From assembly GCA_021730285.1 (NCBI GenBank), contig CP082962.1:2046001-2110000 (forward strand): a DNA stretch of 64,000 nt, given 5' to 3'. The notes under the pieces are model-generated. The model was not told where the DNA came from. It ran no database searches and worked only from the letters and a program-made list of their open reading frames with translations. The translations under genes and the position numbers were made by a program. This DNA is from Desulfovibrio sp. JY (GTDB taxonomy: Bacteria > Desulfobacterota > Desulfovibrionia > Desulfovibrionales > Desulfovibrionaceae). How positions within the stretch are numbered: the first letter of the stretch is position 1; the number at the start of each line of letters is the position of its first letter. This document shows, in pieces, positions 1 to 64,000 of the stretch.

Positions 1-1
1 G

Positions 2-1207
2 GCGGCCGACCGCTGGCACGATGCCGGCGGCACGGGCGCGGGGCTGGCCCTGGCCGCGAAAAACCTCGTCTTTCTGGCCGCCACGGGCACGGCCGAGGTC
101 CGCCCGGCAGACGCGGCCGGTCTGGACGCGGCCCGGGCCGCCATGGAGCGCCTCATTGCCGCCGCCCCGACGCTGGCCGGACCGTGCGGCTTCGGCCGGT
201 TCGGCACCGCCGCCCTGGTCGATCTGACCGCCGGGCGGCGCATGCAGCCGACGGACAATTTCCGGCGCACCTTTTTCCCCGAAGCCCCGGCCGTCAACGC
301 GCCGCGCCTGGAAGCGCTTTTCCATGGCCATGGCGAAACCTGTCCGGGCTGTCCGGTCGGTTGTCGCCGGGTGGACGCTCGCGGACGGCTTTTGCCCGAT
401 GTGGACGCGCTGTCCCATTTCACGGCCCTGCTCGGGCTGGCCGATCCGGATCTGGCGGTTTTCGCCCGGCAATACTGCCTGGACCAGGGCCTCGACGCGG
501 CGGGCTGCGCGGTGGTCCTCGCCGCCGAGGCCGAACGGACCGGGGAATCCCCGACGCCCGAGGGCGTGCGCCGGGGGCTCGCTTCGCTTGCGGCCATGGA
601 CGATGCCGGCCGGGCGCTCCTTGCCGCGCCGGCCCTGCGGGTGAAGGGCGTGGAACTGCCGGCCTTCGATCCGCGCGGGGCCTACGGTCTGGCCCTGTCC
701 CTGGCCGTTGGCGCGTCCGGTCCCGATCCCTGGCGGGCCGGCTGTCTGGCCCATGAGTTGTTGCGCAAGCCCGTGGCCACAGAGCGCTTCACCTTCGAGG
801 GCAAGGCCCGGGCCGTTTTTCTGGGTGAGGCCGCCGTGGCCGCCGTCGCCTGTCTAGCCGGCTGTCCCTGGCTTGGGTTGGCCATAGGCCTGGAGGAATG
901 GGCGTTGGCCCTGGCCGCCGTCACGGGCGAACCGGTCGCGGCCGGCGATCTGGCCGATCTGGGCCAAGAGGTCGTGGCTCGGGAGCGCGCCCAAAACGCC
1001 CGGTGCGGTCTGACCGCCGCCGAGGACGACCTGCCGCGGCGTTTTTTCGTCGAACCCGGCTCGGGCGGGGACGGCATCGACGTGCCGCCGCTCGATCGCG
1101 CCGCCTTTCTGGCCGCCCGGGCGAAATATTACCGCTTGTGCGGCCTGTCCGCCGAGGGGCTGCCGGCTTCGGCCCCGAAGGAAAAGGACGCGCCATGGAC
1201 GCGCTGA
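2..1207 (+). CDS. Aldehyde:ferredoxin oxidoreductase family protein, C-terminal part (5' end outside window)
   Basis: The frame is open from the first bases, so the start lies upstream and 401 residues are visible. The cysteine cluster CPGCPVGC (fragment residues 114-121) is the C-x2-C-x3-C motif that binds the [4Fe-4S] cluster in AOR-family enzymes. A later Cys-rich segment followed by an AVTG-like stretch, and the ending KYYRLCGLSAEGLP, match the family C-terminus. The family uses a tungsten or molybdenum bis-pterin cofactor in the cytoplasm and usually oxidises aldehydes with ferredoxin as partner. The substrate cannot be told from this fragment. It overlaps the next gene by 13 bases, so the two are probably co-translated. 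The family call is firm; an aldehyde substrate is an inference. Confidence 0.82.
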   Translation, partial: AADRWHDAGGTGAGLALAAKNLVFLAATGTAEVRPADAAGLDAARAAMERLIAAAPTLAGPCGFGRFGTAALVDLTAGRRMQPTDNFRRTFFPEAPAVNAPRLEALFHGHGETCPGCPVGCRRVDARGRLLPDVDALSHFTALLGLADPDLAVFARQYCLDQGLDAAGCAVVLAAEAERTGESPTPEGVRRGLASLAAMDDAGRALLAAPALRVKGVELPAFDPRGAYGLALSLAVGASGPDPWRAGCLAHELLRKPVATERFTFEGKARAVFLGEAAVAAVACLAGCPWLGLAIGLEEWALALAAVTGEPVAAGDLADLGQEVVARERAQNARCGLTAAEDDLPRRFFVEPGSGGDGIDVPPLDRAAFLAARAKYYRLCGLSAEGLPASAPKEKDAPWTR

Positions 1208-2364
1208 CAAGCCTTTTCGCCGACCGGCTGGCCCGGGCCGGCCTGTGCGCGCCCGGCGCGGCGGTGATTGCCTGCGTCGACGACGCCGTCACCTTTTCCC
1301 GCGACGACGCCCCGCAAAACGCGATGCTGGCCGAAGCCGCGGCCCGCCTTGGCGCGGCCTGCCTCATGCTCGTGCCCCCGGCCGAGCCCTACCGCGCCAT
1401 CCTGGAATTTCTGGCCGCCCGCGAGGCTCCGGCCATCCGCCCCCGCGACTGCGAAACGCGCACCTTCTTCCACGACATCCCGGTCGTCGAACGCCCGGAC
1501 GCGGCGCTGGTCGCCGAGGCCCTGTCCCGGCGCAAGGGGGCCTACCTGCCCGGCCACGGTATCCTGGCTCACGGCGCGCTCTCGCCCGAGCAGGCCTTTA
1601 TCACCGTGTCCTCGGTGGCCTTTGCCGGATTCGTGAAGTTTTTTTCCGATTACCTGGCCGCCCGCCGCGTCGGCGTCCGCGACGGCGAGGCGGATCGCGC
1701 CTTCGAGACCGCCGTGGCCCATCTGCCGCCGCCGCCGGAGCGCGTGCCGCCGCTTCTGCCCGGCCCGTTTGCCGACCGCGAGGCCGCTCTCGCCGCCATG
1801 GCCGAGGCCGGACGCGCCACCGTGGCCCTGGGACTGGTCGATTCGGTCTTCGGCAACATCTCCTATAACCTTGCCGGTACGCTGGCCATCAGCCAGACCG
1901 GCAGCGCCCTGGACGCCCTCGAAGGGGCCATCGACCTGTGCCCGCTCGACGGCTCGTCCTGTGCCGGGCTCACCGCCTCGAGCGAACTCTCGGCCCACGC
2001 CGCCCTGGCCGAAAAAGACGGCCGCAAGGCCATCTTGCACGGTCACCCCAAATTCGCCGTCATCATGTCCATGGACTGCGACGAGCCCCATTGCCGCAAC
2101 CGCGACGCCTGCCACGTCGCCTGCAACAAATCCCGCTTTCTGGACGACATTCCCATCGTGCCGGGCGAGGTCGGCTGCGGCCCCCGGGGCCTCGTCCACA
2201 CCATGCCCCCGGCTCTGGTCGGCCGGCGCGGCGTGGTCGTCCTCGGCCACGGCGTCTTCACCATGGGCCGCGACGACTTCAATGAAGCCCTCGTTGCCCT
2301 TTGCGCCATCGAAACATCCAGCCGCGCCCGCTATTTCGAAACGCTTGCGCGCTACAAAGCCTGA
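1195..2364 (+). CDS. Class II aldolase/adducin-domain protein
   Basis: 389 residues. The C-terminal half carries landmarks of the class II aldolase/adducin fold: GNIS near 220, HGHPKF near 282 and a GHGVF segment near 351. The histidines are the usual metal ligands of this zinc-dependent family. Roughly the first 190 residues lack a motif I recognise, so the protein is longer than simple aldolases of about 220 residues. A cysteine-rich stretch (CDEPHCRNRDACHVAC) lies just after HGHPKF and could bind metal. Translation starts inside the last codons of the AOR gene, which suggests a shared role such as producing or consuming an aldehyde. The reaction itself is unknown. Confidence 0.75.
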   Translation: MDALTSLFADRLARAGLCAPGAAVIACVDDAVTFSRDDAPQNAMLAEAAARLGAACLMLVPPAEPYRAILEFLAAREAPAIRPRDCETRTFFHDIPVVERPDAALVAEALSRRKGAYLPGHGILAHGALSPEQAFITVSSVAFAGFVKFFSDYLAARRVGVRDGEADRAFETAVAHLPPPPERVPPLLPGPFADREAALAAMAEAGRATVALGLVDSVFGNISYNLAGTLAISQTGSALDALEGAIDLCPLDGSSCAGLTASSELSAHAALAEKDGRKAILHGHPKFAVIMSMDCDEPHCRNRDACHVACNKSRFLDDIPIVPGEVGCGPRGLVHTMPPALVGRRGVVVLGHGVFTMGRDDFNEALVALCAIETSSRARYFETLARYKA

Positions 2365-2377
2365 TACGGAGCCACCC

Positions 2378-3094
2378 ATGCACGAGCCGCAGACCCCTTC
2401 CCAACCGACCGTCAGCATCGTCATCCCGGTCTATAACGAGATGGAGACCCTCCCCGTCGTGCTGGCCAAGGTGCTGGCCCGGCCGGAAACCTGGGAAGTG
2501 GTCCTTGTGGACGACGCTTCTTCCGACGGCAGCCGCCAGTACCTGCAAGGGCTCGACGGCTCGGACCGCATCCGCGTGCTGTTCCACGAAAAAAACCAGG
2601 GCAAGGCGGCCGCCCTGCGCACCGGATTCGCCGCCGCCGCCGGCGACGTGGTGCTCATCCAGGACGCGGACCTCGAGTACGACCCCGAAGACTACCCCGT
2701 GCTGCTCGACCCCATCTTTTCCGGCAAGGCCGACGTCGTCTTCGGCTCCCGCTTCCTCGGCGGCCCCCACCGCGTACTGTATTTCTGGCATTCCGTGGCC
2801 AACAGGTTGCTGACGCTCTTCTCCAATATGTTAAACGACATCAACCTCTCGGACATGGAAGTCTGCTACAAGGTCTTTCGCCGGGAAATCCTCCAGCAGA
2901 TCCACATCCAAAGCGATCGCTTCGGCGTCGAGCCGGAACTGACCGCCAAAGTGGCCAAGCTTCGGGCCCGCATCTACGAAGTGCCCGTCTCCTACTACGG
3001 CCGCACCTACGAGGAAGGCAAAAAAATCGGTTGGCGCGACGGCATCGCCGCCGTCTGGTGGATCATCCGCTTCGGGCTGTTGCATCGCGGCTAG
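2378..3094 (+). CDS. Family 2 glycosyltransferase (dolichyl-phosphate mannose synthase-like)
   Basis: 238 residues with the GT-A fold of GT2 enzymes. VSIVIPVYNE lies near the N-terminus, DDASSDGS at 45-52, and DAD at 96-98 is the metal- and nucleotide-sugar-binding motif. The sequence resembles bacterial polyprenyl-phosphate glycosyltransferases. There is no obvious C-terminal membrane helix, so it is probably soluble or peripheral. The start follows the aldolase-like gene by 13 bases. It ends 13 bases before the convergent ogt gene, leaving no room for a separate terminator. Acceptor and sugar are not determinable. Confidence 0.85.
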   Translation: MHEPQTPSQPTVSIVIPVYNEMETLPVVLAKVLARPETWEVVLVDDASSDGSRQYLQGLDGSDRIRVLFHEKNQGKAAALRTGFAAAAGDVVLIQDADLEYDPEDYPVLLDPIFSGKADVVFGSRFLGGPHRVLYFWHSVANRLLTLFSNMLNDINLSDMEVCYKVFRREILQQIHIQSDRFGVEPELTAKVAKLRARIYEVPVSYYGRTYEEGKKIGWRDGIAAVWWIIRFGLLHRG

Positions 3095-3107
3095 GCCGGC
3101 GCGAGGA

Positions 3108-3596
3108 TCACGTCCGTCGGGTCGCCTGTTCAAGCGCCAGTAGGGCCTTTTTCCGATCGAGCCCGCCGGCGTAGCCGGTGAGTGCGCCGCTTGCGCCGAT
3201 GACGCGGTGGCAGGGGATGAGGATCGAAAGGGGGTTGCGCCCCACGGCCGCGCCCACGGCCCGCGCGCCGCTTGGCCGGCCGAGCCGCCGGGCCAGCTCC
3301 CCGTAGGTGGTCGTCTCGCCGTAGGGGATGGCGCGAAGCGCCTGCCAGACGGCCTTCTGAAACGGCGTGCCCCTGGGATCGAGCGGAATATCGAAGTGCC
3401 TGCTCCGGCCGGCCAGATAGGCGGTAAGCTGCGCCGCCGCCCGAAGGCACACGTCCCCCGGCGGCTCGGCTCCCGGCGTCGGCATTGCGGCCGGAAAGTG
3501 TTTTTGCCCCAAAAACCAGGTGCCGAGCAGCCTGCCGTCCTCGGCCACGAGCAGCATGGGCCCCAGTGTGGTGTCATGGTGGACAGCGGTTCGCAC
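3108..3596 (-). CDS. ogt: Methylated-DNA--protein-cysteine methyltransferase
   Basis: 162 residues. It repairs O6-alkylguanine by transferring the alkyl group to its own cysteine. The active-site motif PCHRV has Cys129, followed by the usual GYAGGLDRKK segment; FQKAVWQALRAIPYGE precedes it, as in the family. I place the start at a GTG because AAGGAGG lies six bases upstream; that site overlaps the stop of the preceding ada-alkA gene, so the two are translationally coupled. Upstream methionines in the same frame lie inside ada-alkA. The pair forms a compact alkylation-repair operon. Confidence 0.92.
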   Translation of the reverse strand: MRTAVHHDTTLGPMLLVAEDGRLLGTWFLGQKHFPAAMPTPGAEPPGDVCLRAAAQLTAYLAGRSRHFDIPLDPRGTPFQKAVWQALRAIPYGETTTYGELARRLGRPSGARAVGAAVGRNPLSILIPCHRVIGASGALTGYAGGLDRKKALLALEQATRRT

Positions 3597-3607
3597 GGCC
3601 AGCCTCC

Positions 3608-5041
3608 TTATAATGTTCGCCACAGGTGCATGACGGCATAGGCCCGCCACGGCCGCCAGGCCTCGGCCCGTTGCAGCACGCGTTTGGCATCGGCTTCGCC
3701 GAGCGCCTTTTTCACGCCATGGTCCGTGTGGGGAAAGGCGTCCGGCCAGCCAAGCGCCCGCATGGCGATGTACTGGGCCGTCCATTCCCCGACGCCGGGC
3801 AACGCCCGTAGCGCATCGAGGGTTGCGCCCGGGTCGGCCGCCGGCGACAGGACGACGTCCCCGTCGCGTACGGCCCGGGCCAGCGCGAGAATCGCCCGGG
3901 CCCGGCCGGCGATCACGCCGAGCGAGGCGATGGCGTCCACGGACAGCGCCGCCACGCGCCCCGGGTCCGGAAACACGGTGGTCAACGCCTGGAAAGGCGT
4001 CTCCAACGGTTCGCCAAAAGCCGCCGCGAAACGACGGGCCAGGGTGCGGGCGGCGGCCACCGTCACCTGCTGGCCGAGAATGGCCCGCACCGCCACTTCG
4101 AAGCCATCCATGGCTCCGGGCAGGCGCACGCCCTCATGCCCGGCGGCAAGTCCCGCGAGCCCGTCGGCAATGGCCCAAGGATCGCAATCCAGGTCGAAAA
4201 GATGGGAAACGCGGGCCAGGACCGGCGGCAAGACCGGCATGAGCCCGGCCGACACCGTGACCCGCAAGGCGTTTTTCCCCGTAGCGTCGCTTACGGCGAT
4301 CCATCCCGCATGGGCCGCGCCGTGGCGCGAGAGCTGCACCGTGCGGCGGTAGATGCCGCCTTCCACCTCTTCGACGCCGTCAACGGCCCGCGCGCCCAAA
4401 AAGGCGAGCAGGCTGGCCAGATCGTAGGGCGGGCGATAGCCGAGCCGCAGGCTCGGCGCATCCGTGGCCGGGGACTCGCCGGCGGCGTGGGCGCGCAGGC
4501 GTGTGGGCGACAGGCGGTAGCGGCTCGAAAAAAGCGCATTGAAGCGGCGCAGGCTGGAAAATCCGCTGGCAAAAGCCACGTCCGTCACCGGCAGAGAGGT
4601 CTCCGTCAGCAGCTTTTTGGCTAAAAGCAGACGTTGCGTCTGGGCGAAGGCCACGGGCGAAACCCCGAAGCGGCTTTTGAAGACGCGGCGCAAATGCCGG
4701 GCCGTCACGCCAAGCCTGGCGCACAGCCCTTCGATGCCGCCATCCTCCAGGCAGCCCTCGCCCATAAGTCGCACCGCCGCCTCGGCCAGCCGGGGGCCGG
4801 ACCGGACCGTGGATAGCCCCGGCGCGCTCTCCGGCCGGCAGAGCAGGCACGGCCGAAAACCCGCCGCCTCGGCCGCCGCCGCGCTGGGGAAAAAACGGCA
4901 ATGCTCCGCTTTGGGCAATCTGGCCGTGCAAACAGGCCGGCAATAGATCCCCGTCGACGTCACGCCCACGAAGAAGCGGCCGTCGAAGCGGGCATCCCTG
5001 GCCTGGTAGGCCCGGTAACAACTGGCGGCATCAAGCGACAT
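3608..5041 (-). CDS. Ada-type regulator fused to AlkA DNA-3-methyladenine glycosylase
   Basis: 477 residues in three parts. Residues 1-75 are the Ada zinc/methyl-acceptor domain with Cys34, Cys38, Cys65 and Cys68 (GIYCRPVC and FRPCLLC). Residues about 85-185 form an AraC-type double helix-turn-helix. Residues about 190-477 form an AlkA glycosylase with the helix-hairpin-helix LPGVGEWTA (414-422) and the catalytic aspartate Asp440 in PHTDHG. One protein can therefore sense methyl phosphotriesters, regulate transcription and excise alkylated bases. The O6-guanine transferase that E. coli Ada carries is a separate gene downstream. This fusion layout is known in other bacteria. Confidence 0.92.
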   Translation of the reverse strand: MSLDAASCYRAYQARDARFDGRFFVGVTSTGIYCRPVCTARLPKAEHCRFFPSAAAAEAAGFRPCLLCRPESAPGLSTVRSGPRLAEAAVRLMGEGCLEDGGIEGLCARLGVTARHLRRVFKSRFGVSPVAFAQTQRLLLAKKLLTETSLPVTDVAFASGFSSLRRFNALFSSRYRLSPTRLRAHAAGESPATDAPSLRLGYRPPYDLASLLAFLGARAVDGVEEVEGGIYRRTVQLSRHGAAHAGWIAVSDATGKNALRVTVSAGLMPVLPPVLARVSHLFDLDCDPWAIADGLAGLAAGHEGVRLPGAMDGFEVAVRAILGQQVTVAAARTLARRFAAAFGEPLETPFQALTTVFPDPGRVAALSVDAIASLGVIAGRARAILALARAVRDGDVVLSPAADPGATLDALRALPGVGEWTAQYIAMRALGWPDAFPHTDHGVKKALGEADAKRVLQRAEAWRPWRAYAVMHLWRTL

Positions 5042-5136
5042 GCACCCAGGCTACCGCTTGCCCACGGACGTGGCTAGCCGTTTTCGGACATGGCTGTGGC
5101 TTGGCGGAATGGGAGCCGGGCAACGTGGGGCTGGCC

Positions 5137-5173
5137 GGGGCTCTGCCCCGGACTCCGCCAGGGCGCTGCCCTG
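5137..5173. repeat. Two adjacent GC hairpins with tri-nucleotide loops
   Basis: Two perfect hairpins lie side by side: GGGGC-TCT-GCCCC (5137-5149) and CAGGGC-GCT-GCCCTG (5159-5173). Read on the minus strand the second gives GTCCAGGGC AGC GCCCTGGC. That carries the same TCCAGG...CCTGGC frame as the hairpins at 31814-31853 and 21528-21595, so it belongs to the same dispersed family. It lies between the ada-alkA start and the cruciform at 5280. Confidence 0.6.
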
Positions 5174-5279
5174 GACCCGCCGGGAGGCCACGGGCCCCCC
5201 GGCCCCCCCGTCCGGTGTGCTTTGGCTTGACGGGGGTGGGGTTGGCGGGCGGGAAGGCGGAGTGTGGAGAAGATGGCGA

Positions 5280-5370
5280 CGGCATTTGCCGGGACGGTGC
5301 ATGTCGCTTCGCGACAAGCTCGTCTCCGGCAAATGCCGCCGCCACCACGCCGTCGCCCCTTCGGGGCGAC
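5280..5370. repeat. Composite cruciform element (copy A)
   Basis: A 12-bp perfect inverted repeat (5281-5292 with 5326-5337, GGCATTTGCCGG) encloses a small GACG/CGTC pairing and an apical hairpin GTCGC-TTC-GCGAC (5303-5315). Fifteen bases further on is a second perfect hairpin, GTCGCCCC-TTC-GGGGCGAC (5352-5370). The element at 31625-31716 has the same layout in the opposite orientation with different arm sequence. The arrangement recalls a BIME/REP-like unit. Function unknown. Confidence 0.7.
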
Positions 5371-5433
5371 AAAAATAAGGAATTTTTCTTTTGGAAGTCT
5401 TGAAAGAGGCGGTGTTTCGTTGCCCACTCCTAT

Positions 5434-5504
5434 GAAAGTTTTTGGGGAGGGTGGGGGTCCGGGGGAGGGAACCCTTTTTTGAAAAAAAGGGTTCCCTCCC
5501 CCGG
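5434..5504 (-). terminator. Dispersed stop-codon-associated hairpin R1, after htpG
   Basis: A long near-perfect hairpin (5459-5503; stem CCGGGGGAGGGAACCC, A/T-rich apex) is followed on the htpG-sense strand by a C-rich stretch and a CCAAAAACTTTC-type tail. It begins about 22 bases past the htpG stop. The same polarity of stop codon, hairpin, then tail recurs at many genes in the window. A terminator role is inferred from position and structure. There is no classical run of T directly after the stem. Confidence 0.65.
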
Positions 5505-5526
5505 GTGCCTTCCCTTCTTCTCCCCT

Positions 5527-7422
5527 CTACCCCTTCACATGCAACGCGCTGGCGTCGGCGAGGAGGTCGTTGATGCGGGCGACCATCTGGTGCGGGTCGG
5601 ACAGGTAGCCGTCGAGGAGCAGGGCGGAGTCGTAGAGTTGTTCCACGGCCTTGCCGAGAAACGGGTCGGCGTCGTCGTTGCGGTAGATGGCGAGCAGGTT
5701 GCGGATGAGCGCGTGGTCGCGGTTAAGTTCCAGGGCTTTTTTCGGGACCGAGGAGTCCTTGGTGACCATGCGCATGATTTTCTGCATGCTCGAGGTCATG
5801 TGGTCGTCGGGGGAGACCAGGCAGGACGGGCTTTGGGTGAGCCGGGTGGACAGGCGCACTTCGGTGACGCGGTCGCCGAGGAGTTCCTTGATCTTTTTGA
5901 GGAAGTCGTCGAGGGAGCCTTCCTCGTCCTTGGACAGTTCCGGCGTTTCCTTTTTGGGGGCTTCGCCGGCGAAGGCGTCCAGTTCGCCGGCTTCGACCAG
6001 CTCGGCGGATTTGATGGTCAGGTCCTTATAGGTGCGGATGGAGTCCATGATGAACTCGTCCACGGGCTCGTAGAGGTAGAGGACTTCGAGGCCCTTGGCC
6101 CGGAAGATTTCCAGGTGCGGGTTTAAGTCCAGGGCATCGCGGGACGGGCCGGACAGGTAGTAGATGGACTTCTGGCCTTCCTTGGCGCGTTCGACGTAGG
6201 CGGCGAGGGAGGTGTCGTTGTCGTCGCGTGCGATGGCCGAGGAGTCGAAGCGCATGAGTTCGGCGAAGGTTTCGCGGTGGGCGAAGTCGCCGTAGCCGAG
6301 CTTGAGGGCCTGGCCGTGTTCCTTGAAGAAGGTGGCGTACTTGTCCGGGTCTTCCTTGGCTAGGCTTTTGAGCTTGTCGAGGACCTGCTTGACGATGACG
6401 GTCTGGATTTTGCGCAGCACCAGGTTTTCCTGGAGCGTTTCGCGCGAGAGGTTGAGCGGCAGGTCTTCGGTGTCGACCACGCCGCGCACGAAGCCCAGGT
6501 ATTCGGGGATGAGCTCCTTGACCTCCTTGGAGATGAGCACCCGGCGCACGTAGAGGTCGAGGCCGTTGTGCAGGGCGTCGCGGAAGGCCATGGGGCCGAG
6601 TCCCTTGGCCGGGACGAAGAGCAGGGCGGTGAACTGCACCGGCGCGTCGACGCTGATATGGATGGTGGCCAGGGGCTCTTCTTCGTCGTAGGTCAGGAAC
6701 TTGTAGAATTCCTTGTATTGTTCCGGGGTGACGCTGAATTTGGACTCGCGCCACAGGGCGGGCAGGGTGTTGGTCTTTTCGCCGTCGACCAGGACGGGGA
6801 AGGAGATGAAATTGGAGTGCTTGCGCAGGACGTCCTTGACGCGCTGCGGGTCGGCGTACTCCTTGTTTTCCTCGTTCAGTTCGATCTCGATGGTGGTGCC
6901 GCGCGGGACGTCGCCTTCCACGGCCTCGACGGAGAAGCTGCCCGAACCGTCGGAGATCCAGCGGGCCGGGGCGGCATCGGGGGTGAAGGAGCGGGAGGTG
7001 ACGGTGACCTTGTCGGCGACCATGAAGACCGAATAGAAGCCCACGCCGAACCGGCCGATGAGGTTGGACGCGGCATCCTTGTTTTCGGCCACGGACTTCA
7101 TGAAGGCCTCGGTGCCGGATTTGGCGATGGTGCCGAGGTTTTCGACCAGCTCGTTCTGGGTCATGCCGCAGCCGGTGTCGGCGATGGTGAGCTTGCCGCC
7201 TTCCTTGTCCGTGGTGATGCGGATTTCGAGCGGCGCCTCGGCGTCGGCAATGGCGGTTCCCTTGCTTATTTCGAAGCGCAGCTTGTCCAGGGCGTCGGAA
7301 GCGTTGGAGACGAGCTCGCGCAGGAATATTTCCCGATTGGTGTAGATGGAGTGGGTGATGATATCGAGGAGCTTACGGATTTCGGCTTTGAATTCGTGGG
7401 TTTCCCCTGCTGCGGCGGTCAT
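5527..7422 (-). CDS. htpG: Chaperone HtpG (Hsp90 family)
   Basis: 631 residues, the usual bacterial length. The GHKL ATPase domain is at the N-terminus ([19 protein letters not shown], then IADTGCGM and the [12 protein letters not shown]-lid segment). The middle domain ([16 protein letters not shown]) and the C-terminal dimerisation domain follow. It is a cytoplasmic ATP-dependent foldase/holdase. The start has AAGGAGTGACCC before ATG. It stands divergent from the two hsp20 genes, separated by 255 bases, giving a compact heat-shock locus. A hairpin follows the stop. Confidence 0.97.
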
Positions 7423-7613
7423 GGGTCACTCCTTGTTGCGTGGTTTGGCCGGCCGGCGTGCGGCCGCAAAAAAGGCTCGCACCCCTCGGGCGGGTCGGGC
7501 CTGTGGGGGGATGCCCCGTCGGAAATATAAAAAGGGAGATAAGCAGGGGAGGGGACGTGTCAAGGGCGTGGCGTGTGGCGGGGCATGTGTGGCGGGAAAG
7601 TGGGCGCGCCCCA

Positions 7614-7641
7614 TTGACAGGCCGGGGGTGTTGTTTATTTT
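7614..7641 (+). promoter_or_regulatory. Candidate sigma-70-type promoter for the hsp20 pair
   Basis: TTGACA (7614-7619) and TATTTT (7636-7641) are separated by 16 bases, 37 bases before the first hsp20 start. The -35 is perfect and the -10 matches four of six positions. I see no clear sigma-32 or CIRCE element here. Confidence 0.45.
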
Positions 7642-7677
7642 CGGCTGTGAAGCGCAACCTTTGTCGGAGGTGCAGAT

Positions 7678-8091
7678 ATGGTTATTGATCTTGGTCCGTT
7701 TTACGGCGCCAACACGCCATTCGACCGGCTGTTCGAGTCCTTGTGGCCGGCCATGTCCATCAGCCAGCGCAGCGTGGCCTATCCGCCGATCAACATCGGC
7801 GAGGACGACGACAATATTTACGTGCGCTGCGAGATTCCGGGCATGGACATTGCCGATCTCGACCTGACGCTGACCGATTCGAGCCTGGTCATCAAGGGCG
7901 AGCGCAAGGCGGTCAGGGGCAAGTATTACCGCCAGGAGCGGCCCACGGGTTTTTTCCAGCGGGTGGTCAACGTGCAGGCCGCGGTGGCCCGGGAAAAGGT
8001 GACGGCTTCCATGCACGACGGGGTGTTGGAGGTCGTTTTGCCCAAATCGGACGAAAGCAGGCCGAAAAAGATCAGCATCGAGGCCGTGTAA
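7678..8091 (+). CDS. Small heat-shock protein, Hsp20/alpha-crystallin family (first of pair)
   Basis: 137 residues. The alpha-crystallin domain covers about residues 40-137, with VRCEIPGMDIADLDLTL near its start and the conserved GVLEVVLPK near its end. These are ATP-independent holdases that form oligomers in the cytoplasm. The N-terminal 40 residues are the variable arm. Start chosen at ATG after CGGAGG. The C-terminal I-x-I/V-like tail (ISIEAV) is compatible with oligomer packing. Confidence 0.95.
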   Translation: MVIDLGPFYGANTPFDRLFESLWPAMSISQRSVAYPPINIGEDDDNIYVRCEIPGMDIADLDLTLTDSSLVIKGERKAVRGKYYRQERPTGFFQRVVNVQAAVAREKVTASMHDGVLEVVLPKSDESRPKKISIEAV

Positions 8092-8124
8092 GCGCGCCGG
8101 CGCGATTGCCGCAGGAGGACGATC

Positions 8125-8493
8125 ATGACGGAAGGCGGTTTGAAAAACGAGGAGCGCCGGCTGCCCCGGGTGAAGCCGGCCACGGATATCATCGAGAAGG
8201 AAGACGGGTTTTATATTTACGTCGACATGCCGGGCGTGGCCAAGAGCGATCTGGTCATCGACCTCAATGAGGACGAGCTCAAGGTCTCGGGCAAGGCGGA
8301 GTATGTGTTGCCCGAGGGCCAGAAGCTCGGCCATGTGGAGTTCGGCGGGGGCGAGTATTTCCGCAGTTTCACGGTGTCGCACATCGTGGACAAGGAACGG
8401 ATCAAGGCCACGCTTCGGGACGGGGTGCTGGAACTGCATTTGCCGCGTCAGGAAAAGGCCCAGCCCCGTAAAATCCAGATTCAGGCAGGCTAG
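8125..8493 (+). CDS. Small heat-shock protein, Hsp20/alpha-crystallin family (second of pair)
   Basis: 122 residues, 33 bases after the first hsp20 and with its own AGGAGG. It keeps the fold (YVDMPGVAKSDLVIDL; GVLELHLPR) and ends KIQIQAG, an I-x-I motif. The N-terminal arm is shorter than that of its neighbour. Tandem divergent hsp20 genes commonly form mixed oligomers; that is inferred here. A strong intrinsic terminator follows. Confidence 0.94.
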   Translation: MTEGGLKNEERRLPRVKPATDIIEKEDGFYIYVDMPGVAKSDLVIDLNEDELKVSGKAEYVLPEGQKLGHVEFGGGEYFRSFTVSHIVDKERIKATLRDGVLELHLPRQEKAQPRKIQIQAG

Positions 8494-8510
8494 ATGCCGC
8501 ATTGGTATGG

Positions 8511-8546
8511 CCGGGATGCGCAAAACGCATCCCGGTTTTGTTTTTT
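8511..8546 (+). terminator. Intrinsic terminator of the hsp20 operon
   Basis: A perfect stem, CCGGGATGCG-CAAAA-CGCATCCCGG, is followed by TTTTGTTTTTT. It is a textbook Rho-independent terminator 18 bases past the second hsp20 stop. Confidence 0.93.
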
Positions 8547-8556
8547 GTGGGGAAGA

Positions 8557-8760
8557 GAGGATATTTGTTCGAAGTTTCAAAATGAAAAATCAATATTTCA
8601 AAAATGTAATGTTAAGGTAGCCTTCGCTACTGCTTGAGGTTTGTGCTGTGCAGAAAAGGTGTTAGTGACATTTTCGTTCCTTCGTGTTGACAAGAAGGGG
8701 AAAGAGCCGCACTGTCCGTCGCCATTGCGGCATTTCGCAGGAATATCTCAAGGAGATGGT
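8557..8760 (+). promoter_or_regulatory. AT-rich leader of the mucR-family gene
   Basis: The segment 8560-8615 is far more AT-rich than its surroundings and holds near-repeats TTTCAAAATGAAAA and TTTCAAAAATGTAA. A small hairpin GTAGC-CTTC-GCTAC follows at 8617-8630. MucR/Ros proteins bind AT-rich upstream DNA and often repress their own gene, so this is a candidate autoregulatory region. No unambiguous -35/-10 pair was found. Confidence 0.4.
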
Positions 8761-9159
8761 ATGGAAGATTATCTCAAAAGCGCGCTGGAGATCGTCAAGG
8801 CCCAGGCGTCCGTGCGCAACATGACCGACGAAGAGATCACCTCCATGGTCCGTCGGCTGGCCATCGGCATCCGGGACATCAGCGGCGAGGCTCCTGCCGG
8901 CGAAGCGGAACAGACCGTCGGCATGGATCCGAAAAAGGCGATCAAGGAAAAATCCGTCACCTGCCTGGAATGCGGCAAGTCGTTTAAGGTGATCACCAAA
9001 AAGCACCTCGCCTCCCATGGCCTGACCCCGGAAGAGTACAAGGCCAAGCACGGCTACAAGAAGTCCATGCCGCTGGTTTGCAAGTCATTGCAGCGGGATC
9101 GGCGCAAAAAGATGAAGGATATGCGGCTGTGGGAGAAGAAGGGAAAAGTGGTGGCCTAA
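8761..9159 (+). CDS. MucR/Ros-family zinc-finger transcriptional regulator
   Basis: 132 residues. The C-terminal half has the prokaryotic C2H2 finger: Cys68, Cys71, His82, His86, followed by the family signature LTPEEYKAKHGY. The N-terminal 60 residues (DYLKSALEIVKAQASV, then MTDEEITSMVRRL) match the oligomerisation region. The ATG start follows AAGGAGATGGT. Family members are H-NS-like global regulators of AT-rich and surface or motility genes. The HU-family gene comes next, so two chromatin-type proteins are adjacent. Confidence 0.9.
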   Translation: MEDYLKSALEIVKAQASVRNMTDEEITSMVRRLAIGIRDISGEAPAGEAEQTVGMDPKKAIKEKSVTCLECGKSFKVITKKHLASHGLTPEEYKAKHGYKKSMPLVCKSLQRDRRKKMKDMRLWEKKGKVVA

Positions 9160-9288
9160 CGCGGGGCTTTCTGCTATCCGGAAAACCGAATATGGGACTG
9201 GCCGCGCCGGACCTTACCCGCGCCGTCGTTTCCGGGGCGTCGGGTTTGGGCAGTCGCGGCAATCATACGAGAAGGAGATCGCACGCAC

Positions 9289-9564
9289 ATGGCTAAAACT
9301 GACATCATCGCCAAAATCCAGGCCAATGCCGGCATCGCCACCAAGGCCGAGGCGGGCAAGGTTCTTGACGCCGTCCTGGCGGCCATCCAGGATTCCCTGG
9401 CTGCGGGCGAGGCGCTGACCCTGACGGGCTTTGGCACCTTCAAGGTGTCCGAACGGGCGGCGCGTACCGGCCGCGATCCCCGCACCGGAAACGCCATCGA
9501 CATCCCGGCCTCCAAGGCTGTCCGCTTCACCCCGGGCAAGACCCTCAAAGACGCCGTGAAGTAG
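9289..9564 (+). CDS. HU/IHF-family DNA-binding protein
   Basis: 91 residues, typical of HU. It has TKAEAGKVLDAVLAAI, the saddle motif GFGTFKVSERAARTGRDP with the DNA-contacting arm GRDPRTGNAIDIPAS, and FTPGKTLKDAVK at the end. It bends DNA as a dimer in the nucleoid. AAGGAG precedes the start and a strong terminator follows. HU and IHF subunits cannot be told apart with certainty here; the sequence looks HU-like. Confidence 0.95.
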   Translation: MAKTDIIAKIQANAGIATKAEAGKVLDAVLAAIQDSLAAGEALTLTGFGTFKVSERAARTGRDPRTGNAIDIPASKAVRFTPGKTLKDAVK

Positions 9565-9586
9565 TTTTCTTTCGCCCTTTGGGCGC

Positions 9587-9615
9587 AAGGCCGCGGGAAA
9601 CCGCGGCCTTTTTTT
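9587..9615 (+). terminator. Intrinsic terminator of the HU gene
   Basis: The stem AAGGCCGCGG-GAAA-CCGCGGCCTT is followed by TTTTT, 22 bases past the HU stop. Confidence 0.93.
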
Positions 9616-9638
9616 ATGGGAAACGGGCGCGTCGTCCG

Positions 9639-10091
9639 TTACAGCGGCGCCCAGCCGAGCAGCGAAAATCCCGTTTCCGGGTCCTTGGACCGGGCCAGAT
9701 CCGTGCCCAGGATCTCGATCACCACCACCTCGAAAATCTTCCACACCTCGAGCCCCGGCCGCACGCAGCCGGCCCGCGTCTCCTCGCCGCGCCCGAGCAC
9801 GCCGTGCATGTGCAGCATCGGCTTGCCACCGATGGCGGAGGGAAAAAGCGTGCCCACGGCCGCGGCCTCGTGCACGCGGGAAATGGCCGCGAACATGGTC
9901 GTCGGCGGCATGACCGTGCCATCCTCCGGCCCGACCACCAGCTTGCCCTTTTCCAGCCCGCCAAGGGCCAGCACCACGGCCGAGGTCACTTCCCGCTCGG
10001 CGGCGAACGCTTCGATGGCGTCCGGAATGCGGTCGCCGTCGCCGAGGCGCAACACGAACACGCGGCCGATGTGGCCTTCGGATACGATCAT
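9639..10091 (-). CDS. PPC/DUF296-domain protein
   Basis: 150 residues forming a single PPC (DUF296) domain: FVLRLGDGDRIPDAIEAFA at the start, SAVVLALGGLEKGKL, then LHMHGVLGR near 93-101, where the histidines are the usual metal ligands. Plant relatives are AT-hook proteins, while bacterial stand-alone members have no proven function. The gene faces the HU gene convergently, and its stop lies 24 bases from the HU terminator, which could serve both strands. I see no regulatory partner. Confidence 0.82.
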   Translation of the reverse strand: MIVSEGHIGRVFVLRLGDGDRIPDAIEAFAAEREVTSAVVLALGGLEKGKLVVGPEDGTVMPPTTMFAAISRVHEAAAVGTLFPSAIGGKPMLHMHGVLGRGEETRAGCVRPGLEVWKIFEVVVIEILGTDLARSKDPETGFSLLGWAPL

Positions 10092-10430
10092 GCCATCCTC
10101 TCCGTTTTTTTTCTGGTTACCAAAGCGCCGGGCAAGACAACAGGCCAGGCCGCGCCAGGGGCGTCGCGCCGTCGGCGCGTTCGCCGTGGCGGCTTGCGGC
10201 CAGGCGGGACAGGGGTTCCCGTCGCGGTGGGCTTGGTGCGTGTCGCCCGGGCCGCCGCGATGTGGGAGGGCCGAAAGGCGTCGGAAAATGTCCCGGTGGG
10301 GGCGGTCATGGCGTCACGGGCGTGCGACGCGCTCCGTCGACAGCCCCCACCCGGCGGACATCCGCGCGCATCGCCAGGGACCGCGCGGGATTATGCGGAA
10401 AAAGCCGCGCCAGACGGCGCGGCATGGATC
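10092..10430. other. Intergenic stretch without a recognisable gene
   Basis: GC-rich DNA between the PPC-domain gene and the terminator region of rubredoxin. Short open frames on both strands have no good ribosome site and no protein-like composition. Nothing specific is seen apart from scattered short inverted repeats. Confidence 0.5.
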
Positions 10431-10441
10431 AGCCCGTGTCG

Positions 10442-10528
10442 TGCCCTCGAAAGGCGCGCAAACAAATTTCGAGGGCAACACGCTTGAATGTTCGTTTTTT
10501 GAAAAATACCGACGTATTTTTCAAAAAT
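10442..10528 (-). terminator. Double hairpin downstream of rubredoxin
   Basis: Two hairpins lie in tandem just past the rubredoxin stop: a near-perfect AT-rich one (10495-10528, left arm TTTTTTGAAAAATAC) and an 11-bp perfect one (TGCCCTCGAAA at 10442-10452 with 10467-10477). A comparable AT-rich palindrome follows the response-regulator gene at 43758-43862. A terminator function is likely. Confidence 0.7.
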
Positions 10529-10535
10529 CTCGGCA

Positions 10536-10694
10536 CTAGGCCTTGTTGAATTCGCTCTTCGGGGCGCCGCAGACCGGGCAGACCCAATCCTCGGGGATGT
10601 CTTCGAACTTGGTGCCGGGGGCCACGCCGTTGTCGGGATCGCCGGCGGCGGGGTCATACACATAGCCACAGATGCTGCACTCGTATTTGTCCAT
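10536..10694 (-). CDS. Rubredoxin
   Basis: 52 residues, the classic size. Two C-x2-C knuckles (Cys6/Cys9 and Cys39/Cys42; ECSICGY and VCPVCGAP) bind a single iron. It is a cytoplasmic one-electron carrier, used in Desulfovibrio for oxygen and superoxide reduction via rubredoxin:oxygen oxidoreductase or rubrerythrins. The start is fixed by AAAGGAG upstream; the frame stays open further upstream but has no protein-like sequence. No desulfoferrodoxin or roo gene is adjacent. The double hairpin follows. Confidence 0.97.
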
Positions 10695-10949
10695 GATAAA
10701 GCTCCTTTGGGGTTGAGCCGGGTCGGCATTCCTTATTTGCCCGCAGCGCCGGGTCCACAAGGGTTCCCTTGCCTGCGCGGCAACAAGGTCATTCGGTCGG
10801 CGGGGCGCCGAAAAGGCATCCGCTTGCGCCTGCCGCATCGGCGGATGCGGCCCCACCGACAGTCCATAGCGACAGTAAATAGCGATCACGCCGGCTCAAG
10901 TCTATCCTTTAGTTCATACCAAATTGTCAAGACCGGCCGTGATCCCGGT

Positions 10950-12962
10950 TCACTCCTGGCGAAACTGTTCCACCAACTCGGCCAGATGGTGGGCCATGGA
11001 GCGTACATCGCCGATGCGGGTATTGGCGTCGGCGATCTGGCGGGCGATATCCTTGGACAGCTCGTTGATGTGGCTCACGCTGCCGTTGACTTCCTCGCTG
11101 GTGGCGGACTGTTGCTCGGAGGCGGCGGCGATGTTGCGCACCATGTCGGCGATGCGATTGGACTGCTCCACGATGCGGGTCAGCACGAGGCCGGATTGTT
11201 CGGCCATGCCCGCCGTCAGTTCCACCTTGGATTTGGTGTCGTTCATCCCGGCCACGACCTGGCGCGTGCTGTCCTGGATGTCGGTTATGGCCGTGGCCAC
11301 CTCGGCCGTGGCGGTCATGGTCTTTTCGGCCAGTTTTCTAACCTCGTCGGCCACGACCGCGAAGCCCCGTCCGGCATCGCCGGCCCGGGCCGCCTCGATG
11401 GCGGCATTTAAGGCGAGCAGGTTGGTCTGGTCGGCGATGTCGCCGATGACGGTCAGGACCTGGCCGATATTGACGGTCCGGGTCTCGAGGTTGCCCAGGG
11501 ACCCGGCCAGTTCGGCGGTCTTGACCGAGACCTGCTTGGTTTCGTCCACGGTGCGGGCCACTTCCTGCCCGCCGTCGATGGCGGCCTTGGTGGCCACGTC
11601 CGAGGCCTGGGCCGTGTCGCCGGCGTTCTGGGCCACCTCGAGCACGGTGGCGTTCATCTCCTCCATGGCCGTGGCCACGCGCTCGGTCTCGCGGGCGGTG
11701 TTCTCCACGCCGCCGGTGAGCTCGCCCATGCTGGCGGTCAGCACGTCCGAGGCGTCGGACAGGCTCTTGGCCACAGCGGTGACTTCGTCGGCCACGGCCA
11801 GAAGCTTTTCGCGCTGGGACCGGATGTGGTCCTTGTCCTTTTCCTCCTGGGTCAGGTCGATGAGCACGCCGATGACGCCGACCACCTCGCCCGAGGCGTT
11901 CTTGAGGGGGGAGATTTCGTAGTGCAGGGGGAAGACCTGGCCGTCGGTGCGGGTGAAGCGGGTAAATCCGCTCGAGCAGTCCCCGGAATCGAGCACCCCG
12001 GCGCAGCCCGAGCGGCCGTCCTCGCGCTTGAAGCTGTCGACCACGAGCTCGCCCAGCATTTCGGCGTCGGTCTTGCCGAGGATATGCTGCAGCGGCGTGT
12101 TGACGAATTCGAAACGGCGGTCCTTGCCGGCCACGAAAATGGGGATGATCACGCCGTTTAAAATGCCCTTGTTGTATTCGAGCTGATCCTTGATGGTGCG
12201 CACCATGGCGGAGAGGTTGACGGCGAGCTGAGCGATTTCATCCTGGCCCGGCACATCGAAGGAAAGGTCGAGGGAGCCGCGGCTTATGGCCTCGGACAGG
12301 CCGGCCAGCTTTTTCACCCGGCCGACCACGGAATATTTCATGAAGAGCAGCAGGGCGACGAGCAGGGCGGCCATGCCGCCAAGGGACAGGCCGGCGCTTT
12401 TGAGCTGGTCGTCCGTCAGGCGGGTCAGTTCCGGGGTGATGTCCTGGACCACCACCATGGCCCCCAGGATGGGCTTGGACGCGCCGTGGCAGTGGTGGCA
12501 GGCCGGTTCGTTTCGCACCGAGCCCACGGCCACGAAGGACTTCGTCCCGGCCCAGGGCAGGATGGCGCCGCCGTGGAAGTCGGCGGCCAGGGCTTTTCGC
12601 ACCAGCCCCGTGACGTTCGCGTCCGCGGACAGGTCGGTGAAATCCCGGCGCTGGGCGGCCGGGTCCGTGGAGTAGGTCACGTTGCCGTTGAAATCGGTCA
12701 GAAAGACCCGGATATCGGTATGGGCCGCGGCCATCTTGGTGAACTGGGCCGCCGTTTCTTCGTTCTTGCCGAGGCGCATGGGCTCTTCGATGGCCATGCG
12801 CAGGATGCCGCTTATGCGGCGGGAGGTGCGGTCGATCTGGGCCACGGAGCCCTGGCGCTGCCAATGGGCGTTGGCCCAGAAAAGGCCGCTGAAGGCGAGG
12901 ATGGTCAGGCCCGAAACGAGCAGGAGCACCTTGAGTCCAAGCGAGCGCGAAACGACTCCCAT
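10950..12962 (-). CDS. Methyl-accepting chemotaxis protein with periplasmic c-type haem site (DcrA-like)
   Basis: 670 residues. TM1 is about 10-30 and TM2 about 191-209. The periplasmic region between them contains CHHCH at 155-159, a CxxCH haem-attachment motif. HAMP (about 211-262) and a PAS-like domain (about 280-390) follow, then the signalling domain with its conserved hairpin ([29 protein letters not shown]). Desulfovibrio DcrA is a haem-c chemoreceptor proposed to sense oxygen or redox state, and this fits that type. I chose the ATG preceded by GGGGGAA; an upstream ATG at 13022 is possible. No che genes are adjacent. Confidence 0.92.
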
Positions 12963-13087
12963 CCCTTCCCCCTGGTGGCATGTCCGCGAAAGGCGTCGGC
13001 GCGCGTTCCACGGGCAGCACATTTATTTTTCGATACCCGTGTGCAACCCTTGTCTGTGGCTGATTAAAAGATTGTGGTTGGCTGGTC

Positions 13088-13162
13088 GGCGTCCGGGGGT
13101 TGCGGCCGCGCGCGGCGCATATTTGAAGAATACGCATTCGCGCCCGTCACACCCCGCGCGCC
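13088..13162. repeat. Cruciform element with conserved 34-bp apex (copy 1)
   Basis: Bases 13102-13135 are identical to 32468-32501 and include GCATATTTGAAGAATACGC. Here the flanking arms are only partly complementary (GGCGTCCGGGG at 13088-13098 against 13152-13162), whereas the second copy has perfect 17-bp arms. Both copies lie upstream of a minus-strand gene and downstream of a stop-associated hairpin. Function unknown. Confidence 0.6.
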
Positions 13163-13263
13163 ATATCCGGGCGCACATCCCTGCCGCTGACCTCGCCGGT
13201 TTCTCTCCGATCCCTTTCGAACCCCGGGAAAGTCTTTCCCCTGGTCTCCCCATACAACACCGT

Positions 13264-13328
13264 TAAAAGATTTAGGAAGGGGAGAGCGCGAGAGGGGAGA
13301 ACCCTTTTCAAAGGGTTTCCCCTCTCGC
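13264..13328 (-). terminator. Dispersed stop-codon-associated hairpin R2, after the tetrahaem cytochrome gene
   Basis: GCGAGAGGGG...CCCCTCTCGC stem with an ACCCTTTTCAAAGGGT-type apex, 22 bases past the cytochrome stop. Near-identical copies lie at 56131-56195 and 61648-61710, and a close relative at 49325-49389. Confidence 0.7.
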
Positions 13329-13350
13329 ACTGTTTTCTCTCTCCAATCAC

Positions 13351-13860
13351 CTAATGCGCTCCGGCGAAGAGCATGGGCTTGAAGTTGAAGTTGCGCACGC
13401 GCTCGGCGTTGTGGCAGCGCTCGCATTCGGCCATGGCCAGCTTCGATTTGATGAAGGATGGATCGCCGCCGGAATCGACATGGGCCGAGCCCGGGCCGTG
13501 GCAGACCTCGCAGCCGGCATTGGCCAGTTCGGGCGTTTTCTCGAAGCTCACGAAACCGCCGGGCCGGCCGTAGCCGGTGGTGTGGCAGGCGAAGCAGCCG
13601 CGCAGTTCCTCGGCGGTGAGCTTTTTGGCCATGATCTTGACCGATTGGGAGGAGTGGGCCTTTTTCGAATACCTGGAATAGGAGTCGTATTCCTTGGCGT
13701 GGCATTCCTGGCAGGCCTTGGAGCCGACGTAGGAGGCGGGCTTGGCCGGTTCGGGCGGGGCTTGTTCGTTTTGCTGGGCGAAGGCGGGGATCGGCAGGGG
13801 GGCGAAAAACAGGACCGCCGTAAGTAAAGCCGCATACAAAGACCGCCGCCGGACTGACAT
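13351..13860 (-). CDS. Periplasmic tetrahaem cytochrome c
   Basis: 169 residues. A signal peptide covers residues 1-28 (LYAALLTAVLFFAPLPIPAFA, cut after AFA). Four CxxCH motifs begin at 50 (CQECH), 89 (CFACH), 117 (CEVCH) and 146 (CERCH), so four c-haems are expected. Spacing and the segments YVGSKACQECH and GCEVCHGPGSAH resemble the cytochrome c554-like family rather than tetrahaem c3. It probably shuttles electrons in the periplasm; donor and acceptor are unknown. It is transcribed in the same direction as the haem chemoreceptor gene downstream. Confidence 0.9.
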   Translation of the reverse strand: MSVRRRSLYAALLTAVLFFAPLPIPAFAQQNEQAPPEPAKPASYVGSKACQECHAKEYDSYSRYSKKAHSSQSVKIMAKKLTAEELRGCFACHTTGYGRPGGFVSFEKTPELANAGCEVCHGPGSAHVDSGGDPSFIKSKLAMAECERCHNAERVRNFNFKPMLFAGAH

Positions 13861-14048
13861 GGAGGGGCTCCTGGGCTTGGGTGGAAGAGGTAAATTACGT
13901 TAGCCTATTTTCCAGGCCCGAGCAATATGGTTTGGCCAATGACAGTGATGTCTCACGGAGGGGCCGCCGCGCGGCGGACAGGGGCAAGGGGGGGCGGGGA
14001 AGCGTTGTTCGATTGTGCCGCCGGGGGGATGGCCCCCCCGACGGACAA

Positions 14049-14066
14049 GGGCGGGAGAACCCGCCC
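14049..14066 (-). terminator. Possible terminator after purL
   Basis: Perfect 7-bp stem GGGCGGG/CCCGCCC with a 4-base loop, ten bases past the purL stop. There is no T run on the minus strand, so the call is weak. Confidence 0.35.
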
Positions 14067-14075
14067 GGAGAAGGG

Positions 14076-17072
14076 CTACCAGTCGAGGGTGGCCTTGAAG
14101 GCCTGGGCCAGATCCTCGGCGGTTTCGGCGCAGAAGATGACCGGTCCCCGGCGCAGGATCAGGTCCGGGGCTTCGGTGACCACGCCGACATGGCCCAGGG
14201 ACTGACCGGCGAAAAGCGCTTCGAAGGCGTCCCGGTTTTCCGGGGCGACCGTCACCACCAGTCGGCTTTGGGATTCGGCGTAGAGCAGTTCCAGGTCGGT
14301 CAGCCCGGGGACGGCCGGAGCCAGGGCCAGATCCAGGTCCGCGCCGAGCCGGCCGCCGAGCGCCATTTCGGCCAGGGCCACGGCCAGGCCGCCGTCGGAG
14401 CAGTCGTGGCAGGCGGAAACCAGCCCCCGGCGCATGGCCGCGTGCAGGGTCCGGTAGCGCCGCGCGGCCGGGGTCGCGTCGACCTGGGGCACGTCGGGTG
14501 AGGAGAAGCCCAGTTCGTCGGCCAGTTCCGAGGCGCCCAGTTCCGGGCGCGTGATGCCGAGCACGTAGACCAGATCGTCGGCCTGCTTGAAATCGGACGT
14601 GACCACGCGGGCGACGTCGGGCACGAACCCCATGACCGAAAAGAGCACCGTGGGCGGGATGGAAATCTTGGCCCCGCCGCCGGAGTAATCGTTCTTCATG
14701 GAATCCTTGCCCGAGATGCAGGGCACGCGGTAGGCCCGGCTGAAATGGGCCAGGGCCCGGTTGGCGCGCACGAGCTGGGCCAGCTTGTAGCGGCCGTCCG
14801 GGGTCTTTTCCGATTCCACCGGGTCGCACCAGCAGAAGTTGTCCACCCCGGCCAGGCGCGCGGGGTCCGCGCCCACGGCCACGGCGCCGCGCACGGCCTC
14901 GTCGATGGCCGCGGCCATCATCCAGTAGGTGTCGATGTCGGAATAGCGCGGGCAGATGCCGTGGGAGAGCGCCACGCCCTCGGGACGCGACAGGTCCGGG
15001 CGCAGCACGCCGCCGTCGGACGGGCCGTCGCGCCGCGCGCCGCAAAGGGGCTTGACCGCCGAGCCGCCTTTGACCTCGTGGTCGTACTGGCGCACCACGT
15101 ATTCCTTGCTGCAGATATTGAGCCGGCCGAGCATGCGTTTCAAGAGCTTGCCGTGACCGCCGCCGGGCATGGCGGGTTCGGTGCGGGCGATCTCCGGGCG
15201 CTTCCAGGCGGCGGCCAGGCGCATGCGCGGCGTGCCCCCGTGCAGGAAATCCATGTCGATGTAGGCCACGGTGCGCTTGTCGTAAAAAACGCGCAGGAAC
15301 CCGGAGTTGGTGAAGTTGCCAAGCTCGGTGGATTCCACGCCCATTTCGCGGGAAAGCTTCATGAAGGCCGGAAAATGCACGGGCGGCACGGCCAGGGTCA
15401 TGCGCTCCTGGGCCTCGGAAGTGAAAATCTCCCAGGGGACCAGGCCGTCGTATTTGAGGGGCACGCGGTCGAGGTAGAGTTCGCAGCCGCCGCAGTCCTG
15501 GGCCATCTCGCCGACGGAGCTCGAAAGCCCGCCCGCGCCGTTGTCGGTGATGGCATGGTAAAGCCCCAGGTCGCGGGCGCGCATGAGAAAATCGTACATG
15601 CGGCGCTGGGTGATGGGGTCGCCGATCTGCACGGCCGTGGCCGGCGAGCCCTCGTGGAGCTCCTCGGAGGAAAACGTCGCGCCGTGGATGCCGTCCTTGC
15701 CGACCCGGCCGCCGACCATGACGATGTAGTCCCCGGGCATGGCCTTTTTGACGTAGCTCGGCTTGCCGTGCAGGTCCGCCGGCAGGGTGCCGACCGTGCC
15801 GCAAAAAACCAGCGGTTTGCCGAGGTAGCGCTCGTCGAAGACGAGGGAGCCGTTGACGGTCGGGATGCCGGACTTGTTGCCGCCGTGCTCCACGCCCTCG
15901 CGCACGCCTTCGAGCACCCGGCGCGGGTGGAGCAGGCGCGGGGGAAGCTGGCCTTCCCAGAACGGCGAGGCGAAGCAGAAGACGTCGGTGTTGCACAAAA
16001 GGTTCGCGCCCATGCCGGTGCCCATGGGGTCGCGGTTGACGCCGACGATGCCGGTCAGGGCGCCGCCGTAGGGGTCCAGGGCCGAGGGGCTGTTGTGGGT
16101 CTCCACCTTGATGCAGATGTGCAGGTCCTCGGTGAAGCGCACCACGCCGGCGTTGTCGGAAAAAACCGACAGGCAGAAGTCGTTTTCGCCAAGCGTGCGG
16201 CGGATGTCGCGGGTCGAGCCCTGGATGTAGGTCTTGTACAGGCTCTCGATGACCTCGACCTCGCCGGTCTCCTCGTCGACATAGTCGATTATGGCGTTGA
16301 AAATCTTGTGCTTGCAGTGCTCGGACCATGTCTGGGCGATGCACTCGAGCTCCACGTCGGTGGGGTTGTGGTGGAGTCCCCAGCACGAGCGGCGCATTTT
16401 GAATCCCGGCCGGCCGAAATAGGCGCGGATGGCCCACCACTCGGGCAACGACAGGGCCAGGGTGCGCTCGCGCCCGAGGGCCAGCATTTCCGGCTCGAGC
16501 ATGTTGAAGATGTCCGGAACCTCGACCTTGGCGCTGGCCTGTCCGGTCACCTTGGCCGCGCGGGCGGGAAATCCGGGCTCGGCGCGCCACTCGGCGCCGG
16601 ACTTGATGTCGTGGCGCTGGAGCAGATCGTTGGCCAGCAGGTCCACGGCCACACGCTCGGCCGCAGCCCGGTCGGGCAGGCCCTCGATGTGGTACTGGGC
16701 GGCGGTGTAGACGGCCAGCGACGCCAAGCGGTCCTCGGGCAGGGAAAGCGCCAGGGCGATGGTGTCCCGGGCGGTCCTGGCCTCGTTGTCGGTCACGCCC
16801 GGGCGGAAGCCGATCTCGATGACCCAGTCCGTGGCCTCCGGGGCCGGGGAGAGGGGCTCGAGGGAAGCGGTCTGGACCACCGGGTCGTGCAGCACGCCGG
16901 CCGTGGCCACCTGTGCCGCCTCGGCCTCGGTCAGGCCATCGATGGTGAAGATTTTGACGAGGCGAACGGCCTTGACGGGCAGGCGCAGTTCGGTTCCGAT
17001 CTTGGCGGCCACACGATGGCCGAGGACGTCCGTAACGCTTGGGCGCAGGCCCACGGCGACGCGACTGAGCAT
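14076..17072 (-). CDS. purL: Phosphoribosylformylglycinamidine synthase, synthetase subunit with long N-terminal extension
   Basis: 998 residues. It carries out the ATP-dependent FGAR to FGAM step of purine synthesis. The synthetase core begins near the TWSEHCKHK motif (about 246-254) and includes GGRVGKDGIHGATFSS. Roughly 200 residues precede the core. They contain two stretches that look PurS-like (VAVGLRPSVTDVLG near the start and IEIGFRPGVTDNEA later). The protein ends without a class I glutamine amidotransferase domain, so a separate PurQ must supply ammonia. This is the E. coli-type PurL minus its glutaminase. The start ATG has AAAGGA upstream. It follows the polyprenyl synthase gene by 55 bases. 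Confidence 0.93.
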   Translation of the reverse strand: MLSRVAVGLRPSVTDVLGHRVAAKIGTELRLPVKAVRLVKIFTIDGLTEAEAAQVATAGVLHDPVVQTASLEPLSPAPEATDWVIEIGFRPGVTDNEARTARDTIALALSLPEDRLASLAVYTAAQYHIEGLPDRAAAERVAVDLLANDLLQRHDIKSGAEWRAEPGFPARAAKVTGQASAKVEVPDIFNMLEPEMLALGRERTLALSLPEWWAIRAYFGRPGFKMRRSCWGLHHNPTDVELECIAQTWSEHCKHKIFNAIIDYVDEETGEVEVIESLYKTYIQGSTRDIRRTLGENDFCLSVFSDNAGVVRFTEDLHICIKVETHNSPSALDPYGGALTGIVGVNRDPMGTGMGANLLCNTDVFCFASPFWEGQLPPRLLHPRRVLEGVREGVEHGGNKSGIPTVNGSLVFDERYLGKPLVFCGTVGTLPADLHGKPSYVKKAMPGDYIVMVGGRVGKDGIHGATFSSEELHEGSPATAVQIGDPITQRRMYDFLMRARDLGLYHAITDNGAGGLSSSVGEMAQDCGGCELYLDRVPLKYDGLVPWEIFTSEAQERMTLAVPPVHFPAFMKLSREMGVESTELGNFTNSGFLRVFYDKRTVAYIDMDFLHGGTPRMRLAAAWKRPEIARTEPAMPGGGHGKLLKRMLGRLNICSKEYVVRQYDHEVKGGSAVKPLCGARRDGPSDGGVLRPDLSRPEGVALSHGICPRYSDIDTYWMMAAAIDEAVRGAVAVGADPARLAGVDNFCWCDPVESEKTPDGRYKLAQLVRANRALAHFSRAYRVPCISGKDSMKNDYSGGGAKISIPPTVLFSVMGFVPDVARVVTSDFKQADDLVYVLGITRPELGASELADELGFSSPDVPQVDATPAARRYRTLHAAMRRGLVSACHDCSDGGLAVALAEMALGGRLGADLDLALAPAVPGLTDLELLYAESQSRLVVTVAPENRDAFEALFAGQSLGHVGVVTEAPDLILRRGPVIFCAETAEDLAQAFKATLDW

Positions 17073-17127
17073 GGCGTTCCTTTCCTGATGGTCCGATGCG
17101 CGCCGGCAGCCGCCGGCCGAGCCCGGC

Positions 17128-18096
17128 CTATTTGTCCCGGGCGAGCATGGGCGCCAGCACCTGGCCGATGAGGCCGGCTTCCGGCGAGGGAGGGAAGACG
17201 GCCAGGGCGGCCTGGGCTTTTTCCAGGTAGGTGGCGGCCATTTCCCGGGTTTTTTCGGCGTGTCCGCCGGCAACGATGTTGCCGCGCAAATATTCGATGT
17301 CCTCTCCGGAAAGCTGATCCTGGCGGAAGTCCTCGGCCAGCCGGCGGCGCGCCTCGAAGGGCAGGGAGGCCAGGTAGAGGATCAGGGGCAGCGTGACCTT
17401 GCCTTCCTTGAGATCGCCGCCCGTGGGCTTGCCGGAAACGGCGGCCGGGGAGGTGTAGTCCAGGGCGTCGTCCACGAGCTGGAAGGCGATGCCGCAGTTG
17501 CCGCCAAGGGTCTTGGCCGCCTCTCGCAGGTTGGCGTCGGCCCCGGCCAGCACCGCGCCGCAGTGGCAGGCGGCCTGGAGCAGGTGGGCCGTCTTGCCCA
17601 TGATGATGGAAAGATACGTGTCGAGGGGCAGATCGGTGTCGCGCAGGTGGGCGATTTCCAAAATCTCGCCCGTGGCGGTCTGGAGCAGGGCCTCGGAGAG
17701 GATGCGGGTCAGCTCCGGATCGTCGTATTCGGCCACGGTCCGGTTGGCCAGGGCCAACAGCACGTCGCCGGCCAGGATGGTGTGGGTGGCGCCGAAACGG
17801 GTGTGGGCCGAGGGCCTGCCGCGCCGCAGCGTCGCCCCGTCCACGATGTCGTCGTGGAGCAGGGTGGCCGAATGGAGAAACTCCAGGGAGCAGGCCAGGG
17901 GATAGACGTCGTCTTCCTGGTGCCCCAGCGCCCTGGCCACCAGAATGGCGAGCAGCGGACGCAGGCGTTTGCCTCCGGCCAAAAGCACATGGCGCACCAC
18001 CGGCTGCACCAGAGGACTCAATGACGCCGTGGCGTCCTCCAGATGCCGGTTTATGGCCGGAACTTCCCGAGATAAAATGTCCGCGAAATCGCTCAT
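17128..18096 (-). CDS. Long-chain polyprenyl diphosphate synthase
   Basis: 322 residues. The first aspartate-rich motif is DDIVD at 82-86, followed by RRGRPSAH; the second is DDALD at 209-213, followed by GKPTGGDLKEGKVTLPL. It condenses isopentenyl diphosphate units to make the side chain of a quinone (IspB type). Its place right after mqnD and mqnB argues for the menaquinone tail. Ten bases separate it from mqnD. Chain length cannot be read reliably from sequence. Confidence 0.92.
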   Translation of the reverse strand: MSDFADILSREVPAINRHLEDATASLSPLVQPVVRHVLLAGGKRLRPLLAILVARALGHQEDDVYPLACSLEFLHSATLLHDDIVDGATLRRGRPSAHTRFGATHTILAGDVLLALANRTVAEYDDPELTRILSEALLQTATGEILEIAHLRDTDLPLDTYLSIIMGKTAHLLQAACHCGAVLAGADANLREAAKTLGGNCGIAFQLVDDALDYTSPAAVSGKPTGGDLKEGKVTLPLILYLASLPFEARRRLAEDFRQDQLSGEDIEYLRGNIVAGGHAEKTREMAATYLEKAQAALAVFPPSPEAGLIGQVLAPMLARDK

Positions 18097-18106
18097 CCGC
18101 TGGCGT

Positions 18107-18979
18107 TTAACAGTATTGGTCCGGGGCTGGCAAGGGGGAAGCTGCCGGGAAATGGCGTTCTTTGGCCATTTGCGCCAACTCGTGCAAATGCGAAAGCGCT
18201 TTGGCCCCGGTTTTGCCCATGGCCAGGCTCAGCTCGCCCACATAGGCGGCGATGTGGGCCCGGATGACGGCCTCGTTTTTTTCCCGGGCCAGAAGCCGGG
18301 CCAGGGGAGCCACCAGTTCCGGCTCCTCCCGGGCGGCCAGGAGGCTCTCGCGCAGCAGCTCCCCAAGCGCCGCCAGCCGCGCCTGCCCCAGGCTCTTCCT
18401 GGCCAGGATCACCCCCAGCGGCACGGGCACGTCCGGCAGGCGCGCCTGCCACCATTGGCCAAGGTCGAGGACCAGGCGCAGGCCATGGTCGGCGGCGGCC
18501 AGGGCGGTTTCGTGGATGAGCAGCCCCGCTTCGGCCCGGCCTGAGCGCACCGCGTCCACGATGGCGTCGTAGCGCACCGGGACAAAGGCGGCGTCCGGGG
18601 TCGGCAGGCCGGGATCGTCGCCGGCCAGGGCGGCCCGCAGCAGCGTCGCCGCCGTGGTGCGCAGTCCCGGCACGGCCACCGTCCGGGGCCGGCCGGAGAA
18701 ATTCTTGTCGACCACCAGCTTGGGGCCGGCCCCGAAGCCGAAGGCCGCGCCCGAGGGCAGCACAGCGTAGCTCTGCGCCAGGGGCGCGGCCATGGCCGCC
18801 GACACCTTGACCACGTCGTAGGTCCCGGCCAGGGCGGCTTCGTTTAAGGTTTCCACATCCTCGAAGGCAAAGGCGGCGCGGGCGTCCGGCAAGCCCACCC
18901 GGCCGAGAATCCAGGCCCCGAAGATGACCACATCGTTGGGGCAGGGGGAAATGGCGACGGAAAGGACATCGCTTGGCAC
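18107..18979 (-). CDS. mqnD: 1,4-dihydroxy-6-naphthoate synthase of the futalosine pathway
   Basis: 290 residues. The N-terminal SPCPNDVVIFGAWILG is the MqnD signature; the rest is a periplasmic-binding-protein-like two-lobed fold but without a signal peptide. It converts cyclic dehypoxanthine futalosine to 1,4-dihydroxy-6-naphthoate. The start is a GTG with GAGG upstream. It lies 15 bases after mqnB. Confidence 0.93.
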   Translation of the reverse strand: MPSDVLSVAISPCPNDVVIFGAWILGRVGLPDARAAFAFEDVETLNEAALAGTYDVVKVSAAMAAPLAQSYAVLPSGAAFGFGAGPKLVVDKNFSGRPRTVAVPGLRTTAATLLRAALAGDDPGLPTPDAAFVPVRYDAIVDAVRSGRAEAGLLIHETALAAADHGLRLVLDLGQWWQARLPDVPVPLGVILARKSLGQARLAALGELLRESLLAAREEPELVAPLARLLAREKNEAVIRAHIAAYVGELSLAMGKTGAKALSHLHELAQMAKERHFPAASPLPAPDQYC

Positions 18980-18994
18980 GGCGAACCTCGGTGC

Positions 18995-19720
18995 TCAGGA
19001 AAGAAGTCGGTCGGCGGCGCGGCCAAGAGCGGCCAGGGCCCCGGACAGGTCCCAGTCTTCCGGCGGACGCGAGCCGACCTTGTTGGAGATAGCGCGCAGT
19101 TCCAGAAACGGCACGCCGGCCAGGGACGCGGCCATGGCCACGGCGAAGCCCTCCATGGACTCGGTTGCGGCTTTGTATTTGCGGGAAAGGATCGCGGCCC
19201 GGTCCGGTTCGCCGGAAACCCCGGCCACGGTGACGGCGGCGCCCAGGGCGCAGCCGTCGGGGAGGCGCAGGCCCATGGCCGTCGCGCCGGCATCGGGGGC
19301 AAGGACCATGTGGTCGAAGACCGGGGCGCCGGCGAGGGTCAGCTGGGGAAAGCCCAGGCCCTGGGTGTCCACACCGGCCTTGGCCCGCAGGCCGTATTCG
19401 GGAAACGCCTCGGCCGTGGCCGCGACGATCCCCCTAAGGGGCGCGGCCGCGAAGTCGAAGCTCCCGGCCAGCCCCAGGTTGATCACGCCCGAAACGGACG
19501 TCCCCAGCCGGCCGAGGGCCAGGCCCAGGCTGGCGGCGGCGGCCACCGGGCCGACCCCGGTGACGCACACCAGGTGCTCGCGTCCGCCGCGACGCCAGAA
19601 AACGTTCCCCCCCGGCTCCGGCGCGGCCGGCGCGCCGAGCGGCGACAGCGCCGCCTTGTATTCCTTGGCCGTGGCCAGGACGATGACCAGGGGCGAATCG
19701 GTGTGTTGTGCCTGCGTCAT
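18995..19720 (-). CDS. mqnB: Futalosine hydrolase
   Basis: 241 residues of the nucleoside phosphorylase/hydrolase fold. GVGPVAAAASLGLAL, INLGLAGSFD, the catalytic ESMEGFAVAMAA segment and RAISNKVGSR are all present. It cleaves futalosine to dehypoxanthine futalosine and hypoxanthine in menaquinone synthesis. Its position directly before mqnD supports this over the related MTA/SAH nucleosidase. It starts ten bases after the nucleotide-sugar dehydrogenase stop. Confidence 0.92.
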   Translation of the reverse strand: MTQAQHTDSPLVIVLATAKEYKAALSPLGAPAAPEPGGNVFWRRGGREHLVCVTGVGPVAAAASLGLALGRLGTSVSGVINLGLAGSFDFAAAPLRGIVAATAEAFPEYGLRAKAGVDTQGLGFPQLTLAGAPVFDHMVLAPDAGATAMGLRLPDGCALGAAVTVAGVSGEPDRAAILSRKYKAATESMEGFAVAMAASLAGVPFLELRAISNKVGSRPPEDWDLSGALAALGRAADRLLS

Positions 19721-19730
19721 GACGATGGGA

Positions 19731-21044
19731 TTAGAGACGCCAGTAGCGGAAGCCGGCGGCCTCTCCGGCGGCGCGGTCGAAAATGCCCTTGACGTCCACC
19801 AGGATGGGATCGACGTTCGCCCGGAACCAGCCGGCGAGATCGGTCAGGGAGAGGCCCTTGAAGGCGTCGTGGCCCACGGCGACAATGAGGGCGTCCAGGT
19901 CGCGCAGTTCTTCCATGGGCACGAGGGTCAGGCCGTATTCCTCCCGGGCTTCCTCGGGCGAGGCCATGGGATCATGGATGAGCACGTGCATGCGGAATTC
20001 GCAGAGCTCGCGCACGATGTCCACGACCTTGGTGTTGCGAAGATCGGGCACGTTTTCCTTGAAGGTGAGCCCGAGTATGCCGATGCGCGGCGTGGTCGTG
20101 CGGCATTCCGCGCGAATGATGAGCTTCATCGTGGCCTCGGCCACGTGCTTGCCCATGGAATCGTTGATGCGCCGCCCGGCCGGAATGACCTGGGGATGCA
20201 GGTTCAGGCTCTGGGCCTTGTAGAGCAGGTAGTAGGGGTCCACGCCGATGCAGTGGCCGCCGACGAGGCCGGGCCGAAACGGCAGGAAGTTCCATTTGCT
20301 CCCGGCGGCTTCGAGCACGTCGGTGGTGTCGATGTCCAGCCGTTCGCAGATAAGCGACAGCTCGTTCATGAGCGCGATGTTGATGTCGCGCTGGGTGTTT
20401 TCGATGACCTTGGCCGCCTCGGCCACCTTGATGCTCGGGGCCTTGTGGATGCCCGCCGTGACCACCGTGCCGTAGACTTCGGCCAGGAGGTCGGTCACCT
20501 CCGGGGTTTGGCCGGAGACGATTTTCACCACGGTTTTTAAGGTGTGGACCTTGTCGCCGGGGTTGATGCGCTCGGGCGAGTAGCCGATGAAAAAGTCCTT
20601 GCCGGCGGCAAGTCCGCAGCCCTTCTCCAGAAGCGGCTGGCAGACTTCCTCGGTGAGTCCGGGGTAGACCGTGGATTCGTAGACCACCACCGAACCGGGG
20701 GTGAGGTGTTCGCCCAGCAGCGTGGACGCCTCGACGAGGGGGCCGAGTTCCGGCACCCGGTTGGCGTTTATGGGCGTGGGCACGGCCACGATGAAAAATT
20801 TGCAGGCGGAAAGATCGGCCGGGTCGCTGGTGTAGCGGACCGTCGCGGCGGCGAGGTCGGCCGGCTCGACTTCCAGGGTGCTGTCCTGGCCGTTTTCAAG
20901 CTCCGCGACGCGGGCGGCCTTGATGTCGAAACCGACCACGTCGAAATGCCGGGACAGGGCCACGGCCAGCGGCAGGCCGACATAGCCGAGGCCGATGACG
21001 GCAATGGGGGCATTTTTCTCGCGGATGTCCTCGAAAGTGATCAA
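19731..21044 (-). CDS. Nucleotide-sugar 6-dehydrogenase (UDP-HexNAc dehydrogenase, WbpA/TviB type)
   Basis: About 437 residues. NAD-binding IAVIGLGYVGLPLA is near the N-terminus; the catalytic cysteine sits in VGGHCIGVDPYY; GLTFKENVPDLRN is in the C-terminal substrate domain. It oxidises a UDP-N-acetylhexosamine or UDP-glucose C6 to the uronate for surface polysaccharide. AAGGAG lies nine bases before a TTG (LITFEDI), which matches family starts beginning ITFEDI better than the ATG at 21062, which overlaps that ribosome site. It leads a run of tightly spaced minus-strand genes into menaquinone synthesis, with no obvious pathway link. Confidence 0.9.
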   Translation of the reverse strand: MITFEDIREKNAPIAVIGLGYVGLPLAVALSRHFDVVGFDIKAARVAELENGQDSTLEVEPADLAAATVRYTSDPADLSACKFFIVAVPTPINANRVPELGPLVEASTLLGEHLTPGSVVVYESTVYPGLTEEVCQPLLEKGCGLAAGKDFFIGYSPERINPGDKVHTLKTVVKIVSGQTPEVTDLLAEVYGTVVTAGIHKAPSIKVAEAAKVIENTQRDINIALMNELSLICERLDIDTTDVLEAAGSKWNFLPFRPGLVGGHCIGVDPYYLLYKAQSLNLHPQVIPAGRRINDSMGKHVAEATMKLIIRAECRTTTPRIGILGLTFKENVPDLRNTKVVDIVRELCEFRMHVLIHDPMASPEEAREEYGLTLVPMEELRDLDALIVAVGHDAFKGLSLTDLAGWFRANVDPILVDVKGIFDRAAGEAAGFRYWRL

Positions 21045-21165
21045 TGTCGTGTGCTCCTTCATAAGGGAATGGCTGAGAAGCGGTTTCGGGCCGGATAGCC
21101 CAAAGTCCGGCGGGGGGCAAGGCGGACGTATTTACTTGTCCCGGCCGAACCCGTATCCTCGCTCC

Positions 21166-21369
21166 ATGCATTTCGAATGGAAAATTTTTCTGACGGCCTT
21201 GGGCTTGGCGTTTATTCTGGAGGGCCTGCCGTATTTTCTGGCGGCCGAAAAGATGCCCGAGGTGCTGCGCGCGCTTTCCGAGCGCAAGCCCCGCGAACTG
21301 CGCATGCTCGGCATGACCGCCATGCTGGTCGGGCTGCTGCTCATTATCGTGCTGCGCGGAGCGGGCTGA
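21166..21369 (+). CDS. DUF2065 inner-membrane protein (YjeT-like)
   Basis: 67 residues with two predicted membrane helices (about 5-22 and 46-64) and a short basic linker. The pattern LEGLPYFLAAEKMPEVLRAL, then RMLGMTAMLVGLLLI, is that of DUF2065. E. coli YjeT lies near hflKC; there is no such neighbour here and no known function. It stands alone, divergent from the dehydrogenase gene, and is followed by a stop-associated hairpin. Confidence 0.82.
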   Translation: MHFEWKIFLTALGLAFILEGLPYFLAAEKMPEVLRALSERKPRELRMLGMTAMLVGLLLIIVLRGAG

Positions 21370-21385
21370 GGCGCTGCGTCATCGA

Positions 21386-21456
21386 CCGGGGGAGGGGACC
21401 CTTTTTTGCAAAAAAGGGTCCCCTCCCCCGGACCCCCACCCTCCCAAAAAACTCTT
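21386..21456 (+). terminator. Dispersed stop-codon-associated hairpin R3, after the DUF2065 gene
   Basis: Perfect CCGGGGGAGGGGACCC...GGGTCCCCTCCCCCGG stem with a TTTTTTGCAAAAAA apex (21386-21431), then C-rich DNA and CCCAAAAAACTC. It starts 16 bases past the stop. Confidence 0.75.
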
Positions 21457-21527
21457 TATAGGGTCGGTGGCGGAAGAACTTCGATGATCTTGTCCCAATC
21501 GTTTTCCTGCCTGCAACGATACCCGTT

Positions 21528-21595
21528 GAAAGTTTTTGAAGGGGGTCCAGGGGGAAACTTTTTCCAAAAAGTTTCCCCCTGGCCGCCGGAGGCAT
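21528..21595 (-). terminator. Dispersed stop-codon-associated hairpin R4, after menG
   Basis: Read from the menG stop it gives ATGCCTCCGGCGGCCAGG, a perfect GGGGGAAACTTTTT hairpin, CCTGGACCCCC, then the AAAAACTTTC tail. This is nearly identical to copies at 26535, 32682 and 42664. Confidence 0.75.
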
Positions 21596-21620
21596 TCTTC
21601 CTTCTTTCTCCCGTCCCTGC

Positions 21621-22340
21621 TTACTCCGCCTTGACCCCGGCGTGCACGAACACGATGCCTCCGGTCATGGCCCGGTAGGACACCTCGGCGAATCCCGCCT
21701 GGCGCATCTGTTCGGCCAGGGCCGCTTCGTCCGGGAATTCGCGGATCGTTTCGGCGAGGTACAGGTAGGCCTCGTCGTCGCCGGAGATCAGTTTGCCGAT
21801 TTTCGGCAGCACCCGGCGCAGATAGAAATTGTAGCAGCCGCCCCACAGCCGGCGTTTGCCCGTGCCGAATTCCAGCACCATGAGCCGCCCGCCGGGCCGC
21901 AGCACCCGGGCCAGTTCCCGGAAGGCGTTCTCCCGGGGGCGGATGTTGCGGATGCCGAACGCGATGGTCGCCCCGGCCACGGACGCGTCCGGAAGCGGCA
22001 GGGCCAGGCCGTCGCCGAGCACCGGATGGATGCGGCGGCCAAGGTGCGGCGGAATCTTGGTCTTCCCCCGCACGAGCATGGGCAGGCAGGGGTCCACGGC
22101 CACGACCTGCCGGTCGCACTGTCCGGCCAGCATGATGGAGACGTCGAGGGTGCCGGCGGCCAGATCCAGGACCGGCCCGGCCGGCAGGCCCGGGGCGGCG
22201 AGCGCCCGCACCATGGCCCGTCTCCAGGCGATGTCGCAGCCGGCCGAGAGCAGGTGGTTGAGCAGGTCGTAGGAGCCGGCCACGCGGCCGAACATGCCGG
22301 CCACGCGCCGCGCGTCGCCGGGCGTTGGCAGATCAGCCAT
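21621..22340 (-). CDS. menG: Demethylmenaquinone methyltransferase (UbiE/MenG family)
   Basis: 239 residues. The class I SAM-binding motif LDLAAGTLDVS is near 58; GIRNIRPRENAFRELARVLRPGGRLMVLEF is characteristic of UbiE/COQ5/MenG, as is the N-terminal FGRVAGSYDLLNHLLS. It performs the last C-methylation of menaquinone. With mqnB, mqnD and the polyprenyl synthase about 2 kb away, the window holds several late pathway steps. Its start overlaps the stop of the small gene upstream by eight bases. Confidence 0.93.
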   Translation of the reverse strand: MADLPTPGDARRVAGMFGRVAGSYDLLNHLLSAGCDIAWRRAMVRALAAPGLPAGPVLDLAAGTLDVSIMLAGQCDRQVVAVDPCLPMLVRGKTKIPPHLGRRIHPVLGDGLALPLPDASVAGATIAFGIRNIRPRENAFRELARVLRPGGRLMVLEFGTGKRRLWGGCYNFYLRRVLPKIGKLISGDDEAYLYLAETIREFPDEAALAEQMRQAGFAEVSYRAMTGGIVFVHAGVKAE

Positions 22341-22518
22341 CGTCGCGTCCGCCTTCTGCGGTCCCGGTCCCCTCGGACCGGCTGATCACCCGCAGCACTT
22401 CCTCGTATATCGGGCCGAAATGCTCGGTGAAATTCCCGGGCGAAATGCGGCCGGTTTCCACGAACTTGACCACGATTTCCTTGGTCACCTGCAAGGCCAG
22501 GTTTTCCCGTTTGTCCAA
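22333..22518 (-). CDS. Small conserved-looking protein translationally coupled to menG
   Basis: 61 residues. The start is a TTG with GGAGGT seven bases upstream (LDKRENLALQVTKEIVVKF). The acidic, helical-looking sequence continues GRISPGNFTEHFGPIYEEVLRV and ends in a low-complexity tail. No family is recognised with certainty. It overlaps the menG start by eight bases, so the two are surely co-expressed and may be functionally linked. Confidence 0.7.
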   Translation of the reverse strand: MDKRENLALQVTKEIVVKFVETGRISPGNFTEHFGPIYEEVLRVISRSEGTGTAEGGRDDG

Positions 22519-22563
22519 GCGTCCACCTCCAGAGAAGAAAAACCCGCCCGGTTGGGGAAATGG

Positions 22564-22580
22564 CCTTGGACCGTCCAAGG
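22564..22580. promoter_or_regulatory. Palindrome in the divergent region before the CydA-like genes
   Basis: CCTTGGA-CCG-TCCAAGG is a perfect 7-3-7 inverted repeat between the divergent minus-strand menG operon and the plus-strand membrane-protein operon. It could be an operator or the apex of a longer GC stem. The surrounding CCCGCCC/GGGCGGG also pairs. No regulator is assigned. Confidence 0.3.
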
Positions 22581-22814
22581 GCAAGGGCCGGGCGGGAAAA
22601 GGGAAAAACCAGGGGAGGCACTCCCCTTTTTTGCGCCCGGCCTAGCATGGCTTGGCCCGGACGTCGAGGGCCGGGCCAAGGGCGGCGGCGGGGCGTTTTT
22701 TGCGGGCGCGATTATTGTGGGACGCGGCGGGATCACGTAAGGTTCCGCAAAATCGCCGATCCCGTAACCGACCGCCGCGTTTGAGGTCGTGCGCGGGCAA
22801 GGAGTCTTGCCGCC

Positions 22815-23864
22815 ATGCATCCGTCTCTCGCCGCCCCTCCCGGTCTGGCCTTGCCGTCACCCTGGGGAATTTTCGAAATCCTGCTGCTTGTCACCTTCGC
22901 GGCCCATCTGCTGGTCATGAACGTGGCGCTCGGCGGCACGCTGCTGCTTTTCTTCGCGCCGGGACCGGATCGGGGCGCGGCCGTGGCCCTGGGCAAAAGC
23001 CTGCCGACCGCCGTGGCCATCACCGTCAACCTCGGCATCCCGCCGCTTCTGTTCGCCACCGTGCTCTACGGCCATTTCCTCTACACCGCCGCCGTGCTTT
23101 CGGCCTCGGTCTGGCTGTCGCTTTTTCTGGTGGTCATGGTCGCCTATGCGCTCCTCTACCGGGCCCAACCCCGGCTGGCCGCCAAAGGATCGAACGCGAT
23201 CGTCGTCCTGGCCGCCTGTCTGCTGCTGGCGGCAAGCCTCATTTTGGTCAACGTGTCCACCCTGTCCCAGCGCCCGGACGTCTGGAAGGCTTATTTCGAC
23301 CATTCCGGGGGCACGCTCGTCAATTTGACCGACCCGACGTTTATCCCGCGCTGGCTCCATTTCGTCACCGCCTCCCTGGCCGTGGCCGGGCTTTTCCTGG
23401 CGCTTGTAAGCCGCAAGGCGGCCGGCCGGGGGGACGGGGCCGCGTCCTGGCGGCTGCGCACCGGGCTAAAGTGGTTCACCCGGGGGACCATGGTCCAGTT
23501 CGCCGTGGGCATCTGGTTTCTGCTGGCCCTGCCCCAGGCGGTGATGCTGCGTTTTCTCGGCGCAAGCGGGCTGGCCACCTTTACGTTTTTTTGCGGCATA
23601 GCCCTGGGCGCGGCCTCGCTTTGGGCCGGGCTCAAGGAAAAGGTCGTGACGGCCGTCTGGCTGACCGCGACCACGGTGCTGGCCATGGCCTGCGTGCGCG
23701 AGCTTGTCCGACAGGCCTATCTGGCCCCGGATTTCAGCCCGGCCACGCTGCCGACGCTCAGCCAATGGGGCCCGTTTTTCATGTTCGCGGCCAGCGCCGT
23801 CTTTTCCGGCGGCGTCATCGTCTGGATGGTGGCCGCCTATCGCCGTCAGGCGGGGAGGGGCTAA
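22815..23864 (+). CDS. Polytopic membrane protein, partner of the CydA-like/octahaem protein
   Basis: 349 residues with about eight or nine hydrophobic helices. The first helix carries AAHLLVMNVALGGTLLLF. This resembles the His-containing first helix of the next gene product (HVFVAHFAVGGGLFLV), so the two membrane domains look related, as the paired subunits of bd-type quinol oxidases are. There is no CxxCH motif. It starts after AAGGAG and ends four bases before the next start, so the two genes are coupled. Likely the second membrane subunit of a quinone-linked electron-transfer complex; this is inference. Confidence 0.7.
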   Translation: MHPSLAAPPGLALPSPWGIFEILLLVTFAAHLLVMNVALGGTLLLFFAPGPDRGAAVALGKSLPTAVAITVNLGIPPLLFATVLYGHFLYTAAVLSASVWLSLFLVVMVAYALLYRAQPRLAAKGSNAIVVLAACLLLAASLILVNVSTLSQRPDVWKAYFDHSGGTLVNLTDPTFIPRWLHFVTASLAVAGLFLALVSRKAAGRGDGAASWRLRTGLKWFTRGTMVQFAVGIWFLLALPQAVMLRFLGASGLATFTFFCGIALGAASLWAGLKEKVVTAVWLTATTVLAMACVRELVRQAYLAPDFSPATLPTLSQWGPFFMFAASAVFSGGVIVWMVAAYRRQAGRG

Positions 23865-23867
23865 GCC

Positions 23868-26513
23868 ATGGATTATCCCGTCTGGCAACTGGCCGCGTTC
23901 GGCGGCGGCTTCTGGATCATCGTCATCGCCGTGCTTCACGTGTTCGTGGCCCATTTCGCCGTGGGCGGCGGACTGTTCCTGGTCCTGACCGAGGCCAGGG
24001 CGCGCCGGCTCGGCTCCGCGCCCCTGCTTGAGTATCTCCATCGCCACACCCGGTTTTTCCTGCTCCTCACCATGGTCTTCGGCGGACTTTCCGGTGTCGG
24101 CATCTGGCTGACGATCACTACGCTCGCGCCCCAGGCCACCCTCGTGCTGGTGCGCACCTTCGCCTGGGGCTGGGCCACGGAATGGGCGTTTTTCGCCGGC
24201 GAGATCGGAGCCCTGCTCGTCTATTATTACGGCTTCGACCGGCTCGACGCCAAGACCCACATGCGGGTGGGCTTTTTCTATTTTCTCTTCGCCTTCCTGT
24301 CGCTTTTCGCCATCAACGGCATCATCGGCTTCATGCTCACCCCGGGCCAGTGGCCGGTGACGCTTGATTTCTGGGACGGCTTTTTCAATCCCACCTTCTG
24401 GCCGTCCCTGGTGCTGCGCTCGGCGTTGGCCTTGCTTCTGGCCGGGCTGTTCGGCTTCGCCACGGCCCTTGGCATTCGCGACGAAGAGGCCCGGGAGATC
24501 ATGCTGCGCATGGCCTGCCGCTGGGTGGTCGCGGCCGCGCCGGTGCTGCTTCTTTCCGGCTGGTGGTACGTGGGCGTGTTGCCGGACGTGGTGCGCGCCT
24601 TCGTGCTGCATCGCTCCCTGGAAATCGCCTCCTACCGGGCGGCCTATCCCGTGCTGCTCGTGGCTCTGGCCGCCGGGGCGCTGGCCCTGGTGACGCGGCT
24701 GCCGCTTCGGTTGCGGCGCGTGTTCGCCGTGGTGCTGCTCCTTTTGGGCCTGGGCCTGGTCGGGACCTTCGAGACCATCCGCGAGGCGGCCCGGAAGCCC
24801 TGGCTCATCTACGGCCAGCTCTGGGCCACGGATATCCGGCCGTCGCGCGTCGCGCCCTACGACGCGCCGTTTCTGCCCCGGGCCAAATGGGCCAGGTTCA
24901 AGCGGGTCACCGCGGAAAACCGCTTGGCCGCCGGCAAGGAACTCTACGACCTGCAGTGTCTGGCCTGCCATTCCGTGGGCGGGCCGTTCAAGGACATCCG
25001 CAAATATACCGGTCATATCGGCGCGGCCGGCATGGCCGCCTACCTGACCGGGCAGGGCAAGCTCTTCACCCAGATGCCGCCTTTTCTCGGCGACAAGGAC
25101 GAGCGCGACGCCCTGGCCGCCTACATTGCCGAAGGCATCAACGGGAAAAAGCCGCTTAAGCCAAAGCCCGTGTCCATCGACCCGGTAACGGTCGACCTGC
25201 CGGCCTTTGACGCCGCCTCCTCGCCGTATCTCCTGATCGGCGTGAGCAGCCTGGGCATGGTGGCTACGGCCGGCTGCGACGGTTCGTTTTCGCTGGCCGT
25301 GCCGGGCGACACCCTGGAAGCGGTACTCATCAAACGCGACGTCATGCCCGAGGTGGTGACCAAGGACGTGACCGTGAGCTACGCCGCGCCCGAGGGTTTC
25401 AAGCACCCGTCGGCCCGGTCGGATTTCTGGAAGTATTCCAAGGCGCTTGTCGGCAAGAAGCTTCCGCCTGACGTGTCGCTGACGGGCCTGACGCCGGACG
25501 GCGAAATGAAGGCCGGGGACAAGCTCTTTGCCGCCGCCGGCATCCCGGTTACGCCCTATCCCGAAAAGGGCGGCGTGAACCCCTATCCGGTCTTCACCCT
25601 GGCGGCCAGGGACGCCAAGACCGGCGAGGTGCTGGCCACGACCAAGGCCGTGGCTCCGGCTTCCACGGAAATGCGCTGCTACACCTGCCATGGCGGGAGC
25701 TTCGGCGTGGACGGCGTCACCGGCGTGTCCAGGGAGACCGCCAAAGGCATCCTGGCCGTGCACGACCGGCGAAACGGCACGGACCTGTCCGCCCGGGCCG
25801 CCGCCGGCGATCCCGTGGCCTGCCAGAGCTGCCACCCCGACGCCGGGCCCAATGCCGGCGTTTCGGCCCGGGGCGGCAAGGCGCTGCTGTCGCTTTCCGC
25901 CGCCATCCACGGCTTCCACGCCTCCTACCTCGCCGGCGGCGACGCGACCGCCTGCGCCAACTGCCATCCCACGGCCCCGGACGGCGTGACCCAGGCCCAG
26001 CGCGACAACCACAGCGCGGCCGGCGTGACCTGCGTCAACTGCCACGGCTACATGGAGGACCACGCCCTGTCGCTGCTGCGCCACGAGCGCATGGTCGGCA
26101 AGAAGGCGGCGGACTGGCTCATGAAGCCACTTTCGCCGCGAAGCGTGGCCGCCGTATCCGACGTGAAGCCCCGGGCCGCCTGGATTCAGGAACCGGATTG
26201 CCTGACCTGCCACAAGGACTTCATGCTGCCCGGCAAGCACGCCACGGCGTTTAACACCTGGACGGCCAACGCCACGCAGCTTTTCCGCAACCGCAAGGAA
26301 TACACCGGCAACGTGCCCTGCGCGGCCTGCCACGGCAGCCCCCACGCCACCTTTGTCGCGGTCAACGACTACGGCATCGACATCAACAACATCCCCGGCA
26401 TGCAGTACATGGGCGCGCCCGGCGTGGTCGGCTCGGGCAAACGCTGCGACGTCTGCCATACCGTGGAGATGGAAGGCGGCGAGGTCCACCACCCGAATAT
26501 GGTGAAGGAATAG
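23868..26513 (+). CDS. CydA-like membrane domain fused to an octahaem c-type cytochrome
   Basis: 881 residues. Residues 1 to about 310 form a polytopic domain resembling CydA. It has a His-containing helix 1 (HVFVAHFAVGG), two glutamates in EWAFFAGEIGALL that parallel the E-x7-E of CydA helix 3, then YYYGFDRLDAKTHM, close to the FFGWDRL...HM of CydA. The remainder is periplasmic-type with eight CxxCH motifs starting at about 364, 604, 652, 696, 722, 778, 818 and 860. The first sits in a mono-haem c domain, and the other seven are clustered in the C-terminus. It probably exchanges electrons between the menaquinone pool and c-haems. The CydA quinol Q-loop is not evident. Direction and final acceptor are unknown. 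Confidence 0.8.
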   Translation: MDYPVWQLAAFGGGFWIIVIAVLHVFVAHFAVGGGLFLVLTEARARRLGSAPLLEYLHRHTRFFLLLTMVFGGLSGVGIWLTITTLAPQATLVLVRTFAWGWATEWAFFAGEIGALLVYYYGFDRLDAKTHMRVGFFYFLFAFLSLFAINGIIGFMLTPGQWPVTLDFWDGFFNPTFWPSLVLRSALALLLAGLFGFATALGIRDEEAREIMLRMACRWVVAAAPVLLLSGWWYVGVLPDVVRAFVLHRSLEIASYRAAYPVLLVALAAGALALVTRLPLRLRRVFAVVLLLLGLGLVGTFETIREAARKPWLIYGQLWATDIRPSRVAPYDAPFLPRAKWARFKRVTAENRLAAGKELYDLQCLACHSVGGPFKDIRKYTGHIGAAGMAAYLTGQGKLFTQMPPFLGDKDERDALAAYIAEGINGKKPLKPKPVSIDPVTVDLPAFDAASSPYLLIGVSSLGMVATAGCDGSFSLAVPGDTLEAVLIKRDVMPEVVTKDVTVSYAAPEGFKHPSARSDFWKYSKALVGKKLPPDVSLTGLTPDGEMKAGDKLFAAAGIPVTPYPEKGGVNPYPVFTLAARDAKTGEVLATTKAVAPASTEMRCYTCHGGSFGVDGVTGVSRETAKGILAVHDRRNGTDLSARAAAGDPVACQSCHPDAGPNAGVSARGGKALLSLSAAIHGFHASYLAGGDATACANCHPTAPDGVTQAQRDNHSAAGVTCVNCHGYMEDHALSLLRHERMVGKKAADWLMKPLSPRSVAAVSDVKPRAAWIQEPDCLTCHKDFMLPGKHATAFNTWTANATQLFRNRKEYTGNVPCAACHGSPHATFVAVNDYGIDINNIPGMQYMGAPGVVGSGKRCDVCHTVEMEGGEVHHPNMVKE

Positions 26514-26534
26514 GGGAGAGGGAGACGTTGGGAA

Positions 26535-26603
26535 GATGCCTCCGGCGGCCAGGGGGAAACTTTTTGAAAAAAGTTTCCCCCTGGACCCCCTCCAAAAACT
26601 TTC
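26535..26603 (+). terminator. Dispersed stop-codon-associated hairpin R5, after the octahaem gene
   Basis: ATGCCTCCGGCGGCCAGG, then a perfect GGGGGAAACTTTTT hairpin, CCTGGACCCCC, and the CCAAAAACTTTC tail, starting 22 bases past the stop. Confidence 0.75.
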
Positions 26604-26647
26604 AACGGGAAGTGGGGGGGGCGAGGAGAAAGGGAAGAGGAAATTCT

Positions 26648-26983
26648 ATGAAATCGATGCTGATACTGTTCTTGCTGGTGGCGCTCCCGACGGTCGCCCT
26701 GGCGGCGGGCCGGCGGGTCACCCCGGAGATGCGCGAGGCCCTGACCCAGAAGCTGACCGCCCAGTGCCTGCAACAGGAGGCCGCCTTCGCCCAAAAGGGC
26801 TACACCAGGGCCCAGACCGTGGCCATCTGCAAATGCGCCATGCAACAAACCGGCGCGCTGCTGAATTCCCGGACCGTGGACTACATCCTGCGCCACGGCG
26901 TCATGCCGGAAGACATGCAGCGCAAGGCGGCCTCGGCCACCGAAGGCTGCATCCGCTCCATCACCATGCACCGCAAGCCGTAA
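26648..26983 (+). CDS. Small secreted protein with conserved-looking cysteines
   Basis: 111 residues. Residues 1-19 are a signal peptide (MLILFLLVALPTVALAA). The mature part has cysteines in AQCLQQEAAF, ICKCAMQQTG and GCIRSI, which could form disulfides in the periplasm. No family is recognised. AGAGGAAA precedes the start. It follows the octahaem gene after hairpin R5, so it may be a separate transcript or receive read-through. Confidence 0.7.
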   Translation: MKSMLILFLLVALPTVALAAGRRVTPEMREALTQKLTAQCLQQEAAFAQKGYTRAQTVAICKCAMQQTGALLNSRTVDYILRHGVMPEDMQRKAASATEGCIRSITMHRKP

Positions 26984-27014
26984 AAAAAAGCCCGTCGCGT
27001 GAACGCGGCGGGCT
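26982..27014 (-). terminator. Intrinsic terminator of the DUF362 gene
   Basis: The stem AGCCCGTCGCG/CGCGGCGGGCT (one G-T pair) is followed on the minus strand by seven T. It sits between convergent genes 24 bases past the DUF362 stop and may also stop the plus strand. Confidence 0.9.
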
Positions 27015-27038
27015 GCGTCATTTCCAGTCGGAAGGATA

Positions 27039-28169
27039 TCAGACGACCTTGATCAGCTCGTATTCCGGGGTGCCGAGCCCCATGGCCGCGCCGTGGGTGA
27101 AGGTCACGTCGCCGCGCGTCCACTTCCAAAGCGCCGCGAATTTGTCCTCGCCGGCGCCGAGGCCGTGCTCGAGCTGGCAGTCCGGGCAGGCCGCCTGCCC
27201 ATTGACGAGGTCCAGGCAGGCCTTGTCCAGGGCCACCGGGTCGCTGGAGGCCAGAAAGCCGATGTCCGGCACGATGGGCGCGTCGGACCAGGGCACGCAG
27301 TCGCAGTCCGGGGTGATGTTGGTCAGAAAGTTGAAAAAGCCCGCCTTGCCGTGTTTTCCGGCTACCGCGCCGTAGGCGTATTCCACCAGCCGCTCCATGA
27401 AGGGCACGATCTCGGTGTGCCAGTCGATGCGCATGGCCTTTTTCGGGCACACGGTCAGGCATTCGCCGCAGCCGATGCAGATCGCCTTTTCGATGACGGC
27501 TTTTTTGTCCTGCATGGTGGCCGCTCCGGCCGGGCAGACCGCCACGCACTGGCCGCAGCCGATGCATTTTTTCGGCTCCACGACGAAACGCACGCAGTGC
27601 TGGTCCTGCTTGCCGGCGCGCGCGGCGCAGCCCATGCCCAGGTTCTTGACCGCGCCGCCGAAGCCGGCCAGCTCGTGGCCCTTGAAATGGGACAGCACGA
27701 TCAGGGCGTCGGCCCGGGCGATGTCGCCGGCGATCTTCACCTTGTCGAAGTGCTTGCCCGGAATTGCCACCTCCACGATGTTGGTGCTGTCCAGGCCGTC
27801 GGCGATGATGACCGGCGCGCCGAGCACCGCGTAGTCGAAGCCGTGCTCCACGGCCGTGGCGATGTGGTCCACGGAATTGTGGCGGGCGCCGGAGTAGAGG
27901 GTGTTGGTGTCGGTGACGAAGGGCCGGCCGCCGCAGGCCTTGATCCGTTCGACCACGGTCCGGGCGTGGGTGGGGCTTATGTGGGTGTCGCAGCCGCGTT
28001 CCCCGAAATGGGCCTTGATGGCGGTCAGATCGCCCCTGGCGATGATGTTGTCGAAGCCCGCCGCCTCGAACAGTTTTTTGATCTTGGCCGTGCGGTTCTT
28101 GTTGGCGGCGCGGGCCCGCAGATCGGCGAAATAGACCTTGGCCGGCTCACGCGGCGCGGCGTCACTCAT
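27039..28169 (-). CDS. DUF362 protein with two [4Fe-4S] ferredoxin motifs
   Basis: 376 residues. The N-terminal 180 residues are the DUF362 domain (VYFADLRAR, ISPTHARTVVERIKACGG, LSHFKGHELAGFGGAVKNLGMGC). Two CxxCxxCxxxCP motifs follow at about 202-213 and 231-242, then a second DUF362-like part with further cysteines (DCDCVPW, CPDCQ). It is predicted to be a cytoplasmic iron-sulfur protein; the substrate is unknown. The start overlaps the MscS gene stop by eight bases. Confidence 0.88.
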   Translation of the reverse strand: MSDAAPREPAKVYFADLRARAANKNRTAKIKKLFEAAGFDNIIARGDLTAIKAHFGERGCDTHISPTHARTVVERIKACGGRPFVTDTNTLYSGARHNSVDHIATAVEHGFDYAVLGAPVIIADGLDSTNIVEVAIPGKHFDKVKIAGDIARADALIVLSHFKGHELAGFGGAVKNLGMGCAARAGKQDQHCVRFVVEPKKCIGCGQCVAVCPAGAATMQDKKAVIEKAICIGCGECLTVCPKKAMRIDWHTEIVPFMERLVEYAYGAVAGKHGKAGFFNFLTNITPDCDCVPWSDAPIVPDIGFLASSDPVALDKACLDLVNGQAACPDCQLEHGLGAGEDKFAALWKWTRGDVTFTHGAAMGLGTPEYELIKVV

Positions 28170-30612
28170 GGGACGTATCCTCTTTCGGGCGGGCGGGGCT
28201 TGCCTCGCGTCCGCCGGTTTTGCGTTCCAGGGCCGAGACCCGGTCGGCGAGATCGGACATCCGCCGCCCGTCCTCTTCCTGGCGGGTTTTCAGGTAGTCC
28301 TCCAGCACCGGCGCCGAGCGCAGATGCAGGTCGGACTGGGGAAAGGCGATCTCGATGCCGGCTTCCCGGAAAAGCCGGTCGATGGCCTCGCGGATGGCGC
28401 AGGTGGCCGCCACCGCGCCGGACACGTCGGCCAGCCACACCCGCAGGCGGAAATCCAGGGTGCTGGCCCCGAAATCCCAGTGCAGCACCTGGGGCGGCGG
28501 ATTGCCGAGCACGACCGGGCAGGTTTCGGCGGCGGCCAAAAGCTTCTCGCGCACCAGCGCCGTGTCCGAGCCGTAGGCCACGCCCACGCAGATGTCGCGG
28601 CGCACGCTCGGGTCCCGGTGGCTCCAGTTGACGATCTTGCCGGAAATAAGCTCCGAGTTGGGCACGAACACCGTGGCGTTTTCGAAGGTCAGCACCTCGG
28701 TGTTGCGGATGTTGACCTCCTTGACCACGCCCCAGGCGTCTCCGAGCTGGATGGTGTCCCCGGCCTGGACGGAACGGCCGAACAGCAGGATCAGGCCGCT
28801 GATGAAATTGTTGACCATGGTCTGCAAACCGAAGCCGATGCCGACCGACAGGCCGCCGGCCACCACCGCGATGCTGGTCAGGGACAGCCCGAGCACCGTC
28901 ATGATGAAAATGGCGTAAAGGCCCCACCAGACATAGGTGTTGATGGTCAGAAGCGAGGCCTTGGCCACGCGTTCCGTGCTGCGCCGCCGGCCGGTCGCGT
29001 TGGCGATGAAGGTGGCGGACAGGGAAATAAGCGCCCGCACGGCGTAGTAGCCGGCCATGAGGCTCACCAGCTTTTTGAGGCTGATGCCCACGGACTCGAC
29101 ATGGGTTTCGGTGGTGAGCAGCTCCAGGAAAATATCCTCGCCGCCGTATTGGGTCGACAGCAGCCACAAAAACAAGAACAGATAGAGCAGGAAGAAAAAG
29201 GGAAAACCGGCCTCGGCCGCCACGCCGAGCAGCGCGGCCCCCACCCCCGGATGCCGCTGGGGTTCGTGGCGGCTGAAGATGTGCGTGGTATGGGAGGCGA
29301 AGCGCAGGGCCAGGGCGATGTAGAAAAGCGACGAGGCCATCAGCACGGCGGTCTGGGGCAGGCCGACCAGGGCGAGGAAGGCCAGCACCGGCAGCAGGTA
29401 GGTCAGGGCCTGTGTCAGGCCGCGCTCCAGGCGCTGTCCCTCTGGGGTGCGGTTGTGGCGGGCGTGGAAGGCCCAGGCCGACAGGCACAGGATTACGCCG
29501 AAAATGGGGGCCATGATCGGTTCGGGGACGCGGGCGGCCTCGAGCAGCAGGCCCAGGGAAAAAATGCGCCAGGTGGGCCACAGTACCGGCGGCAACGCCA
29601 CGCCGAGCGTTTCCGTCAGGCGCAGCCGCGACAGATAGACCAGGGCGGCGGCCATCATGATTTCGCCAACCGAGGACAGACACGTGAAAAGGAAAAACGG
29701 CGCGCGTCGGGACATGACGATAAAAAATACCCCCACCGCCAGGCAGACTCCGGCTTTGCGCAGGGTCGCCCGCGAAGGCCGGGGAAAACCGCGCCGTACC
29801 GCCAGCCACTCGCCAAGCAGGGCCAGGGCGAACACGGCCAGGGCGAAGGCGCCGCCGGTCATGCCGCCGCGCAGGAGCGCGAGCTGGTTGTGGCGGGTGT
29901 GTAGCAGTTCCCGGCAGAGCCCGAGCCCGAGGTCCCAGTCCTCCAATTCCTGGTGAAGATAGGTCAGGAAGAAGGGGGACAGGGGCGTGGGGAACACTTC
30001 CGTGTAATAGGCTTTCCAGGCGGGCGTCAGGGCGGCCTGGAGGGATTCCTCGGCGGCCTTGATCTGGGCGGCCAGCTCGCGCAGGGGGCCGGTTTCCGCC
30101 CCTATGGAATCGCGCAGGGCCGAGAGTTCGGCGGTGAGGGCGGCGATGGAATTGCGCGAGGGCAGGAGCGCTTGCCGATACTGCTCGGGGATTTGCTGCC
30201 GGGTGATTTCCAGCAGCCTGTCCCGGTAGGTGTCGAGCATGGCCACGTTCTGCTCCAGACTGGTCCAGGTCTGCTCCGGCCGCTGGCTCAGGCGTTCCAC
30301 CGCGAAACGGAGCCGGGCAAATCCGGCCAGCAGGTCGCGGATTTCCCATGGGTCCGAAGCCGTGGCCTGCCACAAGGCCAGCTTGGCCCGTTCATGGACC
30401 AGCGCATCCACCTGCCTGTCCCGGTCGAGCACTTCCTTGGCATGACGCGCCTTGAAGGCGTCGAGGCGGTCATGGACCATCTTATCCTGCTTGCGCAGGG
30501 TATCCATGACCATGCTCCATTCGTTGCTGTCGTCGGCGTGAAGCGCCACAGGACCGGCGATCAGGGCCAGCAGCAAGACGAGCAGGAAGATGACGTCGCG
30601 GCGGGGCATCAT
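28162..30612 (-). CDS. Large mechanosensitive channel of the MscS family
   Basis: 816 residues. A signal-like N-terminus (VIFLLVLLLALIAGPVALHA) leads to about 210 residues of mostly helical periplasmic sequence, then roughly eight to ten membrane helices. The MscS pore and beta domain follow (SLTSIAVVAGGLSVGIGFGLQ, then FGRSVQAGDTIQLGDAWG and VPNSELISGKIVNWSH). The size resembles MscK/YnaI-type channels that release solutes under osmotic downshift. The C-terminus is charged. It is translationally coupled to the DUF362 gene, which has no obvious channel link. Confidence 0.9.
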   Translation of the reverse strand: MMPRRDVIFLLVLLLALIAGPVALHADDSNEWSMVMDTLRKQDKMVHDRLDAFKARHAKEVLDRDRQVDALVHERAKLALWQATASDPWEIRDLLAGFARLRFAVERLSQRPEQTWTSLEQNVAMLDTYRDRLLEITRQQIPEQYRQALLPSRNSIAALTAELSALRDSIGAETGPLRELAAQIKAAEESLQAALTPAWKAYYTEVFPTPLSPFFLTYLHQELEDWDLGLGLCRELLHTRHNQLALLRGGMTGGAFALAVFALALLGEWLAVRRGFPRPSRATLRKAGVCLAVGVFFIVMSRRAPFFLFTCLSSVGEIMMAAALVYLSRLRLTETLGVALPPVLWPTWRIFSLGLLLEAARVPEPIMAPIFGVILCLSAWAFHARHNRTPEGQRLERGLTQALTYLLPVLAFLALVGLPQTAVLMASSLFYIALALRFASHTTHIFSRHEPQRHPGVGAALLGVAAEAGFPFFFLLYLFLFLWLLSTQYGGEDIFLELLTTETHVESVGISLKKLVSLMAGYYAVRALISLSATFIANATGRRRSTERVAKASLLTINTYVWWGLYAIFIMTVLGLSLTSIAVVAGGLSVGIGFGLQTMVNNFISGLILLFGRSVQAGDTIQLGDAWGVVKEVNIRNTEVLTFENATVFVPNSELISGKIVNWSHRDPSVRRDICVGVAYGSDTALVREKLLAAAETCPVVLGNPPPQVLHWDFGASTLDFRLRVWLADVSGAVAATCAIREAIDRLFREAGIEIAFPQSDLHLRSAPVLEDYLKTRQEEDGRRMSDLADRVSALERKTGGREASPARPKEDTSHE

Positions 30613-30734
30613 GGCTCGGTTGATACGAGGTTGCCCCTGCCCTGTCCATGGCCGGCGTTTCGCCCGGGGAGGGCAAACGAGGAAGCGCTGTTTTTAGGCA
30701 CGTTTTTCCCCGGCCGCGTCGGGGGAAAGAGCCT

Positions 30735-31487
30735 CTAGTCCGCTTGATCCCTTTTGCCGCCCGAGCCGAGCGCCCACTTGATCTGGCGGCACACGCCCAT
30801 CAGCAGGCTGTATTCCTGGCGCTTGAGGCCCACGCGGTCGATGAAGCGCCGCACCGGCAGCATCCAGTACTCCGGATTGTCGGGCTTGATGAAGTCGATG
30901 GACAAAAGCGTCCGACGAAGCGCCGCGAAAAGCGCTTCCCGCTCGGCATGGGTGACCGTGCGCGCCGGCGTCGGACCGGCCGGTTCACCAACGTGGCCCG
31001 TTGTCGCCTTGAACATCTCGTAGCACATGACGAGCACGGCCTGGGCCAGATTGAGCGAGGTGGCCTCGTCCGAGGTGGGGATGTTGACCAGCCGGCCGCA
31101 CAGTTGGGTTTCCTGGTTGGAAAGCCCCGCGTCCTCGGGACCGAACACCACGGCCACGTTGCCGCCGGCCGCCAGCGTGGGGCAGGCCGAAACCGCCGCC
31201 TGCTCGGGGCTTATGACCCCGGTGCGCCAGCCGCCAAGCCGCGCCGTGGTGCCGAAAACCAGCTCCGCCCCGGCCACGGCCGCGTCCAGGGTCGGGTAAA
31301 ATTCCAGCTTCTCCAGCAACAGCCCACCCTTGCTCGTGGCCATGGGGCGCGCCCGGTCCAGGTCAAAGGCCGGCGGGTCGACCAAAAGCAAACGCGAAAC
31401 GCCCATGTTGGCGCAGGCCCTGGCCGCCGCGCCGACATTTTCGGAGAACTTGGGCCGAAAAAGGACGATGGAGAGATGTTCGAGCAT
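30735..31487 (-). CDS. SPOUT RNA 2'-O-methyltransferase (TrmH/TrmJ family)
   Basis: 250 residues. The three SPOUT motifs are visible: NVGAAARACANMG near 16, FGPEDAGLSNQE in the middle, and IPTSDEATSLNLAQAVLV near the knot. The C-terminal extension of about 80 residues is TrmJ-like, which suggests 2'-O-methylation of tRNA position 32. The ATG start has no clear ribosome site; the upstream DNA is CATCATCATCACCACC-like. A family hairpin lies 27 bases upstream of the start. Confidence 0.87.
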   Translation of the reverse strand: MLEHLSIVLFRPKFSENVGAAARACANMGVSRLLLVDPPAFDLDRARPMATSKGGLLLEKLEFYPTLDAAVAGAELVFGTTARLGGWRTGVISPEQAAVSACPTLAAGGNVAVVFGPEDAGLSNQETQLCGRLVNIPTSDEATSLNLAQAVLVMCYEMFKATTGHVGEPAGPTPARTVTHAEREALFAALRRTLLSIDFIKPDNPEYWMLPVRRFIDRVGLKRQEYSLLMGVCRQIKWALGSGGKRDQAD

Positions 31488-31513
31488 GGTGGTGATGATG
31501 ATGGTTGCGGATT

Positions 31514-31583
31514 GTGGGGAGGGAGGCCCCTTTTTGAAAAAAAGGGGCCTCCCTCCCCACACCCCTCCCTCCCCCAAAAACTT
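31514..31583 (+). repeat. Dispersed hairpin R6, upstream of the SPOUT methyltransferase
   Basis: GTGGGGAGGGAGGCCCC...GGGGCCTCCCTCCCCAC perfect stem (31514-31560) with a T/A apex, then CCCCCAAAAACTTC. It belongs to the same family but does not follow a plus-strand stop, so it is one of two positional exceptions. Confidence 0.7.
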
Positions 31584-31624
31584 CTCATGGGGGCGATTCG
31601 TTAAAATTCGCGGTGCGATACCTT

Positions 31625-31716
31625 TCGCCCCGAAGGGGCGACGGCTGGTGGTGGCTGGATTTTGCCCGACGCGCCTGCCGCGAAGCGGCGGCATCGTCGG
31701 ACGAAATCCAGCCACC
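31625..31716. repeat. Composite cruciform element (copy B)
   Basis: Hairpin TCGCCCC-GAA-GGGGCGA (31625-31641) is followed by a 13-bp perfect inverted repeat (GGTGGCTGGATTT, 31650-31662 with 31704-31716). That repeat encloses CCGAC/GTCGG and an apical hairpin GCCGC-GAA-GCGGC (31677-31689). It is the mirror-orientation counterpart of the element at 5280-5370, with unrelated outer-arm sequence but the same architecture. Confidence 0.7.
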
Positions 31717-31813
31717 ATCTTCCAGGGCTCAGACCCTTCGCAAGCCAGCCACGCCTCCCGCCGGCCAGAGCGAATCGGGGGGACCGGGGGGCGCGCCCGC
31801 CCCCCGGCGGTGA

Positions 31814-31853
31814 GGTCCAGGAGAGGCAGCGCCTCTCCTGGCCGCCGGAGGCA
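31814..31853 (-). terminator. Hairpin of the dispersed family after the RdgC C-half gene
   Basis: A perfect CCAGGAGAGGC-AGC-GCCTCTCCTGG hairpin is flanked by GGTCCAGG and CCGCCGGAGGCA, exactly the flanks of R4, R7 and R9. The internal stem is different and lacks the T/A apex. It lies 18 bases past the stop at 31872. Confidence 0.65.
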
Positions 31854-31871
31854 CGCTTCTCCCCGCTACGG

Positions 31872-32399
31872 CTATACGCCTTCGCGCAGCCATTCGGCGA
31901 AGTCGGAGAGTTCGCCGGTCCAGCCCTGGCTTAAGCGGACATTTAAGAACTGAATATAGAGCGCGTCGAAGAAGCCGGCGCATTTTTCGATCAGGTACAT
32001 CTTTTCCAGCACCTTGGCGTCGGGGTCGTCGCCTTCTTCGGAGCGGGTTTCCGTTTTGGGGGGGCGCAGGGCGTTGAACGTGAAGTCGTCGGCCTTGGCC
32101 ACAACGGTCCAGGTTTCGCCGTCCTGTTCGAAGCGGATCAGCGCCCGGTCCACGCGTTTGCCGCTTTTGACGCCGAGGCGCGCTTCGGCGAACTGGGCGT
32201 GGGGACCGGAAACGGTGGCGGTTTCGGCTTCCTCGCCGGTGCCGCCGCGCACCGATATTTTCTGCTCCAGGTAGACGTTGACCTCGGAGCCGTCGGGCAG
32301 TTTGAAAAGCCAGCCGCTTTTTTCGCTTTTGAACCAGAGCCAGGTCAGGAAATCCTGGCCGAGCACCGGATTTTTGGCTTCCGCCATGTTTATATCCAT
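31872..32399 (-). CDS. Putative C-terminal half of an RdgC-like protein
   Basis: 175 residues starting MDINMAEAKNPVLGQDFLTW. I prefer the second ATG: GGAGGG lies seven bases before it, while an ATG at 32405 is only one base from that site. The segment SGKRVDRALIRFEQDGETW, and the helical end VLEKMYLIEKCAGFFDALYIQ, can be laid against the second half of E. coli RdgC (AGKVVTKLALDW... and the final helices). The gene upstream matches the first half. RdgC binds duplex DNA as a ring dimer and limits RecA. The homology is weak by eye and needs a profile search. A domain outside RdgC is the alternative. Confidence 0.55.
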   Translation of the reverse strand: MDINMAEAKNPVLGQDFLTWLWFKSEKSGWLFKLPDGSEVNVYLEQKISVRGGTGEEAETATVSGPHAQFAEARLGVKSGKRVDRALIRFEQDGETWTVVAKADDFTFNALRPPKTETRSEEGDDPDAKVLEKMYLIEKCAGFFDALYIQFLNVRLSQGWTGELSDFAEWLREGV

Positions 32400-32450
32400 A
32401 CGCATGCCCTCCCGGCGTCGCTATGGTTCAGGTCTGGTGTGCGGTAGGCT

Positions 32451-32530
32451 GGCCGGCTGGGGGCAGGGCGGCCGCGCGCGGCGCATATTTGAAGAATACG
32501 CCTTCGCGTCCGACCTGCCCCCAGCCGGCC
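32451..32530. repeat. Cruciform element with conserved 34-bp apex (copy 2)
   Basis: Perfect 17-bp arms (GGCCGGCTGGGGGCAGG at 32451-32467 with 32514-32530) enclose the 34-bp core 32468-32501, which is identical to 13102-13135. It lies upstream of the RdgC C-half gene. Confidence 0.7.
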
Positions 32531-32681
32531 CTGGCCACGCGCCCCTTGCCGGGAGCAATGCTTCTCCCGGGGTGTCCGGTATGGTCAGCCTGGCGCACAA
32601 ACAACAATTTTTGCCCTATCAATCCGAAAGATAAGGACTTCTCCCCAATACCGTATCGGGTCGTCCCCGATGCCCCCTATC

Positions 32682-32749
32682 GAAAGTTTTTGAAGGGGGT
32701 CCAGGGGGAAACTTTTTTCAAAAAGTTTCCCCCTGGCCGCCGGAGGCAT
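32682..32749 (-). terminator. Dispersed stop-codon-associated hairpin R7, after the RdgC N-half gene
   Basis: Same sequence type as R4 and R5 (ATGCCTCCGGCGGCCAGG, GGGGGAAACTTTTT stem, AAAAACTTTC tail on the minus strand), 17 bases past the stop at 32767. Confidence 0.75.
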
Positions 32750-32766
32750 CTTCTCTCTCTTCCTCT

Positions 32767-33390
32767 CTATCCATTGCCTCCGAACGCGCTGGGTTCGACG
32801 TGTTCGATGGCCAGGCCGCGTTCGACGCCGAGGATGCGTTCGGCGAGGTAGGCCGGCGTTTGCGGTTCCAGGTGCAGTTCGAAGGTCAGGGTGAAGAGGT
32901 CCTCGAAGAGCGTTTGGACCTTGCCGTTGGTGGAGCACAGCCAGATGACGTGATCCATGGTGTTCCACACGGCCTCGAACACGGCCGGGATGGGCAGGGA
33001 CCGGGCCATGAGGTGGAGCTTGATCCGCTCGGCGATTTCCTTCTTGCGGTCCTTGGAGACGAAGTTTTTGCCTGCGGCCTGGTTGTGTTCCTTTTCCTGG
33101 TCGAGGGCCAGGCGCAGGTGTTTTTTGAGCACGGCCGGGGAGATGCGGCGCGTGTCCAGGCGCAGGGAGAAGGCCAGGTAGTGGCCTTTTTCCGGCGGCG
33201 CGGTGCGCCACTCGGTGTCGAGGTAATCCTCGAAGGCGACCCAGCCGAAGGAACGTTCGTCGGCGGTGCCGTCAATGTCCACGAAAGCGTATTTTTTGAG
33301 GCGGTCGGGGGCTTCCCGCAGGATGTCGTCCTTCACCTCGCCGACGATCCTGTAGCGGGTGAATCCGCCGCTGGCAGCCAAAAGTCCCAA
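32767..33390 (-). CDS. RdgC-like protein, N-terminal half only
   Basis: 207 residues plus a TTG start that has AAAGGAGG five bases upstream. The segment GWVAFEDYLDTEWR, then ISPAVLKKHLRLALDQEKEH, then RKKEIAERIKLHLMARSLP and IWLCSTNGKVQTLFEDLF, parallels residues about 45-165 of E. coli RdgC (GWVPP, LPSPVIKQALEAKI, KDEVLHSLLPRAF, NGLIMVDCASAKKAEDTL). The protein stops where the RdgC C-terminal half would begin. The missing half may be the next gene on this strand, beyond a hairpin and a cruciform element. RdgC family members modulate RecA and homologous recombination. Confidence 0.7.
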   Translation of the reverse strand: MGLLAASGGFTRYRIVGEVKDDILREAPDRLKKYAFVDIDGTADERSFGWVAFEDYLDTEWRTAPPEKGHYLAFSLRLDTRRISPAVLKKHLRLALDQEKEHNQAAGKNFVSKDRKKEIAERIKLHLMARSLPIPAVFEAVWNTMDHVIWLCSTNGKVQTLFEDLFTLTFELHLEPQTPAYLAERILGVERGLAIEHVEPSAFGGNG

Positions 33391-33501
33391 GGCGTCCTCC
33401 TTTGCCGGCCGGTGGTATCCGGCATGGCGAATGGGTTGTGTGGCTCAATAGATCAAATCCGGCCGACGCGCCAGGGCCGTCGCCCGGGGTGGCATATTGG
33501 G

Positions 33502-33507
33502 TATAAT
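33502..33507 (+). promoter_or_regulatory. Possible -10 element before the small cysteine protein
   Basis: A perfect TATAAT lies 84 bases before the start at 33591, in otherwise GC-rich DNA. No -35 at the right spacing was found. Confidence 0.3.
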
Positions 33508-33590
33508 CGTTGTGATATGAACAAGTTAGGGGCGCTATTCAACGCATTTGGCCCGCCTTATGCAGTGTGAAAAGAAACGGAGGTGACGTC

Positions 33591-33794
33591 ATGGCCGTCA
33601 TCAACTTCGCCCACACGGATGGCAGGATGCACATCGGCTCGCACTCCCGCAAGGCAATCACCCCCTCCGGGTGCAACGAACCTTTCAAGAAGTCCTACTG
33701 GTGCCCGAAGCGCAAGTGGTTTGCCAAGGAGCCGTGCCCGTTTTCCAACCGGTTCGAATGCATGAGCTTCGCACGCTTCAGCGGAGCCCTCTAG
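33591..33794 (+). CDS. Small basic protein with four cysteines, function unknown
   Basis: 67 residues. The ATG has GGAGGTGACGTC before it. Cysteines lie in PSGCNEPFKKSYWCPKRKW and KEPCPFSNRFECMSF, a spacing that could hold a metal ion. The aromatic and basic composition suggests a small nucleic-acid- or metal-binding protein. No family is recognised. It stands as a single gene. Confidence 0.65.
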   Translation: MAVINFAHTDGRMHIGSHSRKAITPSGCNEPFKKSYWCPKRKWFAKEPCPFSNRFECMSFARFSGAL

Positions 33795-34010
33795 GCCGGG
33801 GTCCCTCATCCGGCGGGTTGCAGGAGGCCGTCCGGCCTTTTGCAACCATCGCCGCCACGTCATCGCGTCCTCCCGGGCGCAACCTGCCGCCGCGCCTTGT
33901 CCCTTTCCTTGATCCCACATGCGCCGCCCCTGGATATCCGTCACTGGCCTGACATTTTTGCCGGCCGGGGCTGCAAAAACGTCGGATTGTCCGGGCCGCG
34001 CATTTTCCCC

Positions 34011-34041
34011 TTGAGCCTGACGTAACGTCAGGGTTTATGTT
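34011..34041 (+). promoter_or_regulatory. MerR-type promoter/operator with 19-bp spacer
   Basis: TTGAGC (34011-34016) and TATGTT (34036-34041) are 19 bases apart, the overlong spacing typical of MerR-controlled promoters. The spacer holds a perfect 8-1-8 palindrome, CCTGACGT-A-ACGTCAGG (34016-34032). It directly precedes the MerR remnant at 34067. Confidence 0.75.
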
Positions 34042-34066
34042 CGGCCCAAACGGAGGTGCCCTGCCC

Positions 34067-34123
34067 ATGTCGCTTCGCATCGGCGAGCTTGCCAGGAAAT
34101 CGGGACTGACCGTGCGCGCCGAC
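34067..34123 (+). pseudogene. 5' remnant of a MerR-family regulator gene
   Basis: An ATG after GGAGGTGCCCTGCCC encodes SLRIGELARKSGLTVRA, the start of a MerR winged helix-turn-helix. The frame then runs into DNA of the methyltransferase gene in a different frame (DGYGPW...). Only about 18 codons of the regulator remain. The junction falls just before the expected LRHYD recognition region. The operator upstream is intact. The fused frame continues to 34438 but does not resemble protein after the junction. Confidence 0.7.
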
Positions 34124-34139
34124 GGGTACGGCCCTTGGC

Positions 34140-34961
34140 GTGGCCACGCTGCGGGCGGCGCATCAGCTGCTCGACGGCCCGCCGGTCTTTGTCGATCCTC
34201 TTGCCCTGGCCATGGTGGGGCCGGGGCGCGAGGCGGTCATCCGCAACGCGCCGGCACGGTTCGCGTCCGGGGAATTGGTCGGACTTCGGGCCTCGGTGGT
34301 GGTGCGCGCCCGCTACGTCGAGGACGCCTGGACGGCGGCCAGGGGCCGGGGAGTGCGCCAATCCGTGATTCTCGGTGCCGGGTTCGACACCTTCGCCTTT
34401 CGCACGGCGGACCGGGAAAGCCGTATTTTCGAAGTTGACCATCCCGCGACCCAGGCGCAAAAACGCCAACGGTTGGCCGAAGCGGGCATCGCCGCGCCGG
34501 AAAATCTCGTGTTCGTGCCCCTGGATTTCGAGCGCCTGACCTTGGCCGAGGCCCTGGATGCGGCCGGGGTTCGCCGGGATGAACCGACTTTTTTTTCCTG
34601 GCCGGGCGTCACCATGTATCTGCCGGAAGCGACGGTGCTCGAAACGCTGGCCGTGCTTTCCGAGATGGCGGCGGACTCCGAGGTCGTCTTCGACTACGCG
34701 GCCGACCCGGAAGGATTGTCCGCAGCCGAACGCCGGGGCCGCGACGCGATCATGGCCCGGACGGCAGCCACGGGAGAGCCGTGGAAATCCTGTTTCGAAC
34801 CGGCGGCCCTGGCTGACCGGCTTGCCCGAATGGGGTTCGTGGTTATCGAGGACCTTGGCGGCGTGGAATTGACGGAGCGTTATCTGGCCGGGCGGAGCGA
34901 CGGCCTGCGAAAATCGGGTGTAAGCCGTATCGTGCACGTCGCTATCGGCCGATCTTCCTGA
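34140..34961 (+). CDS. Class I SAM-dependent methyltransferase (leucine carboxyl methyltransferase-like)
   Basis: 273 residues from a GTG. The SAM-binding motif LGAGFDTFAFR lies near residue 78, with the acidic end EVDHPATQAQKR. SWPGVTMYLPEATVLETL and FDYA follow, all typical of the LCMT/PPM1 family that includes actinobacterial-type methyltransferases. In-frame sequence upstream of the GTG (TALGVATLRAAHQLLDGPP) still looks like the family, back to a stop at 34107, so the original N-terminus has probably been lost. There is no good ribosome site at the GTG. Expression may depend on coupling to the MerR leader. Substrate unknown; possibly impaired. Confidence 0.75.
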   Translation: MATLRAAHQLLDGPPVFVDPLALAMVGPGREAVIRNAPARFASGELVGLRASVVVRARYVEDAWTAARGRGVRQSVILGAGFDTFAFRTADRESRIFEVDHPATQAQKRQRLAEAGIAAPENLVFVPLDFERLTLAEALDAAGVRRDEPTFFSWPGVTMYLPEATVLETLAVLSEMAADSEVVFDYAADPEGLSAAERRGRDAIMARTAATGEPWKSCFEPAALADRLARMGFVVIEDLGGVELTERYLAGRSDGLRKSGVSRIVHVAIGRSS

Positions 34962-35043
34962 CGATTTGGAAAGCAGGCCGCTTGCCGCTGGCTTCCCGCG
35001 ATGCGCTCATGTAACCTTTCGCCTTCCGATTACGACGTGGGTC

Positions 35044-35084
35044 AGGCAACCGCATTTTTTCGGGTATTTTACGGGCGATTGCCT
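35044..35084. repeat. Inverted repeat upstream of the RND operon
   Basis: AGGCAACCGC (35044-35053) pairs with GCGATTGCCT (35075-35084) with one mismatch, around an AT-rich loop, 20 bases before the first pump gene. It could be an operator or a leader hairpin. No regulator gene is adjacent. Confidence 0.4.
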
Positions 35085-35104
35085 AAACGACAAGGATGTC
35101 CGTC

Positions 35105-36289
35105 ATGCCGATACGTACCGACGGTCGGGCCGCGCGTGGGCCCATCAGATTTCTGGTTCTTCTGGCGGTTCTGGTGCTGGCCGCAGGGGCGCTGTGGCGT
35201 TTGGACGAGTGTTCGGGCGAGGCCCGGCCTCCGGGACCGCCGCCCGGGATGTCCATGGCGGTGGCCGTGACCACGGTCGCGGCCAGGCTCGGCGACGCGC
35301 CCGTGACCCTCTCCGGCATCGGCACGGTCACGCCGCTGAAAACCGTCACGGTCAAAAGCCGGGTGGACGGCGAGCTGACCAAGGTGCTGTTCAAGGAAGG
35401 CCAGCACGTCAAGGCCGGCGAATTGCTGGCCCAGATCGACCCGCGCGCCTTCGAGGCCCAGCGCGACCAGTACGAAGGCCAGCTGGCCAAGGACACGGCC
35501 CTGCTGCAAAACGCCCGGGCCGATCTGGCGCGCTACACCAATCTGGTCCAAAAGGACATGCTGGCCGGTCAGACCAAGGACACCCAGGCGTCGCTCGTGC
35601 GCCAGTACGAGGGCGCGGTGCGCTCGGACAAGGCCCAGATCGACAACGCCAATCTCCAGATCGAGTACAGTCGCATCACGGCCCCCATTTCCGGCCGGGT
35701 GGGCCTGCGCCAGATCGATCCAGGCAACATGATCCGGGCCGCCGACTCCTCCGGGCTTTGCGTCATCACCCAGATGTCGCCCATAAGCGTGCTGTTCACC
35801 TTGCCCGAGGACCAGCTTCCGGCCGTGCGCAAGCGCATGCGCACCGGGGAAAAGCTGTCGGTTGCCGCCTATGACCGCACCATGACCGAAAAACTGGCCG
35901 AGGGCAGTCTGGAGACCACGGACAACCAGATCGACACCGCCACGGGCACGGTCAAGCTGCGGGCCATATTCCCCAATACCGACGAGACGCTTTTCCCCAA
36001 CCAGTTCGTCAACGCCGAGCTGCTCCTGGAAAAGAAAAAGGGCGTGGTCCTGCTGCCGGCTTCGGCCGTACTGCGCGGCCCCAAGGGGGCGCACGTGTTC
36101 GTGGTCGGCAAGGACGATACCGTCAGCGACCGCGCCGTGACCACGGGCATGACCGTGGGCACGGACCTCGTGGTGGCCTCCGGAATCACCCCGGACGAGA
36201 CGGTGGTGGTCGAGGGCGCGGACAGGCTGCGCGACGGCGCGAAAGTGGTCATCAAAAACCCGGGCAGCGCGGCGGCCGACAAATCATGA
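35105..36289 (+). CDS. RND efflux membrane-fusion protein (MdtA-like)
   Basis: 394 residues. There is one N-terminal membrane anchor (about 15-31), then the biotinyl-lipoyl half-motifs ([21 protein letters not shown], and [18 protein letters not shown]) flanking a coiled-coil hairpin rich in A, Q and D. The beta-barrel and membrane-proximal domains come last. It links the inner-membrane pump to an outer-membrane channel. I take the ATG at 35105 because AAGGA lies eight bases before it; the ATG at 35096 overlaps that site. It overlaps the next gene by four bases. Confidence 0.93.
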
Positions 36290-39200
36290 ACCTGTCGCGC
36301 CCGTTCATCGTACGGCCCGTCGCCACCACGCTCATCATGGTGGCGGTGATCCTGGCCGGCGCCGTCGCCTATTTCCAGCTTCCGGTCTCGGCCCTGCCCC
36401 AGGTGGATTACCCCACCATCCAGGTCCGCACGCTCTATCCCGGGGCCAGCCCCGACGTCATGGCCTCGGCCGTGACCGCGCCCCTGGAAGGCAAGTTCGG
36501 CCAGATGTCGGGGCTCACCCAGATGACCTCGGTCAGCTCCAGCGGGGCCTCGATCATCACCCTGCAATTTGCCCTGTCCCTGTCCCTGGACGTGGCCGAG
36601 CAGGAGGTGCAGGCGGCGATCAACACCGCCTCCAGCCTGCTGCCGGACGACCTGCCGACGCCCCCGGTCTACAGCAAGGTCAACCCGGCCGACACGCCCA
36701 TCCTGTCGTTGGCCCTGACCTCCGATTCCCTGCCCCTAACCGAGGTCCAGGACCTTGCCGACACACGGCTGGCCCAGAAAATTTCCCAGCTTTCGGGCGT
36801 GGGGCTCGTGAGCGTGGCCGGCGGCCAGCGCCCGGCCGTGCGCATCGCCGCCAACCCGACGGCCCTGGCCGCCTACGGCATCACCCTGGAGGCGGTCCGC
36901 ACGGCCGTGGCCGCGGCCAACGTCAACCAGGCCAAGGGCGGCTTCGACGGTCCCCACCAGTCCTCCATCCTCGGGGCCAACGACCAGCTTTTGACCAGCA
37001 AGGAATACCGGCCGCTGATCGTGTCGTACAAAAACGGCCGGCCGGTGCGCCTGTCCGACGTGGCCACGGTGACCGACGGGGCCGAGGACGTGCGGCAGGC
37101 CGCCTGGGTCAACGGCAAGCCGGCCATCGTGCTCAACATCCAGCGCCAGCCCGGGGCCAACGTCATCGCCGTGGTGGACCGGGTCAAGGCCATCCTACCG
37201 AGCCTTCGCGCCTCGCTGCCGGCCGCCGTCGACCTCGCCACCATGGCCGACCGCACCGTGACCATCCGCGCCTCCATCGAGGACGTGCAGCTCGAACTGC
37301 TTCTGGCCGTGGTCCTGGTCGTCGGCGTCATCTTCGTCTTTTTGCGCGACGCCCGGGCCACGCTCATTCCGGCCGTGGCCGTGCCGCTGTCGCTTGTCGG
37401 CACCTTCGGCGTCATGTACCTGCTCGGCTATGGCCTAAACAACCTGACGCTCATGGCGCTGACCATCTCCACCGGTTTCGTGGTGGACGACGCCATCGTC
37501 ATGATCGAAAACGTGGCCCGCCACGTGGAGGCCGGCGCCTCGCCCATGCAGGCGGCCCTGGACGGGGCCGGGCAGATCGGCTTCACCATCCTGTCGCTGA
37601 CCGTTTCCCTGGTCGCCGTGCTCATTCCGCTTCTCTTCATGGGCGACGTGGTGGGGCGGCTTTTCCGCGAATTCGCCGTGACCCTCGGCGTGACGATCCT
37701 TTTTTCGGCCGTGGTGTCGCTGACGCTCACCCCCATGATGTGCGGCCGCATGCTCGGCCACACCGGAGCCGGCGGCGGCCGCTTTTTCCGGGCCACCCAG
37801 GTCTTTTTCGATCGGGCCATCGCCGGCTACGGCCGCACGCTGACCGTGGTGCTGCGCCACCAGACCCTGACCCTGCTCGTGGCCCTGGCCACGGTGGTCC
37901 TGACCGTCGTGCTCTACATCTACGTGCCCAAGGGCTTCTTCCCGGTCCAGGATACGGGCATCATCTCGGGCGTGACCGTGGCCCCGCCCACGATCTCGTT
38001 TAAGGCCATGGGCGAGCGCCAGCAGGAAATGGCCAACCTGTTCTCCAAGGACCCGGCCGTGGTGTCGGTCGCTTCCTACGTCGGGGTGGACGGGATCAAT
38101 GCCAGCCTCAACACCGGCCGGTTGTCCATCGTGCTTAAGCCCAAGGCCGATCGCGCCGCGACCGCCGCGGCCGTGGCCAGGCGTCTCGAGGAACAGGCAA
38201 GGTCCGTTGCCGGCATCACCGTGACCCTCTTGCCGGTGCAGGATTTGACCGTGGACGTGCGCACCACCCAGGCCCAGTACCAGTACACCCTGGATACGCC
38301 GAGTTCTGCCGAGCTTACGACCTGGACGCCGCGTTTCGTGGCGGCGCTGTCCAAGATGCCGGCCGTGCGCAACGTCGGCAGCAACCTGGCCGAGGGCGGG
38401 CTGCGCTACAATATCGACATCGACCGGGTGGCCGCCGCCCGCTACGGCATCACGCCCTCGGACGTGGACAACACCCTCTACGACGCCTTCGGCCAGCGCC
38501 AGATATCGACCATGTTCACGGAGCTCAGCCAATACAAGGTGGTGATCGGGCTCGCGACCGACATGGCCCAAGGAGCGGACGCGCTCTCGCGCATCCGCCT
38601 CCCCGGTGCGAACGACGCCCAGGTGCCGCTTTTGGCCGTGGCCAAGGTGACCGAGGGCACGGGGCCCCTGGCCATCAACCGGCAAGGCCAGTTTCCGGCC
38701 GCGACCATAAGCTTCGACGTGGCCCCGGGGTATTCGCTGGGGGACGCGGTGGAAGCGTTGAACGCGGTCAAGGCGGAACTCAACGTGCCGGCCAGCATTG
38801 TGGGTTCGTTCCAGGGCGCGGCCCGGGCGTTCATGGATTCGCTCAAAAACGAGCCGCTCCTGATCCTCGCCGCCCTGATCACGGTCTACATCGTGCTCGG
38901 CGTCATGTACGAGAGCTTCATCCATCCGGTGACGATCCTGTCCACGCTGCCTTCGGCCGGCATCGGCGGTTTGTGGGCCCTCATCCTCTTCCACCAGGAT
39001 CTCGGGATCATGGCCGTTATTGGCATCATCCTTCTGATCGGCATCGTGAAGAAAAACGGCATCATGATGGTGGATTTCGCCCTTTCCGCCGAGCGCGAGG
39101 AGGGCAAGGCCCCGCGCGACGCCATCTACGACGCCTGCCTGTTGCGCTTTCGGCCGATCATGATGACCACCTTTGCCGCGCTCCTCGGCGCCTTGCCCCT

Positions 39201-39384
39201 GGCCCTCGGTACGGGCGTCGGGTCCGAGCTGCGCCGGCCCATGGGCATCGTCATCGTCGGCGGGCTGATCGTGAGCCAGGTGCTGACCCTTTACACCACG
39301 CCCGTGATCTACCTGTTCTTCGAGCGCCTGGCCCGGCGTCGCCGCGATGATTCTCCCCGGGACGAGGCGGTGCATACGTCATGA
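36286..39384 (+). CDS. RND multidrug efflux pump subunit (MdtB-like)
   Basis: 1032 residues, twelve membrane helices and two large periplasmic loops. The proton-relay aspartates are Asp401-Asp402 ([18 protein letters not shown]), as at 407-408 in AcrB. The N-terminus [20 protein letters not shown] and the later [14 protein letters not shown] are typical of the HAE1 family. It is followed with a four-base overlap by a second pump subunit, so the complex is probably a heteromultimer like MdtBC. Confidence 0.94.
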
Positions 39385-42300
39385 CCCTGCCCGAGTTGTG
39401 CATCCGCCGCCCCGTCGGCACCACGCTGTTGACCATGGCCCTGATCCTGGCCGGTTCCATCGCCTTCAAGCTGTTGCCGGCGGCGGCCCTGCCCCAGGTG
39501 GATTTTCCCACCATTTCGGTCCAGGCCCAGTTGCCCGGAGCCGAGCCCCAGACCATGGCCACCTCGGTCGCCGCGCCGCTGGAGCGCCAGTTCGCCCGCA
39601 TCGCCGGCGTAACCGAGATGACCTCCCAAAGCAGTCGGGGCTCGACGCGCATCAATTTGCAGTTCGACCTCGACCGCGACATCAACGGCGCGGCCCGCGA
39701 CGTCCAGTCGGCGATAAACGCCGCCATGGGCTATCTGCCCTCCACCCTGAAGCAGAACCCTACCTACCGGAAGATGAACCCGGCCGACGCGCCGATCATG
39801 GTCCTGGCGCTCACTTCGGACTCGGTGTCGCGGGCCAGGATGTACGACGTGGCCTCCACCGTGCTCCAGCAAAAGCTCTCCCAGGTCGAGGGCGTGGGAC
39901 AGGTGTTCGTGGGCGGCGGCGCGCTGCCGGCCGTGCGGGTCAACGTCGATCCCGCCGCCCTGGCCGCCAAGGGGCTGAGCCTCGCCGACGTCAAAAAGAT
40001 GCTGACCACGACCACGGTCAACCAGCCCAAGGGCCGCATCGAGGCCGGGGATCGCTCCTACGAGGTGGAGACCAACGACCAGCTTCACAAGGCCTGGCAG
40101 TACCAGCCCCTGATCCTGTCCTATAAAAACGGCGCGGCCGTGCACCTGACCGACGTGGCCACGGTCACCTCGTCGGTGGAGGACGTGCGCACGGCCGGTT
40201 TCGTCAACGGCAAGCCGTCGGTCATGATCATCGTCTTTCGCCAGCCCGGGGCCAACATCATCGAGACGGTGGACAACGTCAAAGCGCTGCTCCCCCAGCT
40301 CAAGGCCTCCCTGCCCGGCGATGTGGGCGTCTCCGTGGAGATGGACCGCAGCCCGCCGATCCGGGCCTCCCTGGCCGAGGTGGAGCAAACGCTCGTCATC
40401 TCCTGCCTGCTGGTCATCCTGGTGGTGTTCGTGTTTCTCGGCAGCGCCCGGGCCACGCTCATTCCGGCCGTGGCCACGGTGGCCTCCCTCGTCGGCACCT
40501 TCGCGGTCATGTACCTGCTGGGTTATTCCCTGGACAATCTGTCGCTTATGGCGCTCACCATCGCCACCGGCTTCGTGGTCGACGACGCCATCGTGGTGGT
40601 GGAAAACGTGGCCCGGCACATGGAGCAGGGCATGGCCCCGCGCGCGGCCTCACTTCTGGGCTCGAAGGAAGTGGCCTTCACCGTGGTGTCCATGAGCGTG
40701 TCCCTGGTGGCGGTCTTTATCCCGATCCTGCTCATGGGCGGCATGGTGGGCCGGCTTTTCCGCGAATTCGCCATGGTGCTCTCCATCGCCATCCTCATAT
40801 CGCTGGTGCTCTCGCTCACCTCCACCCCGACCCTGTGCGCCGTGCTGCTGCGCCCGACCGTGAAAAAGGCCTCCGGCCGGCCGGGACTGGCGGCCCGCGC
40901 CTTTGCCTGGCTTCATCGCGGCTACGAGCGCAGCCTGTCCTTCGCCCTGTCGCACCCGAGGCTCATGCTCACGGCCACGGTGGGGGCGCTGGCCGGCGCG
41001 ATCTGGCTTTACGTGGCCATTCCCAAGGGCTTTTTTCCGGAACAGGACACCGGCCGGGTCATGGGCTTTATTCAGGCCGCGCCGGACACGTCGTTCCAGG
41101 CCATGGAGAAAAAGCTGCGGGCCGTGATCAAGGTCATCGGGGCCAACCCGGACGTTGCCTCGGTGACGGGGTTCACCGGCGGCGGCGGCGGGCCCGGCGG
41201 CGGCGGCACCAACTCGGCCCAGATGTTCATTTCCCTCAAGCCCAAAAACAAGCGTCCGCCCCTGGCCGTGACCATGGGGCGGTTGCGCAGGGCCCTGGCC
41301 GCCGTTCCCGGCGCGCCGGCGTTCCTCATGCCGGCCCAGGAGCTGCGCATGGGCGGCCGGCCGGGCAAGGCGCTCTACCAGTACACGCTGCTCTCGGACA
41401 GTTTTCCCGATCTGGTGGCGGCCGTGCCCAAGGTCGAGGCGGCCATGAAGAAGTTGCCCGGGCTCACCGACGTCAGCGCCGACCAGCAGGACAACGGGCT
41501 GATGACCTTTGTCGACGTCGACCGGGACACGGCCTCGCGCCTGGGCGTGACGACCGCGGCCGTGGACGCGGCGCTCTACAGCGCCTTCGGCCAGAGCCTG
41601 GTCGGCGTGTCCTACACCGACCAGAACCAGTACCATGTGGTGCTCGAGGTCACGCCGCGCGACTTGCAGGCCCCCGAGGGGCTGCGCAAGATCTACGTGG
41701 CCGGCAAGGACGGCGTCCAGGTGCCGCTGGCGTCGGTGGCCAGGTTCCGCCCGAGCGAGGCGGCGCTTTCGGTCAATCACCAGGGGCAGTTTCCGGCCGC
41801 TACCATCTCGTTCAACCTGGCTCCGGGCGTGGCCCTGTCCCAGGCGTCGACGGCCATCGAGGCGGCGACCCGGACGCTGCACCTGCCGTCCTCGGTGCGC
41901 GGCAGCTTCGCCGGCACGGCCGAGGCCTTCAAAAGCTCGCTGTCCACCCAGCCGTTGCTGCTCCTGGCCGCCCTGATCGCGGTCTACATCGTGCTCGGCA
42001 TCCTCTACGAGAGCACCGTCCACCCGCTGACCATCCTCTCGACCCTGCCCTCGGCCGGGCTCGGGGCCGTGGCCGCGCTGTGGGCCTTCCACATGGACCT
42101 GACCATCATCGCCGTCATCGGCATCATTCTCTTGATCGGCATCGTCAAGAAAAACGGCATCATGCTGGTGGATTTCGCCCTTTCCGCCGAGCGCGAGCGC
42201 GACCTTTCGCCGCGCGACGCCATCTACGAAGCCTGCCTCAAACGCTTTCGGCCGATCATGATGACCACCATGGCCGCCTTCCTGGGCGCGCTGCCCCTGG

Positions 42301-42506
42301 CGCTCGGCACGGGTTCGGGAGCGGAACTGCGCCGGCCGCTCGGCATCGCTATCGCCGGCGGACTGCTCGTCAGCCAGGCCATGACGCTCTACACCACGCC
42401 GGTTATTTATTTGTATCTGGACAGGTTACGGTGCTGGGGGAGGGGGCCCCTTTTTGCAAAAAGGGGTCCCCTCCCCCAGACCCCCTCCCTCCCCAAAAAC
42501 TCTTAA
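39381..42506 (+). CDS. RND multidrug efflux pump subunit (MdtC-like) with hairpin-encoded C-terminus
   Basis: 1041 residues with Asp401-Asp402 in [18 protein letters not shown] and [14 protein letters not shown] in the second half. A glycine-rich loop ([10 protein letters not shown]) lies in the second periplasmic region. The usual end [12 protein letters not shown] is reached near residue 1016. The frame then continues through hairpin R8, adding about 23 residues (including [14 protein letters not shown]) before the stop in its tail. These residues look like translated repeat rather than selected protein. The operon shows no outer-membrane factor gene in this window. Confidence 0.93.
42435..42503 (+). 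terminator. Dispersed hairpin R8, inside the 3' end of the MdtC-like gene
   Basis: The stem TGGGGGAGGGGGCCCC/GGGGTCCCCTCCCCCA has one mismatch and a TTTTTGCAAAAA apex (42435-42478). C-rich DNA and CCCAAAAACTC follow. The mdtC-like stop codon lies at its distal edge. Confidence 0.72.
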
Positions 42507-42525
42507 CGGGGTTGGGGTCTTCTAT

Positions 42526-42618
42526 GCGGCGCTTCGCCGCTGGCGCGTTTGTGGCCGCAATCGCGTCCGGCGTCGCGGCGCAGAGCGCCGCGTGTCGCCG
42601 GGCCGATTGCGGCCACAA
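42526..42618. repeat. Composite hairpin element (possible copy C)
   Basis: Hairpin GCGGCG-CTT-CGCCGC (42526-42540) precedes a perfect 15-bp inverted repeat (TTGTGGCCGCAATCG, 42549-42563 with 42604-42618). That repeat encloses CCGGCG/CGCCGG and CGCGGCGC-AGA-GCGCCGCG. It is related in layout to copies A and B, though the order of hairpin and arms differs. Confidence 0.6.
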
Positions 42619-42663
42619 CTCCGGTATCCCGCCAACCCTACGCCTTCCCAGTCCCCCACCCCG

Positions 42664-42733
42664 TCAAAAGTTTTGGAAAGGGGTCCAGGGGGAAACTTTT
42701 TTCAAAAAGTTTCCCCCTGGCCGCCGGAGGCAT
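42664..42733 (-). terminator. Dispersed hairpin R9, overlapping the end of the RlmM-like gene
   Basis: Same sequence type as R4, R5 and R7, in minus-strand polarity. The stop of the RlmM-like gene (42702-42704) lies within the stem region. Confidence 0.75.
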
Positions 42734-43655
42734 CCTCCTCCTTCTTCTCCTTCTCCTGCCCCAACAGTGCGAACGTCAGTTCGTGCTTGTTGTGGGAGAG
42801 GTGGAGCAGGCGCGAGCCGGGGATGGCGCGGAATTTGTCCAGTAGCGTGAAGTCGGTTTCGCCTTGCAGTTTGACCGTCAGCACGAAGCGGCGGCACTGG
42901 CCGAATTCGAGCCAGCGCGACAGCCATTCGTGGAGCCGGTCGGGGTAGCAGATCACGTCGGAAAAGAGCCAGTCCACTTCCCCGGCGTGGCGGGGATCGA
43001 GGCCGAAGGCGCTGCCCTGGCACCAGGACACGAGCGGGTCGTGGGCCACGTTTGGGGCCAGCGGCGCTTTGTCGATGCAGAAGACCCGCGCTCCGAGGCT
43101 CGCCAGGACGAAGGCCCAGCCCCCGGGGCTGCCGCCCATGTCCAGGCACAGTTCCCCCGGCGCGGGACGCACGCCGGTGCGCGTGAAAAATTCCCACAGC
43201 TTGAGGTAGGCCCGGCTCGGCGGTCCGTCCTTGTCTTCGGCGAAGCGGTACTCGCCGCCCGGCACGGGCTCGCTGGTCGCGGGCGAGGCCAGCAGCAGGT
43301 TGTCTTCCCAGAGGGTGAACGCGCCGAGGGGGGCGGTGGGCAGCGGCGCGCCGAAAACGAGGGGCCGTGCCGCCACTTTGGGCAGCTTTTCGGCCACGAG
43401 CGCCGCCCGGCGGAAATGGCCTGTCGGCACGAGCGCCCAGTTGCGCTGGATGGCCTTGAGCTTTTTGGCCGCGTCGCCGATGGACTCCACGGGGATAAAG
43501 ACCGGCTCGGTCCAGACGTTGGCGGCGAAGGCGGCCTGCCTGGGCGGGCCGTCGGCCGTGACCAGCGGGTCGCGCACGGCGGTGACGGCGTCGCCGAGTT
43601 CGGCAATAAGTTCGGGCAGGAGGCCCGGGGCGGCATGGTAGACGGTAAAGGGCAT
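42702..43655 (-). CDS. RlmM-like rRNA 2'-O-methyltransferase
   Basis: 317 residues from MPFTVYHAAPG. The N-terminal half looks THUMP-like; the C-terminal half has the FtsJ/RrmJ-type SAM motif LCLDMGGSPGGWAFVLASLGA near 170, DWLFSDVICYP, and FVLTVKLQGE with the catalytic lysine. RlmM methylates 23S rRNA C2498 in E. coli; this protein is shorter. The last ten residues (DASGGQGETF) are encoded by hairpin R9. The start is uncertain: no clear ribosome site is seen, and an ATG at 43691 is possible. Confidence 0.82.
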   Translation of the reverse strand: MPFTVYHAAPGLLPELIAELGDAVTAVRDPLVTADGPPRQAAFAANVWTEPVFIPVESIGDAAKKLKAIQRNWALVPTGHFRRAALVAEKLPKVAARPLVFGAPLPTAPLGAFTLWEDNLLLASPATSEPVPGGEYRFAEDKDGPPSRAYLKLWEFFTRTGVRPAPGELCLDMGGSPGGWAFVLASLGARVFCIDKAPLAPNVAHDPLVSWCQGSAFGLDPRHAGEVDWLFSDVICYPDRLHEWLSRWLEFGQCRRFVLTVKLQGETDFTLLDKFRAIPGSRLLHLSHNKHELTFALLGQEKEKKEEDASGGQGETF

Positions 43656-43757
43656 AGGCGGCACCGGAGAGTGAATTTTAGGGCCAAACATAATAGGCCG
43701 CCGGCCCGGGCGAGGCAAGGCGGGACAGGGCGGATACCGCAGCAGGGGCGAGGGCTC

Positions 43758-43862
43758 GTGTGGCGTTCTCTAAAAAATATGACAATATTTTTTAGAGAAA
43801 AAATAATTATCAAAATATATTATTCCCAAAATTCGTATGCACGAATTTCGAGAACGCGACAC
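43758..43862 (-). terminator. AT-rich cruciform after the response-regulator phosphatase gene
   Basis: The outer arms (GTGTGGCGTTCTC, 43758-43770, against 43850-43862; 12 of 13 pair) enclose two inner hairpins: TTCTCTAAAAAATAT with a GACA loop (43766-43799) and AAATTCGT-ATGC-ACGAATTT (43829-43848). The distal arm includes the stop codon of the gene. Likely terminator, unusually AT-rich for this genome. Confidence 0.65.
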
Positions 43863-45427
43863 TAGGCCCTTGGCCGGACGAATTCCAGGCCAAGCAGGCT
43901 CAGGTCGTCGCGGGGCGGGGTGTCGCCGCAGAAATCCCGGGCCGCCCGGCGCACGGCGGCAAGGGTCGCCTCGAGGGGCTTTTTCGCCTCCCGCGTCAGC
44001 ACGGACCGGATGCGGTCCTCGCCGAAAAACGCGCCGTCCGGGCCCACGGTGTCGGCCAGGCCGTCGCTGGTGACGATCAGCCGTTCACCCGGGGCCATGG
44101 AAAATTCCCCGGCCGGAAAGGGCAGGAAGCCCGAAAGTCCGATGATGGTGCCGCGCTCGGGAAGCGTCGCGATGTCCCCGTCGGGGGTGAGGCGGTACGG
44201 CGGCGGATGGCCGGCGTTGCTGTAGCGGACCCTGCCCGTGCCGAGGTCCAGGGTCATGTAGAACATGGTGAAAAATTTCGAGAAGTTCTCGAAGGGGAAC
44301 TCCGCGTCGAGCCGCGTCAGCACCACTTCCGGCGGCACCACGGTGATGCGCCCAGCCGAACGGTCGACCAGGGTGGCCCGCTGGTAGTGCATGAAATTGT
44401 AGACCGAAAGCGCCACCAGCGACGAGGCCACGCCGTGCCCCGACACGTCGAGCATATAGAGCCCGACATGGTCCGGGCCCAGGGGAAAGACGTTGAAGAT
44501 GTCGCCGCCGATGGATTCGCAGGGCAAAAATTCCCAGGCGAAGCGGATGGCGGGCGACATGGTGAAGCGCCGGGGAAGCAGGCTCTGCTGGATCTCGGCC
44601 GCCGCCTCCAGGTCCTTTTGATGGCGCGAGTGCTTCTTTTGCAGGTCTTCCTTCTGCTTTTCGAACAGGGTGACGTCCTGGATGTTCAGGATCAGGTCGC
44701 CGGTCGGCATGGTGGAAAGATGGATCAGGCAGACCCGGCTCTGGCCGTCCTTGGCGACATGGGGGGCGAGCCGGCGCCAGACGTGGCCCGGGGCCGGGCG
44801 GGCGGTCATGAGCTCGGCCAGGTCGGCGCGGACGCCCGGGTCCGGAAAGGCGATGTCCAGCCAGCGGTCCACGGTGGTGTAGGAATCGGCCGGCAGTCCG
44901 AAAATGCGTTCCATGCCGGGGGAGACGAAGCCGAAGCGGCCGTCCTGGCCGGCCACGGCGATGCCGTCGTGGGAATACTCCAGGATGGCGGCCATGCGGT
45001 CTTTTTCGTCCCGAAGCCTGCGCTCGTGGTCCTTGCGCGCGTCGTCGGCCTGCTTGAGCCGCAGCGCCGAGTCCACCCGGGCCAGAAGTTCCGAGCGGCG
45101 CAGCGGCTTGCGGATGTAATCCATGGCCCCGGCGGCGAAGGCCTCGGCCAGGTTGGCCTCTTCGTCGCTGACCGTGATCATGATGACCGGGATGTCGGCC
45201 AGCCGGGCGTCCGCCTTGATGCGCCGCGTGCAGCACAGCCCGCCGAGGCCGGGCATGATGCAGTCCATGAGGATCAGGTCGGGCAGCGGGCGACCGTCGC
45301 CTGCCAGCGCCGCCAGCAGCTTCTCGGCCGTGTCGTAAAAAACGAGGTCGTCGTGGCCCGCGCCGCGCAGCAGGCTTTGCAGGTAGACGGTGAAGGTCTC
45401 CGAGTCGTCGACGATGGCGATGCGCAT
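43862..45427 (-). CDS. Response regulator with PAS domain and PP2C-type (SpoIIE/RsbU) phosphatase
   Basis: 521 residues. The receiver domain is at 1-120 with Asp7/Asp8, phosphoacceptor Asp55 (LILMDCIMPG) and Lys in YIRKPLRR. A PAS domain covers about 140-260. The linker coiled coil (EKQKEDLQKKH) leads to the SpoIIE phosphatase (EIQQSLLPRRF, CESIGGDIFNV, DVSGHGVASSLVAL, YSNAGHPPPY, TSDGLADTVG). It probably dephosphorylates the adjacent STAS protein in a partner-switching pathway. The cognate kinase and target sigma are not in the window. It lies 13 bases after the STAS gene. Confidence 0.93.
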   Translation of the reverse strand: MRIAIVDDSETFTVYLQSLLRGAGHDDLVFYDTAEKLLAALAGDGRPLPDLILMDCIMPGLGGLCCTRRIKADARLADIPVIMITVSDEEANLAEAFAAGAMDYIRKPLRRSELLARVDSALRLKQADDARKDHERRLRDEKDRMAAILEYSHDGIAVAGQDGRFGFVSPGMERIFGLPADSYTTVDRWLDIAFPDPGVRADLAELMTARPAPGHVWRRLAPHVAKDGQSRVCLIHLSTMPTGDLILNIQDVTLFEKQKEDLQKKHSRHQKDLEAAAEIQQSLLPRRFTMSPAIRFAWEFLPCESIGGDIFNVFPLGPDHVGLYMLDVSGHGVASSLVALSVYNFMHYQRATLVDRSAGRITVVPPEVVLTRLDAEFPFENFSKFFTMFYMTLDLGTGRVRYSNAGHPPPYRLTPDGDIATLPERGTIIGLSGFLPFPAGEFSMAPGERLIVTSDGLADTVGPDGAFFGEDRIRSVLTREAKKPLEATLAAVRRAARDFCGDTPPRDDLSLLGLEFVRPRA

Positions 45428-45440
45428 GGCGGCAGGGGGG

Positions 45441-45764
45441 TCAGGAAGCGTCTTCCGGGGCGATGGCGAAAAATTCCGTCAGGCGCAGCATGGAAAAAAG
45501 CTTGCGGATGGCCGGGCTGGGGTCGGCCACGCGAAAGGCCTTGCCCTTGTCCTCGCACAGGCGGCGGATGCCGATAAGCAGCCCCACCCCGGAACTGTCC
45601 ATGAAGTCCACCCGGCGCATGTCGCACACGACCTCGGGCTTTTGCGTGGCGTCGATGAGAAGCGTCAGTTCGGCCTTGAGGTCCGCCACCAGGTCCATGA
45701 CGATTTCGCCGGAAAGGCCGATAATCAGCGCCTGATCGGTTTCCGTATGGGTGGGCTTTTCCAT
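45441..45764 (-). CDS. STAS-domain anti-sigma factor antagonist
   Basis: 107 residues, a single SpoIIAA-like STAS domain. The phosphorylatable serine lies in DFMDSSGVGLLIGI (Ser57 or Ser58). The start follows AGGGAGATTCCCC. Paired directly with the SpoIIE-type phosphatase, it is the likely switch protein that frees a sigma factor or other target when unphosphorylated. Confidence 0.9.
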   Translation of the reverse strand: MEKPTHTETDQALIIGLSGEIVMDLVADLKAELTLLIDATQKPEVVCDMRRVDFMDSSGVGLLIGIRRLCEDKGKAFRVADPSPAIRKLFSMLRLTEFFAIAPEDAS

Positions 45765-45887
45765 GGGGAATCTCCCTGGGACTCGGCTGCGGTGCGCCTG
45801 CGGGTTGGGCGAAGCCTGCCGCGCGCGCCGCGAAAATCCATGTGCGCGCACATGGCATTGGGGACGCGTATGGTGCGTGGATGATGA

Positions 45888-47375
45888 TTACGTGTTGTGC
45901 TTATGGCAATCGACATCCTTAGGCAAGTCCGCCGCTTCGGCCTGGACCGCGGCAAGGCGTCCGAGGGTGGTCAGGGCCTCGTCCACGACCGGCGTCCAGA
46001 CATTGCCGTAGCTTAGGCGCAAAAAACGGCTGAACTGGTCGCAACTGGAAAAGATGTTGCCCGGGGCCACGCCGATGCCCTTGGCCTTGGCCTCGTAGAA
46101 GAGCCTGATGGAGTCCACGGACTCGGGCAGCTGGACCCACAGCACCGTGCCGCCGCCGGGGTGGGTGACCCGCGTTCCCGGCGGAAAGCGGCGCAGGATG
46201 CGTTCCTCCATCATGCGGGCCTGGCGTTCGAGCACGGCCCGGATCTTGCGCAGGTGGCGCTCGAAGGAGCCCTGGGAAAGATATTCGGCCACGGCGGCCT
46301 GGGTGGGCGTGGCGCAGCAGACGTTGGTGGTGGCCTTTATCTCGAAGGCCTTGGCCGCATAGCGTCCGGGGAGCAGGTAGCCGACCCGGAAGCCCGGGGC
46401 CAGGGTCTTGGAAAACGAGGAGCAGTGGAGCACGTAGCCGTCGGTGTCGTAGGAGGCCAGGCAGCGCGGCCGGCCGCCGTCGAAATACAGGTCGCCGTAG
46501 ACGTCGTCCTCGATGACCGGCACGCCCCGGGCGGCAGCCATGGCCGCCATTGCCGCCTTGGCCGGATCGGGGATGCGCGCTCCGTCGGGGTTGTTGAAAT
46601 TGGGCGTGAGGATCACGACCTTGATGTCGAAGCGGTCCAGGGCCGCGGCCAGATCATCCGGGCGCACGCCGCCGTCGGGGTGGGAGGGCAGTTCCACGGC
46701 CCGCAGGCCGAAATTCTCCAGCAACTGCAGAAAGCAGTAGTAGGAAGGGGCGGCGATGGCCACGTTGTCGCCCGGCCGCGTGACCGAGCGCAGGGCGATG
46801 TACAGCGCCTCCATGGCCCCGGAGGTGACCATGACGTCCTCGGGCCGGGCCTCGATGCCGGCCTCGACCAGACGCCAGGCGATCTGGCGGCGCAGTCCCA
46901 GATTGCCGAACACGCCCTCGTAGGCCACCACCGACTCGCCGCCGGCCGTCGCCACCTTGGCCAGAAGCCGGGAAAGCTGGCGCGTGGGCAAAAGCGATTC
47001 GTCGGTCTGGGCCACATTGAGGGGCACCATGTCGTGCCGGCCCATGCCGTCGAGGACCTCCCGGATCAGCGCTCCCCGGTTGACGGCCGTGGGCGGCTTG
47101 GCCGGCAGGCGCGACGGCCGGGGCGCGGGCGGTCGGTCGGGCCGCGAACGCACGAAAAATCCCGATTTGGGCCGTGCCTCCACCACCCCGCGCCGCTCGA
47201 GGGCCATGTAGGCCTGGTTGACCGTGGACACGCTGACGCCAAGCCGGGTTCCCAGGGCGCGCAGCGACGGGATGCGCTCGCCAGGCAGCAGCTCCCCGGC
47301 CTCGATGCGCTCCAGGATATGGCGCTCCACGCTGACGTAGCGGAAGACGCCCTCGTCGGTCTCGGTCAGGGCCAT
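45888..47375 (-). CDS. MocR-family regulator: GntR helix-turn-helix fused to a class I aminotransferase domain
   Basis: 495 residues. The winged helix is at about 18-85 (IPSLRALGTRLGVSVSTVNQAYMALERRGVV). The aminotransferase-like domain follows, with the PLP lysine in HCSSFSKTLAPGFRVGY and NFNNPDGARI. The start has AGGAGG. Such proteins sense PLP or amino compounds and control nearby, often divergent, genes; here a DUF2917 gene and then a phosphofructokinase lie divergently. Direct and inverted repeats lie in the shared upstream region. Confidence 0.93.
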   Translation of the reverse strand: MALTETDEGVFRYVSVERHILERIEAGELLPGERIPSLRALGTRLGVSVSTVNQAYMALERRGVVEARPKSGFFVRSRPDRPPAPRPSRLPAKPPTAVNRGALIREVLDGMGRHDMVPLNVAQTDESLLPTRQLSRLLAKVATAGGESVVAYEGVFGNLGLRRQIAWRLVEAGIEARPEDVMVTSGAMEALYIALRSVTRPGDNVAIAAPSYYCFLQLLENFGLRAVELPSHPDGGVRPDDLAAALDRFDIKVVILTPNFNNPDGARIPDPAKAAMAAMAAARGVPVIEDDVYGDLYFDGGRPRCLASYDTDGYVLHCSSFSKTLAPGFRVGYLLPGRYAAKAFEIKATTNVCCATPTQAAVAEYLSQGSFERHLRKIRAVLERQARMMEERILRRFPPGTRVTHPGGGTVLWVQLPESVDSIRLFYEAKAKGIGVAPGNIFSSCDQFSRFLRLSYGNVWTPVVDEALTTLGRLAAVQAEAADLPKDVDCHKHNT

Positions 47376-47394
47376 GGCGTTTCCTCCTGCCCAA

Positions 47395-47443
47395 TCTGTT
47401 ATGCCCATTTTTTCTTTGAACTGTGTCTGTCATGGTAACAGAC
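47395..47443. promoter_or_regulatory. Candidate MocR operator between divergent genes
   Basis: TCTGTTATG (47395-47403) is repeated directly as TCTGTCATG (47426-47434). The second copy is part of an inverted repeat GTCTGT-CATGGTA-ACAGAC (47425-47443). Direct repeats combined with a palindrome near the promoter are known for other MocR regulators. Confidence 0.5.
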
Positions 47444-47505
47444 GTTCTGCTCTAAAGGAAGTGCGCCGCCGGTGGGGCCGACGGCGCAAAGATGAGGAGG
47501 ACGCC

Positions 47506-47868
47506 ATGTTTGCGGATCGGATCAAGGAAGACAAACAGCTTGCGGCGGCCCGTCCCGGGCTTTTGGACACCTGGCTTTCCCGCTTGCGGGACAACCGGCT
47601 CGCGCGGGTGGCGGCCGAGGCCGGCGAGCGTTTTTTCACGCCGGGGCGGCGGCTGACCGTGCGCCTGGGCCAGGGCAAATATCTGAGCCTTTCCGGCACG
47701 CGGTTTTGCCGGGTGGAGTGCCGGCGCGGCGCGGTCTGGGTGACGGCGGCGGGCGTCGGCCGGGATACGGTGCTGACGCCCGGGCAGCGGGCGAGCTTTT
47801 CCCGGGGCGGCAAGGTGGTGATCTCCGGGCGGGGCGACGCGTCGGAAGCGCGGGTGTGCTGGGACTGA
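47506..47868 (+). CDS. DUF2917-domain protein
   Basis: 120 residues. The C-terminal 75 residues match DUF2917: LTVRLGQGKYLSL, then RGAVWVTAAGVGRDTVLTPGQRASFSRGGKVVISG. The predicted small beta fold resembles a cupin-like barrel. Function unknown. AGGAGG precedes the ATG. Being divergent from the MocR gene, it is the natural target of that regulator. Confidence 0.8.
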   Translation: MFADRIKEDKQLAAARPGLLDTWLSRLRDNRLARVAAEAGERFFTPGRRLTVRLGQGKYLSLSGTRFCRVECRRGAVWVTAAGVGRDTVLTPGQRASFSRGGKVVISGRGDASEARVCWD

Positions 47869-47965
47869 AGCCTTTCGTCGGTGAGGCGCAATCCGTTCGA
47901 CGCCGGATCGTGTTGCCGGGCTTGGCGCAACCTGCTATCGCCAGGACAGCAAAGGAGCCTGCCGC

Positions 47966-49300
47966 ATGGAAGTAAGCTGTCCGATCGCCCCCATCGACAC
48001 GTCCATCCCGGTTCTCGGCCCGGCCAAGATTCCCTCGCCGCTGCCCTATTGCCGCTTCGCCGACGACAGCCGCGCCCGGATGGAACTCGACGCCAGCGAA
48101 TTCGGTTCGGGCGAAGGGCCGTGCTTCGCCGACTTCGAACTGGCCGGGCCGCGCAGCCGCATCTACTACGATTCCTCCAAGGTCAAGGCGGCCATCGTCA
48201 CCTGCGGCGGGCTGTGCCCGGGCCTCAACGACGTCATCCGGGCCATCGTCATGGAGGCCCACCACAACTACCACGTGGCCGGCGTGCTCGGCATCCGCTT
48301 CGGCCTGCAAGGGTTCATCGAATCCTACGGCCACGAGCCCTTGGAACTGACCTCGGCCAACGTGGCCGACATCCACCAGTTCGGCGGCACCATGCTCGGC
48401 TCCAGCCGCGGCCCCCAGCGCCCGGAGGATATCGCCGACGCCCTGGAGCGCCTCAATGTCGCCATGCTCTTCGTCATCGGCGGCGACGGCTCCATGAAGG
48501 CGGCCCGGCGCATTCAGGAGGAAATCGCCCGACGCGGCTCGAAAATCAGCCTCATCGGCGTGCCCAAGACCATCGACAACGACATCAACCTCGTCACCCA
48601 GTCCTTCGGCTTCGACACGGCCGTGGAAAAGGCCGCCAAGGCCATCCGTTGCGCCCATACCGAGGCCATCGGAGCCTTAAACGGCGTGGGCCTGGTCAAG
48701 CTCATGGGCCGGGAATCGGGGTTTATCGCCGCCCAGGCGACGCTTGCGCTCAAGGAAGTCAACTACGTGCTGGTGCCGGAATACCCCTTCACCCTGGAGG
48801 GGGAGCATGGGCTCTTGCCGTCCCTGGAAAGTCGCCTGGCCCGGCGCGGTCACGCCGTGATCGTCGTGGCCGAGGGCGCCGGACAGGACCTGCTCCCGGA
48901 CACGGGGCTGCGCGACGCTTCGGGCAACCCGGTGCTCGGCGACATCGCCGAATTTCTTTCCGGCAGGATCGAGTCGTATTTCCGCGACCGCGACATCCCC
49001 ATGACGCTCAAGTTCATCGACCCGAGCTACATCGTCCGGTCGGTTCCGGCCAATGCCAACGACCGGGTCTACTGCGGCTTTCTGGGACAAAATGCGGTGC
49101 ACGCGGCCATGGCCGGCAAAACGGGAATGGTGGTGTCCAAGCTCTACGGCCGCTACGTCCACCTGCCCCTCGACCTCGTGACGCTGCGGCGCAAGAAGCT
49201 CAATATCGCCTCGGACTACTGGCGCTCGGTGATCGAATCCACAGGCCAGTACACGGTGACGCCCTTCATCGACGACCCCGCCATTTTCTGCGCTAGGTAA
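47966..49300 (+). CDS. 6-phosphofructokinase, ATP-dependent clade with PKTIDND motif
   Basis: 444 residues of the PfkA superfamily, long form. GGDGS is at 172-176; a glycine here instead of the aspartate in GGDDS predicts ATP rather than pyrophosphate as donor. PKTIDND carries the lysine otherwise seen in pyrophosphate enzymes. The same Gly/Lys combination occurs in plant and trypanosomatid ATP-PFKs. VTCGGLCPGLNDVIR and KLMGRESGFIA are the other catalytic motifs. It commits fructose 6-phosphate to glycolysis. Start after AAAGGAG. Confidence 0.92.
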   Translation: MEVSCPIAPIDTSIPVLGPAKIPSPLPYCRFADDSRARMELDASEFGSGEGPCFADFELAGPRSRIYYDSSKVKAAIVTCGGLCPGLNDVIRAIVMEAHHNYHVAGVLGIRFGLQGFIESYGHEPLELTSANVADIHQFGGTMLGSSRGPQRPEDIADALERLNVAMLFVIGGDGSMKAARRIQEEIARRGSKISLIGVPKTIDNDINLVTQSFGFDTAVEKAAKAIRCAHTEAIGALNGVGLVKLMGRESGFIAAQATLALKEVNYVLVPEYPFTLEGEHGLLPSLESRLARRGHAVIVVAEGAGQDLLPDTGLRDASGNPVLGDIAEFLSGRIESYFRDRDIPMTLKFIDPSYIVRSVPANANDRVYCGFLGQNAVHAAMAGKTGMVVSKLYGRYVHLPLDLVTLRRKKLNIASDYWRSVIESTGQYTVTPFIDDPAIFCAR

Positions 49301-49324
49301 GTTTGGGGGAAGAGGGAAGAGTGT

Positions 49325-49389
49325 GCGAGAGGGGAACCCTTTTTGAAAAAAGGGTTCCCCTCTCGCGCTCTCCCTTCCCAAAAACTTTC
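49325..49389 (+). terminator. Dispersed stop-codon-associated hairpin R10, after the phosphofructokinase gene
   Basis: GCGAGAGGGGAACCC...GGGTTCCCCTCTCGC stem with a T/A apex, then CTTCCCAAAAACTTTC, 24 bases past the stop. Confidence 0.75.
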
Positions 49390-49430
49390 GACGGTTACAG
49401 ACGCTGTGACGGTAATGATCTGTAACTATT

Positions 49431-49490
49431 AAAAGTCTTTTGGAGGGGGGTCCGGGGGGAACCTTTTCTTCAGAAAAGGTTCCCCCCGGG
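49431..49490 (-). terminator. Dispersed stop-codon-associated hairpin R11, after the shikimate kinase gene
   Basis: CCGGGGGGAACCTTTTC/GAAAAGGTTCCCCCCGG stem, 33 bases past the shikimate kinase stop, in minus-strand polarity. It faces R10 across about 40 bases, so each convergent gene has its own copy. Confidence 0.72.
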
Positions 49491-49523
49491 AAGTCTCTTT
49501 CCTTTCCCTCTCTCCCCTATCCC

Positions 49524-50057
49524 CTATTCTCTCTCCCAGGCCGCCAGGGCGCGCAGGGCGAATTCGAGGAGTTCGTCGATGGGGCGTTCGGGCAGGCTGG
49601 CGTGGGCGCAGGCCAGGTAGAGCGGTTCGCGCTCGGCCAGGGTGGCGGTGATTTCCTCGCGCAGCCCGAGCTGCGTCAATTTGGGCCGTTGTTCCTCGTT
49701 GAGGTCGGCCATGAGGCGTTCGGCCAGGCGTTCCGGGTCGGCCTGGAGGTAGAAAACCAGTCCCTTGCCCAGCAGGTCGCGGTTTTCGGGCAGGAGGATA
49801 ACGCCGCCGCCCGTGGCCACCACCAGGCCCGGCTGTTCGGCGGTTTCGGCCAGGATGGCGGCTTCGGCCTTGCGGAAGGCGTCCCAGCCGTCGCGGCCGA
49901 CCATGTCGGCGATGGTTTCCCCATATTTTTCGCAAAATGCCGCGTCGAGGTCGGTAAACGGCCGGCCGAGGCGTTCGGCCAGGCGTTTGCCCAGGGTGGT
50001 TTTGCCCGAGGCTCGGGGCCCGATGAGGTAGATGTTGCGGTCGTCGGCAAGGGGCAT
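49524..50057 (-). CDS. aroL: Shikimate kinase (AroL-like)
   Basis: 177 residues. The P-loop GPRASGKTT is at 13-21, DLDAAFCEKYGETIADMV binds shikimate, VVATGGGVIL is the Walker-B-like strand, and RPKLTQLGLREEI matches the AroL lid. It phosphorylates shikimate in aromatic amino acid synthesis. Start chosen after CGGAGGCCGCC. It is divergent from the sigma factor gene. AroK is the alternative name; the LIGPRASGKTT and RP-L-T pattern is closer to AroL. Confidence 0.9.
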   Translation of the reverse strand: MPLADDRNIYLIGPRASGKTTLGKRLAERLGRPFTDLDAAFCEKYGETIADMVGRDGWDAFRKAEAAILAETAEQPGLVVATGGGVILLPENRDLLGKGLVFYLQADPERLAERLMADLNEEQRPKLTQLGLREEITATLAEREPLYLACAHASLPERPIDELLEFALRALAAWERE

Positions 50058-50222
50058 GGCGGCCTCCGTGAAGGATACTGGCGGGAAAAAACGGTCCGCC
50101 GCGCCCGGGAAATAGCGTTCCGGGGCCTTTCTGTCGAGCCGGGGTGTAACCGAAGGCCTCTTTGCCGCGCCCAAGACGGCAGTGTGGGTTTATGCCCGCG
50201 CCATCGAGGAGGGACTTGCGGC

Positions 50223-50846
50223 ATGGACGGGGTGGCGGGCGTGACCTCGGCCCGGTCCCGGCCGTGCCGACGGCTGGTGGGCATGGGACAATTTTTGACG
50301 AAACTCGACGGCATCGACGACGGCTCCCTGGCCGCCGCCGCCGCTCGGGGCGATCAGCGGGCGTTTGCGGCCCTGGTGTCCCGGCATCAGCCCGGCGTCT
50401 TGCATCTCGTCTCGCGTTTTTGCGACGATCCCGACGGCATGGAGGATCTGGCCCAGGAGATCTTCGTCAAGGCCTACCTGAAGCTGGGGACGTTGCGCAA
50501 CGGGGCGGTCTTTCGCGGCTGGCTGCACCGCATCGCGGCCAACACCTGCATCGACTGGCTGCGCCGGCGCAAATCCGACGTGGACACGGTGGCCGGGCTC
50601 GAGGAATCGCTGCCCGACGAGCGCGACCAGGCCAGGGTCGAGGCCCGCGATGCCCGGCGTCGGCTCGAGGCGGCCATGACCGTGCTCGGGCCCAAGGACA
50701 GGTTGCTGATGGTGCTTTTGGGACTCGAGGGCAAGAGCGTGGAAGAGGTGGCGGGCATGACCGGCATGACCCAGGTCAACGTCAAGGTCCGGGCCTTTCG
50801 CGCCCGGCGCAAGCTCAAGGCCTATCTGGAGAAGGAACATGACTGA
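50223..50846 (+). CDS. ECF-type RNA polymerase sigma factor
   Basis: 207 residues. Region 2 shows DDPDGMEDLAQEIFVKAYLKL and FRGWLHRIAANTCIDWLRRR; region 4 shows LLMVLLGLEGKSVEEVAGMTGMTQVNVKVRAFRARRKLKAYL. GAGGAGGGA lies eight bases before the chosen ATG; a start at 50284 is possible and would remove a low-complexity leader. The next gene overlaps by eight bases and encodes a membrane-anchored ZraP/CnrX-like protein, a plausible sensor or anti-sigma partner. The target regulon is unknown. Confidence 0.9.
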   Translation: MDGVAGVTSARSRPCRRLVGMGQFLTKLDGIDDGSLAAAAARGDQRAFAALVSRHQPGVLHLVSRFCDDPDGMEDLAQEIFVKAYLKLGTLRNGAVFRGWLHRIAANTCIDWLRRRKSDVDTVAGLEESLPDERDQARVEARDARRRLEAAMTVLGPKDRLLMVLLGLEGKSVEEVAGMTGMTQVNVKVRAFRARRKLKAYLEKEHD

Positions 50847-51243
50847 GCGGACAAAAACGGCCCAGGGGCTGGCTCTGATCGCGGCTTGTCTGCTGGGCGT
50901 GGGGCTTGGCTGGCTGGGCGCCACCTACAAGGCCGTGCACGAGGGCCGGGCGCGGGACAACGAGCCGATGGATACCTTGCGCGCGCGTATCGAGGCCGAG
51001 GAAATGCGGCTGCTCGACTTGAACCCGTCCCAACGGGCGACCTTTATCGCCGCCCGGGAGCAGGCCCATCGAGAGATGGCCCAGGTGTTCGGCCGCAATC
51101 GGCCCGAACTCGAATATATCATGCGTCAAAGCGATGCGCGTATCCGCCCCATGCTTTCCCCCCGCCAACTGGCCGTCTATGACCGGCTGGAACAGGAACG
51201 TCGGCGCGGCCTGCCCGAGCGGCCGGACGGCGCGGACGACTGA
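50839..51243 (+). CDS. Membrane-anchored ZraP/CnrX-like periplasmic protein
   Basis: 134 residues. One N-terminal helix (about 10-28), then a helical periplasmic segment (LRARIEAEEMRLLDLNPSQRATFIAAREQAHREM, LSPRQLAVYDRLEQER). This LTP/LSPRQ pattern is that of CpxP/ZraP/CnrX-type proteins, which sense metals or envelope stress. Overlap with the ECF sigma gene suggests it controls that sigma, as CnrX does with CnrH; a separate CnrY-like anti-sigma is not seen. The direct anti-sigma role is inference. Confidence 0.72.
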   Translation: MTERTKTAQGLALIAACLLGVGLGWLGATYKAVHEGRARDNEPMDTLRARIEAEEMRLLDLNPSQRATFIAAREQAHREMAQVFGRNRPELEYIMRQSDARIRPMLSPRQLAVYDRLEQERRRGLPERPDGADD

Positions 51244-53793
51244 TCATTCGTTGCGCAGGTAGGGCCAGGCCTTGCCCGACAGGGTGCGCCAAAGCCCGGC
51301 CATGCCGAGCGTCAGCGTCAATCCCGCCGCCGCCCCCACCGTGAGCATCGCCGGCCCGGCGAAAAAGCGAAACGGCAGGTCCATGAAAAAGGCCACAAAG
51401 GCCCAGGCCAGCCCGCCGCCGATGACCAGGGCCATGCACCCGGCCAGCACTCCGAGCAGGGCGTTTTCCCCCAGAAAAACCGCCAGTATGTCCCGCCGCT
51501 TCGCGCCGCAGGCTTTGTAGATGGCCGCTTCGTAGGATTTGCGCCGCATGCCCACGGCCATGGTCTGCAGCAGCACCAGCATGCCCACGGCCAGGGTGGT
51601 TCCGGCCGCGACGCTCACGGCGGCCGCGACCTTGTCCGCCACGCGCAGCACGGCGCTTAGGGCATCGCCGGTGCCGATGGCGGTCACGTTGGAAAACCGT
51701 TTGGTCACGGCGTCAAAAAGCGCTTCGGCCGGATCGCCGGGGCTTTTTTTGTCCACGGAGGCCGTGGCCAGCCAGGTCATGGGAATGCCGTCGAGCGCTC
51801 CGGGCGAGAAGACGAAGACGTAGTTGATGCCGAGCGACAGCCAGTTGATGCGCCGCAGGCTGGCCACCGTGGCCGTGATCTCGCGGCCGAGCGCGTTGAC
51901 CGTCACCGTGTCGCCCAGGGAAAGCCCCAGGCCGGCGGCGATTTTCGCATCCACCGACACCAGCGGCGGCCCGGCATAGTCCTTGGGCCACCAGTGCCCG
52001 GCCACGATATGCGTGCCTTCGGGCATGGTCGTGGCGTAGGTCAGTCCCCGGTCGCCTTGGACGGCCCAACGGGCGTCCGGCTCCACGCGCGCCTCCGCCA
52101 CGGGCGTGCCGTGAAGTCTGGCGATGCGCCCCCGGGCCATGGGCGAGGTCTCGATACGGGTGACGCCCGGCACGGACCGGGCCGTTTGCAGGAACGCCGG
52201 CAACTGGCCCGGCTGGATGTCCACGAAGAAAAAGGCCGGGGCCGTGCGGGGAATGTCCTCGGTGAAGGCGGCGCGGAAATTGGCCTCCACCAGGATCATG
52301 GCGCACAGGGTGGAAAGCCCGAGCCCGAGCGCCGCCAGCACCCGCCCCACCTGGTTGTCCGGGCGGGAGACGGCGCGAAGGGCCAGTCCCCGGATTCCGG
52401 GCCGGCGGGGGATGCGCCCGGCCAGAAAGACCGCCAGTCTGGCGAAAAGCCAAAACAGGGCCGTTGCCGCGACGGCCGCCGCAACGAAGCCCAGCCCCAG
52501 GCGCCGGTCCGGGGTGGAGGCCACGGCCAGGGCGAACAGCCCGGCCAGGCAGACAAGGCCCGGCAGCCGGGCGGCCAGTCCGAGATGCGGGCGATCCGGG
52601 GCGTCGTAGCCGCGAAAAAGAAGCAGGGGCGGCACGTGCCCGGCGGCGGCCAGCTGGGGCAGGGAAAAGGCCAGGGCGGTCAGCGCCCCGCAGGCTCCGG
52701 CCAGCCCCAGCGCCCCGGGATAGGGGCCTGGCGGGAAACGCACCGGCACAAGCGTGCCGAGAAGCGGACCGAGCGCGACCGGAACCATGGCCCCGACGAG
52801 CAGGCCCACGGCGATGCCGCAGGCGGCCTGCCCCGCGATCACCAGGAGATAGGTGGTCACGATCAGCCGGCGGGGCGCGCCCAGGCATTTCATGGCCGCG
52901 ATGGAGGCCGTGCGGCCGTCGAGGTAGCCGGAGACGGCCTGGGAGATGCCGATGCCGCCCAAAAGCAGCGCGGCAAGGCCGACAAGGGCGGTGATGGCGG
53001 CCAGCCGGTCCATGAAGCGCGTGAGCCCCGGCTGGGCCGCGGCGGCGTCGCGCAACCGCCAGTCGGCCGTGGGAAACTCCCGGCGCAGGGCGGCCATGGC
53101 GCTTTTGGCCGATCCCCCGGCCGGAAGCCGCAGACGGTAGAAGTGGCGGGTGAGGCTCCCCGGGCCGTCCAGGCCGGCGGCGTGCAGGCTGGACGCGGCC
53201 ACGAGCAGGGGCGGTCCCAGGGCGGTCAGGCTGCCGGCGGCATCGGGCGTGCGGTCAAGCACGGCCCGCACGACATAGGCCGCGTCGGCGACGAGGATCG
53301 TATCGCCGACGCCGATCCCGAGGCGTGACAGCAGTTCCGGCGCGACGATTGCGCCGGGCCGGCCGTCCCGAACGGCCAAGGCCCGGGCCAGGGGCATGGC
53401 GGGGCGCAACGCCACGCTGCCGTAGAGCGGATAGGCCGCGTCCACGGCCCGCAGGGTGGCCAGCGTCCGGGGGGCCGGGCCGGCTGTCGCCTGGCGTCGG
53501 GCCATGACCTGCATGGACACGAGGTGGGAGACGCGGCCGAGGCGGGCCAGGGCGGCCTGTTCCTCGGCGCTCGCCGGCCGCTGGGACAGGGCCGCCTCCA
53601 GGTCGCCGCCCAGAAGCGCCGCCGCATCCTCGGTGAGGCCGGCCTCGTAGGAGGCCGCCAGGCTTTTGACCCCGGCCACGGCGGCGACGCCCAGGGCCAG
53701 GCAGGCCAGAAAAACGCCGAAGCCTCGGAAACCGGCCCGCAGTTCCCGCCCGGCCAGACGCAGAGCCAACCCTATCCCATTGGAAAAACGCAT
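51244..53793 (-). CDS. FtsX-family ABC transporter permease (YbbP-like), no ATPase adjacent
   Basis: 849 residues with about ten membrane helices arranged as two FtsX/MacB-type units plus a large periplasmic region. IGISQAVSGYLDGRTASIAAMKCLGAPRR and the C-terminal AVGMRRKSYEAAIYKACGAKRRDILAVFLGENALLG are the repeated FtsX motifs. YbbP-type permeases pair with YbbA-type ATPases; none lies beside this gene. The start is uncertain: AAAGGA is only one base before this ATG, and an ATG at 53817 has no ribosome site. It is convergent with the ZraP-like gene with no gap. Confidence 0.87.
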   Translation of the reverse strand: MRFSNGIGLALRLAGRELRAGFRGFGVFLACLALGVAAVAGVKSLAASYEAGLTEDAAALLGGDLEAALSQRPASAEEQAALARLGRVSHLVSMQVMARRQATAGPAPRTLATLRAVDAAYPLYGSVALRPAMPLARALAVRDGRPGAIVAPELLSRLGIGVGDTILVADAAYVVRAVLDRTPDAAGSLTALGPPLLVAASSLHAAGLDGPGSLTRHFYRLRLPAGGSAKSAMAALRREFPTADWRLRDAAAAQPGLTRFMDRLAAITALVGLAALLLGGIGISQAVSGYLDGRTASIAAMKCLGAPRRLIVTTYLLVIAGQAACGIAVGLLVGAMVPVALGPLLGTLVPVRFPPGPYPGALGLAGACGALTALAFSLPQLAAAGHVPPLLLFRGYDAPDRPHLGLAARLPGLVCLAGLFALAVASTPDRRLGLGFVAAAVAATALFWLFARLAVFLAGRIPRRPGIRGLALRAVSRPDNQVGRVLAALGLGLSTLCAMILVEANFRAAFTEDIPRTAPAFFFVDIQPGQLPAFLQTARSVPGVTRIETSPMARGRIARLHGTPVAEARVEPDARWAVQGDRGLTYATTMPEGTHIVAGHWWPKDYAGPPLVSVDAKIAAGLGLSLGDTVTVNALGREITATVASLRRINWLSLGINYVFVFSPGALDGIPMTWLATASVDKKSPGDPAEALFDAVTKRFSNVTAIGTGDALSAVLRVADKVAAAVSVAAGTTLAVGMLVLLQTMAVGMRRKSYEAAIYKACGAKRRDILAVFLGENALLGVLAGCMALVIGGGLAWAFVAFFMDLPFRFFAGPAMLTVGAAAGLTLTLGMAGLWRTLSGKAWPYLRNE

Positions 53794-53995
53794 GTCCTTT
53801 GCCCTGCCTGTTGCCAGCATTACGGGAGATGGCGAGACGGGGGGGCCGTCTGGAAAAGTACTATTGGCATTGCAACACGTAGCGAAATAAGACAAGTAAT
53901 GAAGATGCGCAGCTTCGAGTGCCCGCGTCCATTGCGGGTGGCGCGGTTTGTAATAGGGTGGGGATTTGGGAAACGCAAGCAACGGGGGAACGAAC

Positions 53996-56026
53996 GTGAA
54001 AAACATGAAACTCGGCGTCAAAATCAGCATCGGCTTCGGACTGTTGATCCTCATTGCCTGCGTGCTCGGCGGCATGGCTGTGGTCAACATGCACGGCGTC
54101 GAAATCCAGTCCACCCGGCTGGCCAAGGAATTCGTTCCGGAAGTCGCCATCGCCAACACGATCGAGCGGGCCGCTTCGCTGGTGATGATGGATATCCGCG
54201 CCTATGGGTATAGTGAAAATAAAAAGGATCTTGAAGCCGGGCTGCGTAATTTCGCCGAACTGAAGCGGGCCCTGGGCGAGGCCAAGGCCCACTCGGAAAA
54301 ATATCCGGACCTGACCAAACTGCGCGAGGATGTGGGCAAGGCCCAGGTCAGGGTGACGGAATACGAAAAACTCATTGCGGATACGTCGTCGCGCCTGGAC
54401 GCCCTGACCTCGGTGCGGCGCACCCTGGATGTGGCCGCCGCCGCGTTTGTGAAAAACACCGGGGAGTACCAGGAAAGCCAGACCAAGGCGTTGCGCGACG
54501 AAATCGCCAGGGGTATGACCGCCGAAGCCTTGCGCGACCGCGCCGACAAGGTGGCCGGCATCGACGGCATCCTCACCCAGGTCACGGCCATCCGGGTCAA
54601 CAACTACCGGGGCCAGCTCTACCGCGATCCGCGCGCCATCGAAGAGGCCATCAAGGAATTTACGCCCCTGGAGCAGGCCGTGGAAACGCTGCGGGGCAAG
54701 ACCCGCGCCGACGCCAACCTGCGGCAACTGACCTCTATCAAGGACGCCGCCGGCAAGTACCGGCAGGCCCTGAGCGACTTCCTGGACAACTACAAGGTGT
54801 TGCAGGAGCTGGCCGCCAAGCGCCTGGAAGCCGGCAACGGCGTGCAGGAAGCGGCCGAGGCCATGGCCAAGGCGGCCCTGGACGCCACCCAGGGTATCGC
54901 CAACGAGGCCGTCGCCAGCCTGTCCACTGCGTCCACGATCATGCTCGGCGGATTGGCCGTGGCCCTCGTGCTCGGCATTCTCATCGCCATTTTCCTGACC
55001 AAGGCCATCACCGGCCCGGTGGTCAAGGGCGTGGACTTCGCCAAGGCCATGGCGGATGGGGACTTCACCCGCCTGCTCGACATCGATCAGAAGGACGAGA
55101 TCGGCATCCTGGCCGCCTCGCTCAACGAGATGGTGAGCAAATTGCGCGAAGTGGTGGCCGAGGTGCAGTCGGCCTCGGAAAACGTGGCCTCCGGGTCGGA
55201 GGAGCTTTCCGCCTCGGCCCAGAGCATGTCCCAGGGCGCCACGGAACAGGCGGCCAGCGTCGAGGAAATCTCGTCGTCCATGGAGCAGATGAGTTCCAAC
55301 ATCAAGCAGAACGCCGAGAACGCCCAGCAGACCCAGTCCATCGCGGTCAAGGCGGCCCAGGACGCCCGTAAGGGCGGCGAAGCCGTGGTGTCGGCCATGG
55401 AGGCCATGAAGAATATCGCCGAAAAGATCTCCATCATCGAGGAGATCGCCCGCCAGACCAACCTGCTGGCGCTCAATGCCGCCATCGAGGCCGCCCGGGC
55501 CGGCGAACACGGCAAGGGCTTCGCCGTCGTGGCGGCCGAGGTGCGCAAACTCGCCGAGCGCAGCGGCTCGGCCGCGGCCGAAATCTCCGAGCTGTCCTCC
55601 TCCAGCGTCCAGGTGGCCGAACGGGCCGGGTCCATGCTGACCAAGATGGTGCCCGACATCCAGCGCACGGCCGACCTGGTGCAGGAGATCGCCGCCGCGA
55701 GCCAGGAGCAGAACTCCGGGGCCGACCAGATCAACAAGGCCATCCAGCAGCTCGACCAGGTGGTGCAGCAAAACGCCTCGGCTTCCGAGGAGATGGCCTC
55801 CACCTCCGAAGAGCTTTCGAGCCAGGCCGAACAGCTCCAAAGCACCATGGCCTTCTTCCGGGTGGACGGCACGGGTCGCCGGCAGGTCCGGACGGTCAAG
55901 GCCCTGCCCGCTTCCGGCGGCCGGCCGGCCGGCAAGACGCCGCCCCATGCGGCCACGGCCAAGACGTCGACCGGCGGGGTCGGCATCAACCTCGACGACA
56001 AGGACGACGATTTCGAGCGGTTTTAG
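53996..56026 (+). CDS. Methyl-accepting chemotaxis protein with helical periplasmic sensor domain
   Basis: 676 residues. TM1 is about 7-30. A 280-residue all-helical periplasmic domain resembling the helical bimodular (HBM) type follows, then TM2 near 310-330, HAMP, and the signalling domain ([38 protein letters not shown]). GTG start chosen after ACGGGGGA; ATG at 54005 is the alternative. The C-terminal tail is acidic ([10 protein letters not shown]), unlike a CheR pentapeptide. Ligand unknown. It is divergent from the FtsX permease. Confidence 0.92.
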
Positions 56027-56034
56027 AGATGGAA

Positions 56035-56100
56035 CTGGGGGAAAACCTTTCTTGCAGAAAGGTTCTTCCCCCAGACCCCCTTTCCAAAGATTTTCAAAGG
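56035..56100 (+). terminator. Dispersed stop-codon-associated hairpin R12, after the chemoreceptor gene
   Basis: CTGGGGGAAAACCTTTC/GAAAGGTTCTTCCCCCAG stem (one mismatch, 56035-56074), then CCCCCTTTCCAAAGATTTTC. It begins eight bases past the stop. Confidence 0.7.
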
Positions 56101-56130
56101 GGTGCTTTGTCGGCGTAATACCCTGACAGT

Positions 56131-56195
56131 TAAGAAATTTAGGAAGGGGAGAGCGCGAGAGGGGAGAACCCTTTTTAAAGGGTTTCCCCTCTCGC
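56131..56195. repeat. Dispersed hairpin R13, in the leader of the aminotransferase gene
   Basis: Nearly identical to R2 and R14 (GCGAGAGGGGAGAACCC stem at 56155-56195). It lies 26 bases before a plus-strand start and in minus-strand polarity without a minus-strand gene to terminate. It is the second positional exception and may sit in the 5' untranslated region. Confidence 0.7.
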
Positions 56196-56221
56196 ATTCT
56201 TCTTTCATATAAGGAGACTTC

Positions 56222-57346
56222 ATGGATCAGGCCCGATTGCGCGAGGAGTTTCCGGTTGTGGCCGAAGCGGTCTATTTCAACCATGCGGCCGTTTCGCCTC
56301 TGCCCGGGCGCGCCTGCGCCGCCGGACAGGCCGTGTACGAGGACAGATGGCGGCGGGGCTCGGCCGATTATTTTCGCTGGCAGGCGGCCGTGGCCGCGGC
56401 CAGGGACGGGGCGGCGCGGCTCCTTGGGACCACGCCCGACCGGGTGGCCTTTACCGGCAACACCTCCCACGGCCTGTCGCTCGTGGCCGCCGGCATCGAC
56501 TGGCGGCCGGGGGACAAGGTGGCCGTGACCTGGCCGGATTTCCCCACCGTTCGTTTTCCCTTCGATAATCTGGCCGGTCGCGGCGTGACCGTGGTGGAGC
56601 TGCCCAAGCACGACGGCCGCCTGGACATGGACGCGGCGCGAAGGCTCATTCCCGGCTGCCGGCTGGTGGCGGCTGCGACGGTGGACTGGACCACGGGCGT
56701 GCGTCTTCCGGCGGAGCCGCTTGGGGCGCTTTGCCGGGAGGCCGGGGCGCTGTATTGCCTGGACGCCATCCAGAGCCTGGGGGCGCTGCCCACGGACGTG
56801 ACCGGGCTGGGCGTGGATTTCCTGGCCGCCGGCTGCCACAAATGGCAACTCGGGCCCATGGGGCTCGGCATCTTCTACGTGGCGCCGCAGGCCGATGCCG
56901 CCCTCGGTACGGTCATGGCCGGCTGGCGCTCCATGCGCGACGCCGAGGAACTCGGCATGACCTTTCGCTTGAAGGACGGGGCCGGCCGTTTCGAGGCCGG
57001 GACCCAGGACATCGCCGGCATCGCCGCGTATGGCGCATCGCTTGCCCTGTTCGAGGAGATCGGCCGGGAAGAGGTCGCCCGCCGCATTTTCGCCATCGTC
57101 GACATCCTGGCCGCCGGGCTCGCCGCGCGGGGGCTGCCCGTGGTCTCGCCCCTGACGCCGGAGGAGCGCTCGGGCATCATCGCCTTTGGCCATCCCGACG
57201 CCCCGGGCCTGTACAAGGCGCTTATGGCCGCGAACGTGGCCGTGTCGTTGCGCGACGGACGCATTCGCCTGTCGCCGCACTGCTACAACGACGCAACGGA
57301 TGCCGAGCGCTTTTTCGCCAGGCTCGACGCCTTTGACGGACGCTGA
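56222..57346 (+). CDS. Class V PLP-dependent aminotransferase/cysteine desulfurase-like enzyme
   Basis: 374 residues. VYFNHAAVSPLPGRA at the N-terminus, TVDWTTGVRLP, DAIQSLGALP with the PLP-contacting aspartate, and the Schiff-base lysine Lys207 in AAGCHKWQLGPMG. No catalytic cysteine loop of a true desulfurase is evident, so an aminotransferase or lyase role is more likely. The start ATG follows AAGGAGACTTC. A hairpin lies just upstream. Confidence 0.88.
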   Translation: MDQARLREEFPVVAEAVYFNHAAVSPLPGRACAAGQAVYEDRWRRGSADYFRWQAAVAAARDGAARLLGTTPDRVAFTGNTSHGLSLVAAGIDWRPGDKVAVTWPDFPTVRFPFDNLAGRGVTVVELPKHDGRLDMDAARRLIPGCRLVAAATVDWTTGVRLPAEPLGALCREAGALYCLDAIQSLGALPTDVTGLGVDFLAAGCHKWQLGPMGLGIFYVAPQADAALGTVMAGWRSMRDAEELGMTFRLKDGAGRFEAGTQDIAGIAAYGASLALFEEIGREEVARRIFAIVDILAAGLAARGLPVVSPLTPEERSGIIAFGHPDAPGLYKALMAANVAVSLRDGRIRLSPHCYNDATDAERFFARLDAFDGR

Positions 57347-57411
57347 GCACAGTTCCTGCGGGAGTTCGACGCCGCGGTGGAGGCCGTGGAGCCATGCCTG
57401 GGATGATCGCC

Positions 57412-57449
57412 AGGCCCGCACCATGATCGAATACGATCAATGCGGGCCT
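57412..57449. terminator. Bidirectional hairpin between convergent genes
   Basis: AGGCCCGCA (57412-57420) pairs with TGCGGGCCT (57441-57449), enclosing GATCG/CGATC. It sits between the aminotransferase stop and the small minus-strand gene. A second short palindrome, CTAGTCGACTAG, spans the stop of that gene (57483-57494). No T run follows. Confidence 0.5.
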
Positions 57450-57482
57450 GACCTTCCCCCCATTTTCGCAATGCGCGCTCTT

Positions 57483-57761
57483 CTAGTCGACTAGAGCATA
57501 AATGAAGATCCGCATCTGTGCGTCTTTTACAGGATGGATGGTCAAGATCACGACGTGCTTGCTGTCGCCTGTTCCGGGCCTCACGTTAAGGCCTTCGAAA
57601 TGCCCGAAGTCCTGGGGGTGTCCAATCGGGTTGAACCAGCACGCTTTTACAGGCCGGCTTCCAAAATCGATAAGGAACTCCTGGCTTTTGCCAACGGGCA
57701 CGACATAGTTGCCCTCGCCTGACCCGCCGGCGACGACGACATTTTTCGTGATGATTTCCAT
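57483..57761 (-). CDS. Small hypothetical protein preceded by an AT-rich region
   Basis: 92 residues starting MEIITKNVVVAGGSGEGNY after AAGGAGAGACATT. The sequence looks beta-rich (QEFLIDFGSRPVKACWFN, KHVVILTIHPVKDAQMRIFIYALVD). No family is recognised. Upstream is the most AT-rich stretch of the window (about 57838-57950), which suggests a recently acquired gene or a strong promoter region. Confidence 0.65.
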   Translation of the reverse strand: MEIITKNVVVAGGSGEGNYVVPVGKSQEFLIDFGSRPVKACWFNPIGHPQDFGHFEGLNVRPGTGDSKHVVILTIHPVKDAQMRIFIYALVD

Positions 57762-58361
57762 AATGTCTCTCCTTGCTGCGTGGGTTGCGGTTTGCATGAG
57801 GCGCCAGGTAGGGGGAATACCGGGCGAGACGAACGAATAATTCCTATTCTATATATAAGTATTATTATATGCAATATATTATTTTCCCCGTCGTATTTCT
57901 TGATTTTCGCTGGAATCGTAGACGTTTTATATAAAAGGCGATCGTAGAAGATGCTTGTCGCGCCCGCCGGGGCACCCGGACGGCAAAGTCCAGCGACCCT
58001 ACTCGAGGGCGCAGGCCGCCCCATCGGGCGCATGAAGTGAGCCTGATCGTCAGGCGACGCGCGGAGATGTGCAAGCGCAGGCGGATGCTCCGCCCGGGGG
58101 ATCAGGCCATGGAACCCGGGATGCGGGGGTTGGACCCGGGAGGTCGGCCGGAGCGTCCCGTTTCGCGCTGGCGCGGCGCAAGACGACGGCGCGCCAGCCG
58201 ATGCGGACGCGACGGTGACAGGGCAGATCCCGGCCCGTCTGTTCGAGGACTTCTTGGAGGAAGAAGTTTGCTTTTCAACTGGTCAGGCAGGAACGCCCGG
58301 AAGGGGAGGGTATCCCTTCCGGGCGACGAAAACGGCTGAGCCGACGCTCTTTCGCGAACGC
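57762..58361. other. Gene-free region with AT-rich island and a GC hairpin
   Basis: Bases 57838-57950 are strongly AT-rich (for example CTATATATAAGTATTATTAT), unlike the rest of the window. The remainder is GC-rich with no protein-like open frame. A perfect 12-bp hairpin, CGCCCGGAAGGG (58294-58305 with 58314-58325), lies 37 bases past the stop of the SLOG-like gene and may be its terminator. Confidence 0.55.
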
Positions 58362-58913
58362 CTAGCCGAACGAGCGGGTGAACAGGTCGGCGATGGCCGC
58401 CTTGCCGGATTCTTCGAGAAACCGGGTGCCGGTGCCGGTGAAATGGGTCTGGGTGATGGTCGGCGCGGCCACCGGGGCCCAGGTGTCGCTCTTCCAGGTG
58501 AACCAGCCGGCCTTTTGCTGGCAGAAGACGAAAAGCGGCTTGTTGCAGATCTTGGCGAATTCCGCGCCCCAGCCTGTGCCGCCCTTGACCGTGCCGTCCT
58601 CCTGGATGCTCCCCACCACGAAAATCTCCAGGCCGGCGTCGACCTGATGCATGATGGTGCGCAGGACCATGCGGATCTGCGGGCCGTTGGAAAATTTGCG
58701 CGCCAGAAGTTTGGACACGTAGGTGAGGCTCACGTCCTTCTTGGCCAGTTCCTCCTGGGTCAGGACGCGGATGCCGCGGGTGCGTTCGATGCGGTGCCCT
58801 TCGAACGTGTAGGTGACTTCCTGGACGCCGTGGCTTTCGGCCTGGCGGCCGAACTCGGCCTCGGCGCCCTGGGCGCCGCCGCTGAAAAGCGTGAAGTTGG
58901 TGGCCTTGGGCAT
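58362..58913 (-). CDS. SLOG-like nucleotide-binding-fold protein
   Basis: 183 residues. FTLFSGGAQGAEAEFGRQAESHG near the N-terminus has the SGGA-x-GA-E loop of YpsA/SLOG-type Rossmannoid domains. Later, VKGGTGWGAEFAKICNKPLFVFCQ supplies the second nucleotide-binding loop (GGTGWGAE). Such domains bind nucleotides or nucleotide-derived signals; some act in effector or defence systems. The start is fixed by AAGGAGTCCCC. No effector domain or partner is fused. The family call rests on these motifs only. Confidence 0.6.
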   Translation of the reverse strand: MPKATNFTLFSGGAQGAEAEFGRQAESHGVQEVTYTFEGHRIERTRGIRVLTQEELAKKDVSLTYVSKLLARKFSNGPQIRMVLRTIMHQVDAGLEIFVVGSIQEDGTVKGGTGWGAEFAKICNKPLFVFCQQKAGWFTWKSDTWAPVAAPTITQTHFTGTGTRFLEESGKAAIADLFTRSFG

Positions 58914-59100
58914 GGGGACTCCTTGGCAGTGTGGTTCCTGTGGCGAGGCAGCGCCGACGCAAGCCGCCCATTTCCGGGCATTGTGCACGTTTTGGCCGGG
59001 CCGCGCAAGAAAAGGACGCGGTTTCCCGCGCCCCGGCCCGAACCTTCGCGTCCCGGCGGCCCGGGCGGTCGCGCCAGCCGGGCCGAAACGGGAAAGAACG

Positions 59101-60633
59101 TTATTCCAACCGCATACGGGTCATGGACGTCTTGAGGTCCGAGGCCAGATGGGCCAGGCTCGTCACGGCGTCGGACGTCTGGGTCATGGACCCGGCGGTA
59201 TCCTCGGCGATGCGGTTGATGTGGTCGGTGGAGCGGTTGATTTCCTCGGAGGTGGCGGACTGCTGTTCGGCGGCTGTGGCGATGCCGCGCACCTGATCCG
59301 AGGTTTTTTCCACGAAATTGAGGATCTGGTGCAGGGCGTCGCCGGCTTCGTGGGCCAGGTTGTCGGCGTCCTCGATGCCCTGGGTGGTCTCGTCGGTGGC
59401 GGACATGTTGCGCCGGGCGCTTTCCTGGATGGCCCGGATGTAGTTGCTCACCTCTTTGGTGGCGGTCATGGTCTTTTCGGCGAGCTTGCGCACCTCGTCG
59501 GCCACCACCGCGAATCCCCGTCCGGCCTCGCCGGCCCGGGCCGCTTCGATGGCGGCATTGAGCGCCAGCAGGTTGGTCTGATCGGCGATATCGGAGATGA
59601 CCTGCATGATCTGGCCGATGCCCTGGGCCTGGCCGCCAAGATCCTGCATTTCGGATTTGAGCCCGGCCGCCTTGACGTTGACCGACTCCATGACGCTTAT
59701 GACCTTGGCCACGAGGTCCGCGCCGGTGGTGGCCATGGCATTGGCCTTGCTGGCCGTCGCGGCGGCGTCCCCGGCGTTTCTGGCCACCTCGAGGATCGTG
59801 GCGTTCATCTCTTCGATGGCCGTGGCCACTTCGGCCGTTCGGGAGCGCTGCTCCTCCATGCCTTCGGTGGACTGGGAAATATGGCTGGTCATCTGCTCGG
59901 CCGCGTCGGCCAGGGACTCGGCCACGGCCGTGGCTTCGGACACGCCCTGGGCGATGCGGTGGTTTTGCTCGGTGATGGTGCGTTCCTTGAGCACCACGCC
60001 CGTGAAGTCGGCCACGGACACGAAGCCGCCGATGAGGTTGTCGTCGAAGTCCAGGATAGGGGTGGAGAAGATGCTGATGTATTTGCGGTTGCCCTTGTGG
60101 GTGTCGAATTCCGTCTTGGAACTCTGGCGGGAGCGTTCGCGGATGGCCTTGTCGGCTATGGTCTCGCGCTCCTCGTTGTAGAAGAAGCGGGAGAAGCTCT
60201 TACCGACGTGGCTTTCCGGCGTGCCGTCGTTTTCCGTCAGGCGCACCATGTGCTGGTTGACCCATTTGATCTTGCCATCTTCCCCGACGATGGCCATGGG
60301 CGTGATGATGTTGCCGAGCATGGCTTCGTCCTTGCTCAGGCGTTCCTTGATGGCCTTTTCATGGGGCAGGATGGATTCGCGCAGGGCATCGGCGCGGAGC
60401 AGGGGGTCGTCTTCCAGTATGCAGTCGAAGGTGGCGGAGGCGACCGAGGCGAACATGCGGGTGATACAGGTAAACATCGTTTCCAGGCGTCCCTGGGCCC
60501 ACAGCAGGAAGCCCGAGACGAGGACGAAGGCAAGCCCCAGGAGACAATAGGAAAGGATACCGCCGGCCAGGGCGCTTGCCACAAGGAGGACGGCGTTGGC
60601 GATAAGGACGGCGAACAGCAACGGACGTTTCAT
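59101..60633 (-). CDS. Methyl-accepting chemotaxis protein with cytoplasmic PAS domain
   Basis: 510 residues. Two closely spaced N-terminal hydrophobic segments (about 4-22 and 25-43) leave almost no periplasmic domain. A PAS domain follows (about 100-205; [22 protein letters not shown], then [23 protein letters not shown]), then the signalling domain ([36 protein letters not shown]). It probably senses an internal or membrane redox or metabolic signal. Start after GGGAGGCATC. No che genes nearby. Confidence 0.92.
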
Positions 60634-60746
60634 GATGCCTCCCGGGAAAAAATGGACAAACATCCGTGGCAGCGGACACGTCGGCCGTAACGTATAATCA
60701 CCCGAACCGCAATAATAAGGGCGCAATTGTAACAGCGCGGACGCGT

Positions 60747-60971
60747 TCAGTAGACGAGGCAGGCGTCCTTGGCGGCGCGTTCCAGGAACAGGCGCACGAG
60801 CGGCGCGGCCATAGGCCGGGCGTCGCCCGGGGCGAAGGCGTCCCGGGGGGCATCCGGTTTGCCGTTCCAGTCGGAAAAGCGCAGCTCCACCACGTTTTCC
60901 CCGGTCTGGCCGGGCAGGACGGCGTCGGACAGGCAGGTCGGGACAAGCCAGGGCTCAGGCCGGCGATGCAT
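60747..60971 (-). CDS. Small hypothetical protein overlapping the fmdE-like gene
   Basis: 74 residues starting [16 protein letters not shown], whose ATG overlaps the last codons of the FmdE-family gene by 17 bases. The sequence [19 protein letters not shown] and [18 protein letters not shown] looks protein-like. GAGGGG lies ten bases upstream. No family is recognised. Co-translation with the FmdE-like gene is likely. Confidence 0.55.
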
Positions 60972-61521
60972 AATAACAGCGCCCCTCGAAGCAGGGCCGG
61001 CAGAGCGTCTCCCCGCCGGAGACAATCTCGCGCCCGTCGAGGACCGATTCACCGCAGCGCGCGCACAGGCAGGCCCGCACCGGCCGGCCGGGCAGGTCCT
61101 CGGGGCGCAGGGGCACGGCAACCGGGGTCAGGCGGAAAAGCGCCTCGTCGGGGATCGTGGCGAGAAGCGCCGGATCGGCGTCCTTGTCCGGGCCGTCCTC
61201 GCGCGCGGCCACGCGCACGGCGGCCCCGGTGCGCAGGTTGACGAAGGTGGCCGCCATCTTGCCGTAATCGAGCACCTTCATGGTGCGCTTGCCGGGCCGG
61301 CAGCCGGTCAGGGCCATGATGGCGTCCGTGGCGCAGCGGTCGATTTCCACGAACACGATCAAATCCTTGCGGTCCGCGCCCTTGGGGTCGGTGATGCCGA
61401 TTTCCCGCAGGCCGGCCATGGTCATGCGGGTGCCGATCCGGATGCCCCGGCAGACGTCGCCGTGAAAGCGGCCCGCCTCTTCGAGCAGACGGGCGTAGGT
61501 CTCGGATTGCGTTGTATCCAT
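60955..61521 (-). CDS. FmdE-family protein with C-terminal zinc ribbon
   Basis: 188 residues. The FmdE core shows FHGDVCRGIRIGTRMTMAGLREIG, VEIDRCATDAIMALTGCRPGKRTMKVLDYGKMAATFVN; the C-terminus has a zinc-ribbon-like C-x2-C...C-x2-C (CARCGESVLDG, LCRPC). FmdE-like proteins occur with molybdenum/tungsten enzymes in many anaerobes that lack methanofuran, where they may handle cofactor or metal. The AOR fragment in this window is far away. Start after GGAGGAAGCGGC. Confidence 0.87.
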   Translation of the reverse strand: MDTTQSETYARLLEEAGRFHGDVCRGIRIGTRMTMAGLREIGITDPKGADRKDLIVFVEIDRCATDAIMALTGCRPGKRTMKVLDYGKMAATFVNLRTGAAVRVAAREDGPDKDADPALLATIPDEALFRLTPVAVPLRPEDLPGRPVRACLCARCGESVLDGREIVSGGETLCRPCFEGRCYYASPA

Positions 61522-61647
61522 GCCGCTTCCTCCCTTGGCGCGTCTTGTCCCAGGGGCGCGGGAAAAAAGCAATCCATCACGGGTGGTTGTAAAATCGTGT
61601 GCCTTGCGTCACGCTCTTCGGCCTCTTCCCAACGTGGATTTCCGGTA

Positions 61648-61710
61648 AAAAGTTTCGGAAGGGGAGAGCGCGAGAGGGGAGAACCCTTTTCAAAGGGTTT
61701 CCCCTCTCGC
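61648..61710 (-). terminator. Dispersed stop-codon-associated hairpin R14, after asdA
   Basis: GCGAGAGGGGAGAACCC...GGGTTTCCCCTCTCGC stem (61670-61710) with AAAAAGTTTC at the distal end, ten bases past the asdA stop. Nearly identical to R2 and R13. Confidence 0.75.
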
Positions 61711-61719
61711 ATCCTCTTC

Positions 61720-63330
61720 TCACTTCTGTCTTTTCTCAGCTTCCCACTCGCGTTTGTAGTCCTCGAGCAACTCGCTGATGGCCCGGCCGATCCGCTTGTA
61801 TTGCGGCGTGTCCAGGTTGGCCTGGGACACGCGCACGGACATGGTGGGGCCGGCGAAGCCGCCGCCGTCCATGAGCACCACGTCCTTTTCCCTGGCCAGC
61901 CGCCAGACGAAGTCGATGGGCTCGTGGGCGTCGCGCAGCCAGTCGTCGAAGTCGCGGCCGTAGCGCGCCGCCGCCAGCTTGTGGATATCGATGGTGGCGT
62001 AATAGCGGGCGCAGCCGGGACCGTCATGGGGCGGCGCGATGCCGAGGCCCCGGTAGAGCGCGGCGTAGCGTTCGGCCAGGAGCCCCCGGGCCTCGTTTTT
62101 ATAGTCATGGGCTGCGGCGTCGAGGAGTTCGGCCAGGGAGAAAAAGACCATCATGGCCTGCTGGGGCGTGGACAGGCCGGCGGTGTGGTTTAGGGCCACG
62201 GCCCGGCTGTCGGCCACCAGCCGGTCGATGAGCTTCAAGCCGTCCGGGTCGGTGGTGATGGAGGCGTAGCGTTGCCGCAGGGCCTTGCGCTTGGCTTCGG
62301 GCAGGGCGGCGATCATGGGGTCGAGGGCGTTGTCCCGGGCGATGCCGATGACCCCGAGCCGCCAGCCGGTGCAGCCGAAATACTTGGAGTAGGAATAGAC
62401 CAGGATGGTATTCCGGGGCGCCAGGGCGGCCAGGGAGGTGAAGCCGTCGACAAAGGTGCCATAGACGTCGTCGGTGAGGATGACGAGGTCCTTGCGCCGG
62501 CTGGCCACGAGGTCGGCGATGCGCTCCAGGGATTCTCTTGAAAGGCTGATCGACGGCGGGTTGGACGGGTTGACCAGGAAAAACGCCTTGACCGCGGGAT
62601 CGGCCAGTTTTTCCAGCTCGCCTTCCGGGAACTGCCAGCCGAGGCTTTCGTCCATGGCGATGCGCAGGCTGGTCAGCTCGTAGTCGGCCAGGGGCGGAAT
62701 CTCGAGGTAGGGCGAAAAGATGGGCGTGGCGATGGCCAGGGTGTCGCCGGGCGTCAGCAGGCCGTTTTCCTTGAGCGTGTTGAAAAGGTAGCTGATGGCG
62801 GCCGTGCCCCCCTCGGTAAGAAAGAAGTCCATGCCTCCGGCCGGGGGACGGCCGTCGAAGAGCGCGGCGTCGAGGTAGGCCCGGACGATTTTCTCGGTCA
62901 GGGGCAGCACCCGGTCCGGACTTGGATAGTGGTCGCCCAGGATGGCGTCGGCCATCTCGTAGGCAAAGGCGTCGCCGTCGAGGCCGAGCCGGCCGGTGAC
63001 AAAGCGGTAGGCGTCGGTCAGAAACCGTGCGCCGTCCCGGTCGGCGTTGGCGGCGCAAAAAGCCAAAAGCCTTTGGCCGCAGCCCTGCCGTTCGGGGACG
63101 CCGGCCATGCCCGGCCGGGTCATCACGCGCCGGCCTTCCTCCAGGGCGAAGCCGCCGAAAAGGAAATAGGCTTCGCGCGGGGCAGTGGCGATCCAGTTGG
63201 GATTGCCCCGGCCGGCGTTGATCATCATCTTTTCGTGATTGGTTTTGGCCAGGTCGGCCAGCTTGTTTTTGAGCTCGAAGGGACTGAGATGCTCGTACCG
63301 TTTTTCTTCGGCGACCCGGTCGGCGGCCAT
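61720..63330 (-). CDS. asdA: Bifunctional aspartate aminotransferase/aspartate 4-decarboxylase
   Basis: 536 residues, the length of AsdA rather than ordinary aminotransferases (about 400). The PLP lysine is Lys316 in VYSYSKYFGCTGWRLG. FFLVNPSNPPSISL and ILTDDVYGTFVDGF are typical of AsdA, and the N-terminal extension HLSPFELKNKLADLAK is characteristic. It converts L-aspartate to L-alanine and CO2 and can transaminate. Start after AAGGAGG. It is not linked to a visible aspartate/alanine antiporter gene. Confidence 0.92.
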   Translation of the reverse strand: MAADRVAEEKRYEHLSPFELKNKLADLAKTNHEKMMINAGRGNPNWIATAPREAYFLFGGFALEEGRRVMTRPGMAGVPERQGCGQRLLAFCAANADRDGARFLTDAYRFVTGRLGLDGDAFAYEMADAILGDHYPSPDRVLPLTEKIVRAYLDAALFDGRPPAGGMDFFLTEGGTAAISYLFNTLKENGLLTPGDTLAIATPIFSPYLEIPPLADYELTSLRIAMDESLGWQFPEGELEKLADPAVKAFFLVNPSNPPSISLSRESLERIADLVASRRKDLVILTDDVYGTFVDGFTSLAALAPRNTILVYSYSKYFGCTGWRLGVIGIARDNALDPMIAALPEAKRKALRQRYASITTDPDGLKLIDRLVADSRAVALNHTAGLSTPQQAMMVFFSLAELLDAAAHDYKNEARGLLAERYAALYRGLGIAPPHDGPGCARYYATIDIHKLAAARYGRDFDDWLRDAHEPIDFVWRLAREKDVVLMDGGGFAGPTMSVRVSQANLDTPQYKRIGRAISELLEDYKREWEAEKRQK

Positions 63331-63430
63331 GCGTGTCCTCCTTGGCGGTGTCGGAGAGGCGGGACCACGGCATGGTACGGCATGGCCGCGTTTCGGTAAA
63401 TCGCCTTGCCGGGAAACCGCTTTCCCGGCG

Positions 63431-63841
63431 TCAGCCCGTCGTCCCGTGTTCCCGGGCGAAGGCGGCGAAGCGCTGGTCGTCGTTGCGGATGTGGCCGACG
63501 AACCACTCCCCCAGGTATTCGAGCGTTTCCAGGGACAAGAGTCCCGGCCCCTCGCTGGTGCGCTGTTCCAGGTCCCGCGTCATGCTGCGGAAGGTGTCGT
63601 GCTGGCGGCGATGGTCCGCGAGATCCGGGTAGTCGTAGCCGGCCATGGTGGCCTCCTCGTCGGTAAAATGGCCGTCGGCATAGGCCCGCATGCCCTGGAA
63701 GGCGTCCAGCACGCCCTGCCGATGGTGCCCCGCCTGTATCTGCGCCCCCAGTTCGGAAAGCATGTCCAGAAACATCCGGTGTTGCTCGTCGATGGCGTCA
63801 AAGCCGGTCCTCAGGCTGTCGTCGAAGATGGTGGACTGCAT
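63431..63841 (-). CDS. Bacteriohemerythrin
   Basis: 136 residues, one four-helix hemerythrin domain with the complete ligand set: His21, His58, Glu62, His77, His81, His117 and Asp122 (DEQHRMF, HFTDEEATM, HRRQH, HIRNDD). It binds oxygen at a di-iron site and probably buffers or delivers O2 in this anaerobe; Desulfovibrio DcrH carries such a domain. Here it is free-standing and soluble. AAGGA lies about 12 bases before the start. Confidence 0.93.
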   Translation of the reverse strand: MQSTIFDDSLRTGFDAIDEQHRMFLDMLSELGAQIQAGHHRQGVLDAFQGMRAYADGHFTDEEATMAGYDYPDLADHRRQHDTFRSMTRDLEQRTSEGPGLLSLETLEYLGEWFVGHIRNDDQRFAAFAREHGTTG

Positions 63842-63915
63842 GGAGAATTCTCATCCTTCAAGGTGGTGGGACAGGCCGCCTCGAAGCCCGGGGCGGCCTG
63901 CCGGCGAACCGGGGA

Positions 63916-64000
63916 TTATTCCGGCGGGGCCATGAACTGCGGGCCGACGGGGTCGGTCACGTGTTCGGCCAGGATACGGTTAACGGCCTCGAAATCGGCG
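63916..64000 (-). CDS. C-terminal end of an unidentified gene (start outside window)
   Basis: On the minus strand the window edge is in an open frame encoding ADFEAVNRILAEHVTDPVGP and ending FMAPPE before a stop at 63916-63918, 75 bases upstream of the hemerythrin gene. It is too short to assign. Confidence 0.55.
   Translation of the reverse strand, partial: ADFEAVNRILAEHVTDPVGPQFMAPPE

What the first reader, a model, noticed from the sequence alone, without database searches (positions are those of the whole stretch)
5434..61710. A dispersed hairpin family sits just after stop codons, always in one orientation
At least 14 copies occur (R1 5434, R2 13264, R3 21386, R4 21528, R5 26535, R6 31514, R7 32682, R8 42435, R9 42664, R10 49325, R11 49431, R12 56035, R13 56131, R14 61648), plus relatives at 5137 and 31814. 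Each has a GC stem with a mostly T-then-A apex and a CCAAAAACTTTC-like tail. In 12 of the 14, reading along the gene gives stop codon, hairpin, then tail, with the hairpin starting about 10-35 bases past the stop or overlapping it (R8, R9). The stems fall into sequence subtypes, yet both arms always match, so changes have been compensated. This is far denser and more ordered than ordinary REP sequences. A lineage-specific terminator or mRNA 3'-end element that spreads by copying is a reasonable hypothesis.
Basis: partly seen in the sequence, partly recalled or inferred. Interest (0 to 1): 0.72.

Follow-up and report, generated by a model that had tools for sequence, protein, structure and literature searches.

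The report
Triplex-like hairpins at bacterial gene ends
A sulfate-reducing bacterium carries roughly 550 copies of a DNA hairpin placed just after the ends of genes, and the sequence beside each hairpin tends to change in step with its stem, as a third DNA strand lying in the stem's groove would, so it may be a naturally selected triple helix that marks where genes end.

Summary
The genus is Solidesulfovibrio. Of 104 copies with both neighbours, 75 have the hairpin within 45 nt of a facing stop codon (random placement 5.9%); none lies between divergent genes. Part of the orientation follows from a larger design: 68 of 108 copies form 34 pairs, every one tail-to-tail.

The "tail" is the mirror image of the stem's 3' arm and covaries with it, between subtypes (z=10) and within them (z=5.3; one of four subtypes shows none), in a sister species and in another genus. 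On the antisense strand the tail reads as a third strand that mostly obeys DNA-triplex rules. In kind this is an intrastrand-triplex repeat like E. coli BoxC/PIT/TM elements, but of another class, with a strand-switching upper half and a gene-end bias those lack.

Best guess: a U-tract-less, two-way transcription-unit boundary; at orthologous gene ends such hairpins and ordinary terminators alternate. Termination and triplex formation are untested.

The parts
5428..5504 (-). R1, type A hairpin (5459-5504) and tail, 22 nt after the htpG (HSP90) stop
13260..13330 (-). R2, type G hairpin with a bulged stem, and tail; about 20 nt after the stop of a multihaem cytochrome gene
21386..21462 (+). R3, type A hairpin and tail; pairs tail-to-tail with R4; ortholog shows a joint stem and tail change
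21521..21582 (-). R4, type B hairpin and tail, 38 nt after the ubiE-like stop
26549..26610 (+). R5, type B hairpin and tail, preceded by GCCTCCGGCGG, 35 nt after a cytochrome gene
31513..31591 (+). R6, type A-like hairpin and tail; exception, faces the start of a SpoU methylase gene
32675..32736 (-). R7, type B hairpin and tail, 30 nt after a stop
42434..42510 (+). R8, type A-like hairpin and tail, overlapping the last codons of an AcrB-type gene; pairs with R9
42659..42720 (-). R9, type B hairpin and tail, overlapping the end of an FtsJ-like gene
49325..49394 (+). R10, type G hairpin and tail, 24 nt after the phosphofructokinase stop; pairs with R11
49426..49489 (-). R11, type C hairpin and tail, 34 nt after the shikimate kinase stop
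56035..56101 (+). R12, type C hairpin and tail, about 9 nt after an MCP gene; pairs with R13
56127..56195 (-). R13, type G hairpin and tail; exception, faces the start of an aminotransferase gene
61642..61710 (-). R14, type G hairpin and tail, about 10 nt after an aminotransferase stop
49318..49495 (.). R10/R11 composite: hairpin, central stem made by tail and tail', hairpin
   Evidence: DNA fold z=-11.7, RNA fold z=-11.0
31649..31717 (.). long hairpin in the middle of the R6 composite; similar long hairpins follow several type A copies (5274-5344 beside R1)

Best explanation
A dispersed family of composite DNA elements that mark the ends of transcription units. SHOWN from sequence: each half is a hairpin of about 16-24 base pairs, usually within 45 nt of a stop codon, followed by a C-rich tail that mirrors the stem's 3' arm; many halves join tail to tail in preferred type combinations, and their tails can pair with each other. 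INFERRED: the mirror is kept by selection because on the strand opposite to the mRNA the purine-rich tail lies in the major groove of its own hairpin as a third strand. In the lower stem it runs antiparallel to the G/A arm (G.GC, A.AT or T.AT); in the upper stem it switches strand and runs parallel (a block of G.GC, then T.AT). INFERRED: when transcription or supercoiling opens the element, hairpin and triplex together stop or release RNA polymerase coming from either side, doing the work of a terminator without a U-tract.
For: Mirror covariation of tail and stem: 38 arm types, z=10.0, 0 of 20,000 permutations as high; within subtypes z=5.3, 0 of 5,000, other relations at most 2.5; G011 z=7.0 and G018, another genus, z=6.4. 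Third-strand tally in 58 arm/tail combinations: lower G-C with tail C 329 of 347, A-T with T 130 or A 16 of 154, middle C-G with C 111 of 116, upper T-A with A 268 of 288, upper C-G with G 16 of 16, gap cells left out. R3 against its ortholog: a T-A to C-G pair change together with tail A to C. Placement: 75 of 104 within 45 nt of a facing stop, null 5.9%, 0 of 104 divergent. Orthologous ends of htpG and pfk carry either such hairpins or T-tract hairpins, differing by gene and genome (read by eye).
Against: No RNA or structural data. Subtype C shows no mirror covariation within itself. Third strand looser than the stem: R1 and L282_7899 changed arms with no tail change. In G018 upper G-C pairs stand opposite tail A in 7 of 7 lettered cells and A-T opposite C in 9 of 90, which are not standard triplets. 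In pairs tail and tail' also pair with each other, which competes with the triplex. No T-tract. The tests for mutual exclusion with canonical terminators were negative or powerless. E. coli PIT elements showed no terminator activity (PMC4666352, passage).
Confidence: 0.45

Rival explanations
1. A non-autonomous mobile palindromic repeat (BIME- or MITE-like), copied in the past by an enzyme acting on its folded single strand and tolerated where it does little harm, past stop codons and away from promoters. The fold would be the enzyme's recognition signal; there is no use to the host.
For: Hundreds of near-identical copies; fixed tail-to-tail pairing of set types, C with G in 23 of 34 pairs, shuffled mean 10.6; uneven spread in the genus. 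Convergent gaps with elements (21, median 200 bp) are about one composite plus 40 bp, so short distances to stops could in part come from insertion into short gaps; convergent gaps without elements: 29, median 74 bp.
Against: No Y1 transposase in G000; where the family exists in relatives (4 of 6 genomes) no element profile hit lies in the 4 loci held. In tandem gaps the stop side stays close while the start side varies. 14 of 14 window copies shared with G011. Stem and tail kept matching after copying.
Confidence: 0.3
2. Ordinary RNA hairpins at mRNA 3' ends (U-tract-less terminators or decay barriers). The tail's likeness to the stem comes from something other than a triplex, for example shared composition or common descent of each subtype.
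For: Strong hairpins right after stops; RNA fold z=-11.0 for R10/R11; PMC8355165 (abstract and section 13 read) reports that poly-U is not needed at many inferred bacterial termination hairpins.
Against: Mirror covariation also within subtypes and in G018; shuffled own tails and other elements' tails fit the stem worse (runs 9.4 own, 7.3 other, 4.8 shuffled).
Confidence: 0.17
3. The triplex forms in the sense RNA or sense DNA strand, with the C-rich tail as a pyrimidine third strand, for example to protect mRNA 3' ends.
For: The order purine arm, pyrimidine arm, pyrimidine tail has the right polarity for a pyrimidine-motif third strand (sequence).
Against: Runs of five C would need protonation; the middle C block of the tail faces C-G pairs with no standard triplet on that strand, and A opposite A-T (16 of 154 cells) is allowed only in the antisense reading (motif rules from PMC4666352, passages).
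Confidence: 0.05
4. The G-rich antisense strand forms a G-quadruplex, and G-run symmetry gives the mirror.
For: Type A copies have four or more runs of three G on the antisense strand (read); PMC4666352 section 17 notes the same ambiguity for E. coli elements.
Against: Types B and C have too few G-runs (read), and a quadruplex does not ask for matching GA or TTCTT details.
Confidence: 0.03

Closest known systems
E. coli BoxC / PIT / TM_ECO intrastrand triplex elements (PMC4666352: abstract, passages and sections 15-18 read; the earlier Hoyne and Maher studies known only through it)
   Same: Dispersed intergenic hairpin with an adjacent third strand of mirror sequence; two types found as inverted pairs, always one of each type in the five E. 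coli cases.
   Different: E. coli elements are class II (third strand 3' of the purine arm); here, on the antisense strand, the third strand is 5' of the purine arm (class I) in the lower half and continues past a strand switch. E. coli: 23 copies in MG1655, no orientation bias, more often upstream than downstream of genes; here about 550 copies at stop codons. The E. coli consensus is absent from the 292 loci held.
REP / BIME palindromic repeats
   Same: Hundreds of intergenic palindromes in inverted pairs.
   Different: No Y1 (RAYT-type) gene in this genome; mirror tail.
Intrinsic transcription terminators
   Same: Hairpin soon after stop codons, frequent between convergent genes, at the same place as T-tract hairpins in orthologs.
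   Different: 0 of 65 have four T among the first 8 nt after the stem; the tail is C-rich there.
H-DNA mirror repeats and alternate-strand triplexes (recalled; PMC4807104 abstract and outline seen)
   Same: Mirror symmetry; purine-motif and parallel segments in one third strand.
   Different: Here the duplex is itself a hairpin on the same strand, in a natural repeat family.

Membership tests
Intrastrand triplex repeats (PIT/TM kind) | Hairpin plus adjacent same-strand third segment of mirror sequence | tested here: met
   Mirror run of 7 or more beside 66 of 265 hairpins in G000; identity control 4, reverse 2, reverse complement 29; permutation tests
Intrastrand triplex repeats (PIT/TM kind) | Multicopy and intergenic | tested here: met
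   108 profile hits in 864 kb, intergenic or overlapping gene ends
Intrastrand triplex repeats (PIT/TM kind) | Folds as a triplex (CD, NMR, probing) | not testable with these tools
   no experiment
TM_ECO / BoxC family itself | Consensus given in PMC4666352 section 16 | tested here: not met
   0 of 292 loci match exactly
REP / BIME | RAYT (Y1 transposase) in the genome | tested here: not met
   0 of 1 own genome, control genomes ring
REP / BIME | Inverted pairs of distinct types | tested here: met
   34 pairs, all tail-to-tail, C with G in 23
REP / BIME | Conserved tetranucleotide beside the palindrome (recalled) | not tested
   no call
Canonical intrinsic terminator | T-tract right after the stem | tested here: not met
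   0 of 65
Canonical intrinsic terminator | Location just downstream of stop codons | tested here: met
   75 of 104 within 45 nt
Canonical intrinsic terminator | Mutually exclusive with another terminator at the same gene end | tested here: inconclusive
   7 of 44 against 45 of 203, p=0.42; 0 of 68 against 24 of 136, but the contrast vanishes once element footprints are masked
Any Rfam family | Match above a curated gathering score | tested here: not met
   0 matches in the window against 4227 families

The most novel reading that the evidence does not exclude
Covariation of a third strand shows that a natural intramolecular DNA triple helix, with a strand switch in mid-stem, is held by selection, and that a bacterial lineage uses it in place of U-tract terminators as a two-way boundary at hundreds of gene ends.
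Probability: 0.25. Interest if true: 0.9.

Novelty: new variant of a known kind. Interest (0 to 1): 0.7.

Why it matters
What natural DNA triplexes do in cells is open: the E. coli elements had no detectable effect on expression (PMC4666352). Here a family of hundreds of copies varies in sequence while keeping the third-strand relation, sits at a set place relative to genes, and recurs in two genera, so both questions (does the triplex form, does it end transcription) become testable with plain reporters and short oligonucleotides. If the boundary role holds, gene-end prediction in these sulfate reducers should look for such hairpins and not only for U-tracts.

Tried and rejected
RAYT mobilisation: Y1_Tnp searched in G000 (none) and in six genomes (4 of 6 have it; no profile hit in the 4 loci held). 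Known RNA family: none in the window. Mis-called genes as the cause of start-facing copies: the 14 cases of the first finder have plausible called genes and no well-scoring sense ORF ending there; one was checked by Pfam (SpoU methylase).

Exclusion between elements and canonical terminators: no effect (p=0.42 each); the contrast (0 of 68 against 24 of 136, p=4e-5) is a footprint artefact by the masking control. Rule-based sorting of 52 orthologous ends at five genes: mirrored only 15, canonical only 9, both 3, neither 25. I read the 3 'both' calls as T-runs inside the element or composite; dropping them gives Fisher p=0.02, a post hoc step. The rule misses ends that I class by eye (L230 and L227 at htpG; L252 and L249 at the cytochrome gene; L239 and L242 at ubiE), so the ortholog alternation rests largely on my reading.

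G-quadruplex: see rivals. My first hairpin finder needed gap-free stems and missed bulged copies (65 against 108 by profile); the G000 covariation tests use the 65. Rows dropped before them: L109_2649 (unrelated) and six set aside by the G-count and apex filter, of which L019_11838 is a true copy. A few tails are mis-parsed in the block table. The G011 and G018 samples were fetched around hits of one query copy, so they are not random. More ortholog pairs: a 191 kb block gave 8 spanning alignments of 23 copies, mostly because the matching DNA was not held. The upstream flank is purine-rich (74%); I saw no covariation there but ran no test.

Literature: searches listed nothing on such repeats in Desulfovibrio or Solidesulfovibrio; one search found PMC4666352, whose main text has no 'desulfovibrio'. 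Its supplement and the ITxF database were not seen, so these sequences may be listed there.
Full report
The window lies in a single-contig 4.69 Mb genome; the window is 66% GC.

Checking the observation. All 14 hairpins exist where stated. I called genes with a codon model of my own, fetched 40 systematic 20 kb stretches and listed hairpins with tails. A profile from 61 aligned copies finds 14 hits in the window, exactly R1-R14, and 94 in the 800 kb, about 550 per genome. Of 108 copies 104 have both neighbours: 78 face a stop, 75 of these within -30..+45 nt, where random placement gives 5.9%; 26 face a start, each in a tandem gap, 10 of them within 45 nt; none is in a divergent gap, against 23% expected. 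The G011 and G018 samples, fetched around hits, show the same: 36 of 41 and 24 of 36 face a stop, with 2 of 36 in divergent gaps in G018.

Composite design. 68 of the 108 copies form 34 pairs, 34 of 34 tail to tail, with no head-to-head or same-direction neighbours within 150 nt. Pairs prefer set types: C with G in 23 of 34, shuffled mean 10.6 and maximum 18 (types by simple patterns). A tail-to-tail pair in a convergent gap must have both hairpins toward stops, and in a tandem gap one toward the stop and one toward the start; so for pairs the orientation is geometry, and the facts that count are no divergent gaps and short distances to stops. Single copies, free of this, face stops 28 to 10. 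R10/R11 folds as hairpin, central stem of tail with tail', hairpin (DNA z=-11.7, RNA z=-11.0). Downstream matches to the reversed complement of the tail exceed shuffles in 57 of 68 paired and 11 of 40 single copies. Several type A copies have a further long hairpin beyond the tail; in G018 many have a second hairpin between tail and tail'.

The tail mirrors the stem. Reading, tails follow their own 5' arm as its complement in the same direction, that is, the 3' arm backwards. Permuting tails among 38 arm types: own 9.36, permuted 7.03, z=10.0, none of 20,000 as high; identity, reverse complement and reverse give -2.1, 4.2 and 5.8. Within subtypes z=5.3, carried by A (0 of 5,000), B (2) and G (52) but not C (2,779); the other relations reach at most 2.5. 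G011 gives z=7.0 and G018 z=6.4. Hairpins with a mirror run of 7 or more beside them: G000 66 of 265, G011 32 of 87, G018 37 of 190, five Solidesulfovibrio pfk loci 1 of 31, other pfk loci 3 of 170; identity controls 4, 2, 7, 0, 2; reverse 2, 4, 9, 0, 1; reverse complement 29, 9, 5, 3, 6.

What the mirror means. Watson-Crick pairing cannot couple mirror images; a third strand in the major groove can. I tallied tail bases against stem pairs in 58 combinations of G000 (gap cells left out). Lower stem: G-C with tail C 329 of 347; A-T with tail T 130, A 16, C 8 of 154. Middle: C-G with tail C 111 of 116. Upper stem: T-A with A 268 of 288; C-G with G 16 of 16. On the sense strand this would need runs of protonated C and has no triplet for the middle. 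On the antisense strand it reads as purine motif (G.GC, A.AT, T.AT) against the 5' arm, then a parallel G.GC block and a T.AT block against the 3' arm, with a C needing protonation only at isolated upper sites. PMC4807104 (abstract and outline seen) reports that parallel G.GC and T.AT tolerate a single junction but are destabilised by interruptions, which suits one block of each. The purine-motif rules are those printed in PMC4666352. The aligner rewarded plain complementarity only, so A at A-T and C at C-G are not its product. G018 departs in two ways: upper G-C pairs with tail A (7 of 7) and A-T with C in 9 of 90.

Orthologs. G011 is syntenic at about 92% and shares 14 of 14 window copies. 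Arms changed on both sides with pairing kept in R1, R3, R11 and L282_7899. In R3 a T-A to C-G change goes with tail A to C; its other pair change left the tail as it was. R1 and L282_7899 changed arms without the tail, R11 gained a tail C. The third strand is thus looser than the stem.

Function. At htpG, by eye, G000, G011, G009, G003, G001 and G010 carry mirrored hairpins after the stop, and G007, G004, G008, G013, G012 and G006 T-tract hairpins. At pfk, G000, G011, G010, G006 and G004 have the first, G003, G007 and G013 the second, and G001, G009, G008 and G012 are unclear. At the cytochrome gene G000, G011 and G010 have the first, G003 and G009 the second, the rest neither or unclear; at ubiE G000, G007, G008, G006, G013 and probably G012 (cut by a contig end) have the first and I saw no T-tract hairpin. 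Which gene has which differs by genome, so replacement seems to have happened more than once. This fits a shared job at transcript ends, but the statistical tests of exclusion failed or lacked power. PMC8355165 (abstract and section 13 read) argues that U-tracts are not needed at many bacterial 3' ends. Against a terminator, E. coli PIT elements had no terminator activity (PMC4666352), though they also lack the gene-end bias seen here.

Verdict. Real, non-random, and in kind an intrastrand-triplex repeat of class I in its lower half, with a strand-switching extension and a gene-end placement that PMC4666352 does not report for the E. coli family. The triplex and the boundary role remain inferences.

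Noticed in passing
window 43766-43799; L019 19849-19882: A second, unrelated palindrome (TTCTCTAAAAAATAT, 4-nt loop) occurs in the same sequence at two distant places.
   Followed up: no
window 5274-5344 and 31649-31717; similar in L021, L117, L120: A long repeated hairpin (GGCGGCATTTGCCGGGACG-like) lies beyond the tail of several type A copies, so these composites are larger than the pair alone.
   Followed up: partly
window 21582-21626 and 42511-42660 against G011 contigs C33 and C28: G011 has about 1.6 kb more DNA right beside R4 and about 0.9 kb more between R8 and R9: two of the alignment breaks fall at elements, in line with the genomic instability that PMC4666352 ties to triplex repeats.
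   Followed up: no
window 42434-42506: R8 supplies the last codons of an AcrB-type gene, beyond residue 1013 where its Pfam match ends (1041 aa), so an element seems to have taken over a coding end.
   Followed up: partly
L093 4219-4317 (a record titled Xanthobacteraceae): Two C-run/G-run hairpins with a following G-rich mirror strand, the E. coli-like arrangement, 52 nt apart.
   Followed up: no
L173-L192 (genome G018, another genus of the family): G018 elements carry a second hairpin, often ending TTTTCGC/GCGAAAA, between tail and tail'.
   Followed up: partly
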